A stretch of 64,000 nucleotides of DNA from Forficula auricularia (lineage: Eukaryota; Arthropoda; Insecta; Dermaptera; Forficulidae): NCBI GenBank assembly GCA_024734495.1, contig JALMQS010000085.1, positions 25,064,920 to 25,128,919 on the forward strand. The letters run 5' to 3'. This document shows, in pieces, positions 1 to 64,000 of the stretch. Every line of letters begins with the position of its first letter. Within the stretch, counting starts at the first letter, position 1. The translations under genes and the position numbers were made by a program. The notes under the pieces are model-generated. The model saw only the letters and a list, made by a program, of their open reading frames with translations. It was not told the DNA's origin and searched no databases.

Positions 1-290
1 TTTGTTTTTTATACAAATTTAAGTAATCTTTCCACTCTCTTCAAGTTGGAGTTCCTCAATAAATTCTCTATTATATCCGAATAAAAATAGATGTAATTTA
101 TAGGGTTTAGCGGGAAGTAAAATTCATTCCCATTAATAATAATGTCTAATATATTTTACAACAAAAATCATAGGTATAAATATTTTCGTCAGAAAAGGAG
201 ATCAATCAATTTCAAAATAAAATTCAACGTTTGGAGTTTGGAATAATTCATAACATCCTGTTTGTTGCTATAATCAAGAAATGCAAGTCT

Positions 291-363
291 GGTCACGTGG
301 CAAAGTTGGCAACCGACGAAAAGACGTGCCCCTGGTTCCCCGGGTTCGAAACCCGGTCATTCT
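291..363 (+). mobile_element. tRNA-like region, probable SINE head
   Basis: A perfect T-arm (five base pairs around TTCGAAA, 340-356) forms a B box. An A-box-like TGGCAAAGTTGG lies upstream from 298. The seven bases on either side do not pair as an acceptor stem, and no good anticodon arm forms, so this is not a working tRNA gene. A SINE head or tRNA pseudogene is more likely; the 3' body is not defined. Confidence 0.4.
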
Positions 364-371
364 TCTCTGTT

Positions 372-1149
372 TCTGTTTCCAATCAACAGTTCAATTAATC
401 CAGCCCAAATGCCGCATCTTTCCATGTTGTTTTCTTAGTTCTTAGAACAGCTTCTGACCCAGTTTGCAGATTTAGGGTTGCCAGCTGATCTCTCCTACTC
501 TCCCTGTTTTTCATGAATAATTGATCGAATCTAGGTCTCCCAATGCACCTTAATTATATTCATTAAATATTTTTAATTGTTAATTATCTATTAACTAAAG
601 AACTAAATGTACACCTTATTATTGTCTATTCATCTCACATATTAAATAAATATATTTGTAAAAAAAAAAAAAGATTTTTTCACTGCATTTCTTTAAGCAG
701 CTATTTCTCAGTACTTTATTGTGAACTCCATGAAACAGAAGGTAGATATTTAATTTTAATCATTTTTATGTCTAGGTTTTTATATTTATTATTATTTTAT
801 AATTATAAAGATAGAAGATTTGGAAAAACATATAGAAAAACTTTACATTAAATTCAAAGTAAAAATACCACTTCATATATTAATAATGTCATTAAAGTAC
901 TGGACTATTTCGATTCACCCTAATCATTATCATTTTTCCTCAACTATCATGCGTCGAGTCAAGAGGTTTTTTTTTAATTTTTTCCCTCTGATTTTGAAAG
1001 AAAAGAACATTTGCCAATTTATATTATAATTATTAAACATAGCAAAAACGAGGTGTACTGTGTACTCGTTACGTGTAGGTACTGTGTAAATTAATGGAAT
1101 TAGTTAATGGTGAGCTTTTGGAGCTAGAAAGCTCAAACTGTTAATATAT
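372..1149. other. AT-rich non-coding stretch
   Basis: I see no gene. The short open frame at 820-1029 is AT-driven, without a recognisable domain or splice context. The (A)13 tract near 659 is the only obvious low-complexity feature. Confidence 0.6.
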
Positions 1150-1330
1150 CATTTATTAGATATTTACTATATGATTATTTATTATAAAATAAAATACCAT
1201 GATTTCCATAAAAAAAATTTTATATAACAATAGTTTTCGCCGTTTTTGAAATAGTTCGAAAAAACAAGAGAAAACATTTTTTCGTGCGCAATTACAATGC
1301 TTCGCCATTATGTATGATAAAATAAAATTA
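1150..1330 (-). repeat. Interspersed repeat family A, diverged copy
   Basis: This is a diverged copy of a repeat also at 17470-17800, 21920-22260, 42035-42390, 51030-51345 and 51780-51965. Its hallmark here is the ordered set TACCATGATTT, TTCGAAAAAAC and GCGCAATTACAATGCTTCGC. Strand is set relative to the 42035 copy. No coding potential is seen. Confidence 0.5.
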
Positions 1331-2645
1331 TTTTTGATTTTTTTTTTCAAGTTTCAAGAGATTTATTTCTAAGCATACATATGTGAAATAATTTTAAAAT
1401 TTTCATCTAATTAATATTCCAATACCAATTAAATAATATTATTTTGATAACTATCCACGATCTTCATTTTTTGAATAAAAATATTTTTATGTAGAATTTA
1501 AAATAATTCATAACATATATTATGTGTGAACTTATAAAATTGTATAAAGCTTTTTAATTTCATTATTAGCAGCAATTTCAAATCTCGATTCGCATAGGTT
1601 TTTACCATTGGTAAACACACTCTATTTAAGTATTACAAACGCTAATCTCAAGATTTTTACAATGTTTGTACAGTAATTTTAAGTGCATTTTAAAAAAGCA
1701 ATTATTTTATTTATCTAAAAAAATAAATAATAGATTTTAAATTATTGGCATTTCAAACTTAGAAAGTTTATTATTGACATGTTTACTTTATGGTAAATAG
1801 GACAAACAGATCTCTTATTAAAAATATTTATTTATTCAATATCATCTGGATAAAAGTCTGCATCAGGTAACGTTAGGCAATACTTGACCAACTGACACTA
1901 AGATTCCCTAGAGCCTTAGGGGATCTAGGGCTCTCCCAGGAAAGGAATTGACGGAGAATAGAGAATAGAGAATAGAGCGATGAATCTAGAGTCGTGGACA
2001 AGTGGTTAGGCTCCAGGGCTAAGCTGCGAGTGGGAACAAGGTCTCTAGGTCAACGACCATGCTCTATAGCCTTGCCTTTGGCCAATTGACGAACAAGAAA
2101 ACAAGAAAAGATCATACAGGCCCTTTGCGTTAAAGCAAGGCATAAAATCGTATCATTACTCACGGATTGTAATGTAAAATGTTAATTTAATTTCCTTTCG
2201 GCAAAAAAGTTATATTGTCTTTAATTAATTTACAGTTGAATAATTATAGTTATTTTCTTTAATGATATGACAAGTAGATAATTTAACTCAAGCGCATTTA
2301 TAGGCCAAAAAATGGCCTTTATTCCGTAATGAAAAACAATTTTCAAAGCAGAGTTTTACGAGAACAATATTCCACTTTAAAGCGCGCTTATTCAGATCAT
2401 TAAAGTGGCTATTAAGATTTAGTCGGGAATAAAGTACTATGGGTATCTGTCTGTTGGTAAACAGCTCTGACTTCTGGTCAAAATAAAAACTAACACAATC
2501 GGGTCATATTTATTTTTATTGTATAAAGAAAATTATTTAAAAATAAAGTAAAAAAACTAATAGATTATTAGTTTATTGTTTACTATCTTATGCAATATTA
2601 AGTGCTTTATTTAAATATTCTTCGGCATCTCAATTTTGAAAATGA
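1331..2645. other. Non-coding stretch with weak tRNA-like patch
   Basis: I see no gene. Around 1955-1977 there is a short GAATAGA triplication. At 1991-2070 an A-box-like TGGACAAGTGGTTAGG occurs, but the B box is too degenerate to call a SINE. The remainder is AT-rich. Confidence 0.5.
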
Positions 2646-2667
2646 TTGATAACTGTGCAGGTTACCC

Positions 2668-2960
2668 GTTTGTTAACCGACTTCAAAAAAGGAGGAGGTT
2701 CTCTATTCGACTGAATTTTTTTTTTTTTTTTTTTGTGCCTATGTTACCTATATCATATCTCCGCCAATTGTAAACTGATTTTGAAAAAAAATTTTGCATT
2801 GGGTTTTTATTAGGTTTGTTTAGACCTAACCTCTTTGTTTTTACAACCGATTTCGATGGTTCTTTTTTTATCCGAAAGGGGTGTCTTAGGGATGGTGTCA
2901 TATTAATTTGGTCAAGTTCTGATGATATGATCACTATTAATAACATCACTAAAAAGAGAA
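2668..2960 (-). repeat. Repeat with the ACCGACTTCAAAAAAGGAGG motif
   Basis: The block starts with AACCGACTTCAAAAAAGGAG, a terminal motif common in insect genomes as an interspersed repeat (recalled, not searched). The same ACCGACTTCAAAAA string ends both arms of the adjacent foldback at 2988-3337. The minus-strand frame at 2683-2949 is an open shadow without a domain. Confidence 0.5.
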
Positions 2961-2987
2961 AAATAAAAATAATTTTTAAGAAAAAAT

Positions 2988-3337
2988 AAAAACCGACTTC
3001 AAAAAATTAAATGCAACAAATATAATACACTAAAAGGTATAAAATAATTATTATCTTATTTAGTTACAACTAAACGGCGAAATATTAACATGAAATTACT
3101 TTTTGAAGTTGGTGCCAAACATATACCTTTTATGAATCGCACTCGACGGATCTTACTTAGTACGTTTGGCGGGTACGCTCGCTTATAGGTATAGTTTGTT
3201 TGGTACCGACTTCAAAAAGTAATTTCATGTTAATATTTCGCCGTTTAGTTGTAACTAAATAAGATAATAATTATTTTATACCTTTTAGTGTATTATATTT
3301 GTTGCATTTAATTTTTTGAAGTCGGTTTTTATTTTTT
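2988..3337. repeat. Foldback (inverted-repeat) element
   Basis: Arms of about 150 bp (2988-3140 and 3185-3337) are near-perfect reverse complements. Each outer end carries ACCGACTTCAAAAA, and about 45 bp separate the arms. ACTTTTTGAAGT-type sequence is also embedded inside each arm, so the repeat looks compound. It has no ORF and is probably a MITE or a head-to-head pair of repeat tails. Confidence 0.75.
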
Positions 3338-5260
3338 TCTTAAAAATTATTTTTTTTTAGTTATATTTTTGACTACGAGATTGCGTAATGGTAAGGAACC
3401 ACTTACCAATATGGAACTCGGGAATAAAGTCAATCATTCCCTCCACTCTCAGAAATAATATTTGACTTTACTCCCTTGTTGCATAATGTACTATTTTTCC
3501 CACCATCGGGTACTATTGTACTCTTTTACCCTCTTAAGAATAGTTCTTAATATTGACTTTACACCTTATGGAGCTAAGATGGTATGGTGAAATTACCACC
3601 TTAGGATCAAGTATAGTATTGAATGTCATAAGAAGATAGCAGTCAGACTTTTCTAAATACTTCAAATAATTATACATTGAATTTTAATTTTTTCAACCGT
3701 TTATGAGTTTCTAATATTAAGATTCGATTTCTGATTTTCTGCAATATCCACAGGTAAGTTCTGAAGCTAGCAACCCTAACTAATTAGTTCTTTGCAGTGA
3801 AAAAAAATAATAAAAAACAAACAAACAAGATCCTTACACTAGAACAAACTTTTTACGAGCCTCTATTCTTATGTGTATAGTAAGTATCGGAATAAAGACA
3901 CCCAAAGAGTCTGAAAAAATACGTCTAAAAATGATTTTTTTTCTATGTTTCAGACATTTCGTAGCTCGAATAGGCAAAAAAAATCTTGAAACATTTTTAA
4001 TGAATTCAAGACCCACGCTCAGTGTGTCGAATAATATTTATCAATTATATGATATTAAACAAAGCAATTACAATTAAATTAAACTTTCTAAAAACAAGTC
4101 TTTAGATATTCAGTTAGGTAGCGTGTTCTTTTTTTCCTGATTACTATTATTTATCCATTCATCCAAAGACTAATTGGTGAAGATAAAGCAATAAAAGAGC
4201 AAATTATTTATTTGTCGCCTCGAGAGATTGGAAACTTCTCTATTTAGAAGGTGTCAGATGAAGAGCAACACTTTTGAGGGCAATTGCTAATAGAGGAATT
4301 GAGATCGACGGACTAGTTAGCATTTATTAGACTGTCTACGCCTAGAATAATATCATTAGGATATAGCTATGTATCTTTCCTAGGGTAATTTATTAGGGTA
4401 CGCGTGTCTCGCGTGCTCTCGCCATTAATAAGAATGACTTGAATCTTACCGGGAAATTCCTTCGATGGCTTCCCTTAATTTATTATCCCGATTAAATTTG
4501 AACAGCAATATATACTTACTTGGTCATCATTAATTGTATTTAATACTCTTCCGACTAAATTTATAATAATTTAAATTATTTGTATTCCATTCTAATTCTT
4601 AAATTTTCAATTTTTAACAAGATAAACGAATTTAAGTAGGTATTTATTTTTTCATCTTTAGCAAATAAACTCAGTAAATTGATTTGAGTAATTATAGGGC
4701 GAGCTCGTGAGAGTTGAACTCTTATACAAATTCATTTATATTTTTTTCAATGGAGTATATTTGAACTGTAATAGTCAAGTTTTATTAGTCTAATAGTATA
4801 ATTAAGGGATTACGCCAATTAAATAAGCTGATTGATTTCATTATCATATTAAGTCGTTTGCATGACTAAAGATTAAATCCAGTATTTGATTATTTTTTTA
4901 ATTTTACTGCCAAAGTAGTATAATATGGACCGTTTATTTTGAAAGAGGTTCAAGTCCATTTTTTGTTCTTTGGAGAATATTAAAGTTTAGGATATTAATC
5001 GCTAAACAATTTTTTATTGGCCAAATTTAAATTGAACAAAGCATTGGCATCTTTTAAAATATTAACTATTTATAAATACATAGTTTACCCTAAATTAATC
5101 ACAAATTATATAAGTAATTTCTAATTTTTTTAATGGACTTACACCACTTTCAAAATAAACGCTTCATATTTGTATTTAATATATTTACACTCAAAATATT
5201 CTCGATTGTCCAAATTATTAATATAACTTCCCTATTCTTCTTATCAATCTTGTATTATTA
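3338..5260. other. Non-coding AT-rich stretch
   Basis: I see no gene or clear element. The overlapping open frames at 3834-4077 on both strands are shadows of AT-rich sequence. Confidence 0.55.
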
Positions 5261-5555
5261 AAAGAGAAAGAAAAAACTTCTTAATTTTTGAAAGATGTAT
5301 TATTGTTAAAACATGTTTCGGGCCTAGTCGAACCCAACTTCAGTTAACACAAAACACTTTTTTCTTTTATATATTACAACTTATATTACTTGGTTTTATT
5401 CAGATATGTTTGTGAAAGTTGTAATATGTATATAAAATAATTATGTAAAAGAAAAAAGTGTTTTGTGTTAAGTCAAGATGGGCTCGACTAAGCCCGAAAC
5501 ATGTCTTAACAAAAATAAATTTTTCAAAAATTAAGAAGATTTTTCTTTCTCTTTT
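5261..5555. mobile_element. Foldback element with hammerhead-like cores in both arms
   Basis: Arms at about 5261-5370 and 5430-5555 are reverse complements. Each carries a degenerate hammerhead-like core. On the minus strand at 5309-5346 it reads CTGAAGT, T, stem II GGGTT/GGCCC, GAAA, CATGT. On the plus strand at 5470-5510 it reads TCAAGA, T, stem II GGGCT/AGCCC, GAAACATGTC. Stem III would be the palindrome ACATGT, followed by C at the cleavage position. I infer a Penelope-like origin by analogy with 28218-29512. Confidence 0.65.
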
Positions 5556-5790
5556 GAGGTAGCTCTTTCACAAATCCAAAAATTCAAGAATACTTCTTGG
5601 AATATAAGTCATTAAACGCATAATAAAGACACTGTTAAAATTTGAAGACGATTTACGATTAATATCAATGGCTTGGAAACGATCCATTCATTAAGAGAAA
5701 TTAGTAGTGTAAAAAGTACAGTCACGTTAAAAAAGATAACATAAAATGTTAACACCGTTCATATTTATAGAGTGCTAAAACTTTTTATGT
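5556..5790 (+). repeat. Inverted duplicate of the 12125-12890 region
   Basis: The block from AGCTCTTTCACAAATCC to the end of the GTTCATATTTATAGAGTG segment matches, in reverse complement, two separated pieces at 12780-12890 and 12125-12235. The distant copy therefore carries about 550 bp that this copy lacks. It is non-coding. Confidence 0.55.
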
Positions 5791-5865
5791 AGATTGTCGC
5801 GAAAAAACCTCCTTAATAATACCGAGATTGATAAAATGAATATGGAAATTGTATTATTTAATATA

Positions 5866-5995
5866 TCATCATCATCATCACCATCATTGAGTATACAGTC
5901 CTAAGACTGGTTTGATCCAACAATCCGTCTCCACTCGACTCTGTCCCCCGCCAGCTGTTTGACCTCTCTAAATGTCTGGCATCCCATATCCCCAT
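5866..5995 (-). pseudogene. LINE 3' end: last residues of a reverse transcriptase ORF plus ATG-rich tail
   Basis: The minus strand reads about 25 residues ending GDRVEWRRIVGSNQS and a stop. This is a C-terminus style typical of arthropod non-LTR reverse transcriptases. After the stop comes a short UTR and a (GAT)n-like tail at 5867-5885. The UTR string GGTTTGATCCAACAATCCGT recurs, diverged, on the other strand at 22099-22135. It is a strongly 5'-truncated insertion. Confidence 0.6.
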
Positions 5996-6136
5996 ATAAC
6001 AATATAAAATTTAGATTATCAACTTCAAATTAGGAATAGTCATTATTGATAATTATTCAGATTATTCCAACTTGAAATTAATTAATCTCAAAGAAAACAC
6101 AAAAAATAATGTTTTTAAAGGTTTATACTTAACTTA

Positions 6137-6243
6137 ACAAATTCACGAAAAAAAGCCCATTGTGAATAAATTTTCGCAAATTCACAAAAAAGCTCATTGT
6201 GATAAAATGTTTACAAATTCACGAAAAAAACCTATTGTGAAGC
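6137..6243 (+). repeat. Short tandem repeat, about 40-48 bp unit, three copies
   Basis: Three diverged copies of a unit containing AAATTCACGAAAAAA followed by CCATTGTGAA. There is no coding potential. Confidence 0.6.
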
Positions 6244-7245
6244 TTAAAACGGGTCACATAATCCTTCATTTTGGAACCTAATTTAATTTGAAGAAAATAA
6301 TAATATACGATCTCTATTAGAATTATATTAATCTATCTAATTACACAGGTCTAAGATGAAAAAGTTGTTTGAATAATTTTGTGATTCTTGTGTTTCTGAC
6401 TACTGAATCCCGAAAAATATTTATTTTTTGCGTAACACATCATATTTTTTCACAAAGTAAGAGTTAATGACACCAAACGTGTATAAGTGAACTCACCCTG
6501 TTTTGGCCTGTAAAACACTTCTATGTGGTTTTATTTAGAATTAAAAAAAACTTTTTAAATAAGTTATGGGGGTTTGAAAAGTGAAAATCGCGTAGAAATA
6601 GAGCTTTCTCTATTATGGTCTATAAAAATCTTGGCAATATGAACACCCCAGTGAATTTTTTTTTTAGAAATCTTAATTTTTGAGTAAGTTCTTAATGGAG
6701 ATTTGCAAAGTTAAATTTTTTTTAATTTACCCAAAAATTGTAATATTATACATTTTTTATATCCAATTTCTACTGTATTTGGGTGTAGAAATTGGAATAT
6801 ATTAGAAACAACATTTTAAAAGTTAAGTTTCGCAAAACTGTTTTATTAATCAAATTTAAATATAATTTATTAATGCCAAGCAATGTGTTTGGAGAATCGT
6901 ATTTGACTTTTAAATTGGATATATCTTAGGATAATTTTGCAATTTTTATTGAATGAAAGAACATAAATTGTTCGGTCTCCCTGCAATTTCCGCATTCACC
7001 AAGATGAACAGGCGAGAAAAGAAATAGACCAGAGAGTGCCTAGGGGCCTACCGAGCTTTCATACCCTTTCCTTCGCCATCAAGTTCAAGTTTAAAGTTTT
7101 TTAACTTTTTGTAATCCAAAGGGAAAGAAAATAAATATTTACAAGAAATTTATTTGATATGAAAATGAAGACGGTTAAATTTTTCTATACTTTAAGTAAG
7201 ATGGAAATAACAAAATTCTGGCCAAAATCTCGATGTAATATATTT
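6244..7245. other. Non-coding stretch
   Basis: I see no gene or defined element. It is AT-rich with a few short GC-richer islands (6965-7080). Confidence 0.5.
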
Positions 7246-7300
7246 ATTCAGCCTTCTGTAGACGTTTCGAACCCTCAATGAAATCCTTTTTCATGCCAAG
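7246..7300 (-). ncRNA. Degenerate hammerhead-like motif
   Basis: On the minus strand it reads ATGAAAA, A, a GGATT/GGTTC stem with wobble pairs, GAAACGTC. The GAAA-ACGT-C end matches the other copies, but the first core block has two mismatches to CTGANGA. It is probably a decayed copy and is unlikely to be active. Confidence 0.3.
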
Positions 7301-7332
7301 AGCTAGTAAATAATGATCAAACTCTTTTAAAT

Positions 7333-7434
7333 TTCGTCATTCAACTCGAACTCACATACAATCCTCGAAAGCATCTCGTGTGTGGGAATGAATATCTTGG
7401 GGGATTGTATGAGTATTCGAGTTGAATGACGAAA
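7333..7434. repeat. Short inverted repeat
   Basis: Arms of about 33 bp (7335-7367 and 7401-7433), built on TTTCGTCATTCAACTCGA, are reverse complements around a 33 bp loop. It lies next to the degenerate hammerhead-like motif and may be part of the same foldback unit. Confidence 0.6.
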
Positions 7435-7445
7435 GTTGATAATCA

Positions 7446-7699
7446 GTGGTTTTCAAAGGGTGTGCGCAGGCGCCCGGTGACGTTCTTAGGTACGGCCTAG
7501 GAAATAAATACCAGATATGTATGGGGCTATTATTAAAATTATTTTTTAGTTATATATTTATTAGTATTTTGTGTATGGTGCGCTTTTTTTCACTTTATGT
7601 GTTCCACAAATTCAAACAGTTTGAGAACCACTAGACTAACCTCTGTCCTGAAAAAGGATACTTGAGAAATCAAAAGGTCGGCGGAAAACTAAATAAATA
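7446..7699. other. Non-coding spacer
   Basis: I see no gene here. The 62-residue frame at 7446-7634 has no domain. Confidence 0.5.
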
Positions 7700-7926
7700 C
7701 AGTAGAGTCTCACTAATCCAGCACTTCAATAGACCGGCACGTCCAATAATCCGGCACCCTCCGCCCGGTATCCGTTTTGGTATCCGTTTGTTACGCATAT
7801 CGGGTGAAATTTATTTTATTTTATTTTATTTATTATGAATTTTTCTATACAATCCAGTAATCCGAACATTCCAATAATTCGGCACCCCTTAGTTTTTAAT
7901 AGTGCCGGATTAGTGAGACTCTACTG
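7700..7926. mobile_element. pogo/Tigger-like MITE
   Basis: This 227 bp element has terminal inverted repeats CAGTAGAGTCTCACTAATCC and its complement, flanked on both sides by TA (7698-7699 and 7927-7928). The TIR and TA target match the pogo branch of Tc1/mariner. It has no transposase, so it is non-autonomous. Further internal TAATCCGGCAC-type repeats lie just inside each end. Confidence 0.85.
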
Positions 7927-7928
7927 TA

Positions 7929-8699
7929 TTACGCCAAGATTTTGGATATAGAATTTTGTTTCTATCTCTAAACCTCTATTAGAGTGTACTGATTCATAAT
8001 TAACACGATGCCTTGCAAGAATGGAACATTTTAAATTATCAAATTCACCATGAAAGAGATTTTATTAAAAATCAAAGAAAATTTACGGAGCTAACCTTGT
8101 TGCTCTAACTTATCTGGGCCATTTCGTTTATAATAAATATTTTTTCACCAATGACATTTTTTGAAAATTAAAAAATAGTAGATAGAAAATATACTAGATT
8201 AAAATATGTTAAGTGTAGATATAGTATATCAATATTTCATAGAGTATTTCATGAAACAAGTTTGTTTATTTTTCAATTATTCAAAAGTAGACGCTCTGGG
8301 AACCTACTAGATTTATATTACATAACAAACAAAGCTCATTATCGATTTGCATTTTATTTTCAACAAGATAATAATAATAAAACTTTCGAAACTCTAAATA
8401 AAACCCAGTTTATCCTTAAAAATCAGACACTGTTGCTGATTCTTCAGGAGATATCATTGAGTACGATTATAAAATCTGATAAGTCTATTGTTAAAAATGT
8501 TGAAAGATATCGAGAGAATAGGGAAGATTTAATCGTGGAGTTCAGATCGAACATTTTCATTCATTTTTCAAGCGGAATAAACGGTTGTCTATCTCTTAGG
8601 CGCTTTATCGTTTATAGCTCCACTGCATTAAAAACTCCTAGGTTAGTGAGCTGTCATTAAATGTAGCTAATCAATGTAATCCTAGCTAGACAATAATCA
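7929..8699. other. Non-coding stretch with an unsupported 132-codon frame
   Basis: The longest frame (8262-8660, +) has no recognisable domain, AT-type composition and no splice or neighbour support. I do not call it a gene. Confidence 0.5.
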
Positions 8700-8975
8700 T
8701 AGAAAGAGTGGGAGATTTTTGGGCGATGAGGTTCGTGCAGCCTGAAATGGACATTTGGGTGGTTCTTATTTTGGCTATTTTCCAATTTTTACGCTGACAG
8801 AGGCTCATATGATTAGAAATAAATAAAAAAAAATCTCCTCGAAGTTTCAAGTCTCTATCTCAATTTTAACCTGAGCCGCACAGCGATGCATGTTTCCCAT
8901 CTAAATAACATGGGGTTTTAGGCGTTGAACGATCAATTTTTTATTTCTGCCAAACTAATGGTTCAAAAAATTTGA
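8700..8975 (+). repeat. Partial copy of the 9203-9838 foldback arm
   Basis: It shares, in the same order as 9203-9425, the blocks TTTTTACGCTGACAGAGG, AGCCGCACAGCGATGCA, and CCCATCTAAATAACATGGGG, followed by GAACGATCAATTTTTTATT. It is a solo, diverged copy of the left arm, without the partner arm. Confidence 0.75.
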
Positions 8976-9202
8976 AAATTTAACAAAAATAAAAGACAAG
9001 ATGCTTTTTAGCATGACTATATTTATTTCGGGTTACGAACCCATCTTCTGCGGTTCACAGAGAAAACTGAGTATAAAAATATAAAATATATCGAATATAA
9101 CAAGAAGTAAAATTTTTTAACATTATTAATAAGAGAGGGGGGGTGAAGGGTTAAAGTATAAAGAAGAATTTGTATTTTTGAAAATTAAGATTAATAGCCA
9201 CA

Positions 9203-9838
9203 CTAGGGTATCCTTATTTTGGGTATTTTTGAATTTTTACGCTGACAGAGGGTCATATGGTTCGAAATAAATTTTAAAAAAAAATCCTCCAAGTTTCACG
9301 TCTCTATGTTAATTTTAACCGGAGCCGCACAGCGATGCAAGTTTCCCATCTAAATAATATGGGGTTTTTTTGTATTGAACGATCAATTTTTTATTCCGGC
9401 TAAAATAATCGTTCAAAATATTTGAAACTGTGTAGATTTTATCCTTATACTATCCCTCGGAATCTTTACAAATTTTTAGATATTATAATTTTGGACTGTA
9501 TAACTTAGTAACACTAAGATATAGCAGTATTTTATCTAGCTGTAACTCCAAAATTATAATAGCTAAAAATCTGAAGGATGGCTACTATTATAAGGATAAA
9601 GTCTACAGAGTTCCAAATTATTTGAACCATTGTTTTGGCCGGAATAAAAAATTGATCGTTCAATACCAAAAACCCCATGTTATTTTGATGGGAAAACTTA
9701 CATAGCTGTGTGGCACAGGTTAAAATTGAGATAGAGGCTGAAAACTTCGAGGAGATTTTTTTATTTATTTCGAACCATATGAGCCTCTAAGTAAAAATTC
9801 GAAAATACCCTAAATAAGGACAACCCTAATGTAGATAT
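9203..9838. repeat. Large foldback element, arms about 300 bp
   Basis: The left arm (9203-9510) and right arm (9540-9838) are reverse complements. They share TTGAACGATCAATTTTTTAT near the middle and ATTTTTACGCTGACAGAGG-type sequence outside. The loop is short and AT-rich. A solo half-copy lies at 8700-8975. It is probably a non-autonomous foldback transposon; no ORF is present. Confidence 0.8.
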
Positions 9839-10529
9839 CTATTAGTTTAATTTTTATCATAGTTTTAAAATAGGTCGAGTCACTCTTCGATATTTTTACC
9901 ATATTTTGTTTATGAAAAATATATTATTTGATTAGGGTTATAGTATTGGTTTTGTTGTTTTACTTTTGCATATGACCTTGAATAAAAAAAATGTTGCCTT
10001 GGCATGCCGTTCTAAAAATTCACAGGAAGATCAAATTACATTTAAATAGTCCTGTCTTCGAGGTTTGGACAATTTTGATAATATAAAAAAACAACCTATA
10101 ATTTAAAAGAAAAAAAATTCTTCGAAGTGATGAAAGTGTACTGGAACTGAAGCTTCAGGGAACGGATTGGGAGGAAACGGGTCATTGGTTCGCTTAAGAC
10201 CAGGCTTTCAACCTCGATATCTATAATCCATGCGGCCCATAAATTAAAGGAAAGTACAATGAACGAATGATTCACCTAGACAAACAATTTTGCTTTTTTT
10301 ATTTCAATAAGAACCACATTTTCAATTTGTATTTTGTTCTGTATTTGTTTTTGAAGGCGTTATTTATTCAGTAAGATGTATGTTTAATCAATTAGGTTAT
10401 CAAAACGTTCTATCTTCAATGATTACTATCCTCGACAGTAATTAAATATATTTATAACCATCTTAGAATGAATGGAATAAATGGCTACTCATTATGGGCA
10501 TATATTTTCTTTACATCTTCGGTCCTTAA
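9839..10529. other. Non-coding stretch
   Basis: I see no gene or defined element. Confidence 0.5.
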
Positions 10530-10612
10530 TCTAAAAGCCTTGGGGGGATTGACCGGGATTCGAACTGGGTGACAGGTTTAAGAAAGACAGAGGATGATTT
10601 CCGCTTTGCGTT
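10530..10612 (-). mobile_element. tRNA-like B box, possible SINE head
   Basis: On the minus strand, AGTTCGAATCCCGGTCAATC is a good B-box/T-arm segment, followed by a C-rich stretch. The A box is poor. It differs from the SINE family at 46642. Either a second SINE family or a tRNA pseudogene. Confidence 0.35.
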
Positions 10613-11035
10613 TTTTTTCTTTCATTCTTTTTAAAAAAAATTCAAATTAAATTTTCTTAAGATATTTGATTCATAAAATATATGGCCCAATACAATTCAA
10701 ATACCAAATAATTTTCTTATAATACTATTTAATAAATAATTATAGTACTGGATGCCATTAAATGTTTACAGTCTCCTTATTGTACTGCTATATTTTATCC
10801 GGTACACAGAAAATATTAAATAAACTCAAAAAATTACATTTTTTTTGCTTATTCGTGTTTAGATACGTCTGGGTTCCAATATCTAAGATAACACAAGAAC
10901 GGAAGCTCGTAGAAAGCTTCAACATAAAACTCACAAAAGTTAAAGATATTTTTAAGAAATAGGAGTAAGATCCCTTAATTCCGGGCGGCCAGCTTTGAAT
11001 TGAATTTTTCATTTTTTTCTGCGATTTCTATTTTT
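10613..11035. other. Non-coding stretch
   Basis: I see no gene. Opposing open frames at 10762-11012 are AT-driven shadows. Confidence 0.5.
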
Positions 11036-11228
11036 GAGATATCGTGGGTATTGCGTGTCGATACGCAAAGACAATAAAATAATTATAAGAAAATGTTGTT
11101 GTTTTTTTTATTATTATTCGTGTTTAGAAATGTCTCGAGGAATAAAAAAAAAAAAAAAAAAAAAAAAACATTTTCATATGATTTTTTTACTCTCTTTGTG
11201 TATCGACACGCAATGGCCACGATAACTC
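11036..11228. repeat. Inverted repeat around a poly(A) tract
   Basis: Arms of about 60 bp, built on ATTGCGTGTCGATACGCAAAG and its complement, flank a long A tract (11144-11168). No coding function is seen. Confidence 0.65.
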
Positions 11229-11239
11229 AAAAATTGAAA

Positions 11240-12124
11240 TTAGTAAAAAAATTGTTCTGGTGCCAAAATGTTTGTGTTTCTAAAATTACGAAGTAATTAG
11301 ATTTTGAGCTATCCTAGCTTGAGAACATTCATTGGAAAAATAGAGGAAATAACAAATAATCGAATTGTTTCATGGGAATAATGGTTATAGCGATGAGCTA
11401 AAAATCGTCATACAAGTACATGTATGTATGCATCACCTCTGTACAAAGTTTCCCCTTTCCAACTCAAATACTTGAAGACGAAAATATTTTTAGAGAATGT
11501 AACAAGGCTTTAACATTTCGTAAGATAAATGATTTATTAAAATGAAATTAATGAGGTTGGTCTCAGCTTGATGCAAATAAAAATATACCTATATATATAT
11601 ATATATATCAGTGGCGTGCGGTTCATGGATGCGGCACATCCCTAAAGTTTCAGAATGTCAAGTGTATCTTCATACCGTGTCAAATATGAATCTCCTAACT
11701 CGTAGTTTTACTAAATTCTTATTATGAATCATTTTCGCTTTCTTGTGGAAACTACTTTGATCTTATGAGGCTGAACGTAAATTAGTTTACATGTAGGTAC
11801 TCGACGTCTAACTTTCATTTAAAATCTATAAATTGAATAAAAAATAAAATTGTGAATGAACTAAAAGATATTTTGGCAGAATTATTTGATTGCACTTATC
11901 CGCATTTTTTAATTAATATTTTGTCTACCTTATTATAAAATTGTTTTACAGACAAACTGACGCGAAGGCTTCTCTAGTGAGCAAAAGGTGGGAGAAGCAT
12001 CAACAGGCACAATCATGTTCAAACCTGTCGCGGCACGCTCGCTGTTTGCCACTAGAAGTATCACTCGAGTCATTTAAGGAAGTTCTTTCGCGAAAATCCA
12101 CACAAGTTTTAGCCTCGTAACCAC
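11240..12124. other. Non-coding stretch with an (AT)n run
   Basis: It holds a TATATA run at 11589-11608, followed by CAGTGGCGTGCGG. This resembles a hAT-type terminus, but no partner end was found. No gene is seen. Confidence 0.4.
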
Positions 12125-12890
12125 TCTATAAATATGAACGGTGCTAAAATTTTATGTTATGTTTTTTTAACGTGACTGTACTTTTTACACTAATATATTC
12201 TCTTTATGAATGGATCGTTTCCAAGCCATTGATATATATCCCCTCAATTAAAAATAATCGCCCAAATATGTTTGTTTTTTATTTTTTATCAAAACTATGA
12301 GGTAAATAATTTTAATTTTTTTTCAAGTTACTCCGAATATATTATTCTAACAAATATTAGTTTTTTCATCAAGATGGTGAAAATCCTTCAATGAGCCGGG
12401 TTTTTTTCTCAAAGCCTTTTCCCGTGCAAAAAATTTAATTATACAAATGTAAGTAAAAATTACAAAAAAAATAACTTATTGTAAAATTAAAATTAAAAAA
12501 AAACTATATTATGTAAAAAAAAATCTACTGGGATCCATTTAAAAATGGTCCTTTTCTTTTTTCATTGTATTAAAGTTAAGATACTTCTTTTGGATTGTTA
12601 GAAGTAACTTTGTAATAAATTGTACATATTTTTTTATGGCTAATAAAACATCCTCTTAAAACTAAAAAAAAGTCCTTCAATGAAAAAAAATAAAATAATG
12701 ACTCATTTTCTCACCCTTTCCCAATCTATGTTACCATATGTAAAAAATTTCATTTTCAATTGCAATTATTCCATGTTTGGTGTAGTAAATAGTCTTCAAA
12801 TTTTAACATTGTGTTTATTATGTTTTTAATGACTTATATTCCAAGTTTCGAAGACTTCTTGAATTTTTTCATTTGTGAAAGAACTACCTT
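12125..12890 (-). repeat. Inverted counterpart of 5556-5790 with an internal extra segment
   Basis: The two ends (12125-12235 and 12780-12890) match 5556-5790 in reverse complement. The middle (about 12236-12780) has no counterpart there. Either an insertion here or a deletion in the other copy explains it. No ORF. Confidence 0.5.
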
Positions 12891-13794
12891 AAGATCCACA
12901 CCTCGATCCTGGGAGCCCCTGGTATTTAGACAACTATATTGGCATATCATTTAAGGGTATGACTACTGCACGACAAGACGGCGGCGCGTCCCTGCCTAAC
13001 ATCTCTTTGTACACTCAACATTAAAAAAAATCATTTTTTTTAATACATTATTATGAGAAGTTCAAAAAAAATTTATAATTAGGTAGACAAAATATTAATA
13101 AAAACAAAGACGCTAAGTGCAAGCCGACACACAAACCATAGGTATCGTAATTTTTTACATCCAAACTATTTATTTTATAGCAACCAAAAAATTATTTATT
13201 GAAAGTACTCAAACAGAGCCTCTAAGATAGAAAGGATGATTATTTTTACTTGCCCCTGAAAGTTGTCAAAGTGAAGATAGACTGTCTGATCTGTTATCTT
13301 TAATATCAAAAGAAAAAATCTAATGTGATATTTGAAAAATTATATTAAGCGGTTATCGATGAATTTTGCGAATAATAAAATACAATTTTCAAAAATGAAG
13401 GGTCATTTTTTGGACAGCATCCTCTGACTGAAAAGACACCGCTCGTCTCTGATATATACTAGTATATATTCAAATGTATATCTTGGTGAGGAGAGTGCTT
13501 CAATGTCCTTCAAGAACTGAGTGAGCAATCGTCAAGCTCTTTTATAATGACTCCACGTGTTGGATAGTGAACGCTCGGTGGTCTCAGTTTATTCACATAT
13601 GAACAGCAGAGCACGACGGCGTTAAATTGCAAAATATTATATTTAACTACATGTATGGATTGATGCTATGAAACTTCTAAAATATTCGTATTAAAATACA
13701 GTCGGATATATTAAAAAAAACATTATTAGTTCATAATATTGATGCGACTTTCAAACCATCAAATTCCCTCTCATTCCTATTTGATATTTTGTTT
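12891..13794. other. Non-coding stretch
   Basis: I see no gene or clear element. Confidence 0.45.
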
Positions 13795-13845
13795 AATGAA
13801 ATTGATGCGCGACGGAGTTACACCAAAAAGGTGCAGCCTCTAAAG
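13795..13845 (-). repeat. 3' tail of a LINE family also at 36620-36960
   Basis: GGAGTTACACCAAAAAGGTG is shared with 36631-36650, where it follows an RT C-terminus on the minus strand. The tail is interrupted at CTCTAAAG by the hAT element that follows. Confidence 0.6.
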
Positions 13846-14571
13846 CATTGGTACCCAAAGTGGTCTATATCGACCTCCAGGGGTCGACTATGATCTGCTA
13901 GGGGTCCATGTCGACGAAAAAAAATTGGAGTCTATGAGATATAAATGGGGGTCCCCTATAGTTCTCATTTAAACAGGTCGTTACTTTAATTTTGGCTTTC
14001 CCTGAATGGAATAATCCACATACACAGATAGATTTGTTGCTTAGTTTTTACGTGAAAGCGTGACAAACATACTGACAGAACACTACGGTTTTGTATACAA
14101 ACTTATATTCGCAATTATACCTACTATTAGTAACGAAATGGGGATTTTATAGCGCACTATTTTATTCTATTTAATACAGCCAATGACATATTATTTTAAA
14201 TTTAAAATTAATTACATGTATTAAAGTACGCTGCCTGTCGAAAAGCAGATTTTTTGCTCTTTTTGAGTCTGTTTTAGAGTTTTTTGATGATAAAGATCCA
14301 ATTTTTAAAACAAAATTTAATCAAGTGGAAGCCAGACATAAAATTAATAAATGTATAAAACTTGATATGTGATTTTTTAAGTTTTTCTCACTACACTTTA
14401 CTACAGTTAGAAATGTAAATCTTTCAACGTGAGTATCACTATACCAACTATTAAAAATACATTTGAAGTTGATGAATTTTCAAAAATGAAATATCAGCTA
14501 AGCAAGGGGTCTAGCCAAAATCGAAAAACATGGCAAGTGGTCTACGAGTCAAAAAAGTTTGGGGACCACTG
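13846..14571 (+). mobile_element. hAT transposon deletion derivative
   Basis: This 726 bp element is bounded by diverged inverted ends CATTGGTACCCAAAGTGG and CAGTGGTCCCCAAACTTTTT (complement of the right end). It is flanked by an 8 bp duplication (CTCTAAAG at 13838-13845, CTCTAAAA at 14572-14579), the hAT hallmark. Inside, on the + strand at about 14225-14370, is a short readable segment containing FFALFESVLEFFDDKDPIF, which resembles ZBED/SCAND3-type hAT transposases. It is non-autonomous, and it sits inside a LINE 3' tail. Confidence 0.85.
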
Positions 14572-14579
14572 CTCTAAAA

Positions 14580-16776
14580 GCAATCGTAAATATTATTAAC
14601 TCAATTTTTTTTCTTTTTATTTTCTTTTATTTTTCATTTATATTTTCATCACTTTCAAAATAAACGGCTCATTTAATTTAGTTAATTCCAGAGGATCCTC
14701 TTCGTCAAGGTCTCTGTGTCTGAGCACCTGCCTAGCGCCTAGCGTGGTATAGTTAATAAACAAAGTTTAAATCTTCAAAAACATCTTAAAATATTTATCT
14801 TCTAAAAGCATTTTTTTTTAATTCTCTGTAATCTTCTAGTTCTCTATCTCTTCTATGTTATTAACCCTTAAAATTTTTGGTTATACCTAAGAACAGAAAA
14901 AAATTAGTGGCACCAACTTAGATTAGATTAATACTTGACAACACTGTTTTCCTTTCTCAATATGGGTTTAAATAGTTATAAATTAAATCTGCCGACTCTT
15001 TTGAAATGAGTGAAGAAGATTCCTCGACTGAGACAAAACGTGCTATTATGGAGTTCTAAAAAACCGTTCCATTTCGATAATCATTTCTCTAAAGGTCCCC
15101 TGAGATTGTATTAGCTATTTTGATTCTCTTCGAACTAAATTTTTAAATCACACTTATAATCATTTTGTGGGAGTATTTCAATTACATTCACGAAATTAAT
15201 AAATAAATAAAGAGATTTATTTAAATTAAAAAAAAAATACAAAATAAATCTTTCTTCAGTTCCCGAAAATTTTTTAAAATCAAAAATTCACTTGGCTATG
15301 CAATTGTGGGAGCTTATTTTAATTAGCTTTCTAGTTTCGCTTAAAATTTTATTTTTAGCCATGTAGTTTTTGTCTGAATAGGAGTTTATTTCTATTTTTT
15401 AATAATTTTAAATAATAGCATGTTTTTTTTAAATTCTTTTGTTTTTACAAATATATTTTTTATTTTATACTTTTTAGTCTTTTACGATGGATAGAAAACA
15501 CCTGTATTAAAGTGTAGGTACTAAAAGTACTATTATAAAATATATTTTTTAAAGCTTCGATTATATTTTTCTCTTTTTTAAATTGCCAAGATAAATACTA
15601 TGTGAGCGACATTTCAAATAAGGAAGCTAAGTGACGTACCGCATATCCAGGATCCCATACTTTATATTATCCAAATAGAGAATGAGATAATTTGTGGGGG
15701 TTCTCACAATTTTAAATTAAGGCGGTTCTGAACGCCAATAGGTACAAAAATAACCTATAAATACCAATTTGAGGTTTCCTCCATTGTTAATGAGATCTTT
15801 TACAGTGATACCTCACGATCTCATGAAAAAATAAGTATTTTTTTTATTGTTGAACTCACAAAAAATTTGACCCCCCCCCCCCCCAAACATTAATACGATT
15901 TTCGAGAAAAATTAATACAACTAACATGTGAATTTCAAGTTGCATTTTATTTTGCAGTGCTAGCTACAAACCGGACAGCTAGGCCGACATTATGGAGTTA
16001 TTAGTAGGGTCCCATTTTACTTTTAAACCGAACCCTGAAATTAGGCTTGATAAAATATCAAGCAGAAATAATACGCACACTGGAACCATGCATGTTAGTA
16101 AAAAATGAAAATATATTAATATTCTTCTACTTCGTGAATTTTATCAAATTAGTGAACTAATTCTACAAATCTAGTTATTTATATCGATAATACAATAATT
16201 TTATTGTTCATAGCCGCATATAAGTAAAATATAATGGGAGTAATTTTCCAATAAATGAATAAATCAAATCATACCGTTTAAGAAATTATAAAAAAATTCC
16301 TTGCTCCCGTTTTATTTAGATAAAGAAATATATAATAATAAAGATAAGTATACTAGTTAAGCTGACATGGTTTGATGAATTTAGAATATGTGAGTCAATT
16401 AAAGTTTTTATACAAGGAAATTTGTCTAATATTATGTTTAAGTTTAAGATATGTGGGTATGTAATTATAGTTCTCTGATGAAACATCTTTTAATTTTTTT
16501 ACTTAGAATCAAGACCATTCGCAGAATTTATTCTGGGGGAGGGATATGATGAATGCTGAAACATGAATGTTTTTATTTTAGTTTGGAGAAGTAAGTGTGG
16601 GTTTTTAATAGTAAGGAAAACAGGATTGAAGATGGCCTATCCAAATAAACATAGAAATATACTTATATATATAAATAGGTCACGTTTCATTCATTCATTC
16701 ATTCATCCACGCACATCCCAAACCGTTGGACCTAGAAAGATTAAATTCGGAATGTATATACTTTATACGACTTATG
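14580..16776. other. Non-coding stretch with family D fragment
   Basis: I see no gene. A (C)14 tract lies near 15872. At 15955-16035 is a repeat fragment (family D) shared with 35515-35590 and 40625-40735, ending in an ACCGAACCCTGAAA-like block. The 106-codon frame at 16563-16883 includes an ATTC microsatellite and is not a gene. Confidence 0.5.
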
Positions 16777-16960
16777 GAAAAAAGGGCCAATCTGCAAATT
16801 CTAGAATGTTTTTCAAACGGAAAACTGCGATTTGGATTAATTTAAATGCAGTTTGGCTCTTTTGCTTTTCATATTTAAGTTGATTTCAGTTTGGCTCCTG
16901 CAGATTGGCCCAAATTAATTGATGACCCTGGGCGGGTAAAATCAGATTGGCCCTTTTTCC
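16777..16960. mobile_element. Small MITE with GGAAAAAAGGGCCAATCTG ends
   Basis: A 184 bp unit with about 18 bp inverted ends (16777-16794 and 16943-16960). An extra internal half copy, GCAGATTGGCCC, lies near 16900. No ORF and no certain target duplication were seen, so the superfamily is unassigned. Confidence 0.6.
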
Positions 16961-16984
16961 TCAACACCATCATGATATGTTCTA

Positions 16985-17120
16985 GTTTTAAACTAAAAAT
17001 GAGAAAATTATTATTTTTAGACGAAATATGTTTTGATCTTACGCAAAATCAAAAATTGTATTAAAACATCTATTTTGGGGAAAGTCGATTTTTTGTAAGG
17101 AAAAAATGAAAAATTATTTG
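16985..17120 (+). repeat. Interspersed repeat family C, copy 1
   Basis: It shares CGAAATATGTTTTGATCTTA and AAAAATGAAAAATTATTTGT, with similar spacing, with 18345-18485. Those copies flank Kazal exon 1. Non-coding. Confidence 0.6.
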
Positions 17121-17381
17121 TTACCAAGGGTGTAGGATATCAGAGGGGAAAAAATGGTGCAAGAAAATAACAAATTTTATATTTTTAGACAATTTTTGTA
17201 CTTGTTATATAAATAACATAAAACTAGAGCTAATATTTAATTTCGATTGCTACGAATATCTGAACCTCAAAATTAAATAGACTTGATAATAATAAAGAAT
17301 AAAGAATATTGTTTATCAGTAATTAATTATTATATAACTTTTAGAGGATACATTTTCAAAAAATGGCTTAAATTTTTTAGG

Positions 17382-17430
17382 CTGATGATGACACTGATAT
17401 AAATAAAGTGGTCGAAACGGACATATTGAC
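17382..17430 (+). ncRNA. Hammerhead-like motif, stem III degenerate
   Basis: GG-CTGATGA (17384-17390), an extra T, then a bulged stem II GACAC/GTGGTC around an AT-rich loop, then GAAA (17416-17419) and CGGAC. The core is intact, but the ACGT-type stem III is not present. No inverted partner arm was seen here. Possibly a decayed Penelope-like remnant. Confidence 0.4.
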
Positions 17431-17469
17431 AATTTTTTTTTTAATAATATAACCTGTGTTATGTTTTTA

Positions 17470-17800
17470 CAAAAACTAATGAGCTCTTAATGCTCCAAAA
17501 CTACATGTGAAATTTCGTTTTGATATTCACACTAGTTTTTGAGCTAGTGCACAAAAAATTCGGTAACGCACATAATAATGTACTAACAGACATTTTAACA
17601 AAACAGTTATAATCTCTAAAAATATAAGTTTTTCGATGATCACTTATTAGGGCTTTTTTTGTAGACCAAAAATGCCATGGTTTCGCCCAATAATTTTAAT
17701 CAAAATAGTTTTTTAGATATTTCGAAAAAACGAAGCAAAAAATCCCACTTTTTTCATGTACGATTACAATACTTGACCATACCCTGTATAGTAAAGTAAT
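17470..17800 (-). repeat. Interspersed repeat family A
   Basis: Contains CACACTAGTTTTTGAGCTAG and, further on, ATTACAATACTTGACCATAC, in the order seen reversed at 42035-42390. It lies just upstream of Kazal exon 1. Unclassified. Confidence 0.7.
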
Positions 17801-17875
17801 AATAATTTAAATATAATATTATAAATTACATATATATCTGTTGAGAGTGACACGTTTTCTTTTGTATTGTTTCAG

Positions 17876-18011
17876 AACCGTCTTGGGCAGCGAGAGATTC
17901 GAGTTGTCCACGTATTTGTCCTCAAACAAGTGCAAGTGATCCTGTCTGCGGAAGCGATGGATTCATTTACCCGAGTTTGTGCGAAATGAGGAAGAAAAAA
18001 TTGCGGAAAGG
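17876..18011 (+). CDS. Kazal gene exon 1 in window: first domain, C1-C5
   Basis: Acceptor TTTCAG at 17870-17875; the first two bases complete a codon begun upstream. It encodes SSCPRICPQ, then [18 protein letters not shown]. As written, the frame runs through (A)6 at 17995-18000 into KKKLRKG and loses the fifth Cys. With one A fewer it reads KNCGKG, matching KNCG and QNCG in sister exons, and the downstream phase then also fits exon 2. I infer a one-base insertion, either a sequencing error or real. The donor is the GT at 18012-18013. Confidence 0.85.
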
Positions 18012-21000
18012 GTATATTCAATTTTTCCTTTATATAATTTCTTTGACTATTATGACATTCACTAATAATTAATTATGATCTGAAAGAATCTTTTGGATTG
18101 GAGGAAATTAATTAAAATTTTATTGTGTTTTCTAATACATAATTAAGTGTCGAAACATTGTCTATTATTACATTAAAAATATCCAAACTAGGAGTGGTTT
18201 TAGTCATATTTATTAGTAATAGATTCTTTTGTGTTTTAATAAAATATGTATATACTGTTCAAAATAAATATGCTTCCATTTTATAGTTTCATGTATTCGA
18301 ATATAGGCTATCTATGATATATCTGTCTGTAAGTCCGTTTTCGTTTTGATTTCAAAATGAGAAAGATGTGATTTTTAAACGAAATATGTTTTGATCTTAC
18401 ACACAATCAAAAATCGTATTAAAACTTTATATGTTATTTTGGATAAGATAGATTTTTTGTGGTGGGAAAATGAAAAATTATTTGTAATTAGAGCATAAGG
18501 CCACATTTACAGGAATAAATATTTTTATAGTTGGATAGTAAGATATGTACAGTGCCTTAACTAATCTTTGAAGGCAAAGAGAAACAAAGAGGTTAGTCCT
18601 CTGCTTGATGCAAATAAACATACACACATATATCATCACGATATATATGTGTGTATGTTTATTTGCATCAAGCAGAGGACAACCTCTTTGTTTCTCTTTG
18701 TGAATCAACAACTCTGCTACTCTCGGCAAAACAAAAACTTTTCAATTAAATCTTTGAAGGGCCATGTGCTAGGTTTTAATTTCGAGCCGCCTATTTTTAG
18801 TAAATATTAATCAAACGAGTGAAATAACGAATTTTTTTAAGAGCTTAATTATATTATAAGAGTCGTCAGTAATCAGCAATTTAATTATCAGTTTCAATAT
18901 TTTCATTTCGTGGGCTTTTTCAGGGCCCCTGCATGCTGTGCCTTGTGTGGGTGCACATGTTCTACTTGCCTAGTTAAGGCAATAGATATATATTTAATGT
19001 TTTTTGTTTCTTAGGATCAATATATGCCGTGTCAGGATCGAATGGTTGCTATCGTTCCTCTGGCTCGCTTTGTGACCACAAGTGCACTCGCGAGAGAGAC
19101 CCTGTTTGTGGAACTGATGGGCGCACATACCTCAACAAGTGTCTAGCCAGAGTTGAAGTTTGCAGGTAATTTCGGAAGAATAACTTTTTAAAAATATTTC
19201 TAGTGAATGTTGTCTTTTTTAGAGGATACTTTAATACTTTAGATATTTATATACAAGTTATTAGATAAAAAAAGTCATAAGAAAGATGCAATAAATATAT
19301 GAGAAGTGATGGAAGGCAGCCCAAGGATAATGAAAAAACATCGAATAAAATAGATTTATTGGATAGTCATTTTTCCCCCACTCAAAAACCGAAGTTTCGG
19401 AGGATTCTCCCCCTTCTTCAGGGTTTAAAAGGGATCAATGAGAAAAACATACAAGATATTTCGTTCCTTCAGCAGGGCTCGAAATTTGTTTTAAGGTAAA
19501 AAATTATATTGATGCCTTTGTTAAGAGGGGTGAATTTCGAGCACTGTTGAAGGAGAGAAGAGAGAAGTATCTTGTATGCTTCCCTCATTGACCCCTTTTA
19601 AACCCTGAAGAAGGATGGAAGATTATCCGAAACATCTGGTTTTTGAATGGGGAAAAATTAATAACTGTCCAATAAATCTATATTATTCGAGAGAATTTTT
19701 TTAATTATCCTTGGGCTGATCACTTGTCAATTAAAATTTCTACCAGTCCGTCTCTACAAAGAGAAAAAAATTTCTAATATGTATTTCTTTTTTTGATTTA
19801 TTTATTATAAATTTTCCGCAGTCTCTTCAGCTCCTTCAGATCTTGATATCTAGATATAACATAATATCCCTAAAGTGGCCTGCATATATTATCTATAGAT
19901 ATGAGTAATGATCCGTAGCGTAACATTTTGTTCTACTGCCCATATTACGGTTATCGAGACACTAAAATGTCCCATATTTACGCAAGATTTGAAAAAGCAA
20001 AATGTATATTAATAAAATATTTGAAAATGTTTCTTTTGAACAAATAAAAATTGGCCAAGTGAAAAAGAAAAACTGTATGTAAGTTATAGTGTAAAAGGAG
20101 AAATATGAATTATACAATTTAGTGTAAAATTATACAATTTAGTGTAAAAGGAGAAATATGAATTATACAATTTATGTTGAAGCATGGGCAACAATACAAA
20201 AAGAAATTCTTCTATGATCAACAGATCCACAGATGAGGGCTGATATTATCAAAGTAAAAAATTAAATAAATACATATATATGCGATATATATATTTTTAT
20301 AATTCAATTAAAGAAAGAAAAAAGAGATAATAAAACAAAGAAAAAAGAAAAACATATGATGTGATTCCCAATATGTTTATTTAAAAAATATTAAATTATT
20401 GGCACATCTTAAAAAAAACATGTTTTCATTTCCTAAATATGTCTACTGTATGTGTCCTTGATATTTGATTGATTAACTTACTCAAAATTAATCCAAATTC
20501 AGGCCCTTTGTGCGCCTTCAATGTAGGCAACCAGATAAACTAATTTGAATCCTTCATTATAAAATCTAAAAATTAATTATAATTTTTTACAATATAGGTG
20601 TTCCTATTTCAAGAATTGTTCTCTAGTATTAAAAGATAAAATGCCAAATAAAAAATCAGTGGAATTTTGCTTAAAAATGCATGGGAAGATAGATATCGGG
20701 CAACTGGATCGTGAATTATACAGACACGACGGCGGTCTGACTGAGAAAAGAGTATTTGATTCAAAATATAAATTAGTATCAGAAGTTTTAAAATAATTTT
20801 TTTAGTCCCACTACATCGTAATAAAAAATGCACAACATCTCTATCCCACAATGCAAGATACGTAATATCTTGGAAATTATGGAAAAATTAGTCATCATCA
20901 ATTTAAAATTGAATAAAATTTATAATTCTGAGTTTATCATGAAAAAAGCGACACATCGTGTGTTTTGTTAGTGTTTTTTTTAATGAATATATCAAACATA

Positions 21001-22807
21001 ATGCGGTTTATTTAAAAAAGTTCTAATAATAAGGTATTTACCACACGTGATTGCTGCAAGAGCTCTTATCTTTGGATATTTGCCTGAATTTTTTCGACTT
21101 TGACATTGAATATCTATCTGTTTGTCAAATTTCAAGTTTCTGGCTTTAATAGAGTTGCGTTACATGTATAGTAAAACGGCACAGACATTGAAGTCCCTCC
21201 AAAAGTGTTCCGTGTTTTACCTTTTTTGATATGGGACCCTAAATATTCTTAAATTATCTATTAAAATTTCAATTTTAAAATTATTTTATAAACACTACTT
21301 GCCTCGTATTTTGAATTGAAAAGGCATCTATGACCCGAATAAAATCAATAAATTTACATTTGGATAAATTTACTTCCCTTATTGGGAAATTTAAAGATAT
21401 GCTTTGAAAAAGGACATCAACCTTATTAGGTAAGCTGGAAATGGAAGAATTTAGAATAGAGAAATTATCTTAAACAGGTTATTGATATTAATACAATATA
21501 TGATATGATTTATAACTATATATTCTTCCAAAATGATAATTCAGACGTGTTAACCTGGTTTCAATGGAAAAATTTTTTAAAAAAGAAATACCATTTTATA
21601 CCGCTCAAATAATAAAGAATCATATCAAAAATTATTTTGAGATTCGTTGAGAACCGATTTTTTTTAACCAATATATTTTATAAGGTCGACTCATAATATA
21701 TGTCGTATTTCTAGATAAAATTTATATTATTTTAATTTTGAAAAATAATTTGATTTAACCATCAATTTCGGGTTAGGCTAGGGTAGCGAAGCATCCGGCT
21801 AAAATCTGACCCCGGGGTAGAGACAAATTTTAAAAAATAATTAGTATCGTAAATTGGCTAGAAAGGGCGAAAAGCCAAAAAGAAAAAAAACATCATTATT
21901 GTGGACAACATACTCTAAACTTCTTTCCATTTAATGGTCAAAAAAATTGAGCGTGGCGTTTTGGTCTGTAAGAAAGCTTATACAGAGAACACGTGATATT
22001 AATTATTTTGTCAAAATATATGTTTCTATGTGATTACGTTATTAAATTTTATGTAGGCTCTAGCTCAAAAACTAGTGTGAATATTAAAGCTGAATTAGGC
22101 GGATTGTTGCGTCAAACCAGTTTTAGGACTGTATACACGATCATGATAATTATGCAGAAAAACTGGTGTTTTCAACATATCTCAAAAAGGCTAAAACAAT
22201 TAAGGAAATCATACAAAAAATATATATAGTGAACATCGAAAAATTATATTTTGAAAGAAATTAATTTATGTCTACCATAAATGTCTCTACATTTTTCTGT
22301 GAGTTGTCAAATTTCTAGAAATATAAATTAATAAAAGTTTTATTATTATTATTATCCGAGTTATTGCACTTTCTCAGCTTTCGCTGGAAAACTTTTACCT
22401 ATCCCTTTAGATCTTATTTGGGTTTAGGCTCGGTCGATGTGGAAAGGGAATTCACCCTAGCCCACATGATCCATCCTCCGGATAATCTTCAATTCAAGAA
22501 TCTGCGCACAATGTGGCATGTTTGCAGAATAACGATCTTTTGTGTTATATTGAAGACCCATTTAGGCATATCGATCTTCGCCAGATTCCTCTCAAAATTC
22601 CGCGTTACAACTGCTTCCGCGGAAATTACCAAGGGGATGATATTGATCCTTTCCAACTTCCAAATTGTCTTGATTTGAAACGCCAAGTCTTCATATTTTC
22701 TAACTTTTTCTACCTCTGTGGACCGGATGTTATGTGTCAGAGGGATGGCGACGTCAATGAGTGTGGCTGATTTATCGGTCTTGTTGATGATCACAATATC
22801 TGGCTTG

Positions 22808-22838
<31 letters not shown>

Positions 22839-25800
22839 TACGTAGAGTAATAGTAAGAGAAAATCAAAGAAGAATGTGAACAAACTAGAAACAAGGTTCA
22901 AAAACAAATGCCCATTATAATTACGGTGTACGAAATATGATAGAAATTCTTGGACGACTTATTGGAAACTAATCAATTTTTTAACTAAATTTATTTGGAT
23001 GTTTTTATTTTAATAGAGTAGGCATTGAAATCTCTCACGTTGGTGCCTGCAACAACATTTCTGCCCATCGGGAAAACTGTCCTGTTTCCTGCAAACATGC
23101 TCCTCTGGACGGCCCGGTCTGCGGATCTGACGGAAACGTCTACAACAACACTTGTATGATGAAATTACTCACTTGCGGGTATGACTCACAGGCCTTTAAC
23201 CACAACGGATCATTTTAGAATTAGAGATTAATCGATATCCGGATTGATTTACTTCCAGTCAAGGTGTTGTGAGAACGTCGAAAAAATACTGCCAAACCAC
23301 GAGACATTGCCGAGAGAGCTGTTGGCGAGTGGCGAAACCCACCTGCGGTTCCGATGGTAAAGTCTATCCCAACGCCTGTCGGATGAAAACCAAAAATTGC
23401 GGGTAAATTGTTTTTATCAACTAATTAATTTAAGTGTGATAAATCTTTAATCTTCACAAAAAAGAGCCTTTTTTTGTCTTAAGATATTGTATTGTTTATC
23501 ATTTTAGTACAATGACGTAGATGACTTTTTACTCTAAAAATAGTTCGAGTTTATTCATGTGTAATTTATAATATCTAAAATTTTCATTCAAAATAGGCCA
23601 AAGATTCTCGTAAAGCTGGGTGTACTAAAAATATTGGTGATTGATATTTCATGTTGATGACCAAGTTGAGGTAAAATCAAATGAGTTTGATATTGCAGGT
23701 CGACAAGGTTGGCGACTAAGTTGATCGTCTTAATATATAGTATTTTTTTCTTCTTATTTTTCATAAATAGTCGAGAACTTTATTGTACGAAAAACTCAAA
23801 ATACACCCAACTCTTTTTTTAAACGGTAGATACGTTCCTCAGAAATTACGTGTAAAAAGGGTTGGGTGTATTTGAAAAAATGTCTAATTACACTGCTCGA
23901 CAAAAATTAAACAAAAATTTGTCCCCGTAAAATTAACAATGGATTCTAGTAGAGTTTTATACGCATGCAATTTACCGATTTTTTACGACACGTCAGAGTT
24001 TTGAAATATTATTGGTCAAAATGACGTCATTTTGACTTATTTTCGAGTCCGAATAAATATTAAAAATATTTTGTTGATGTAATAGAAAACAACTTCCTCT
24101 TTGATTTTCAAATTACCACTTGTTTTTAAGCTCAATTAGAACTCGAGCTATAACTAAAAAACTAAGACCTTATGTTTATTAATTATCCTTTATAATCATG
24201 TAGTTTTAGTTTTTTAGTTATAACTCGAGTTCTAATTGAGCTAATAACAAGTGGTAATTTGAAAATCAAAGAGGAAGCTGTTTTCTATTACGTCAACAAA
24301 ATATTTTGATTTCAAATATTGCTGTTTAATATTTAATGGGACTCGAAAATAGGTCAAAATGGCCTTTTTCGTCATTTTGACCGATAATATCTCAAAACTC
24401 TGACGTGTTGTAAAAAATCGGGAAATTGCTTGATAATCAGGGTATAAAACTCTACTGGAATCCATTGTTAGGTTTACGGGGAGAAATTTTTGTTTAGTAG
24501 TGTTATTAATTCAATAATTTTAAAAATCACCTTATAAAAAAATGAAAACCAAAGAAAGGAAGACTTTTTTGAACTGTTCGAAATTCGTTTAAAAAAAAGT
24601 TGGGTGTACTAAAAAGTTCAAAAGACAATAGATGAACTTTAAACTTTTTCAGCTAATACCTATATGTCTTTGGAATTATTTATAGCATTCGGTATCTAAT
24701 TAGTCTAAACGTGTTGTGACATATCGGCACTTTTTACTGTCTAGTATAGCAGAGTAATCCAGTAGTAGCAAATATTTGTTATCACTTATTAAAGAGTACT
24801 TTCTTAATAAAATGTCTTTAATTATAAAGAGTGAAATTTACAAATAATTAACTAACAATAAATTTTAATTTTATTAATAATACTCGTATAAAATTGAAAG
24901 AAAATAATTAAAAATCTACATTATTTAGAATAAATCTACAAAATTTAAATTTTTTTGAATTTTTAGTGAAATCACACATAATTACTATAATTATTTATTG
25001 AACAAGAACAAATAATAGTACAATACAACTACGACGTTTTAATCGACTTATTATGCGATTGTTCTCAAATATGAGCACCCACTCCGATTTTAGGTTGAGA
25101 ACGATCGCAGAATAAGTCGATCGAAACGTCGTAGTTATATTGTAGTATTTGTTCTTGTTCAATAAATAATTATAATTAATTATGTGTGATTTCACTAAAA
25201 ATTCCAATTTTAATCAAATTCTTCATAAAAATAAAAGCTTCAACAAAATGTAACCCAGAAAATTAAACTAGTATGTTCGGACACACTGGTTGGTATCTAC
25301 GCCATTGGATTAGTATAATATTAAATTTTATATCTTATTCGTTTTTTTTTATTTTTTTTTTTTTTTACAATAAGAAATATAAAAGGATATATTATATTTT
25401 ATTGTTCACTGTCAAAAAATCAACGACAATTGTTTACCCGTTGCAATTATTGCAAATTTATTTACTAGAAATTATCGTGACTTCATCTTTATAACTAAAA
25501 TTCTGCTGAATAATGCCTATTTTATTCAAGAGAAAAATTTTCTCATCTCATTTACTTTGCAGAATAAGACCTCCCAGTGAGAAAAAGATTTTACTCTTTT
25601 TGACCTAAAGACAAATCAAAGGTGAAACATGACTAAACATATTCGGTGAAATACTGTAAAATTGCTCTGGATTAAAAAAAAAAAGGAAATTTATTTAGAT
25701 TCTAGCACAGTTCGAGTGAGAATAATTTGCAAAGCGTTCTGTTTTAAATTATTATTAAATCGCTACTAGGGTTGCCACTTTCTCGAACACGTTTTCTTTT

Positions 25801-28800
25801 TAGGTCGCGAACTAATCAATCAAAAGAAATTTTCAATTATTTTCTTTCCAAAAAATTTAACAAAACTAAAGAGATTTATTTATTTTTTAAGATTTCAATA
25901 TTTTCTTATTTTACTGATCACGATTCAAGATGTGTTTTTTTTTCAAAATTTTTCCTCAAGTAAATTTTTTTTTGGCTTTTCGGCCTTTCTAGACATAAGC
26001 CAATTTACGATACTTATTATTTAAATTTGTCTCACCCAAGGATCAGATTTTAGCCAGATGCCTCGAGTCGGATTCGAACCCGGGTCCACTTAGTTAGCAA
26101 GCTGGTACGCTAACCCCTAGCTTAACCCATCTATAAAAATGATTGAAATAATTAAAAAATACATTGTTGTAAATATGGACATGAGTAACATTAATAAATG
26201 TTTACTCAATGCACAAATTATAGTAAAAATAATAAACATGTAAATTTTTTAAATTTGGGAAATAAAGACATTTTGTTCAGAAAAAAAAACTGATCACGAT
26301 AAAACATATTTTGAATCAAACTTTAATTTTATGAATATGTCATGTTTACAACTGATGTATAAAGTATCTTAATGTAAAGACCCAAATCTCCTAACTTCCA
26401 TATCAATATCAATTAAAATTTTTATTATAAAACTGAGGATTAAATGGAAGGTAGTCCAAGGATAAATCCAAAGAAAATTTATTGGAAATCTTTTTTTCAC
26501 TTCAGAAATCAAAGTGTCAAGAAGGAAGCATCTAACAATTTTCCTTCTTGTCTCCTTTATCCATTTTCCTTGGTGTTGTAGAGATATTTTTTGTATTCCC
26601 ATCATCAATAGAATTTATATTTTTATCTCGAAAAAAATGACCAGAATAGCGATTTTCCGTAAAAACTGAAGTTTTTTCAATGTTCTATATAGCAACCCTT
26701 ATCTTGATAGAACTCAATTTCATTATATATGTATAATTAAATATATATGTATACCATATAATATATATATTATATTACCTAAATTCCTATAAAAAATTAC
26801 AAATTTTTTGTCGCAACTATATTTATAAGAACCGTAAAAGCCATGATTTATCTTGTTCATCAGTGTACTACAAATCTAAATCTCCTTAACAAATCAATAA
26901 TATATTATAAAAAAAAAATTAAAAAAAAAAACTGTCATTTCTAAATGAATCATTTTAATGAGAAGAGAAATCGGTTGACGTTTTTTTTTTCAGGAAGCAT
27001 GTCTTCGAGGTGCCAATGGCTTACTGCCTGGGGCAGGAGCGCACTGCAGGAGGCCAGCCTCCTTGTCCAACCACCTGTGTTGGTGAGCCCGATCAGCCCA
27101 CTTGTGGATCCGATGGATATGTCTATACCAACGGCTGCGAGCTCAAGATGCTCAATTGCGGGTACAAATAACAATCTGCATAATTAATGCGTATATTATT
27201 TTATTTAAGAACGAGCTGAATGAACTGACGCTTCTCCCGAGATGTTTATATACCTTAAGGGGGTTCGTGACTGTTTATCATTTTTATGAGAAAATTCTCA
27301 AATTTTTACGATCGAATGCATTAAATATTTATTCCCGAAATTAGAAGTTGATCGTCTGTCCCATTAACGAGAAATAAATTGTTGAAAATTGCCCTTTTAA
27401 CATGAAAGTAAATGGACCGAGCTTTTAAAAGGACTATAACTTCTATGCAAATTATACCATTTTCAACAAATTTATACAAATCAATAATTCAACTTTTATG
27501 AATCGAATGATAAATTTTTTAAAAGATCTGACAGTCTAGTTAATTAGTTATTCATAAATGTAAAAAGTTATTTGCAGCCAACAGAATAAAACAAAAGTAG
27601 TATAGAATTCCAACTCTATTTCTTGAAATCGTTTTTGTGTTAAATAAATGTTTTTATAATGAGAAAAAATGTATCTCAATACTCTATTTATTAATATTAT
27701 CAAAACAAAGATTTGTATTCGAAATTAACCAAATTATTAACAATTTTTTATTAAAAAATTTAGTAGGCAGAAGTTGTTACTTTGCATAAATACAAAAGAT
27801 TTTTTCGAAGATCAACCAGATAGATAAAGCTGTCCCGAACCTCCTTAATTAAAGATAACAATAATACATCCACTGCAGTAGAGATATCAGTCAAAGTGGG
27901 ATGCATTGTGTTCAATAAAACCCCCAGAATAAGACATTTCGGCTCTAAATTTTATTGGGCCATTCTCATTTATTGAGAATTATATTCATATTACTATAAG
28001 TACATGTGATCGAAATTTTGGTGGGAGACCTAAGATTTGGATTCATCAGCGCCCCAAAAAACATATATATGAAAAAAATCAGAACTACTCCAAAACTTTC
28101 CCCATAGGGGCCCATTTGAGCACAATTTGACTGGACTACAGCTTTATAGAAAAAAGAGCAATAATTTGTATACCTTTAAGCAGGTCGAGTAATAGAGATT
28201 TATTTATTTAATTAAGTAATGGAGAGGGATTCAGCCAATGGGTAGCCTCTGCTGAATAAAAACTCCCAATTATAGAAAACGTTTCGGCTTTAATTAAATA
28301 ATGCCATCATCAGTTCCTAAGAGCTGAAAAAAGCGATAGAGCACACATGTAAAATTACAATAAAAATTTTTTACAAAAAAATCCAAACTTGTTAATAACA
28401 AAATTATATCTTACAGTATTAGCGACACAATTAATTTTATAAATAAATTGTCCGCAGGCAGAGTTGTTGTGGATTTTATCATAATATATACAAAATTATA
28501 TGAATTACAAAATGGTACATAAATCTTGGTGTGCTCTCACTTGATATGGGCAACGTCTCAAGTACAAATATAGCAAATTTCAATTTCATTCAATTAATAA
28601 TAATAATAATCATGAGGACATTGATCTATCATTGGATCACTGACCCCTCACAAACATCTCTTAATTAAAAGATTTCTCAAAATAATTAACAAACATTAAG
28701 AATAACAAAAATTCGAATTCAAAATGACAATATATAAAAATAAAAATAAAAAATAAATTTTTTCCTTCTCTACCTTTTTTACAATTCTTTCGCCCCTTTC

Positions 28801-31800
28801 CCAATGTTTATTATACCTGGGCATCAGTATTTGTCAATATTGACAAGTAAGCATTGCTAAGCCCAATGCAATCAGTTTGAAAATTAAGAGCCCTTTGCCC
28901 ATATGTCTTAATAAAGCATTTTTCGGCCAGCATACGCTTATAATTGTTCCCCAATCTCATCAAGATGACAGCATCATCAAACTCAAATCCATGGGAGGTG
29001 TCGATATGGTGTGTGCTCAGGGCTGTCGAAGATTTTTTTATTTATTACACTTAATTCATGCTCTCTTTTCCGCAAAGAAAAATGCGAGATGTTTGACCCA
29101 CATAAACACTTGTAGGTTTCGGGCAATCGCGGCACTTAATTAAGTATATCACATTATGTTGTTCGTGGGGTGGAACTACATCAAGTGAGAGCACACCAAG
29201 ATTTATGTACCATTTTGTAATTCATATAATTTTGTATATATTATGATAAAATCCACAACAACTCTGCCTGCGGACAATTTATTTATAAAATTAATTGTGT
29301 CGCTAATACTGTAAGATATAATTTTGTTATTAACAAGTTTGGATTTTTTGTAAAAAATTTTATTGTAATTTTACATGTGTGCTCTATCGCTTTTTTCAGC
29401 TCTTAGGAACTGATGATGGCATTATTTAATTAAAGCCGAAACGTTTTCTATAATTGGGAGTTTTTTATTCAGCAGAGGCTACCCATTGGCTGAATCCCTC
29501 TCCATTACTTAATTATATACATATACAGCCATCAAATTGTATCAAATTTATTTATTTATACGATTAATATATTTAAACTAAGTTTGATGAAGTAATGAAA
29601 TGTGATTTTTGGAGATTTTAGCACCTCCATTTTTAAATCATTACTTTCAATTTATTTATATAAAGTTTTATTTTTTTATTTTTTTCAAATTGAAACGATA
29701 GAGAATAAAGTGAATTTTTAATCGAAATTATTACGGCATTTATTATAAAAAAAAGTTTAACTGAATAGCTTTGAATTGATATGCATTAGAATCCTGTTAA
29801 TTGTTTGCTTATACTTGGGATTCGTTTGCAGACCCACCAAACGAAAGGTGACGGAGCAAGAATTCAGCAAATGCAAAGCCAGGTACACCAAGTGCTTAAA
29901 AGTGGATTGCCCTGCAGGAGAGAAACAAGATCCCGTTTGCGGCACCGACGGGGTCACCTATCCGAGCAACTGCCGTCTACAACAGGCCAACTGTCTGTAA
30001 GTTTATAAGGCAATTTTGCCAAAAAAATCACTTTAGCTAAAAATAAAAATAATTAATTCAAAATTAAATATTTCTTATATCAAGTGGATCTAATGAACAA
30101 GAATTAGCTAAAATACAGTCTTACAACATAAAAGGGGGTGTCATCCAAAATCCTGATAAGTCAAAATCCCGAAAGACCAAAATCCTGACAGTCAAAATCC
30201 CGACAGTCAAAATCCCGACAGCCAAAATCCCGACAACCCAAAATCCTGACAAGCCAAAATCCCGACAACCCAAAATCCCGACAACCCAAAATCCCGACAA
30301 CCCAAAATCCCGACAACCCAAAATCCCGACAACCCAAAATCCCGACAACCCAAAATCCCGACAAGCCAAAATCCCGACAGCCAAAATCCCGACAACCCAA
30401 AATCCCGACAACCCAAAATCCCGACAAGCCAAAATCGCGACAACCCAAAATCCCGACAACTCAAAATCCCGACAACCCAAAATCCCGACAGCCAAAATCC
30501 CGACAAGCCAAAATCCCGACAGACCAAAATCCCGACAGCCAAAATCCCGACAAGCCAAAATCCCGACAAGTCAAAATTCCGACAAGCCAAAATCCCGACA
30601 AGCCAAAATCCTGACAAAGCCAAAATCCTGACAAGCCAAAACCCCGACATTTGAAAATTCAGAGGTATTTTAATATTTTATTAACTTTTTTAATATTTAC
30701 AAAGATATATAGTATCTAAATATATATTTGACAAGATTAAGCTAATTAGCACAAAAAGTATAGTGAACCCCATAAAAGTACCATTCAAGTATTACGTAAC
30801 CAAAGTTTTATTGATTTTAGACCCCTCCCCCATGTAAGAAAGAAATAAGAAAATTGGAGAGTCCCTTCCCCTAAGAAATTTCTTCATGTGTTTATTCCAA
30901 GATTAAGCCATATCATTATAATTTTCGAAAACCGTACCAGGGTTATTTTATTTTATTTTCTCTCTATTTTAATGATCAAAATGCAAAAATAATGCAAGAA
31001 GTTGTATATGGAGTACTAGAGGTGGATTCAACATTAGGCGCCCATTACAATTACTATTGTTTTTCATTAAATGCCTTGTTTAATTATAAAATTAAAACTT
31101 TAAATGTAGTCATTATGTATTGTGGTAAAAAAAAGTGCACTCTTGAACTTGCTCCCCTATATTTTTAAAAAATTTTCACTCTCATATACTTCTTCAAAAT
31201 TTTCCAAAGATCTAGAAAATCGCCACTACCTATTTCTTCTTCTTTCTTTTTCTTTTATTGTATTTTTCTTTTATTTATTTTTTTACTACCTATTTAACCA
31301 ATTAAATTAAGCCAGCCACGTGCGAGTTGGATCACATACCAATTGTTCGGTAATTTATAACTTTGAAAAGAAAAGATATCAAATTCTTTTTTTATTTATC
31401 GTTAATAAGAAGAGATTGAGTGCATTTGTAGAGTTTTTCATGATTTACATTAAACCGTTTCTAAACACCGACAGGTACAAAAATCACATAAAAACGGCCA
31501 TTTAGAGCTCACTCAAACCGTCGTCATTTTAAATCGATGTAAACGTAAAAAAAATTAAATCTAATTCTATCATACTTAATCATACTTAAAAGAAAAGATC
31601 TTTCCTAGCATTCTATGATAAAAAATATTTTTTATTTTTTATTCTTCATAAAATTCGATCTTACACAAAGTAGTCATTTGTTCAAAACTTCAATACGATT
31701 TTTGAATAGCGGGAAAATAAATACATATTCATATAACTTCTATATTTCAAGTTGTCATCTTATTTATTATATTATTTTTAAATTCTAAAGTTTTTTAGTC

Positions 31801-34800
31801 ACAAACTAATAAAAGACAATAATTTTATTTAATTATTATTATTTATTTTAACAATTCAGTAAACATATATATATATATAGGGAATAACCCTGATGATGGA
31901 TGAAGATGAGTTTTTGACTCGAAAGGCTTGATGGAAAGATATCGGTGGAGCTCCGGTGTCGTCGATTTTCTTCAGAGGTGAAAACCTCTCTTGGTGGCGT
32001 AAAGCCGTGAAATTTGCTTTCCCAAAATAAGAATTTGCCCGGAGGCTTGTGAAAAATGCTTTTTAAAAATAAGAAGTTGCCCGGGGGGCAGTGAAATATG
32101 CTTTCAACAAAATAAATGGCACAAGGCCCGAAATTTATTACTTCTTCGTGGTTACAAGATTTCGTACAGCTTTGTTCTTCAATCGTTCCAAAGTCGTCAG
32201 GCGAACCCTTGGAGAGCGTAAAACAGCTCTTCACACAGTGAGGGCTGAATTGCAACTGACTCGCTAATTACGGCTTTGTCTCTTTTATAGCCGTCGATTT
32301 AATTGGTAATTAAGGTGATTGGTTAATAATTTTTCCTAGATCGCGCTCGATTAATTATAAAAAGGCATGGTCTCCTTCTTCGCTAATTAGTCTTTCATAA
32401 GCCACGAACCGATTAACATTGAAAATTAAATTACATTTCTAATTGAAAAAAAAGCAGAAAATCGATTCCTACAATTCTCCCCTTTCTCAATCAAGTTACG
32501 ACCCGGAACTTATAACCAATCATCTTTTACATAGTTAAATATTTCAACTTAAAATTAATTTAGTTATTGTCTTTTCTTCTTTAAAACCGTTTAGGTATTT
32601 TTAACTTAATCATAAAATACAGAATTATTATATTTTTTTTTTACAATGAAATAGCACTTAAAACTAAACTTAACTATTGTTATTTTTTACAAAACAAATT
32701 GATCTTGAAAATTACTTGAACAAAACAAAAAAAAATTTTATGCTTAAACTTAGTGTTTTTTAATTGTCTATTTCTTTGATTTTAACTTAAAAACTAACAC
32801 TTTCACACACTAATTTTCACTTTTTTCTCACTTTTGCACATGACACTAAAAAAAAACACTTTCATATTATTTTTTTTTTTACACTTTTATAATTAACACA
32901 ACACTTCACTTGGGTATCTTCTTGAACACTTAATATAGTCTGAGGTAAGGGACCGACATGGGTTTTAACTGGTATTGAGGGGAAATTAAGATTAATTTTA
33001 TCAGATTTAAGACCACCAAACTTTGTAACGTCATAGGCTGCGTAATCATTTTGGCTTTTGATTCTAATTTTCTTCGTAAGTTCCCCAATTCTTCTTGCTT
33101 GAAACCCCTTAATCTTGTCTTTGTTCATAGGTGAATTTGTCCCTTGACCATCTTCTAAATGACTTTCTTTACTTGAGATATCTTCTTTCAAAGCGTTAGC
33201 TGTTTTTGCAAAATGTCTGTCTTGATCTGATAATTTCTTGTGTAATTCCCTGTTTTCATGTTTAATTAAATTTATAATTTCGTTTAATGAATTATTTTGA
33301 TCTATCAGTTCGTTATTTCTTAATTTTAAATGGTTAATTTCGTTTTCTCGGATTTTCTTTTCTTCATTGAGACTTCTTTTTAAACTGTTCAATTCCCCTT
33401 TCATTGACTGAATGTCGCGTTTTAATGAATTGTTTTTCATTCGTAGTTCATCTATTAAATGAGATTCTGTTTCCGTTCTTGTTTGGTTAATTTTATTAAC
33501 GTCTATGTTTTTAATAATTTGGATGCCATCTTGTCCTATTTTAATTTCGGCCTGATCTAACAGATCGATTCCTAAAATTACTTGTTCGTCTATTGTTTCG
33601 TTTGGAACTACATAAAATTTAATATTAAAATCTTCGTTGTCAATTCGTGTGGTCGTTTTAAAATATCCTTTAGTTCCTGTTCGTGAAAATGCAAATCCGT
33701 TTAAAATGATATTCGAGTCTGTTAATTGTGGTGATCCTAGCTGTTTGTGGATGTCTTTGCTCATGAGCGATAAGCCTGCACCGGTATCTACTAAGGCGTT
33801 AATCTTGTGGTTGCTTATTGAAATGATCTTGTGATTGGATTTCGTTTTTTGACTATTTGCTGTAACTATGTTCATGGGTGGGTCTTTTTTGGTGATTAGG
33901 TTTTCGTTTCCATCATTACTGCTAACTGGCTGTCTATTACATGCATGATTTGCTACGTTAGCTGACTTGAAAGTGATTTCCGAATATAATTTTAACTTTT
34001 CTTTAAATTCTTTTATCGTTTTTGCTCCGTAAAGTATTACTTTATTAGGACTAATTTCTTGTATACCGTCCAGTATATACTCTATTAATGCCTTGTCTTC
34101 TAAGTTTCCCTTGCTTGCTATCTCTTTCATAATCAGGAAGTATTCATAAACGTGCTCACCCTTTTGCAATTTTCTTCTGGCTAGCTGCTTGTGAATATCC
34201 GCGCTACTAACTTGCAATGAAAATTCTTCTAGTAATGCTTCTTTTAATTTATCCCACGTATTAATGTTTCTTTCACTTTCTACGAATAGCCTAGCTAGTC
34301 CAGTTATTAGCCGTCTGCCAAAGGTAAATAGTTGCAAGCTATTCCAACCTTGAATACTTGCTTCGGATTCTATGTCCTGCACCCATCTTTCTATTGAATA
34401 ACAGTCTGTTCCGTTGAATTTTTTATTAGCGGTTCTACGTCCCTAAAATTGATTGGACTGTGTTCCATGACTGTATAGTGGTCTTATAACTGATAAGAGG
34501 GATAGGTGTGTAGGTGTGCAGTGGGATTGTCGGCTCTTACCTCGTTAGTTAATTCTTCTGTCGTATTCCTGCTGCTACTCCTATGGGTGGCTGGTTCAGC
34601 TGTTATCCGCGAGTGGCGCTGCCGTCGTCGTGTTGGTTGGCCTTCGTTCAATCACTTCAGTCGATGGCCGCTGCTGCTGCCTGCCACGTCGCCTGCCTTC
34701 GCTCGTCGCTTGGCTGCCGGGCGCGCGCTAATGTGATTGCCCGCGCAAAAACGGTCGGTGCCTCGAGGCGAGTCGAGACAAACCTCCTCGGGTCCGAACC

Positions 34801-35455
34801 GAGATGGTCCAGCTCCGTCCGATAAAGCCTTTAACGAATCCGCGGCCGAGCCCCCAAATTTATAGGGAATAACCCTGATGATGGATGAAGATGAGTTTTT
34901 GACTCGAAAGGCTTGATGGAAAGATATCGGTGGAGCTCCGGTGTCGTCGATTTTCTTCAGAGGTGAAAACCTCTCTTGGTGGCGTAAAGCCGTGAAATTT
35001 GCTTTCCCAAAATAAGAATTTGCCCGGAGGCTTGTGAAAAATGCTTTTTAAAAATAAGAAGTTGCCCGGGGGGCAGTGAAATATGCTTTCAACAAAATAA
35101 ATGGCACAAGGCCCGAAATTTATTACTTCTTCGTGGTTACAAGATTTCGTACAGCTTTGTTCTTCAATCGTTCCAAAGTCGTCAGGCGAACCCTTGGAGA
35201 GCGTAAAACAGCTCTTCACACAGTGAGGGCTGAATTGCAACTGACTCGCTAATTACGGCTTTGTCTCTTTTATAGCCGTCGATTTTAATTGGTAATTAAG
35301 GTGATTGGTTAATAATTTTTCCTAGATCGCGCTCGATTAATTATAAAAAGGCGTGGTCTCCTTCTTCGCTAATTAGTCTTTCATAAGCCACGAACCGATT
35401 AACATTGAAAATTAAATTACATTTCTAATTGAAAAAAAAGCAGAAAATCGATTCC

Positions 35456-35510
<55 letters not shown>

Positions 35511-38500
35511 TATAGTTTACGAGCTACAAGCTCTGATAGACGCTAACAAGGTCTAGTTTTACTTTTTAAACGGAACCCTATTCAAATGTCACCAATTAGC
35601 TTTCAATCTATTTCACTTTGATTCTTTTTAAATTTACGCGAAAGGTTTATAATGAGCAAGTTCTTCAACACATAAATAAATTAATCCACCACAGACACAA
35701 TACGGCCTTAAGCTTCAAAAGAGTAATTGTGGCGAAGGAGATTGTATAGGCACCGAAAATTTGAAGAATTGAAGATTCTAGGATTCGTGAAAGATGATCA
35801 GGAAAAAAAATTAAGTATTTTTCTTGTTTTAATTTGACTTGACAGCCAAATATAAATAAATATTTTACTTATTTTTTTGATTAGTTTTTGAGAATTTTTT
35901 TTATATAATTATATATAACCAAACTTCTTGAGGAAACAAATTCTCATTTAAATAGGTGTTGGTTTGGAACCTTGAAAGTTTATACACAAATAATTGTTAA
36001 ACAAAAGAATAATATTACATACTCTAATAATTTCGATGTGAGGGAATTTTTCCCATCTTTAGATTGTTCCAAGGCTGATGATGACATATTTGAAAATATC
36101 GAAACGTTCCTGGTAACAATAAAATAAAATTAAGAAAAATAAATGATAAAAAATGTGTTTTTTTGTCAAAAAAGAATAAAACCAACACCTATTTAAATGA
36201 GAATTTGTTTCCTCAAGAAGTTTGGTTATATATAAATATTTTACTATTAACCACAAATAACATTTTATTTTCCGAAATTAGTTATGTTCCTATATAAAAA
36301 TAAATAATAAAAATAATATGCAATAAATATCGTTTGCGGTTTAAAACAAAGATGATTTTTATTAACCAACACCACACAATCTAATTTAATTTTTAATTAA
36401 TAAAATGTTGATTATAGTTCAGAAATAATCGAATCCACTTTATTTTATTACTAATTTAATTAAATTAAATTATTGAATTTTTCTCCAATTAATCTACGTA
36501 CACTTACTTGGTTAAACAGGCTAGTAAATATTTTATTTTATTTTTCATCTAATTGAAAACCAATCCGAGTCCCTCTAATTTTCAAATTCATATTAAATTT
36601 TTTTTTTTTTTAATGATAATGATGAGAGAAGGAGTTACACCAAAAAGGTGCAACCCCTAAAGGCCTCGGTTGGCCCCTCCATCGTGAAAAAGAAGAAGAA
36701 AGAATTTTATGGGTTGGGCGGAGGTCGAAGGTATCTGTGGATACGGGTCTTAAATAGCTTAAGGTTATAAGTCGCGGGAAAGATGGTGGCAGGGAGCGAG
36801 TTCCAGTCTCTGGAGGTCATAGGAATAAAAGAGTTGGCGAAAGCGCTTGTTCGACTTTTATCCAATTTGACAGCGAAGGGGTGCTGAGCGTTAGAAAACC
36901 GCGTGTTTCTCGTAAAGAGGGCATTAGGGGGGATAAGAGATTTCAGCTCGACTGAACAGACACCGACTCATTACATTAATTTGCCCAACTCTGGTCCAAA
37001 TTAGTAATGGGGGGTATAATAAATCCCTTAAACTAACGTATAAACTAACTTTATTTCTATAATTGAAGTAAAAAATTATTTTATGGTGAACTGATTTAAA
37101 TATTTCACTTCTAAATTACTCGGTACGCTCGGCGGTCGAAGCTTGTTGTGCAAACCTGAGTTTTGAATTTCATTGAAAATTTTCAATTTTTCTCTATTCA
37201 TGTTTATAAATATTTGCAAGGTGGAGAAAATACTGTCTGGGTTTGACGATATCCACGATAAGTAAGGAATTAGAAAGTACGTTCTGATACCAAATTTTCG
37301 CATTTTCAGTAGAAATAAATTATTAGATGTTGAAATGTTTAGCTTCCGAACGTACGTACTTAATGAACAGAAATTTGGCACAGACATTTATTTGTAATAA
37401 TAACGAGTGATTGTACAGACTGAGTTTTGGAAAAGTTTTTTTCTCCAGTTTTTAAGTTTATTTTTGCAATATCTTGAAAATTAAAGATTTGAAGATTATA
37501 TAGAATGTATCATATTATACTCGTAATTTCAGAAGAGGTTTTTAATTTTGAGAGAATATCAATCACAAAATTGAAATGTGCGATTTTTGTCGAGTAGTAA
37601 AATACTTAGGGCCACTTTCAGTGCCTGTCATCTGATTGGCCATCCCAGTCCTTCCATTTACCATCTACCCTTTGTCACTTGTAAAAAGCATTTAGTTTGC
37701 GACATACAACCGGCCCTTAGTCATGTTTGAGTTTTTGCGTTTCAATAACTTTAAGCTATACTTTGGTTCCCTACTTACTCTCCTATCATTCTGAAACTGA
37801 TAACAAATATTCGTTCGTTTTATATAGAATGAATTAATTTTTGCTTGTTTAGTACATTTTTCAAGGCCCATCTTCAAAACTGTTTTGGTCCCCCATTTTG
37901 ATTTTGATTTCCTATGTGCCCCTCTAAAAAATCATAACTTTAAGCTATAGTTTAGTTCCAACTTACACTCCTATCATTCTGGAACTGATCGGAAATAGTC
38001 GTTCGTTTTATATAGAATGCATGAATAATGACTTGTTTAATAGCTTTTTCATGGACCCCTGAAAACTGTATGGCCTCCCATTTTTATTCTAATTTCTTGT
38101 GGCCCCTTTATAAAAAGGCTCTGGCCACTGTTGAGAAACACTGAACTATACGTACTCGAGGTTTTAACCCTTATTATTTATGAAAGTATTACCAAAGGAG
38201 ATTTAATCACTTGGAAGACTGAAAAATAAAGCCCGAAACCTCGTGAACTTTTTTTTATAAAAGTTTAATTATATGTTTTTTATTTATTGAACAAATATTT
38301 AATAATTAAATAGTATAAGGAGAAAGTTTTAAGAAAAAAATCTTAATAAATAATTCGATTTTCAACAGGAAAGGAATTCAATTAGCGCATGTCGGCAACT
38401 GTACTCTTTTAACTCAGCGTGAAGAACCTTGTCCGCAAAATTGTCCTGTTCTTAACAATGATCGACCTGTTTGTGGATCCGATGGAAATGCCTACCGGTA

Positions 38501-41402
38501 ATAATATATAAGATTAATAATTGAAAGCATGCTAATGACCTACAAAATATATAACCTATCTAAAAGATTCAATTAAAAATCGTAAATTCATATTATATAA
38601 TATGTTGAAATTAAAATATTTAAAGATAAAAAAAATTAATGATTATTTTAAAATACAATTTTCTAATATATTTGTATAAATTTTTAACTAGAATAGTGTG
38701 AATGTGTATAAAAATTTTAATATTAATGGATAAATTAATTAAAAATATTGAGTCCGTATTTTTTTGTTTTGAAAATATTAAAAAATAAAAAAGTTAAAGC
38801 CAAAACTAAAATCAATGGTATGATGTTCAAAGTCGACTTGGAAATTTGTCTTTATTGTGAAAATGTACAGAGGGAATTTCCAAATGAACAAGACTGAGTA
38901 AATTATTATTTAATTAAAGCCATAATGTCTCATTCTGATCATTAACTTATGTTGAGAGCTTGATTAGTATTTTAATTATATTTTATTGATTTTTTATAAA
39001 TATTTTTTTGTATATATAATTTGTATCATAAATTTTTTTGCTCATTGTTTTTGCTGAAATTTTTTCGTATCAAATTATCTAAAAAATTTTTTTGTAATTT
39101 AAAAGGGTCTAAAATTGTATATTAAAAAGGCTAGATGGCCCTAACATCGCAATATTTTTAATAAATAAAATAAAATAAATAAAAGGGAAATAGGTTCTTG
39201 ATCGACCTATGACATCATCTATTTTAACCATTTTGCAAAATAAAAAAATATCCTATTCAATATTTTTAATATAACTATCGATTATAAATATATATTTTTT
39301 TAATTACATAGTATCTATGTTGCAGTCTGTTTTTAGTAAGAACGGGTTCTTACTAGTTAAAACACGTTTCACTGAATACCTTTGTGGCAACTTGAATTTA
39401 CTGATGTTGGTTGAGTTTGTTTCAAATGTCTAGAAACTTCATTTTTGACCTTCCGCCTCATTTTGGGTGTTTATTTTCAAAAGTTTTTAAACGAAAATGT
39501 CAAAAATTATATCATCTAAAGCTTTAGAGGATATAATTTTTGACATTTTGGTTTAAAAATTTTGATAATAAACATCCAAAATGAGGCGGAAGGTCAAAAA
39601 TGAAGTATTCTAGACCTTTGAACCAAACTCAACCAACATCAGTAAATTCTAGTTGCCATAAAGATATTCAGTGAAACGCGGTTTAACTAGTAAGATTCCG
39701 TTCTTACTAAAAAACGGGGTTTTACTGCAACATCTATACACATTCATTTCATTTACATCTTATGCGCGCGCCCTTAAACTCCCCACCCCATCCCTCCATC
39801 TTTAATAATATTATAATTTTATTTGATAAAAATGTGTTTTCCAGATCTGATTGTGAAATGCGACGATTGACCTGTGGCCAGCGAGTGGTTGGGGTGGCGC
39901 CTCATCATTGTCCAACCACTGCCTCATGCAACCAGGCTTGTCCAGTGGATAGAAATTTCGTCTGTGGAAGTGATAACCACCTTTATAGGAACGAATGTGA
40001 AATGAAACGACAAAATTGCGGGTAAATATTCTGTATACCGTGAAACCCCTCAAATCCAACCCGGAAATCCGAAATCGAGAAATCCGAACGCAAAAAAGAG
40101 AAACTTATTCATTTAGTCATAAAACAATTATGTATATATTCTATATTATAACCTTATTTTACATAATTAGTTGAAAAATTAACAAAGAAGTACAGTTAGC
40201 ATACCTAACAAAGTGTAAATATGTCTATATACTTATCTCATCCAGGATTGAAAAACGGTAAAATTTGGTTATTGAGATTCTTAGGTTAATCACTTTGCAA
40301 AAACTATGAAATAATAATAGAAACACAAAAATATCACTTAATCTTTCACTTGATATCAGTTATCTTCAATTGTCGAAGCTGCTCTCGGCTAATCCGAACA
40401 GGCTACAGCCCCAATTAGTTCGGATTTGAGGGATTTCACTGTATATAATTACTTGCCAAAACAATCAAGGACAGTTCATGAAGGAAAATAGATTTCAAAC
40501 ATTTTTACCCTGTCTTCATGTGTGTTTTTCTGTTTACTGATACTCAAAAATTCGAAAACTGAAGTTTGTACATATACCAAAATTTTTATATTCCAATTGC
40601 AAAGAACTGATTAGATTTTCAAGTTTTTAGTTTACGAGTTACAATAATCTGAACAGACAGTAAGTAGACATTGCACTGACATTAATGGGTTCCACTTTTA
40701 CTTTTTTAACGGAACCCTAAAAATTAAGAGCGTATTCATAATCAGTATGCCCTATTTATTCAATCGGGTCATAAATCTTTGGCAACAGATTAACGGTGTG
40801 TTATTAACAAAACTCACAAAGTTAAATTCAAAATATTCGATCGGAAAAAACTAGTTTTGTAGTGAACAGTAAAATTAAATTTTACTTTTTTTTTATTTTT
40901 ACCATACAAAAAAAAACCGTTTGAAAGAAATCATCTCTAATATGTTATTAAGTTGTTTTTTTGCTGTTTTTTTTACTAAAAAGTAGAGTTATTTTAAATA
41001 GCCTTTTTTTACAATCGTTCTAAAATCCTTTTTCTCCATATTCTTAATCGATTTTTTCCTAATTGGTAAATACATTATTTTCCTTATGTAGAAGTCTTTT
41101 AATTTATGTCAAATCCAGTTATTTAACAAAGATCAATCGATTCAACAGTATTTCTCTGATGTTTGTCTAGGAAACATGTATTTGTGGTACCGACAAAACG
41201 ATGTCTTCAAGGGTTCGCCTTCAAAGGTTGTCAACGCATCTGCCCTCCACTTTATGATCCTGTTTGTGGTACTGACGCCAAAACGTATAGCAATTCCTGC
41301 TTTTTAGAGCTGGAAAATTGCAGAAGCCGATCAATCGTTACTAAAAAACACCATGGCAAATGTGGAAATCCAATTCAAGAACCGAAAAATTATTTATACT
41401 AA
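17876..41402 (+). CDS. Multi-Kazal-domain serine protease inhibitor (9 domains; 5' exon missing)
   Basis: Nine coding exons (17876-18011, 19015-19165, 23017-23178, 23259-23402, 26994-27161, 29832-29996, 38369-38497, 39845-40021, 41171-41402) join to about 486 residues plus stop. All junctions have AG acceptors and GT donors, and phases fit except between exons 1 and 2. The protein has nine Kazal domains with CGSDG or CGTDG cores and a short C1-x3-C2 spacing. Most exons carry C1-C5 of one domain, with that domain's C6 at the start of the next exon. Exon 1 has no preceding C6, so it holds the first domain. A signal-peptide exon should lie upstream and was not found. Kazal domains block serine proteases by canonical loop binding; by the usual P1 rule (second residue after C2), domains 2 and 4 carry Arg, which suggests trypsin-like targets. 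The total coding length is one base too long, traced to an A-run in exon 1. Confidence 0.9.
18345..18485 (+). repeat. Interspersed repeat family C, copy 2 (intron)
   Basis: Second copy of the block at 16985-17120, lying just downstream of Kazal exon 1. Confidence 0.6.
18575..18701. repeat. Near-perfect palindrome, arms about 58 bp
   Basis: CAAAGAGAAACAAAGAGG at the left end and its complement at the right enclose a fully paired stem. The stem includes CTTGATGCAAATAAACATAC and has a loop of under 10 bases (around 18636-18642). A related half (CTTGATGCAAATAAA) occurs at 11568-11582. It is likely a MITE remnant; a transcribed hairpin is possible but has no support. Confidence 0.8.
19015..19165 (+). 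CDS. Kazal gene exon 2: second domain
   Basis: The acceptor is TTCTTAG. The open frame starts after two bases and reads through SGSNGC (C6 of domain 1), then SLCDHKC and [15 protein letters not shown]. The donor GT is at 19166-19167. Read in the phase exon 1 formally delivers, it meets a stop after about 20 codons, which is the other sign of the one-base problem in exon 1. The P1-position residue is Arg (CTR after C2). Confidence 0.85.
19290..19770. mobile_element. Foldback element with hammerhead-like cores, Penelope-like family
   Basis: Arms at about 19300-19480 and 19530-19750 are reverse complements, ending in CAGCCCAAGGATAA and ACCAGTCCGTCTC. The same end motifs occur at 62556-62966 and 63323-63756. 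Each arm holds a hammerhead-like core. On the minus strand at 19388-19428 it reads CTGAAGA, A, a GGGGG/CCTCC stem, GAAAC. On the plus strand at 19600-19645 it reads CTGAAGA, A, a GGAT/ATCC stem, GAAACATC. The two stem II helices differ in sequence but both pair. It sits in Kazal intron 2. Confidence 0.75.
19771..21769. other. Kazal intron 2, non-coding part
   Basis: No exon or ORF is supported. A short duplication of GTGTAAAAGGAGAAATATG occurs near 20091 and 20142. The minus-strand frame 20609-20851 is not supported. Confidence 0.5.
21770..21890 (+). mobile_element. tRNA-derived SINE, internally deleted copy
   Basis: Starts GGGTTAGGCTAGGGTAGCG, then jumps to GCATCCGGCTAAAATCTGAC, missing the B-box segment present at 46642-46843. 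It ends with GGCTAGAAAGGGCGAAAAGCC and an A-rich tail. Same family as 25964-26127 and 46642-46843. Confidence 0.8.
21920..22260 (+). repeat. Family A copy joined to a LINE-tail fragment
   Basis: Family A blocks (GCTCTAGCTCAAAAACTAGT, later AGTGAACATCGAAAAATTAT) are interrupted at about 22095-22150 by a segment related to the LINE tail at 5866-5930 (GTCAAACCAGTTTTAGGACT). A LINE tail appears to have inserted in the repeat. Confidence 0.6.
22343..22812 (-). pseudogene. LINE reverse-transcriptase C-terminal fragment (PD-D/ExK-like)
   Basis: On the minus strand, from 22812, an open frame of about 110 codons starts with a [24 protein letters not shown] segment, then [18 protein letters not shown], ending with HIVRRFLN. 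This pattern (KPDI, an IDVA-P block, KY-DL, a hydrophobic core, LRR near the end) is typical of C-terminal domains of arthropod non-LTR elements that look like restriction-type endonucleases. It is truncated 5' and ends in an (AAT)n tail at 22340-22355. Confidence 0.75.
23017..23178 (+). CDS. Kazal gene exon 3: third domain
   Basis: Acceptor TTTTAATAG. One base completes the codon from exon 2. It encodes [11 protein letters not shown] (C6 of domain 2), then [22 protein letters not shown] and KLLTCG. The donor follows two bases of a codon (phase 2). The intron to exon 4 is only 80 bp. Confidence 0.95.
23259..23402 (+). CDS. Kazal gene exon 4: fourth domain
   Basis: Acceptor CTTCCAG. It encodes KKYC (C6 of domain 3), then [32 protein letters not shown]. 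The C2-C3 loop is shorter than in the other domains. The P1-position residue is Arg. The phase-2 donor is GGGTAAAT. Confidence 0.95.
23403..23888. other. Kazal intron 4, left part
   Basis: I see no gene or defined element. It is AT-rich. Confidence 0.45.
23889..24505. mobile_element. Foldback element, arms about 270 bp
   Basis: The ends AATTACACTGCTCGACAAAA and its diverged complement (24480-24505) bound long inverted arms meeting near 24190. The arms share AAGTGGTAATTTGAAAATCA and TAACTCGAGTTCTAATTGAG. The 74-codon frame on the minus strand is not a gene. The CACTGCTCGACAAAAATT-type end is familiar from insect DNA transposons, but I cannot assign a superfamily. Confidence 0.8.
24955..25206. 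mobile_element. Foldback with paired, diverged hammerhead-like cores
   Basis: Arms 24955-25060 and 25100-25206 share GTGAAATCACACATAATTA and TTGTTCTTGTTCAATAAATA-type blocks. The right arm, plus strand 25095-25130, reads TTGAGAA, C, stem II GATCG/CGATC, GAAACGTC. The left arm, read on the minus strand, has AATCG/CGATT and AAAACGTC. The G-C to A-U change at the base of stem II is compensatory. The first core block is TTGAGAA rather than CTGANGA, so activity is doubtful. Confidence 0.65.
25207..25963. other. Kazal intron 4, right part
   Basis: Homopolymer-rich non-coding DNA (T tracts near 25350). No exon is seen. Confidence 0.45.
25964..26127 (-). mobile_element. tRNA-derived SINE, full-length copy
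   Basis: On the minus strand it reads GGGTTAAGCTAGGGGTTAGC (A-box region), GGGTTCGAATCCGACTCGAG (B box), a GGCTAAAATCTGATCC body, and a 3' GGCCGAAAAGCC hairpin with an A tail. It is the best complete copy of the family besides 46642-46843. Transcription would be by RNA polymerase III from the internal A and B boxes. Confidence 0.85.
26128..26993. other. Kazal intron 4 end, with a decayed foldback fragment
   Basis: At 26445-26530, GGAAGGTAGTCCAAGGATAA and later TCAAGAAGGAAG resemble a decayed arm of the foldback family at 19290. The rest is AT-rich and holds no gene. Confidence 0.4.
26994..27161 (+). CDS. Kazal gene exon 5: fifth domain
   Basis: Long T-tract, then CAG acceptor. It encodes [11 protein letters not shown] (C6 of domain 4), a longer linker [13 protein letters not shown], then PTTC and [15 protein letters not shown], with KMLNCG at the end. 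Phase-2 donor GGGTACAA. The KHVF start resembles exon 9 ([11 protein letters not shown]), pointing to exon duplication. Confidence 0.95.
27162..28217. other. Kazal intron 5, left part
   Basis: No gene or defined element is seen. Confidence 0.45.
28218..29512. mobile_element. Penelope-like element with inverted terminal repeats and hammerhead-like cores
   Basis: Arms of about 330 bp (28218-28550 and 29183-29512) are close reverse complements. They run from TGGAGAGGGATTCAGCCAAT at the outside to CTTGGTGTGCTCTCACTTGA at the inside. Between them, on the minus strand, lies a frameshifted GIY-YIG endonuclease, the module typical of Penelope-like elements. Each arm holds a hammerhead-like core. On the plus strand CTGATGA is at 29410-29416, followed by T, a GGC/GCC stem, GAAA and ACGTT. 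The mirror copy is at 28272-28320. The reverse transcriptase is missing. Inverted terminal repeats in place of direct ones are known for this class. It lies in Kazal intron 5. Confidence 0.85.
28800..29175 (-). pseudogene. GIY-YIG endonuclease fragment of a Penelope-like element
   Basis: The minus strand reads [12 protein letters not shown], then SVYVGQTSR: the paired aromatic-I-Y blocks of GIY-YIG nucleases with the catalytic Arg. After a frame change, a second stretch reads [19 protein letters not shown], then [13 protein letters not shown] and [11 protein letters not shown]. This matches the usual order H-x-x-x-SH-F-FDD, an E-x-x-FI-K helix and LN-QTD at the C-terminus of Penelope-like proteins. 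At least one frameshift breaks it. The upstream reverse transcriptase part is absent. Confidence 0.85.
29832..29996 (+). CDS. Kazal gene exon 6: sixth domain
   Basis: Acceptor TTTGCAG. It encodes TEQEFSKC (C6 of domain 5), then TKCLKVDC (an x4 spacing, unlike the x3 of its sisters), [15 protein letters not shown] and QQANCL. The donor GTAAGT at 29997 is near consensus and phase 2. The next intron is 8.4 kb. Confidence 0.95.
30145..30651 (+). repeat. Minisatellite, 15-16 bp unit, about 32 copies
   Basis: Tandem copies of a unit like AAAATCCCGACAACCC (16 bp), mixed with 15 bp variants such as AAAATCCCGACAGCC. Unit-length variation is scattered, and edge copies are more diverged, as expected from unequal exchange. 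All three minus frames stay open as G-F-W-L-S-rich repeats, which is an artefact of the unit. It is intronic. Confidence 0.95.
30652..31875. other. Kazal intron 6, left part
   Basis: No gene. At 30775-30890 there is a fragment with TATTACGTAACC and CCCCTCCCCCATG blocks, akin to 43245-43330; it looks like a widespread insect repeat. Confidence 0.45.
32134..32139 (-). terminator. LTR polyadenylation signal
   Basis: AATAAA on the minus strand, about 120 bases after the predicted start, followed by a GT-rich stretch. It is consistent with the end of R. Confidence 0.65.
32282..32289 (-). promoter_or_regulatory. LTR TATA box
   Basis: TATAAAAG on the minus strand. The A of TCAGT at 32257 is 32 bases downstream, a normal TATA-Inr spacing, so the U3/R border is predicted there. 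The same pair exists in the 5' LTR (about 35267-35274). Confidence 0.75.
32474..32492 (-). other. Polypurine tract
   Basis: Minus strand GAGAAAGGGGAGAATTG directly precedes the TGTAGG start of the 3' LTR. It is the expected plus-strand primer site. Confidence 0.75.
32862..34382 (-). CDS. Gag-protease-coiled-coil polyprotein of the LTR element
   Basis: 506 codons from the first Met of the open frame. Residues about 15-135 match the retrotransposon gag core ([27 protein letters not shown]). Residues about 195-270 form a retropepsin with the active site [12 protein letters not shown] and a later [10 protein letters not shown]. Residues about 305-400 are a long charged coiled coil. There is no zinc knuckle, reverse transcriptase or integrase. 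The true start is probably further upstream: a Met at about 34469 leads, after one missing A in an A-run near 34426, into [15 protein letters not shown]. It likely needs enzymes from a related full element. Confidence 0.85.
   Translation of the reverse strand: MQDIESEASIQGWNSLQLFTFGRRLITGLARLFVESERNINTWDKLKEALLEEFSLQVSSADIHKQLARRKLQKGEHVYEYFLIMKEIASKGNLEDKALIEYILDGIQEISPNKVILYGAKTIKEFKEKLKLYSEITFKSANVANHACNRQPVSSNDGNENLITKKDPPMNIVTANSQKTKSNHKIISISNHKINALVDTGAGLSLMSKDIHKQLGSPQLTDSNIILNGFAFSRTGTKGYFKTTTRIDNEDFNIKFYVVPNETIDEQVILGIDLLDQAEIKIGQDGIQIIKNIDVNKINQTRTETESHLIDELRMKNNSLKRDIQSMKGELNSLKRSLNEEKKIRENEINHLKLRNNELIDQNNSLNEIINLIKHENRELHKKLSDQDRHFAKTANALKEDISSKESHLEDGQGTNSPMNKDKIKGFQARRIGELTKKIRIKSQNDYAAYDVTKFGGLKSDKINLNFPSIPVKTHVGPLPQTILSVQEDTQVKCCVNYKSVKKKII
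34470..34842 (-). other. GC-rich 5' leader of the LTR element
   Basis: This part between the primer site and gag is far richer in GC than its surroundings. That fits a structured leader or packaging region. The + strand open frames here are shadows. Confidence 0.5.
34838..34858 (-). other. Primer binding site, tRNA-Pro-like
   Basis: On the minus strand, four bases after the LTR end, comes TTGGGGGCTCGGCCGCGGAT. The first ten bases from TGGGGGCTCG match the complement of eukaryotic tRNA-Pro 3' ends; the rest is imperfect. Confidence 0.6.
34861..35459 (-). repeat. 5' LTR of the gag-protease element
   Basis: 599 bp. It differs from the other LTR by one extra T (GATTTTAATTGG) and one A/G change (AGGCGTGG). 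TATA, Inr and AATAAA are conserved. Confidence 0.93.
35460..35506. repeat. (AT)n microsatellite, insertion target
   Basis: About 23 AT units, continuous with the short AT run at 31865-31875 on the far side of the LTR element. Confidence 0.9.
35515..35590 (+). repeat. Repeat family D fragment
   Basis: AGTTTACGAGCTACAA and, at the end, TTTTTAAACGGAACCCTA are shared with 40625-40735 and, more diverged, 15955-16035. Confidence 0.55.
35900..36245. mobile_element. Foldback-flanked unit carrying a hammerhead-like motif
   Basis: Short arms (about 35912-35964 and 36180-36236) with AACCAAACTTCTTGAGGAAA and CATTTAAATAGGTGTTGG are reverse complements. The interior contains the hammerhead-like motif at 36064-36119. 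The arms match over only about 50 bp, so one side looks truncated. Confidence 0.65.
36064..36119 (+). ncRNA. Hammerhead ribozyme-like motif with long stem I
   Basis: Stem I: TTGTTCCAAGG (36064-36074) pairs with CCTGGTAACAA (36109-36119) at nine of eleven positions, leaving small internal mismatches as in natural hammerheads. Core CTGATGA at 36075-36081, one extra T, an AT-rich stem II closed by G-C, GAAA at 36101-36104, then the palindrome ACGT as stem III and T as the residue before the predicted cut. Type I topology with a stem III too short to close alone, so a dimeric fold is implied. Activity is inference. Confidence 0.65.
36620..36960 (-). pseudogene. LINE reverse-transcriptase C-terminus and 3' tail
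   Basis: On the minus strand about 75 codons read through [31 protein letters not shown] and [13 protein letters not shown] before a stop. This is the classic WNSLP-xxFP-xxxNLxxFKxR-hxxxL end of jockey/CR1-type reverse transcriptases. A 3' UTR with CACCTTTTTGGTGTAACTCC and an ATT/ATC-rich tail follows. The same tail occurs at 13795-13845. Strongly 5'-truncated. Confidence 0.8.
36961..37690. other. Kazal intron 6, non-coding
   Basis: No exon or element recognised. The 103-codon minus frame (37076-37387) lacks a domain. Confidence 0.45.
37738..38115 (+). repeat. Diverged tandem duplication, about 190 bp unit
   Basis: Two head-to-tail copies (37738-37920, 37921-38115) share AACTTTAAGCTATA, CTCCTATCATTCTG, and TCGTTCGTTTTATATAGAAT in order, with substitutions throughout. 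Non-coding. Confidence 0.8.
38369..38497 (+). CDS. Kazal gene exon 7: seventh domain, first part
   Basis: Acceptor TTCAACAG. It encodes [11 protein letters not shown] (C6 of domain 6), EEPCPQNC and [12 protein letters not shown], then a phase-2 donor. Unlike its sisters it stops between C3 and C4; the domain is completed by exon 8 ([11 protein letters not shown]). This is the only domain core cut by an intron. Confidence 0.95.
38498..39316. other. Kazal intron 7, left part
   Basis: AT-rich non-coding sequence; no element recognised. Confidence 0.45.
39317..39733. mobile_element. Foldback element splitting Kazal domain 7 intron
   Basis: 417 bp. Arms of about 195 bp run from ATGTTGCAGT at the left end to its complement at the right, and meet at a short palindromic centre with AAAGCTTTAG (about 39517). 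Arms share GACCTTCCGCCTCATTTTG and CTCAACCAACATCAGTAAAT-type blocks. No ORF. Confidence 0.85.
39845..40021 (+). CDS. Kazal gene exon 8: end of domain 7 and most of domain 8
   Basis: Acceptor TTTTCCAG. It encodes [11 protein letters not shown] (C4, C5 of domain 7), VAPHHC (C6), then ASCNQAC and [15 protein letters not shown] with KRQNCG. The usual DG after CGS is DN here. The phase-2 donor is GGGTAAAT. Confidence 0.95.
40038..40441. mobile_element. pogo/Tigger-like MITE
   Basis: 404 bp with inverted ends CCGTGAAACCCCTCAAATCC and, complemented, CAGTGAAATCCCTCAAATCC, flanked by TA on both sides. AATCCGAAC-type subterminal repeats. It starts only 16 bases after the exon 8 border. Confidence 0.85.
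40442..41170. other. Kazal intron 8, with family D fragment
   Basis: 40625-40735 is the best family D copy (AGTTTACGAGTTACAATAAT ... ACGGAACCCTAAAAATTAAG). The rest shows nothing I can name. Confidence 0.5.
41171..41402 (+). CDS. Kazal gene last exon: ninth domain and stop
   Basis: Acceptor TTTGTCTAG. It encodes [11 protein letters not shown] (C6 of domain 8), then a complete domain [29 protein letters not shown] and KHHGKC, a short tail ending NYLY and TAA at 41400-41402. It is the only domain with all six cysteines in one exon. Confidence 0.95.
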
Positions 41403-41752
41403 ATACTAAAAATTTAACTAATGCCACCTTGCCATTAAGTCAATGTTGTTTATAAACATTTGCATTAAAAGACTATGATGAAAATTAATTTAATTTAATT
41501 ATAACTTATGTATTAGACGTTAATACATTTAAATATGTAATTTTCATAAAGCTTAATATTTATTTTGAATTCATATGCCGAACGAACATTTATTTATTAT
41601 TTTTCTATTTATTCTCATATGAAAATGGTGTATTAATTTAATATGCCCTAAAAAAAAATTACTAATATAAAGAATTTGATATTGTTTTTTGATAAATATA
41701 TATTTTTTTTAATTTATAATAAACCTATTTAATACATCATGTGCCAATGAAT

Positions 41753-41758
41753 AATAAA
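41753..41758 (+). terminator. Candidate polyadenylation signal of the Kazal gene
   Basis: AATAAA 351 bases after the stop, in AT-rich sequence. An earlier ATTAAA near 41464 is an alternative. The actual site is unknown. Confidence 0.4.
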
Positions 41759-42034
41759 ATATATTCGTGATTGTTTTAATATATATTAAAAATATTTATC
41801 GAATGATAGTTGTATAATTGTGAAAAATAATTTAGTAAATTATAGACATAAATTATATAAAGTAGAAAAAAAAATAATAAAAATGGAATGTGATTAATTT
41901 ATTTTTTTCTTCCCTATTTCTATTTACTTATTTATTTATTTGTTTTTTGGTTTGGTAATCTAAGTGATAATTTGAACAAATTTGTTTTAGGTTTAGACCA
42001 GTGTTTCTTAACATGTGTATCTCGGTACATTTTT

Positions 42035-42390
42035 ACTTTACCATACAGGGTATGGTCAAGTATTGTAATCGTGCATTAAAAAAAGTGGTTTATTTGCTTT
42101 TTTTTAAATATCTCAAAAACGGCTGAAACTATTTTGATAAAAAAAAATTGGGCGAAACCATGGTATTTTGGTCTACAAAAAAGCTCTAATAAGTGAACAT
42201 CGAAAAAATTATATTTTTCGAGATAATAATTGTTTTGTCAAAATGTCTGTTAGTTAGTCTGTTAGTCTGTGCGTTACCAAATTTTGTGGGCGAGCTAGCT
42301 CAAAAACTACTGTGAATATCAAAACCAAATTTCACAGGTAGTTTTGGTGCATTGTGATTAAGAGCTGATTAGATTTTGGTGGATATCGAT
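42035..42390 (+). repeat. Interspersed repeat family A, reference copy
   Basis: Starts ACCATACAGGGTATGGTCAA, includes AGCTAGCTCAAAAACTACTG, ends near AAGAGCTGATTAGATTTTGG. At least five relatives occur in the window. I see no TIR, tail or ORF and cannot classify it. Confidence 0.7.
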
Positions 42391-44865
42391 TCAAAATTAA
42401 GGGGGGAGGGGGTTAAAATTTAAAATTATAATATTTTCAAACTAAAAAAACAAGAAAAAATGAAATATACTCTAAAGTGAACCTAAAATAAGGAAAATAT
42501 TTTTTTTCTGGCCCCAAAATTAGGGAGGGGGGGTCAAAAAATTAAAATATAGCCCCTAATACAAAACTCATCCAGAAGTGTATGGTAAAGTCAAGTGGAT
42601 GGCCACATCAGAACGTGTCAATTCATTTGTTTCGTACAGGTGTTTCGGCAAAATATCAAAATATATTCTAATAAATTAATTCAATTTTGAGAAGACAGAA
42701 ACCTAGATATCTTTCAGCTAATTAATAAATTAAATAAATGCTATGATAATAAGATTTTAAAGTTAATTACTGAACACATATGAAGAAAATAGCTCAGTAT
42801 TAAATTCCCTCTCTAAATGTTCACGAATATGACTGGATTAGAAATCCTTTCTTAATTAACAAGTGTCCTGATCAATTCATAAATATGTCGGTAGAAGAAG
42901 AATTACATAGAAATAAGAAATGATAAACATTTGAGAATAAAATTTGATGTAATAAATACCTATACCATCATTTTGGTTAAAAATTTTATCTGAATTTCTA
43001 AATATATCATCAAAGACCTAAACAAATTTTTGCCTTTCTATCCTTCGTAACAAAAAACATGCAAACTACTTCAAGAGGAACAAGAATTCAGAGTTTTTTT
43101 ATCCACAATTCATCCTATAGAAATGAAATGATGCGAAGAACAACAAAGCCATGTATCAAATTAGAATTAAAATTTTTTTAAATAAATATTATAAATATGT
43201 ATTATATATTGATGAAATTTATTTTTTATTATAACTATAGAATAGGGGCCGCCAATAAATTACGTCACAAGAATTTCAAGATTTATAGACCCCCCCCCCC
43301 CCCTCACCCTGTGTGGCATTCTATCACATTTTCATTTAGTCCCCTCTGTATTGTGGAGTCACACTATCACTTTTATACCCTATAATTTAAAAATTGTATA
43401 ATTTTTTTTTATAAATTAAACTCAACTAAAGGAATTTGATATATTTTAAGTTCAACTTTATTTTTTAATCATCTAATTTAATACATTATTCACAATTACT
43501 ATTACTATTATTCTTCAGGGAATGAATCCCTAATTATAAGAAAAATGGTTTATTTATTTGAAGGAAAAAAAACTTTACTTAAGTGTTTTTGCTAAAAATA
43601 AATCAATTTTTTGGCATGTATAAGAAAAATATTGAATTATAAAATATAAATAAATAACTGTACGAATTAAAATCCTGAAAATGTATTCTGAATTTAAACT
43701 TGATTTATGAAGTTGGTGCGTCTGTATTTAGGCAACCAATTGCGCGCAGAAGAATGAAAGCTGCGTAAGAGCAAGGCGACTCCAGTCGCTTACAATTTTT
43801 TATCTATTTAGATTTATTTTACCAACATTTTCAGATTGGAATAATAATAACCTGAAATCTAAAAAAGATATTTGAATAATTTTAAAAAATTTAATTTGAC
43901 TTTTGTGACATCACAATTTTTTTAATTAAATTTGAAGTATTTCGTTAGTGTGAGGTTTTGAAAAACTGGCTTAGACTATCAATTCAAATAAAAAATTTTG
44001 TTAAGTGCTTGAAGTTTCAGCGACTATTCCCGCAGCAGTTTTCAAGTGATAAGTGGCAGTAGAATAGTCATAATTTTTTGGTTAGGATTGTCATCTTCTA
44101 GCTTTACTTATGTAAAGTAGGTACATTTGCAAGTAAGCAGCGAGAAAATTATTCTCTTATATCAAAGGAAAATAACTTTTTCCGTAGTTGAAGGATTATT
44201 ACAGAAAGTGTTTCATATTGTTTCCACACACAATGGATTGGAATAGTCTGCTCATGAGTAATATTTAAATTAAACTACCTTAAGAAGTTGGATTTCAGGA
44301 CCGGCTTTATGTTACATTCCTCAGTCCAAAAACATACAAACATACACCTGAATTTCAGTTAAGATAGGCCATTCTTCCTTAGCCTGCAAATCCTTTATGA
44401 AATCCCTTTTAAAAATGAAAGGCTAGTTACGATATTCGATAAGGGAAATTATTATAAAAAATCAATTAAATCACTTGGATTCTGCAATCACAAACTCATG
44501 AACAGAATCCTAAATATTAAGTGAAAAAATCATATTCCTTTATTTCATGTATATATAAATCTACTGAGACTATTGGATCTATATAGTTTTCTTATTAAAA
44601 AACTAATCCAAGCACACTCAATAAATTATGTAATCTTTTTCTCAAAATCTGAAAGACTAGTGGCTAAATTAAATTAGAAGAATATTTTTATAAAAATCAA
44701 TTAAAGCACTTATTTAAATTAATAGAGTATTTAATTGCAAGTTTGCTTTGTTCAAGGGGGATAGTATCGTTTAGGACCGTCGAAAACATAGAATACCACT
44801 GAGTTAGTTGCCTCTCAATTGAAGTGATTAGTATGTTAGTCCTTAAGCTTGATTATAAAAATTAT
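42391..44865. other. Non-coding stretch downstream of the Kazal gene
   Basis: No gene. 43245-43330 contains a (C)15 tract next to AATTACGTCACAAG, a common insect repeat style related to 30775-30890. Confidence 0.5.
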
Positions 44866-45015
44866 TATTATTATTATTATTATTATAGCCTTTATTTAGT
44901 TCAATTTTACATTTAAATTATATTTAATCAAGCAATACACAATAAATTACAACATATTTACAATATATTTATACTTATATTATATTTACAATTGTACAAA
45001 TTATGATGGAACTAG

Positions 45016-46618
45016 GCCCCTTAGGGCATAGGCCTCTCCCAATATGTTCCATACTTTTCTATTCCTCGCAGTCCTCATCCAGTCTCTTCCGACTGTCCTG
45101 TCCAGTTCATTTGACCATCTATTCGGCGGTCATCCTCGGTCCCTGGTTTTATTCAACGGGCACCATTCAGTGGTGATTTTTGTCCATCTTTCATTTCCCA
45201 TCCTCGCAATGTGTCCCGCCCATCTCCATTTCATTTTCCTTATAGCGATGTTTATATTTTCCATTTTTGTTTTTTTATAGATATCAACTATTTTTTGCTT
45301 ATCTTTTCTTCTTATTCCTAAGATATTTCTAATCATATCCCTCTGTGTTGTTTCTAATTTTTTTGAAATTTTTTCTATTATAGGCCACGTTTGCGCGCCA
45401 TATGTAAGAGTTGGTATAATACATTTTTTGAAAGTTTTTATCCTGGAATCTAAATTTATTTCTTTATTCTTCAAAATAAATTTCAAAGACCAAAATTTGT
45501 TCCAGGATAAACCTATTCTCCTATTTATTTCTTCGGTGGTTCTTGATTTTTTGAAACTTATTTTTTGTCCCAAGTATATAGTCTCTTGTTTGCATAAGAT
45601 GGGCGGTTCGTTATTTTCATATTTTATATTCTCCTCTTCACAATTAGTTATTATCATTGATTTTTTATTATTTATTTTTAAACCTATCTTTTTACTTTCA
45701 TGGTTCAATTCGTTTATCATTTCCTTTATTTCTGACTTTGATGTCCCTATTATAACTATATCATCTGCAAACCTGAGATTATTTAAATATTTTCCATTTA
45801 TTCTTAAACCCTTTTTTCCCAATTAAGTTGATGGAACATTTCCTCTAACGCACAATTAAATAATGTTGGAGATAATGGATCACCTTGTCTTACTCCTCTT
45901 TCTACAGAAAAAAAGGGTCCTGGCTCCTCCAAAACAATTCTTCCTTTCGACATCTTATAAATGTTTTTAATAATATCTATGTAGCCAGGGTCAACACCTT
46001 GGGAGAACATAGCATTAAAGATGCAATCTTGGTATACCGAATCGAAGGCCTTTTCATAGTCGATAAACGCTAAGTAAATTTCAATTTTATATTCAATTGA
46101 TTTTTCTATTATTTGATTAATTGTGTGTAGGTGGTCGCAGGTAGAATAGCTTTTCCTAAATCCGGCTTGATCTTCTGACTGTGTATTTGTAAGAATTTGT
46201 TCAAGTCTGTTGTTAAGTATTTTCATGAATAATTTTCCGATATTTGATGTTAGTGTTATTGGCCTGTAATTATTAATGTCTTTTGGATCACCTTTTTTAA
46301 ATAAGATCATTATATTTGAAGTTCTCCACTGAGTAGGTATAATTTTACTTTTGATTATATTATTAAATAATGATGTTAAAGGTTTTTTTATTAGATCAAC
46401 TGAAAGTTTCAATACTTCATTTTTAATACCATCTATCCCTGAAGCTTTTCCTGGTTTTAAATCCTTTATCACATTTTCAATTTCACTTTCTAAAATGACA
46501 GGTATGTCTTCGTTATATTTGTTTAAGTTTATTCCTTCTTCATTTACTCTACTGTATAGTTTTTTATAAAATTTTGTTGCTATTTCTCTTATTTGGTTTC
46601 GGTTATATTGTTGTTTTT
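45016..46618 (-). pseudogene. Reverse transcriptase domain of the RTE-like element
   Basis: Minus strand frames 46618-45804 and 45822-45016 overlap at a frameshift in the C/T-rich run near 45815. Motifs in order: KPGKASGIDGI, ILFKKGDPKDINNYRPIT, EDQAGFRKSYST, FIDYEKAFDSV, GVRQGDPLSP, LRFADDIVI (catalytic F-A-D-D), KINNKKSM, then GAQTWPI and KWRWAGHIARM. A stop replaces Arg after DRG near 45140. The last readable residues are RGLVPS. Confidence 0.88.
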
Positions 46619-46641
46619 TATTTTCATCTTCAAGGCAGGGA

Positions 46642-46813
46642 TTTGGGGGGTTGATAGGCTAGGCGGTAGCGTGACAGCGAGCTAACCAGGGGACCCGGGT
46701 TCGAATCCGACTCGAGGCATCCAGCTAAAATCTGACCCCCGGGGGTAGAGACAAATTTTATAAAATATAACTAGTATCGTAATTAGGCTTATGGCTAGAA
46801 AGGCCGAAAAAGC

Positions 46814-46843
<30 letters not shown>
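46642..46843 (+). mobile_element. tRNA-derived SINE inserted in the RTE-like element
   Basis: A 10 bp direct repeat AAGGCAGGGA (46632-46641 and 46844-46853) flanks it. The A-box region is TAGGCTAGGCGGTAGCG and the B box GGGTTCGAATCC. The body has GCTAAAATCTGACCCCC, the end a hairpin GGCCGAAAAAGCC, then about 30 A. It is antisense to the host element. The clean A tail and intact duplication indicate a recent insertion. Confidence 0.93.
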
Positions 46844-46849
<6 letters not shown>

Positions 46850-46854
46850 GGGAA

Positions 46855-48446
46855 TCATTGAATTTCCCAAGGACATTTCTTTTTTATTCTTTTAATAGAA
46901 TTGTATGGTTCTATAAACATTTTTATTATGTTATCATTATAATTATTTAAATCTTTTTTAATATGGAATTTGACTAGTTTACAAAACATGTTATGTTCAA
47001 TTTTGTCTTTTGGAGTATTTCTCTTTGTTTTTAATTTATTCCTTTGTTTTATTAAATTTTTTGTATTTTCAGATAATTTGGAATCTTTTTGACGTATTTC
47101 TTCAGCTTTGTCTTGTAATTTTTTTAGATTTGATTCGAAGATATCGTAATGGTTTTGTATTTGTTCTATATTGTTAAATTTAATATTTTTTAGTTCGTCT
47201 TCTAGATTTAAAAGAAGATCCGTTTTGATGTTTTGAATATTTGTTATTTCTTTTCTATTACATTTTGGGCCTGGTCTCTTTAAGATTATATTCAAAAATA
47301 ATTCCACTTTTAATAGGCGATGATCCGTGAAAAAAGCGAACTTATTAACAATTTCAAATTTTTTTATGATATTCAAGTGTGGAGATATAATATAGTCGAT
47401 TTCGCTTTTAAAAATTCCATTTGGGGCCAGCCACGTCCATCTTCTGCCAGCTCTCTTTTTATAAAATGTATTTACAATTTTTAAGTTGTTTGTTTGACAG
47501 AAGTGAATTAAACTTTCTCCCCTTTCATTTCTTTTTCCGTAACCATAGGGACCTAAAATATTTTTTTCCTCTTCTATTCTTCTCCCCACCTGGCTATTAA
47601 AGTCACCCATTATTATTAATTTATTTTTACTATTATTTCGATTTTCTTCTATAATGTTGTTTAGTAGGTTATAAAAATCGTTCATTGACTGTTCTTCTGC
47701 CTCCGCTGTTGGTGCATATATTTGTAAGATTGTCAATGTACAATTATTCTTGTAGGCAATTTTAAGGAGGGCTATTCTGTCCGAAAATCCCCTAATCTCT
47801 AAAATATTTTTTTCATATTATTATTAATCATGAATCCCACTCCTCTCATGCCTTTAATCTGACCGAAGTGATAGAAGATGTAATCAGATTTCCTTTGAAT
47901 TATTCTTTCGCCCTCTCTTTTAACTTCAGACAGGCCCAAAATATCCATTTTAACATCTTCAAGTGCATTTTCAAGTTCAATTAATCTTTCTTCATCCTTT
48001 AGACTACGTACATTTAGTGTTCCTATTATTAGTTTTTTAAATTTATTAATTTTATTTTTATTAGAATTAGAATTATTTTTAAATAGATTTCTTTTTATAG
48101 AATTATTTTTAATTAAATTCTTTTTATGAATATTTTTAATTTTATTTGTCTTATTATATTTTACAAAAGATTTAATTTCAGCAATGTTAGTAAATTCATT
48201 TTCTGAATTTTTGGATTTAATTGAATTATTTGAATTAATCGGATCCGTTGAATTAGTTGAGTTAATTGCATTTTTTGAATTAATTGCATTTATTGAATTT
48301 ATTATATCATTTGGGAGGTTGTGGTCATTTATGCCCGAGTTGACCAGACTTACTGGGCAGGAGTCAAGATTGCGAGTTTGTATTTTTTGTATGTTCCAAG
48401 ATCCGAGTTCCACCGTCCTTATCCTACTTATCCTTTCTTTCATCAA
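46855..48446 (-). pseudogene. APE-type endonuclease domain of the RTE-like element
   Basis: Frames 48446-47799 and 47820-46855 join by a one-base shift in an A-run near 47800-47810 (MKKIF stop versus KKNILEIRGFSDRIALLK). Motifs: GTLNVRSL (start), ILGLSEVKREG (catalytic Glu), MRGVGFMIN, IYAPT, MGDFNSQVG (D, N), WTWLAPNG, SEIDYII and FTDHRLLKVEL (the terminal D-H pair). A low-complexity Asn/Ser/Ile linker (about 48190-48330) precedes the domain. Confidence 0.87.
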
Positions 48447-49223
48447 GTCTTCTCAAGTCACCAAGAGATTCACTTTTATTTTGAAAAAATGTTGTGATTT
48501 TCCCATCATTTATTTTTATTTTCTTTCCTTTATTTATAGTATTTTTATTAGTATTATCATTTAAACTACTTCTATTATCATGGATACCAGGATTGGAATT
48601 ATCACTATTTGGTGAATTTAATTCTCCTAGAGGTCTTTTTTTAGAGTTCCTATTATCCTTCAAATTGTTTTGATTTTCTCTTATAATAAGTTTATCGTAT
48701 TTAATTATGGCAAATTTTCCCTCTTCTCTAGCCTTAATTAATTTAGGTATCAATTCTTTTCTTTTAATTGAACATCCTTCGGAAAATCTTCCGTAATATA
48801 ATATTTTGTACTTTTTAAATTATTTTTGTTCTTTAGGATAACATTTTTGATCCTTAATGCTAGCATTGATATTAAAACTGGTCTAGTTTTATTCTCTGAG
48901 GGGCGTCCAATTCGCCTTATAAAATTAAAATGTTCTATATTAATATCATTATTTATTTTATTTTTAAGGATAGTTACCACTTTTTCCTCCAACCCCATCG
49001 AATGTTCTTCATCTTCCTCCAATCCATGTAGTATCACATTTCGAGCTTTACTTTCACTTTCTAGATAATTTATTTTTTTCTCTAGTAATTCAATTTTTTG
49101 ATCAATTACTGAAAATATATTATTTTGAAGTATTTCAATATCCTCCCTTATTGCTTTTTTAATATCATCTTTGATATCCTCTTTCCAATTCTTTAGTATA
49201 TTCAACAGCTCGGTTCTATCCAT
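48424..49223 (-). pseudogene. ORF1-like N-terminal protein of the RTE-like element
   Basis: Starts at Met 49223. About 50 residues of coiled coil (SVIDQKIELLEKKINYLES) are followed by an RRM-like block (ARNVILHGLEEDEE, IRRIGRP, RPVLISM). A frameshift near 48757 separates KRKELIPKLIKAREEGKFA, after which DKLIIRENQ and a Lys/Asn-rich tail follow. This layout resembles the L1-type ORF1 coiled coil plus RNA-binding fold. Confidence 0.7.
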
Positions 49224-49469
49224 ATTTATATATAAAATATCTCACTTGTGTGGACTTCGTATGCGACCGCTCGGCTTGGACTCTCGCACTCGACTCCATT
49301 AAATACAATTAATATAAATATAATATTCAATTATCACATTCTTTTAAAATTATATTTAATTACTTTTTTAATATATTTCTAATAGGAAATTGGTCAATAT
49401 ACTGAAAAAGGTAAAGTTTTTTTGAAATATGTATTTTGTTTTCTGACATTTTTATGTTCTAATGAAACA

Positions 49470-50512
49470 TCAAGAAGTCTTCTTCTTCTTCTTATTCTTC
49501 TATATAGGTGTGAACACCTGTTCTCCAACATATTATAATCAGTCATCAGGGTCATAACTCTCTTTCCATCGTTTTTTTGGTCTTCCACGGCTTCTGACCC
49601 CCTCGGGACGGTTTTGCCAATATTTTCGGGAGACAGTCGTCTTGCATTCTGTCTACATGGGCAGCCCAGCATCTTTGCCTTCTTTTACATGAACCCAATC
49701 GACTATGTCTGAAGACCGCTTATTTTCTAAGGTGTTCGCTCCGGATTTTGTCATGTAGGGTCTTCAGATGGATGGCTCTTACAACTCTCATCTCAGTTGT
49801 CGGAGAAGCTGCTTTGTAACAGTTGTGTCTGCCCTGGACTCAGCCATATGTTATTATCAGGCGAACACGGGTCTTATATATCCTAATTTTACTTTCGGAA
49901 GACATAAACTTATTTTTCCAGACTAGATTGGATAGGCAGCCCGAAATTTTTGCTCCTTTGATGACTTGCGAAGTTACTTCTTCCTTAAGGTTTCGTCTGC
50001 TAGAAATCTGAACTCCCAGATAGTTAAAGCTTGGGACTTGTTCAATTGGACTGTTGTTGATGACTAAGTTACACCTAAGGGAAGCTTTTGCAATCGTCAT
50101 GCATTTTGTCTTGGTGGTAGAGACTTGCATGTTAAGCCGATCGGAATTTTCAGAGAATTTGTCCAGGAGAATTTGAAGGTCCTCTTCGCACTCCGCCATC
50201 AGGACCGCGTCATCAGCATAGCACACCACTGGCAAAGTGATTTCCCCCAATTTGTAGCCAAGGTGTTCAGGTAGATTTTCGATAATATCGTCCATTATCA
50301 CGTTGAAGAGCATAGGACTCAATGAATCTCCCTGTCTTACTCCACTGAAGATGCTAATAGGTTTTGTTCTCTCGCTATTGGATTTGATGTAAGTCGTGTT
50401 ACCTGTGTTTAGATCTTGGATAATTTTTAAAATTCTTGGAGGAACGCCTCGCTTGAGAAGGCACTCCGTAACATCCTGTAACCTTACACGATCAAAGGCT
50501 TTGGAGAGAAGT
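49470..50512 (-). pseudogene. Second LINE reverse transcriptase fragment, 5'-truncated
   Basis: On the minus strand from 50512, an open frame reads LLSKAFDRV, GVPPRILKIIQDLN, GVRQGDSLSPMLFN, VVCYADDAVLMAE (catalytic Y-A-D-D) and PSFNYLGVQISS to about 49840. Frameshifted C-terminal pieces (SRGRPKKRW) and an AAG-rich tail follow near 49480. It starts abruptly inside the palm domain, as 5'-truncated LINE copies do. It differs clearly from the 44866 element and belongs to another clade, possibly jockey-like or I-like. Confidence 0.82.
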
Positions 50513-51029
50513 GATTATTCAAATAAGGAAAATGGCTTTATTTTTTAATTTAATTTTGAGATCAATGAATAAATAGTGTCAGTTTTTTATAGGCATTTCG
50601 AGAATATTTAAATGTTTTGCTATTATTATTAATTCTATATTTATATTCTATGAGATTATTTAACAGATGTGGCCATCCACATGATTTTACCATACACCCT
50701 GACACCTCTCTTATATTTAATATTTAATAAAATTATTTATAATTATTTAGGGGGCTCAACCCCCCCCCCCCATTTTGGTGTGTTAGTTTTTGCATTTTGA
50801 GTTTGAAAATATTATAATTTTATTTTAGGTTAAAAATAAAATAAAATGAGAGTCTTCTTGTTTTTTAAATAAAATAATTTTTAATTATTATTTATTTAAA
50901 AAACAGAAGACTCTCTCATTTTATTTTATTTTTAACCTAAAATAAAAACAATTCTGTTACCATCGACAGTGAAATCTTTTATTCAACTAATTATAATTTT
51001 AATTTTTCACCCCCCCCCCCCATTAATTT
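50513..51029. repeat. Spacer with a 130 bp hairpin between C tracts
   Basis: 50818-50950 is an inverted repeat (arms with TTTTAGGTTAAAAATAAAAT and AGAGTCTTCTTGTTTTTTAAAT-type blocks). C tracts lie at 50761 and 51010 on either side, both next to family A-like sequence. No gene. Confidence 0.65.
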
Positions 51030-51345
51030 TGGGTCGATGTGCACCAAAATCTAATCAGCTCTTAAACTCACTGCACCAATTCTACATGTGAAATTTGGTT
51101 TTAATATTCACACTAGTTTTTGAGCTAGCTCGTACACAATAATTCGCTAACGTACGAACAGACATTTTGACAGAACAGTTATTATCTAGAAAACTATAAT
51201 TATTTCGATATTCACTTATTTGGACTTTTTTGTTGACGAAATGTTATGGTTTTATCCAATTTTTTTAATCAAAATAGTTTGACCCTTTTTTGAGATATTT
51301 AGAAAAAAACGGACCCTGTATGGTAGAGTAAAAAACAACTGAAAA
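51030..51345 (-). repeat. Interspersed repeat family A
   Basis: CACACTAGTTTTTGAGCTAG followed by GTACGAACAGACATTTTGAC, in reverse order to 42035-42390. Confidence 0.7.
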
Positions 51346-51779
51346 GTTTCAAAATTGTATCAAGTGAGTTTTATTTTTTTAAAGGGAGGTTTTCCATTTC
51401 AACTATATAAAATTAGGAATAAAATATTTTTGTATTTTTGTTAAATTAAATTAAATTAATATTTTCAAATATTATTTAATAGTATTAATAATAAAAGACA
51501 TTTCAATAAAAATTTAAATCTAGATATTTTTTTATGATAAATTTTATATTAATACTCAGCTCTATAATAATTTTATTTCCTTCTTTTCCAGGTCCCTTTT
51601 TTATGTGCGGTGTTAATGTAAAATGATGTACCTACTATATTAGCGAAGAATTTCTAGAAAAACAACAAACGAAATGTTTCTACATGAAATTAAACTTGAT
51701 ATTGAGGAGAAATAGAATAGTTAAAGGTGAATTTATTTTTTTATTTAGACAGAAAAACTGAATAAATGGACATTGAAAT

Positions 51780-51965
51780 ATCCGGCCTAACTGTTTCTTG
51801 TTGAGTAAAACGCCATGATTTCGTTTAAATTTTTTTATAAAAATAGTTTTGAGCCGTTTTTTGATATTTCGAAAAAAAACGAATCAAAAGAACTAATTTT
51901 TCATGCACGATTACATTACTTGGCAATACTCTGTATGGTAAAGTAAAATTCAGAATACTCAAATT
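51780..51965 (-). repeat. Interspersed repeat family A, partial
   Basis: Contains TTCATGCACGATTACATTAC and CTGTATGGTAAAGTAAA. It lies just upstream of the zinc-finger exon. Confidence 0.6.
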
Positions 51966-52005
51966 CACTTTATATTAAAAATATTATATTTATTTATTTT
52001 TTTAG

Positions 52006-53313
52006 GCGCCGACTGCCCCACTACAAGTATAGACAAATACAAAACTGTGGAGGATTATTACTTCGAAGAGTGCGTTTGTGCTTTTGTCGAAATATCTTAA
52101 TACGAGAGTCATATACGTGACCAGCATGCAGCCGATCTACCCTTAAATAGTAATAGGCAATTTCAACGTCCTATAATCATGACTCATCAAAACGAAATTA
52201 ATTGTAATTTAACTGAAGTATCATTTAAGAAAAAAACAGAAAGTACGATAGATATTCAGAGCTCTTCAAAGATAGGACCTTTCACATATAGCAAATGTGC
52301 AAACAAATATACTACCAAAAGTTCCTTGAATAAACATTTTGTGACTCATTCTAGTAGAGAGAAGATATACAGCTGTCACCACTGCGATAAGAAATTCCCA
52401 CATAAGTCCACGCTTAAAACACATATGCTGATTCACACTGGTGAAAAATTATTTGGCTGTGATCACTGCGATAAGAAATTCTTACTAAAGGGAAATCTCA
52501 AAACACATTTATTGTCCCACACTGGGGAGAAGTTATTCGGCTGTGATCACTGCGATAAGAAATTCTACTAAAGTCCAGCTTAAAAGTCCAACCTCAAAGT
52601 ACATTTATTGTCCCACACTGGGGAGAAGTTATTCGGCTGTCATCACTGCGATAAGAAATTCTCACATAAAGTCCACGCTTAAAACACATATGCTGATTCA
52701 CACTGGGGAGAAGTTATTCGGCTGTGATCACTGCGAGAAGAAATTCTCACGAAAGGGCAACCTCAAAACACATTTATTGACCCACACTGGGGAGAAGTTA
52801 TTCGGCTGTGATCACTGTGAGAAGAAATTCTCACAAAAGTCCACGCTTAAAACACATATGCTGATTCACACTGGGGAGAAGTTATTCGGCTGTGATCATT
52901 GCGAGAAGAAATTCTCACTAAAGTCCAACCTCAAAGCACATTTATTGTCCCACACTGGGGAGAAGTTATTCGGCTGTCATCACTGCGATAAGAGATTCTC
53001 ACATAAGTCCACGCTTAAAACACATATGCTGATTCACACTGGGGAGAAGTTATTCGGCTGTGATCACTGCGAGAAGAAATTCTCACTAAAGTCCAACCTC
53101 AAAACACATATGCTGATTCACACTGGGGAGAGGTTATTCGGCTGTGATCTTTGCGAGAAAAAATTCTCACAAAAGTCCACGCTTAAAAGACATATGCTGA
53201 TTCACACTGGTGAGAACTTATTCGGCTGTGATCATTGCGAGAAGAAATTCTCACGAAAATCCAACCTCAAAACCCATTTATTGTCTCACACTGGATACGT
53301 CTCACGAGGATAA
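52006..53313 (+). pseudogene. C2H2 zinc-finger array, broken gene copy 1
   Basis: An acceptor-like TTTTTTTAG precedes 52006. In one frame (from 52008) the sequence runs through an atypical finger, FEECVCAFVEIS, an in-frame TAA at 52098-52100, then YESHIRDQHAAD and a Met at 52179. Then come two clean fingers, a broken stretch (52560-52680: one base lost near 52565, one gained near 52672) and seven fingers in another frame to TAA at 53313. Fingers follow C-x2-C-x12-H-x3-H on a strict 84 bp period with linker HTGEKLFG. Such arrays bind DNA in the nucleus. Helix positions vary among a few types (SQKSTLK, SRKGNLK, SHKSTLK). Confidence 0.85.
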
Positions 53314-53319
53314 GATATT

Positions 53320-53835
53320 CATAATTAAGTCCAGATTCTCGGACAGAATTGCACCCATAAAAGTCGCAAAGAAGAAAGAATACGGGATCTTGTTATAAGT
53401 TTATAGTTTATGCACCGACAAGAAAACATTTGGGATAGGCCTGTGCGATATCAGGGGTCAGGTTCAGCTACAGATTGATTAATCATATCAAATATATCTA
53501 TGTAAATTGTTGCTCACGTTTCACGTAAAAACGGCTGAAGGGATTATTATGAAATTTCTTATTTGGATCCAATGTCTTCTAATTTAAATACATTGTTATA
53601 ATGTTTTGATATTTTGACCGTAAAAAGGGGGTTGGGGGTCACTGATGGGAATTATCAAATAACTCTTAAACTATTAAGTCTATGACAAATTTTGTTATGA
53701 GCTAAGTTTTAGGGGATATGATTTCTGACAACTTTTGTTTAAAGAAATTCCCCAAAAATACCCAAAGAGTGTGTGGGGGGGGGGTCAAAAAATCAAAATT
53801 AATGCCCTTGGTGCGGGAGTCCAGGGGGTGTAGCA
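53320..53835 (+). repeat. 3' flank of zinc-finger copy 1 (family B repeat)
   Basis: AAGAAGAAAGAATACGGGATC, ACCGACAAGAAAACATTTGG, TTTCACGTAAAAACGGCTGA and a G tract near 53777 recur in the same order at 55065-56000. This places the flank inside the duplicated unit. Confidence 0.8.
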
Positions 53836-53861
53836 CACTGCTTAGCAAGAGGACTGCCAGA

Positions 53862-55027
53862 GAGTATCATTTAAGGAAAAAACAGAAGTTACGATAGATG
53901 TTCAGAGCATCTTCAAAGATGGGACCGTTCACACGTAGCAAATGTCCAAACAGATATACTACCAAAAATCGTCTTGAGATAGACATTTTGTGACTCATTC
54001 TAGTACAGAGAAGATATTCAGCTGTGATCACTGTGAGAAAAAATTCTCACAAAAGTCCACGCATAAAAGACATATGCTGATTCACACCGCGGGGAAGTTA
54101 TTCGGCTGTCACAGAGCACTGCGATAAGAAATTCTCACGAAAGGGTCCACGTCTCAAAACACATATGCTGATCCCACACTGGGGAGAAGTTATTCGGCTG
54201 TGATCACTGTGAGAAGAAATTCTCGCAAAAGGCTCACCTCAAAACACATATGCTGATTCACACTGGGGAGAAGTTATTCGGCTGTCAGCACTGCGATAAG
54301 AAATTCTCACAAAAAGGACATCTCACAACACATTTGCTGATTCACACTGGGGAGAAGTTATTCGGCTGTCATCACTGCGATAAGAAATTCTCACAAAAGT
54401 CCACGCTTAAAACACATATGCTGATTCACACTGGGGAGAAGTTATTCGGCTGTGATCACTGCGATAAGAAATTCTCCCAAAAGTCCAACCTCAAAACACA
54501 TTTATTGTCCCACACTGGGGAGAAGTTATTCGGCTGTCATCACTGCGATAAGAAATTCTCACATAAGTCCACGCTTAAAACACATATGCTGATTCACACT
54601 GGGGAGAAGTTATTCGGCTGTGATCACTGCGATAAGAAATTCTTACTAAAGGAACATCTCAAAACACATTTATTATCCCACACTGGGGAGAAGTTATTCG
54701 GCTGTGATCACTGCGAGAAGAAATTCTCGCAAAAGGCTCACCTCAAAAGACATATGCTGATTCACACTGGGGAGAAGTTATTCTGCTGTGATCACTGCGA
54801 TAAGAAATTCTCACATAAGGTACATCCTCAAAACACATATGCTGATTCACACTGGGGAGAAGTTATTCGGCTGTGATCACTGCGGTAAGAAATTCTCGCA
54901 AAAGCATCACCTCAAAACACATATGCTGATTCACACTGGGGAGAAGTTATTCGGCTGTGATCACTGCGGTAAGAAATTCTCTCAAAAGTCCACGCTTAAA
55001 ACACATATGCTGATTCACACTAGATAG
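53862..55027 (+). pseudogene. C2H2 zinc-finger array, duplicate copy 2
   Basis: It starts at a block matching 52208 onward (AGTATCATTTAAGGAAAAAA) and continues through about twelve fingers. The first three or so (to 54240) carry several small indels. 54250-54830 holds six intact fingers, and a further frameshift near 54816 (CATAAGGTACATCC) shifts the last ones into another frame, ending at a TAG at 55024. Same 84 bp period. No intact start, so I call it a pseudogene or a mis-assembled array. Confidence 0.85.
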
Positions 55028-56005
55028 AAGTTATTTAGCTGTGATCACTAGTATAAGAAATTCATAATAAAGTCCAGACTCTCGGACAGAATGCAGAAGT
55101 CGCCTGGAAAGAAGAAAGAATACGGGATCTTGTTATAAGTTTATAGTTTATGCACCGACAAGAAAACATTTGGGATAGGCCTGTGCGATATCAAGGGGTC
55201 AGGTTCAAGCTATAGATTGATTAATCATATTAAATATATATATGTAAATTGTTCATTGTTACTATTAATGATTGTATATCCTATATTTTATCTATGTATA
55301 AATGGAGCCAATTTAGACAATAAATAACAATAGAAAGAAATATAAACCAAATTCGTATTTACTTACATTTTTATTTAACGATTCAACCATATACTTAATC
55401 TAATAATAAAATGTTTCCCCTAGAATCAACACCGAACTCCTTAAAAGTTATATACTTAATCAGATTTTGATTTTCCCTTTTAATAAATATAGGAATTTAT
55501 ATCAGCGTATAAACGAAATGTTAATCAATTTAAGTATATAAAATTAATGTTTTTTCCGTACATTCTTCCAAATTACGCCAAATTTTGGTTGCTCATGTTT
55601 CATGCAATGCAAGCACGAAAACACCCTAAACAAAATTCCTGTCTGTCTGTATGTTTCCGTGGGTTCTGCGAAATAGTTGCTCATGATTCACGTAAAAACG
55701 GCTGAATGAGTGATTATTATGAAATTTCATATTGGATCAGATGTCTTCTAATTTAAATACATTGCTTTATAAGTTTTTGATATTTTGTCCCCAAAAGTTG
55801 GTTTGGCAGGAGGGGGGCGCACTAATGGAAATTATCAAATAACTCTAAACTATTAAGTCTATGACAAATTTTGTTATCGACAAAGTTGTAGGGGATGTGA
55901 TTTCTGACAAGTTTTGTTTAAAGAAATTCCGCCAAAAATACCCAAAAAGACCGAGAGAGGGGGGGGGGTCAAAAAATGAAAATTATTGCCCTTGGGGTGG
56001 GAGTC
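55028..56005 (+). repeat. 3' flank of zinc-finger copy 2 (family B repeat)
   Basis: Second copy of the flank at 53320-53835, with about 330 bp of additional sequence between its halves (55250-55575). Confidence 0.75.
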
Positions 56006-56381
56006 CTGGAGGTATAGCTATAGAATTGAATAATTCAATACAAGGATTAAGAAAAAATGAACTTTTTCAGGACCTAAAATGAAGGGGTGCAATTTATTAT
56101 AGCCTTAATTAACATATAGTGAAAATACAATCAAGCAAGAATTCTGAAATTTGGCATACTGGCAAAGCCTGGAACATTAATAAAGGAGAAAATTGAAAAA
56201 CCGAAACATTCCCTTCTTCGTGGCCCTAAATGAAGGGGTGAAATGTATGAAAACCCGACCGGGTTTTTAACAGATATTTTATGAGAAATATTTAATTATT
56301 ATTAATATAAATGTTAAAATGTAATTATTTAGATAAAGTAAAGGTATAAAACTTTTCAAAAATTAATGATATATCTGTCCA
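56006..56381. other. Non-coding spacer
   Basis: No gene. ATAGAATTGAATAATTCAAT at about 56020 recurs at 56741, flanking the region between as a short direct repeat. Confidence 0.5.
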
Positions 56382-56722
56382 AAAACATAAATGTGAAAAA
56401 GGGGACAAGTTCGGTACAAACGACTTTGCCGACAAAAGTGTTAAGATGTAAACGGGTACCAAGTTCCATAGCAGTTGATTAAATAATAGCTATAGGTATG
56501 TACAACGTTCTTCAATTGATTTAAAAGAAAATTTGTTACGTTCGTTGATATTAAATTTAAAACTTAGCAAGTTTCTTTTAAATCAATTGAAGAACGTTGT
56601 TTATTTCTATAGTTATGATTTAAGCAACTGCTATGGTACACACGTTAAGATCTCAACTCTTTTGTCGGTGAAGCCGTTTGTACCGAACTTGGCCCCTTTT
56701 TCATATTTATGTTTATGTTTTA
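56382..56722. mobile_element. Foldback element
   Basis: Arms of about 160 bp (56382-56545, 56560-56722) share TTGATTTAAAAGAAA with CGTTCTTCAA next to it, CAAGTTCGGTACAAACG and AACATAAATGTGAAAAAGGG as inverted copies. No ORF. Confidence 0.8.
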
Positions 56723-56794
56723 GATTAATTTATCGTAAATATAGAATTGAATAATTCAATACTAGAATTGAGAAAAAAATAAATTAGTGAATAC

Positions 56795-56953
56795 TGTTGT
56801 GTCCGTCATAATAGTAAAATATTCACAACAACTCAATTGGGTAACGAATAATCTTTATTCAATCAAATATAACATAAGAATTAGAAAACAAAACAAACAA
56901 CAACAATCAACAGTAAACAATAACCAGCGTTGCCTAGCAACGCCTATCCAACA
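56795..56953 (-). repeat. 3' LTR of the gypsy-type element
   Basis: 159 bp. It contains AATAAA on the minus strand (56859-56854) and a GGCGTTGCTAGGCAACGC near-palindrome close to its start. Confidence 0.93.
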
Positions 56954-56968
56954 CCTTCCCTCTAAATT
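56954..56968 (-). other. Polypurine tract of the gypsy-type element
   Basis: Minus strand TTAGAGGGAAGG directly precedes the TGTTGG start of the 3' LTR. Confidence 0.75.
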
Positions 56969-57987
56969 TCTTCTATAAGGCGTTGAGGCGCTTTGCATGT
57001 TCTTTTAGGTCTTGTGCCTGAGGTCGTTGAATTTTGCGATGGATCAGAAACGGTTCGTTGATTCGCTGGCGAAGGTTCCAACGGTGGAGACGCTGTATTT
57101 GGAATCTGGTGTCGAATAGTGGGTGTTTCAGTATTGTTGCCATTATTAGCCACAGGTGGAATTATTGGGGGAATGATTAATGGTTCTTCATCGGGATCTT
57201 TTAATGGTTCTTCATCGGGATCTTTCTGGAAACCCCGTTTTATTTGATCTTCATGTCTGCGCCAATTTTCTCCACTAATTTTTACAATCCATATTCTGTT
57301 TGCTATTTTCTTTTCTAAAATTCCCTTAGTCCAATCTGACCTTCTTACCCTCCTAAAATCTCTAACTATCACCTCATCTCCTTCCTTGAAATTCCTCACT
57401 CGATCAGTTGAGGGTATTTCATCACATGTTACATTTTCCTTGAAAGGACTTAGAAAATCTAGCTCTGTACGCAATTCTCTGTTTAAAACTAACGATGAAG
57501 TCAATTTCTTTTTTAAATTTGCAAAACATGATTTACTTTCTTTTTCCCACCCCCATTTCTGATCTTTCCTTAATAAATTGTATAGAGGTTCACAATTACT
57601 TGATAGGTGAGGTATAAACTTAGTATAATGATTTATCATACCCAAAAATGAAAGTAATTCGTTTATATTCTTCGGTTCTGGCATGTCTACCACAGCTTTA
57701 ATTTTATTTGGAGATGGACGAATCCCTTGACTATCTATATTGAACCCTAAATACTCCACTGAATTCTTAAAAAACGAACACTTTAAAAAATTTAATCGGA
57801 ACCCATATTCCTGTATCTTATCTAACACTTTAGCTAAATTTCTTTGGTGTTCTTCATCATTTCTGCCAGTAACTATTATATCATCTAAATAAGACATAGC
57901 CCCTTCACAACCACCTAGCATCTGATCCATTATATTTTGAAATATACTAGGGGCTGAAGCTATCCCGAACGGTAATCTGTTATATTT
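56962..57987 (-). pseudogene. Reverse transcriptase (second half) fused to integrase C-terminus
   Basis: The frame opens at the foldback border and reads NRLPFGIASAPSIFQNIMDQ, SYLDDIIVTG (catalytic Y-L-D-D), VEYLGFNID, FLGMINHYTKFIPHLS and the connection LTSSLVLN. It then changes without a stop to RELRTELDFLSPF and FKEGDEVIVRDFR, the integrase C-terminal region. RNase H and the integrase core have been lost in frame near 57480. A KDPDEEPL duplication lies near the end (57180-57230), and a Pro/Asn-rich tail ends at a stop at 56962. Confidence 0.88.
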
Positions 57988-57991
57988 GTAC

Positions 57992-59676
57992 CGGGTGATT
58001 CAATAAGGGTGACGAGGTACTGTATCTCAGGAACTAATAATCGTGGAAGTTTGGGAAAAGAATCCTTCAGAGGAAATCGGCCAAGAAAAATTGCTGGAAA
58101 TATTTTTTAAGTTCATACGTCCACCGCTAGGTGGCTAAATAGCTTCGATCGTATAAAAAATGCAGTTTTCTCAAAAATTTTCCAATATAAGTTTAGAAAT
58201 GAATACTCTCACGTTAATGCCACCATAATAGTCCATCTTTTTGATAAATGACTTTTTATTGTAGGACGTAAAATAAAGGCGGGAGGGGATGCTAAACTTT
58301 TATGGACTTTAGTGTCTATAACTTAAGTTTGACTTAACGGAATTTTGTTAACATGGTCTGGTTCACGAAAAGAAGGTTTGGTGAATAAAATAAAAAACCA
58401 TCCATGCCATTCTAGTTTTTGCCGCCCTCGCTAAGGGGCGTGTTTTATAAAGTTAACCGTTTTATTAATTTTGCTCCAAAATCTTAAATGGAACCGTATA
58501 ATTATTTTATTAGATTCAGAAAGTAGATCAAATTTGCAACAAAATATGTTCAAACCGCATGTCGATATCTTCTTTCGTTTAACAGTTATTGCTTAAAGAA
58601 CATTTTATTAACGAATTTATTAAAGAAACAAAACAGGTAATTGAGTTTTCAATTTTTTTAAGTTTCATATTCAAGCATGCCATGGAAAAATAAAAAACAG
58701 TTTAAAACTTTGTTCTTATTTTCATTTAATCACAACAATAATGATAATAACGCTTTTTTCCTAATGCTTTTCTGTGTCGCCTGTGAGTAAGTATTAAATT
58801 TCAAAAATGTCTAATTTCTTAGAAGGCCGTGAAAGACTTGGTTGAAAGTTTCTATGGAAACGGCGATTTTTCACAAATAGATGTTAATGTTGTAATTGTT
58901 ATTTTATTGTGTGTTATGTATATCATTATTGTTGTGATTAGATGAAAATAAGAACAAAGTTTTAAACTGTTTTTTTATTTGTCCATGGCATGCTTGACTA
59001 CGAAACTTAAAAAAAATTGAAAACTCAATTACCTATTTTGTTTCTTTAATAAATTCGTTAATAAAATATTCTTTAAGCAATAACTGTTAAACGAATGAAG
59101 ATATCGACATGCGGTTTGAACATAATTTGTTGCAAATTTGATCTACTTTCTGAATCTACTAAAATATTTATACGGTTCTATTTAAGATTTCGGAGCAAAA
59201 TTAATAAAACGTTTAACTTTATAAAACACGCCCCTTAGCGAGGGCGGCAAGAACTAGAATGGCATGGATGTTTTTTATTTTATTCATCAAACCTTCCTTT
59301 CTTGAACCAGACCTTGTTAACAAATTTCCGTTAAGTCAAACTTAAGTTATAGACACTAGAGTCCATAAAAGTTGAGCATCCCTTCCCGCCTTTATTTTAC
59401 GTCCTACAATAAAAAGTCATTTATCAAAAAGATGGACTATTATGGTGGCATTAACGTGAGAGTATTCATTTCTAAACTTATATTGGAAAATTTTCGAGAA
59501 AATTGCATTTTTTATTCGATCGAAGCTATTTAGCCACCTAGCGGTGGACGTATGAACTTAAAAAATATTTCCAGCAATTTTTCTTGGCCGATTTCCTCTG
59601 AAGGATGTTTTTTCCAAACTTCTACGATTATTAGTTCCTGAGATACGGTACCTCGTCACCCTTATTGAATCACCCG
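57992..59676. mobile_element. 1685 bp foldback transposon inside the gypsy-type element
   Basis: It starts CGGGTGATTCAATAAGGGTG and ends with the complement, flanked by GTAC on both sides (57988-57991, 59677-59680), a 4 bp target duplication. Arms of about 750 bp are close inverted copies (57992-58745, 58925-59676) around a 180 bp unpaired centre. No ORF is seen. Removing it and one GTAC restores the reading ...GLYKYNRLPFG across the break, so the insertion point is exact. The superfamily is unassigned. Confidence 0.93.
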
Positions 59677-59693
59677 GTACAACCCTTTATGGG

Positions 59694-59860
59694 TATTTAT
59701 TACCACCAAAGATTTACTTCCTTCATCTAACTCTACTTGCAAATAAGCATCAGATAGATCTATCTTTGAAAATTTTTGTCCCCCATTTAATGAAGCAAAT
59801 AATTCTTCTGCCGTGGGTAAAGGATACTTGTGAGTATCTAATGAGTCATTTAGTCCTGTA
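59694..59860 (-). pseudogene. Reverse transcriptase, first half after frameshift
   Basis: The minus strand continues from the long frame after a one-base shift near 59885 (an extra or missing C in a CCCC/GGGG area). It reads DFSTGLNDSLDTHKYPLP, QKFSKIDLSDAYLQVEL and NTHKGL up to the foldback. These are the fingers and palm motif A (the D in SDAYLQV) of a gypsy reverse transcriptase. Confidence 0.8.
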
Positions 59861-61016
59861 CTAAAATCTCCACAAATTCGAACCGCACCCCTGGCTTAGG
59901 AACAATAACTATTGGTGCTGCCCAGTCAGTATGATCGACTTTTTCTATTACTCCCATAGCTACTAAGCGCTCAATTTCATTTCTGACTGCCTCTTTGTTC
60001 GCAAAAGATACTTCACGAGCCTTACAAAATTTAGGTTTTACCCCAGGCTTCAAATAAAGATGCGCCTTTACTTTAGTACAAGTTCCAAGGCCTTCTTGAA
60101 AAATACTAAAATATTTTGTTTTAATCAAATCCTTATTTAGTAAAATTGAGTTGCAACACCCCGAATTTTTACCCTCTTTATTTGTATCTAATTTCTTCAA
60201 AAAATCAATACTTAGTGATGTGAGATTCAAACCAAAAAGCCAGTCTCTACCTAATAGATTATTTCCTGATTCATCTGATACGAATAATTTTAAACTAGCT
60301 TCATTTCCGAAACATTTGACATTCACCATACTTTGACCCTTTACTTTAATTCCATGACCTGAATAACTCTTTAATTGCAATTTACATGGTTGCAGTAGGG
60401 GCTTCCCTATTCTTTCCCAAGTCTTTTTGTTTATTATTGTTACTCCAGAACCAGTATCTACTTCCATCAAAACGTTATATCCTTCTAATTCAACATTAAC
60501 TTGAATAATTTTAGAATCTGTGATACTATTAACGTTACATAGTATATCTGATATGCAATTACTTTTCTGTTCGCTATCACTAGTCTCCTCGGTATTTTTA
60601 ACTTTCACTGAAGCCTTACAAATTCTGCCTATATGCCCCTTTAACCCACATTTAAAACAATTACTATTTTTAAAATAACAATTGGTTCTCAAATGATTTG
60701 TGCCTCCACATGAAAAACATTTCAATTCTTTATAATTTTTATTCTCAGGAATTTTTCTTTTTACAACTTGAATATTCGATTCGAGATCATTTATGTCACT
60801 AGAATTTCTACTGCTTTCTAAATATACTGTTTCTATAGTACGTGCAACCGATACTGTCTTTTCAAATACTTTAAGATCTTGTTGTAATAGATATTTTCGG
60901 ACATTATTATTGCCCATTCCCATTACAAATGACGTTATCATAGCATCTTCAAAAAAATCGGCTGGGAAATCACAATTGGTCGTACCATCTCTAACTTGAT
61001 TTGCGAATTCCGCCAA
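59850..61016 (-). pseudogene. Gag zinc knuckles, retropepsin and start of reverse transcriptase
   Basis: 388 codons. Residues about 98-131 carry two CCHC knuckles (CFSCGGTNHLRTNC, CFKCGLKGHIGRIC). Near 185 is the aspartic protease site EVDTGSGVTII, followed by LLGRDWL. Near 330-375 the N-terminus of reverse transcriptase reads REVSFANKEAVRNEIERLV and DWAAPIVIVPKPG, then a frameshift. The order knuckle-protease-RT in one frame is typical of the mag/K02A2.6 group. Confidence 0.88.
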
Positions 61017-61036
61017 TGATTGCCCGTGCCTTTGTT

Positions 61037-61379
61037 TCAGTGAAAAAACTTCACTCGTTCCGTAGAGGGAAATGTAATTTTTTTATAATTTGAATCAAGC
61101 TTTGACATAATATCACCGAATGAATAATCGTTGGGCTTTAATGGTTTACAAACTGAAAGTATTACCTGAAATGGTTGTGGTGATAGATAATTGATTAACA
61201 GAGCTCTTTTATAATCATCCTCTTTAACATTTTCTAAGAATAAAAATTTTTCAAACTTTATCTTCCAGGCATCCCATTCCATGATAGATGGATTGAAATC
61301 ATTTAGGGTGATTCTTGTTCCTTTCTTTTCACTGTGAATCCCATCCTCGTCGCCAGTTGTTGTGTCCGTCATAATAGTA
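61037..61379 (-). pseudogene. Gag N-terminus, start codon inside the LTR
   Basis: Reads from MTDTTTGDEDGIHSEKKG through WDAWKIKFEKFLFLENV and INYLSPQPFQVIL to a stop at 61037, where a frameshift separates it from the next frame (MAEFANQVRDG). The first in-frame Met lies in the 5' LTR, and the primer binding site is read as TGDEDGI. The gag core fold (IKFEKFL) is typical of gypsy-type capsids. Confidence 0.82.
61336..61355 (-). other. Primer binding site, tRNA-Ser
   Basis: Minus strand TGGCGACGAGGATGGGATTC, two bases inside the 5' LTR. It complements the 3' end of a eukaryotic tRNA-Ser (GCT type, by memory: GAATCCCATCCTCGTCGCCA) over all 20 bases. Confidence 0.85.
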
Positions 61380-61515
61380 AAATATTCACACAACTCAATT
61401 GGGTAACGAATAATCTTTATTCAATCAAATATAACATAAGAATTAGAAAACAAAACAAACAACAACAATCAACAGTAAACAATAACCAGCGTTGCCTAGC
61501 AACGCCTATCCAACA
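61358..61515 (-). repeat. 5' LTR of the gypsy-type element
   Basis: 158 bp, identical to the other LTR except one base missing in the ACA(A)CAACT segment. Confidence 0.93.
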
Positions 61516-61520
61516 AATAC

Positions 61521-62070
61521 ATACACATAAAACATATTATAAAAAGCAAGCATCTTCATTTTCATATTTATTACATACCAAGCACACCATTTCAGGGTTT
61601 ATCCTGTGCCCAGATCCATTCAGCCAAAAATACAGTGTTTTGTATTACCCATTTTATCCTGATGAAAAATTCTCATCATCCGAATGAGGACCTTCATTTC
61701 TAGGATTCCCCCCTGATCGAAATCGATTAATTTATTAAGAGAGGAAAAGAAAAAATTTACCATTCTCTTGTGATCCTCGCTAAAATAATAAACCTCCAGT
61801 TCCCCTATTAAGTTTTTATGCTATCCCGAATTTCTTCTGGGTCTAGTCTAAGCCAAATTTCTGTTTTATTCAAAATAGTGAAAAACTTTTTCATTTGAAA
61901 GGCCCAGTTTTAATCGAATGAATGATTCTTTCTGATCCTTACTAAGGGTAAATATTCTTTGGTAACCTATTTTGGACAATCTATATTCAGGCATTAAAAT
62001 AATTTTATATAGCCATTTTAGGACACTCTTAAAAACGTGATTACCCTTTTTTGTTAAAATCCTTTTTTTA
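61521..62070. other. Non-coding stretch
   Basis: No gene or named element. Confidence 0.45.
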
Positions 62071-62189
62071 TACACTCCTGAGCAAAGAAATGGAATCCCT
62101 CTTATTAATTTCTTTGTATATTTCTTTGTAATTTATTAGAAATTTAAATATTTTTTCTACAAGGTTCATTTTTCAGCATTTAATGGGTC

Positions 62190-62503
62190 CTCTACACTAT
62201 GGCCCAACGTGAGCCAAACATGTTGACCATGTTGGCCACCAGTAAAACGAGTTAATTTGACGGTGACTCCACACAGTGGTCCAAGAGTTGGGCCAATGTC
62301 TATGGCCTTGTGGAACGACACCTAGCCACTGGCCACTTTCGTTGCGTAACATTGGCCCTCTTTCATATATCGAAAAAACCGCTACGAAGACCAACCATCG
62401 CCAATCTCATCCACAGCGACAACCAATGACCAATACAAGCCAACCCCCCCTCTACACATTGGCGTTTGCTTGAATTGGCCCAAGTTGGCTCATAGTGTAG
62501 AGG
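62190..62503. mobile_element. GC-richer MITE with CTCTACACTATG ends
   Basis: Inverted ends CTCTACACTATGGCCCAACG and CTCTACACTATGAGCCAACT (right end complemented), about 29 bp. The interior is rich in TTGGCC repeats. It resembles PIF/Harbinger-type MITEs, but a clear 3 bp duplication is not visible. The opposing frames of 65 codons are shadows. Confidence 0.75.
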
Positions 62504-62555
62504 CGGCATAAATTAAATGTAGAATGAAAACCTAATGGAAATATATTATATAATT

Positions 62556-62966
62556 AAGTGGATATCGATGAGGCAGTCCAAAAAAGAAGAAGATAATTTA
62601 CACTATCTTTTTATTCATAAAACCGACGTTTCGGAGGCTATTCCCTCCTTCTTCAGGGTTTTGAAAAGTCAGTGAAGGAAATCCAATTCGACATTCCCCT
62701 CGTAAGTAATACTACATTATAATTCTGCTGAGAATGAAATACAATATATTGTATTGTTCCTGCCACTGAAAGAGGAGACAGAGGGGAATGTCGCATTGGA
62801 TTTCCTTCACTGACTTTTCAAATTCCTGAAGAAGGAGGGAATAGCCTCCGAAACGTCGATTTTATGTTTAAAAAGATAGTATAAATTATCTTCTTCTTTT
62901 TTTGGACTGCCTCATCGATATCCACTTAATACACTTATCAGTCCGTCTCCAAAAATTACTCCAATC
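62556..62966. mobile_element. Foldback with two complete hammerhead-like cores and a 15 bp target duplication
   Basis: ATATATTATATAATT occurs on both sides (62541-62555, 62967-62981). Arms run from GTGGATATCGATGAGGCAGT and AGTCCAAAAAAGAAGAAGAT inward. In the left arm (minus, 62616-62664), stem I AAAACC/GGTTTT, CTGAAGA, A, GGAGG/CCTCC, GAAA, ACGT, C. In the right arm (plus, 62819-62866), the same core with stem I slightly diverged. The right end ATCAGTCCGTCTCC matches 19290-19770 and 63323-63756. No ORF; I assign it to the Penelope-like group by motif. Confidence 0.85.
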
Positions 62967-63056
62967 ATATATTATATAATTGTTAATATATTTGGGAATG
63001 AAAATTACATTTAATAACTCGCAAGGCAGGTGATTCCATTTCTTTGCTCGTGACTG

Positions 63057-63322
63057 TATAATGAAGCTAGGGAGTAGACCCATACAAAAAATACAGAGAC
63101 TTTAAAAATTTTACATGGTCCAGTTCTATGTTGTCCTCTCTATTGAGACTCCCTGTTATTATTATTAAACCTTTTATTTTAGAGAAAGCGCCTGGCGGAA
63201 CGAGCGCTGCCAGGTAATTTTTTGTTTTAGTTAAGAGTTTCTTCTTTTGGTGCAGATAGCAGCAGCAATCAAAATATTCACAGGTACGTGTGGACAAGTA
63301 AATAAAAATAATGTTATTTTAT
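63057..63322. other. Non-coding spacer
   Basis: No gene or clear element. Confidence 0.45.
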
Positions 63323-63756
63323 GCAATTGGATGTTGATGAAAGCAGTCCACGGTGGTTGTAAAAAATAAGACTATAGAGGTTTTATTATTTTACATTTAT
63401 TTGTTAAACCGACGTTTTTTTTGGCATTGTCAAAGGAGACAGAAAGTAATTATGTTTTGAACTACTTTCATTGACTTTTTGTTGTAAGTAGATTTATGAT
63501 TATTATTTTTGTTTTGTGTATATTGTTTTTATATTATGAATGATTGTAAAAATCCCATACTAATTATTGTTCGTCTTCCCTCAATTATATAGACCCTGAA
63601 GAAGGAGAGAATAAATCTCCGAAACGTCGGTTTAACAAATAAATGTAAACTAATAAAACCTCTATAGTCTAATTTTTTTACAACCACCGTGGACTGCTTT
63701 CATCAACATCCAATTGCATATTTATACCAGTCCGTCTCCTAAAGAAAATCTCTATC
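63323..63756. mobile_element. Foldback with hammerhead-like core and a 12 bp target duplication
   Basis: ATGTTATTTTAT flanks the unit (63311-63322, 63757-63768). Arms share TGCAATTGGATGTTGATGAA and AGTCCACGGTGGTTGTAAAA. The right arm has a complete hammerhead-like motif (63590-63634); the left arm has a partly deleted copy (ACCGACGTTTTTTTTGGC, near 63407). Confidence 0.85.
63590..63634 (+). ncRNA. Hammerhead ribozyme-like motif, best-formed copy
   Basis: Stem I TAGACC (63590-63595) pairs with GGTTTA (63629-63634), one G-T wobble. The core CTGAAGA is at 63596-63602, one extra A at 63603, stem II GGAGA (63604-63608) with TCTCC (63616-63620), GAAA at 63621-63624. ACGT (63624-63627) is a self-complementary stem III, and C63628 is the predicted residue 5' of the cut. 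All three stems meet in the classic order. As stem III cannot close by itself, a dimer is implied. Activity is untested. Confidence 0.7.
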
Positions 63757-63768
63757 ATGTTATTTTAT

Positions 63769-64000
63769 ATTTAATAAATTATAACATTGATTTATTTCCC
63801 AGAAACTTTGAGCACTTCAACATTAACGTATTGAATTATTGAGGCAGCTGCCCTCTTGCCCCCCCCCCCCTGATAGGCCCTATATATATATATATCTCTT
63901 GGTTCACTATCAAAACGAGTCTGGTCAAAAGTGCACCAAAATAGGGCAGTGACCGGATAAAAGTTTTAACTTTCGCTTTCATTTAAATGTTAACATATAA
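63769..64000. other. Non-coding end of window
   Basis: Contains a (C)10 tract near 63860 and a TATATA run; no gene. Confidence 0.5.

Follow-up and report, generated by a model that had tools for sequence, protein, structure and literature searches.

Hammerhead-like cores and foldback elements in the window

The window, a 64,000-nt stretch of contig JALMQS010000085.1 of Forficula auricularia, contains short foldback elements, most of which carry hammerhead-like cores (Table 1). A first-pass annotation had described the same layout (CTGANGA, one extra base, stem II, GAAA) at nine loci. It stands at six of them; at one the cores are mutated and at two there is none. Cores are good at 28272/29405, 62616/62819 and 63590, with a weakened stem I in the 62826(+) core, and at 36064, where a single copy lies between the inverted arms rather than one in each. 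Core and stems are retained at 19388/19600, and at 17382 the core persists with the linker ACGG and no stem I was seen. The foldback at 5309/5470 is real and has lost the last A of its left core to T; an A-to-U change at this position is described for a functional natural hammerhead in PMC10085705. The loci 7246 and 25028/25095 were rejected because they lack CTGANGA, and the stem II pairing GATCG/CGATC falls with the latter.

Four of the nine loci have a core in each arm (28272/29405, 62616/62819, 19388/19600 and, mutated, 5309/5470), and two of them keep core and ACGT linker intact on both sides. At 63590 the left arm stops at the linker. The inverted arms of element A are 98.6% identical, and element F appears to be a copy of a Penelope-like element (PLE) in which the inverted partner was cut short at a point 3' of the ribozyme. 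Target-site duplications (TSDs) flank elements A, B, D and the copy at 18563-18760; the search found none for C and E and no convincing one for F. The copy at 18563-18760, which was outside the earlier list, has arms 94.4% and 90.2% identical to the coding relative L190 (see below), and in both the similarity begins at +11 from the cleavage site.

Table 1. Features of the window, in order of position.
Feature	Position	Strand	Details and evidence
Element E, foldback	5260..5555	+	both hammerhead-like cores mutated
Left core of E	5302-5351	-	CTGAAGT, linker ACATGT
Right core of E	about 5464-5514	+	GTCAAGA
Decayed hammerhead-like core	17368..17430	+	no valid linker or stem I
PLE head-to-head copy without ribozyme	18563..18760	+	12-bp TSDs AATCTTTGAAGG (18563-18574, 18749-18760), one tail
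Element C, older foldback	19317..19757	+	right-side tail box TACCAGTCCGTCTC
Hammerhead of C, left arm	19383..19429	-	linker ACTT; minimum-energy fold not hammerhead
Hammerhead of C, right arm	19597..19645	+	linker ACAT
Element A	28198..29558	- (strand of coding remnant)	13-bp TSDs (28198-28210, 29546-29558)
Hammerhead of A, left arm	28270..28321	-	
GIY-YIG-like endonuclease remnant, inside A	28835..29170	-	in-frame stops; similarity to L171 frame
Hammerhead of A, right arm	29402..29453	+	
Tail of A	29516-29545		
Element F	35905..36239	+	61-bp inverted arms
Single hammerhead of F	36061..36122	+	stem I 10/12 pairs by eye; folding z -0.89
Element B	62541..62981	+	15-bp TSDs (62541-62555, 62967-62981, ATATATTATATAATT); self-BLAST, TSD search, 39 genomic copies fetched
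Head-to-head arms and loop of B	62556-62930		
Hammerhead of B, left arm	62617..62664	-	stems I and II complete, linker ACGT, predicted cleavage after C; two-stem fold -14.4 kcal/mol
Hammerhead of B, right arm	62818..62865	+	stem I weakened, absent from minimum-energy fold
Tail of B, right arm only	62931..62966	+	CAGTCCGTCTCC box
Element D	63311..63768	+	12-bp TSDs (63311-63322, 63757-63768, ATGTTATTTTAT); left arm truncated at hammerhead linker
Hammerhead of D, right arm only	63588..63636	+	also found behind GIY-YIG-like frame at L171
Tail of D	63721-63756		

A hammerhead family with one extra base

The loose pattern CTGANGA-N{5,30}-GAAA occurs 16 times in the window, where 4.49 would be expected (maximum 9 in 100 shuffles). 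Four pass a strict filter, in which stems I and II must each have 3 bp or more and the linker must be one of the listed palindromes, against a mean of 0.02 and a maximum of 1 in 50 shuffles. Genome-wide, CTGANGAN{8,32}CCGAAACGTC has 23,226 exact matches and the reversed pattern has 0.

One extra base follows CTGANGA in 73 of 75 copies, namely 31 of the 33 from the window and an evenly spaced sample, the other 42 copies coming from the fetched element-B set; its proposal as a family trait is thus borne out. When rows were chosen without stems I and II, 81.9% of stem II cells were paired with one extra base, 48.1% with none and 45.0% with two. Stem III is just A15.1-U16.1 and the linker, which is palindromic in 62 of the 75 copies (26 of the 33 from sample and window) under a scoring that favoured palindromes. 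The compensatory changes claimed for the stems are confirmed by pair counting: stem II is 90.5% paired against 59.0% when shuffled (19 sequences) and stem I 78.8% against 51.2% (11 sequences), values that 0 of 500 shuffles reach in either case, kinship being uncorrected. This covariation drops strongly once the partners are slid. The absence of covariation that the first-pass annotation named as its refutation is therefore not what we see, with pair counting, uncorrected for phylogeny, used in place of R-scape.

On the other side, single-sequence folding is modest. Among eight window copies the predicted minimum-energy fold is exactly stems I and II in two (62617-62664 and 63588-63636), contains both stems plus extra core pairs in two (29402-29453 and 19597-19645), and differs from a hammerhead in four; z-scores range from -2.54 to -0.12. 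The Rfam hammerhead models, recommended as a check, matched nothing in the window, neither at the gathering threshold nor among 31 matches with E up to 10, a mismatch that we weigh lightly because stem III is nearly absent. One could take these results, with only four of the eight folded window copies forming both stems, to mean that we are dealing with a DNA- or protein-binding hairpin which only looks like a hammerhead; cleavage in this genome is a prediction from sequence, and the PLE ribozyme studied in vitro in PMC11167929 cleaved only with added protein. The recurrent CTGA.GA...GAAA core, the covariation of both stems and the mostly palindromic linkers make such a hairpin quite improbable. 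That a non-G base stands at the cleavage position says nothing either way, because our scans required it. What the sequence evidence supports is a family of hammerheads, tied to Penelope-like elements, in which the stems show compensatory changes, one extra base is present and stem III is often palindromic, of the dimer type.

Head-to-head arms with a single tail

Element B was followed in 40 copies (39 fetched and the window copy), the best-scoring matches to the ribozyme-containing arm (40 scored among 156 candidates) and not a random sample. Two head-to-head arms with fixed outer ends occur in 29 of these 40, and in all 29 pairs the tail is on exactly one arm: one ends near ...CCACTTAAT and the other extends into at least 25 of 39 nt of the common tail. 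Of the pairs, 18 reach a TSD score of 7 or more, a level seen in 2.1% of 812 mismatched flank pairs, and the other 11 stay below 7. Eleven copies had one arm only in the pair analysis; they include L129, where a short partner was seen in another analysis, and L153-L155, which have common flanks and are probably one insertion. By eye, the one-tail layout recurs in elements A, C and D, at 18575-18748 of the window, and at L178, L183, L186 and L187, and is not established for elements E and F. An antisense match of at least 30 nt lies within 1.5 kb for 35 of 44 cores from sample and window, a few of which may be chance cores. The predicted cleavage site lies about 60-130 nt from the outer end of the arm.

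The first-pass annotation saw an unusual housing in both arms, which would give either strand's transcript a ribozyme. By a strict pattern, 13 of the 29 element-B pairs have cores in both arms, 11 in one arm only and 5 in none, so that the arrangement, although present, is not obligatory; nor is an unusual status supported, since head-to-head pseudo-LTRs have already been described for endonuclease-containing PLEs (PMC3846280). The foldback is predicted to form a hairpin of -255 kcal/mol, while the best ribozyme on its own folds at -14.4; this hairpin would bury the ribozyme and be expected to hinder it. The doubling of the hammerhead looks like a by-product. Compact inverted repeats that bear a core in each arm, at four window loci (mutated at one) and in these 13 pairs, might suggest independent MITE-like foldback DNA elements whose transcripts self-cleave from either strand. 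We give this hardly any credence, given the pairs with one core or none, the dominant hairpin, the one-sided tail, the variable inner ends and loops, the variable-length TSDs, and the link to genes for reverse transcriptase (RT) and GIY-YIG endonuclease.

Coding relatives

This link comes from two loci of the same genome. L171 has a 131-aa GIY-YIG-like frame that ends about 330 bp before a D-type 3' end, and 320 bp there, hammerhead included, are 94.7% identical to D. The endonuclease remnant of element A is 31.6% identical to this frame over 95 aa (E 4.7e-10); pieces of the remnant were not called by Pfam at E up to 1, short endonuclease fragments going unrecognised. L190 is a tandem PLE with direct hammerheads 2,909 bp apart and an 858-aa frame that joins RVT_1 (E 1.6e-16) to a C-terminal GIY-YIG domain (26.5 bits, cut-off 22.6), whereas the short window copies have no intact frame. 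A phmmer search of the RT against PDB placed Drt3a, retron and group II RTs at the top, with telomerase RT reaching E 0.15. By sequence, related loci of this genome encode both enzymes together with the same ribozyme layout in direct tandem. Pseudo-LTRs that are tandem (L190) or inverted (the element-B pairs) with 5' truncation, a short tail at one end and variable-length TSDs in AT-rich targets are likewise as in PLEs.

Of 36 alignments to the L190 pseudo-LTR among the loci examined, 12 end at +97 to +111 from the cleavage site and 9 at +148 to +154; 13 fade at +16 to +54, and two end at +89 and +165. None of the 36 starts within 10 nt of the cleavage site, with which no mapped insertion end coincides. 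These figures bear on a retrozyme-like origin, in which small RNAs excised by the hammerhead would be circularised and reinserted. Type I-like hammerheads in short non-coding units fit such an origin, as does an array of four cores about 120 bp apart (C4:1022704-1023098). Nevertheless, no direct tandem repeats whose units end at the cleavage site were found, that array being a possible exception: of the 21 neighbours within 1 kb found among the first 100 genome places listed, 17 are head-to-head and all 3 direct ones come from the array, and 0 of 15 informative partner ends lie within 2 nt of +1. Moreover, copies span the cleavage site, so that their template was uncut (or religated) there. 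A retrozyme-like origin is therefore very improbable.

A proposed model of insertion

We conclude, with a probability of about 0.92, that the units are short 5'-truncated insertions of several endonuclease-containing Penelope-like families with the hammerhead in the pseudo-LTR. On sequence grounds the foldbacks are no new element type, being 5'-truncated PLEs inserted head-to-head. Fixed outer ends, variable inner ends, opposed arms, a tail on one arm and TSDs all point this way. The hammerhead family with its compensatory changes, extra base and PLE tie thus stands from the initial interpretation, while two of the nine loci and the novelty of the both-arm placement do not. The phenomenon, including a small RNA motif that is probably self-cutting, is real but largely known, such elements often inserting back-to-back.

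The element's protein would cut AT-rich DNA, and each end of the break would prime reverse transcription on one kind of RNA, the two start sites lying some 38-50 nt from each other and downstream of the ribozyme; joining of the two unfinished cDNAs would give the foldback, with the ribozyme as passenger. A single source RNA is favoured by the non-majority bases that the two arms of one element have in common, in greater number than re-paired arms do. PMC11167929 reports that both DNA strands are cut and extended and that two adjacent RT start sites bound the tail. In full-length tandem RNA, two directly repeated ribozymes could pair via the palindromic stem III and cleave as a dimer, a role for which the ribozyme may be kept.

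The inverted arms might instead stem from self-priming on an antisense PLE transcript, as proposed for A. vaga PLEs (PMC3846280), rather than from priming at both target ends. The head-to-head orientation fits this, as do the non-majority bases common to both arms of one element, 24 in number against an average of 6.8 (maximum 16) in 2000 re-pairings of arms. In pairs with a truncated partner, however, the two arms have different inner ends, so that the junction is not a simple hairpin, and self-priming alone leaves the two RT start sites unexplained; we consider it unlikely. A bolder version of the two-site model, on which we would offer slightly less than even odds, holds that every head-to-head PLE insertion here results from two reverse transcriptions of one RNA from two sites, one per broken target end. 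The one-tail rule would then be fixed in PLE integration, and the ribozyme would be a variant of the hammerhead in which the extra nucleotide before stem II is obligatory and stem III palindromic, and which cuts only in tandem full-length RNA.

The one-tail rule offers a simple genomic test of the PLE integration mode. The uncut template implied by site-spanning copies agrees with the report of PMC11167929 that insertion in vitro is independent of ribozyme activity. According to PMC7761336, the in vivo role of PLE hammerheads is a mystery, and minimal hammerheads in animal genomes mostly lie scattered through non-coding DNA; the many cores of this genome in ORF-less head-to-head PLE insertions would explain this scatter.

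Comparison with known systems

The closest ribozymes are the minimal type I hammerheads of PLEs (Cervera and De la Pena 2014; Lunse et al. 2017, as cited in PMC7761336, PMC6155905 and PMC10085705), which likewise have no helix III, a proposed dimer action, a pseudo-LTR location and thousands of dispersed copies per genome. A possible difference is the one base that nearly all our copies have in excess between A9 and stem II. A viroid hammerhead also has a single added nucleotide in the region of the catalytic core, although the element is unrelated. The viroid is probably CChMVd. The viroid case is that of De la Pena and Flores (2001), as cited in PMC11014351.

Animal retrozymes (PMC7229834) are similar short non-coding repeats with type I hammerheads, and those of amphibians have a weak helix III, a palindromic tetraloop and dimer action; they form direct tandem repeats with loop-loop contacts, whereas our units are inverted and tailed. 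The endonuclease-containing Penelope elements of Adineta vaga (PMC3846280) have inverted pseudo-LTRs, most commonly head-to-head, a 31-bp tail on one of them, TSDs of 8-10 bp in the cases seen and an ORF of about 840 aa, all likenesses to our elements, which by contrast are mostly short, ORF-less and present in very high number; the main text of that paper does not use the word hammerhead. Finally, Poseidon PAc of Anolis (PMC11167929) is alike in its tandem units and AT-rich targets, in a hammerhead close to the 5' end and in two RT start sites that produce the tail, but its ORF starts at stem II of the ribozyme, whereas the likely start codon of L190 lies at about +197 from the cleavage site.

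Anatomy of the foldback units

Our study of the foldback units centred on element B, for which we assembled the window copy and 39 fetched copies, the best-scoring of 156 candidates. Head-to-head pairs of arms were found in 29 of these 40 copies, and every one of the 29 had a tail on a single arm, scored as at least 25 of the 39 nt past the stop of the other arm. Not all copies are independent: B and L141 have a common left flank, and L136 has flanks in common with the single-arm copy L129. TSD scores of at least 7 were obtained in 18 of the 29 pairs, against 2.1% of 812 mismatched flanks, and the inner ends of the arms were variable. The two arms of one element have 24 non-majority bases in common, when re-paired arms gave 6.8 (maximum 16, n=2000), and this excess indicates a single source type for the two arms. 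The placement of ribozyme cores in both arms, which the first-pass annotation described as seemingly unusual, holds under a strict pattern for 13 of the 29 pairs; 11 have a core in one arm only and five in none.

The first 100 genome sites listed include 21 neighbours no more than 1 kb apart (about 2 expected by chance): 17 head-to-head, three direct, all in one array, and one convergent. In L178 and L186, two loci of family f2, the tail is ATGGATACGAGTGATTTACCATTA, which may represent the opening codons of the element frame.

Features with coordinates (window positions unless another sequence is named; A, B and D include their TSDs)
Feature	Position	Observation
Element A	28198-29558	Foldback unit
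Element B	62541-62981	Foldback unit
Element D	63311-63768	Foldback unit
Element E	5260-5555	Foldback unit; linker ACATGT
Further head-to-head PLE copy	18563-18760	TSDs and one tail, no ribozyme; several miRNA families score on the hairpin, below thresholds
16-bp tandem repeat	30160-30667	Open in several frames on both strands; + strand translates as repeated peptide units
LTR-type element	31873-35459	Direct repeats 99-100% identical over matched parts, gag/protease frame between; apparently a recent insertion
Two 84-bp repeat arrays	52245-55126	Code zinc fingers of C2H2 type (type named by eye)
Four cores in direct tandem	G000 C4:1022704-1023098	About 120 bp apart; likeness to a retrozyme-type array

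Link to Penelope-like elements

Coding sequence ties these units to Penelope-like retrotransposon elements (PLEs). Element A contains a GIY-YIG-like remnant, which matches a 131-aa frame with LYIGQTKR at the fetched locus L171 (31.6% identity over 95 residues, E 4.7e-10). A 320-bp stretch located about 330 bp behind that frame is 94.7% identical to element D and carries the same hammerhead. Pfam made no call on the element A remnant or the L171 fragment; in a single comparison, the L171 frame matched the endonuclease of locus L190 with 36% identity over 42 residues (E 5e-4). L190 was one match of a genome search with PF01541, in which 150 of 3,423 candidates were scored and several lay in frames of 841-864 aa. 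It is part of a tandem element with a period of 2,909 bp, whose 858-aa frame bears RVT_1 and GIY-YIG and has one hammerhead before it and one after it, in direct orientation.

We aligned the L190 pseudo-LTR to fetched loci and measured 36 alignment ends from the predicted cleavage site, these BLAST ends being approximate and some falling at the query or locus edge or where related families fade. Twelve lie at +97 to +111 and nine at +148 to +154. Of the remainder, two are at +89 and +165 and 13 fade at +16 to +54, most of these in related families. What lies between the two clusters is the tail, which belongs to the element's own 5' region and precedes the likely start codon.

Ribozyme cores and their stems

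The core layout (CTGANGA, one extra base, stem II, GAAA and a short linker) had been proposed for nine loci of the window. CTGANGA, GAAA and stem II are present at six and the cores at 5309/5470 are mutated, but 7246 and 25028/25095 lack CTGANGA and are ruled out as hammerhead loci. The window, AT-rich DNA (GC 27-38% per 4 kb) that also contains LTR elements, LINE-type reverse transcriptases and zinc-finger repeats, has 16 matches to CTGANGA-N{5,30}-GAAA against 4.49 expected (maximum 9 in 100 shuffles). Four sites survive when stem II, a palindromic linker and at least 3 bp of stem I are all required, against 0.02 per shuffle (maximum 1, n=50). The search with Rfam hammerhead models suggested in the annotation gave zero matches in the window. 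Folded as single sequences, two of eight window copies took exactly the two-stem form, two formed both stems with extra core pairs, and four folded otherwise.

The assembly (1.06 Gb, 845 contigs) holds 23,226 exact matches of CTGANGAN{8,32}CCGAAACGTC and none of the reversed pattern. In 20 evenly spaced 10-kb stretches from three contigs (9,202 of 200,000 bases being N), a looser descriptor found 39 sites in 190.8 kb of letters, against a shuffle mean of 2.45 (maximum 6, n=20); extrapolation from this sample gives, as a rough figure, a genome-wide number of the order of 10^5.

The compensatory changes claimed for both stems are borne out by three pairing counts, with kinship among sequences disregarded here and in the covariation shuffles. 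In a hand-picked 19-sequence alignment 90.5% of stem II cells are paired and 30 are doubly changed, against 9.1 in shuffles; sliding the partner lowers the covariation score from 0.828 to 0.306 or less. In the 11 sequences whose linkers have four letters, 78.8% of stem I cells are paired and 20 are doubly changed, against 7.8 in shuffles; the outermost pair is kept in just three of the 11, and a partner slid by -1 still pairs 59.1%. RNAalifold, given a mixed-linker alignment, found stem II unaided and missed stem I. The hand-picked alignments A2 and A3 take one or a few sequences per family from a scan that itself used stem II pairing, and a set of 39 rows (32 distinct) agrees with them; it was selected on core, spacing and listed linkers, mostly palindromic, with neither stem taken into account. 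In this set 67.7% of stem I cells are paired, and stem II cells are paired at 81.9% with one extra base before the stem, 48.1% without any and 45.0% with two; none of 2000 re-dealings came up to the stem I or stem II value.

The annotation's claim on the extra base stands up: it is single in 73 of 75 copies, among them 31 of the 33 from the sample and window. The Poseidon PLE of Anolis (PAc, PMC11167929) inspired the idea that it is the U of an AUG start codon, which we reject as a general rule: several families have A there. In L190 the ATG within the ribozyme, read by eye, hits a stop in the linker, and the likely start codon lies about 197 nt past the cleavage site (about +197). Linkers include ACGT, ACTATAGT, ATAT, ATATAT, ATATATAT and ATATATATAT. 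Counting G-U, 62 of 75 copies have palindromic linkers; ACTT, ACAAAAGT and ACTAAAGT are examples of the others. Since our scoring rewarded palindromes and barred G at the cleavage position, the linker count is no more than suggestive, and nothing can be read from the base at the cleavage position.

A scan of viral contigs gave at least 120 loci. As one 37-nt span is common to 58 of the matches, these are probably a conserved unrelated sequence. Six of the loci listed pass the stem filter, none linked to a window element. Four IMG/VR contigs (L005, L036, L097 and L108) have CTGATGAGGC...GCCGAAACGTC sites that resemble ordinary hammerheads, with no extra base.

Predicted cleavage site and insertion ends

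If insertions had been copied from ribozyme-cut RNA, their ends might be thought to mark the cut. Of 15 informative partner ends (14 from the B set, L129 and L136 counted once, and one from D), none falls within 2 nt of +1, ends at -59 or farther being left out as the reference edge, and none of the 36 L190-family alignments starts within 10 nt of the cleavage site. Those copies that span this site were made from a template that was uncut, or religated, there. Three partner arms (L145, L152 and element D) begin 4-7 nt before it, in or beside the linker, and are too few to interpret.

Proposed mechanism and known systems

Judged from sequence, the outer ends of these elements are fixed and their inner ends variable; they have one tail and TSDs, their two arms share a source, and their relatives carry PLE coding. 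We propose that both strands of the target DNA would be cut, that a single RNA would be reverse-transcribed twice, from two different sites, and that the unfinished cDNAs would be joined to give a foldback. The predicted foldback RNA of B folds at -255.1 kcal/mol, with both ribozymes within its stem, when the best ribozyme alone reaches -14.4; the foldback would thus be a poor setting for ribozyme action. The tandem full-length element, with its two ribozymes in the same direction, may be where dimers form.

Hammerheads in PLEs, the reduction of stem III and action as dimers are already described, as are inverted pseudo-LTRs and tails, in the parts consulted of PMC7761336, PMC6155905, PMC10085705, PMC3846280 and PMC11167929. 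Our literature search, of partial coverage and with key minimal-hammerhead papers outside it, found no description of the extra base in PLE hammerheads and no pair-by-pair count of tails in PLEs; we make no claim of novelty for either. According to the portion of PMC11167929 consulted, both strands are cut and extended, and the start site shows no strand difference, so that a strict one-tail rule would be an addition to that account. The tail is bounded there by two start sites of reverse transcription, an arrangement matched by the two end clusters of the L190 alignments. Our elements also resemble those of PMC3846280, where the part consulted describes head-to-head as the commonest arrangement and a 31-bp tail on just one of a pair of inverted pseudo-LTRs.
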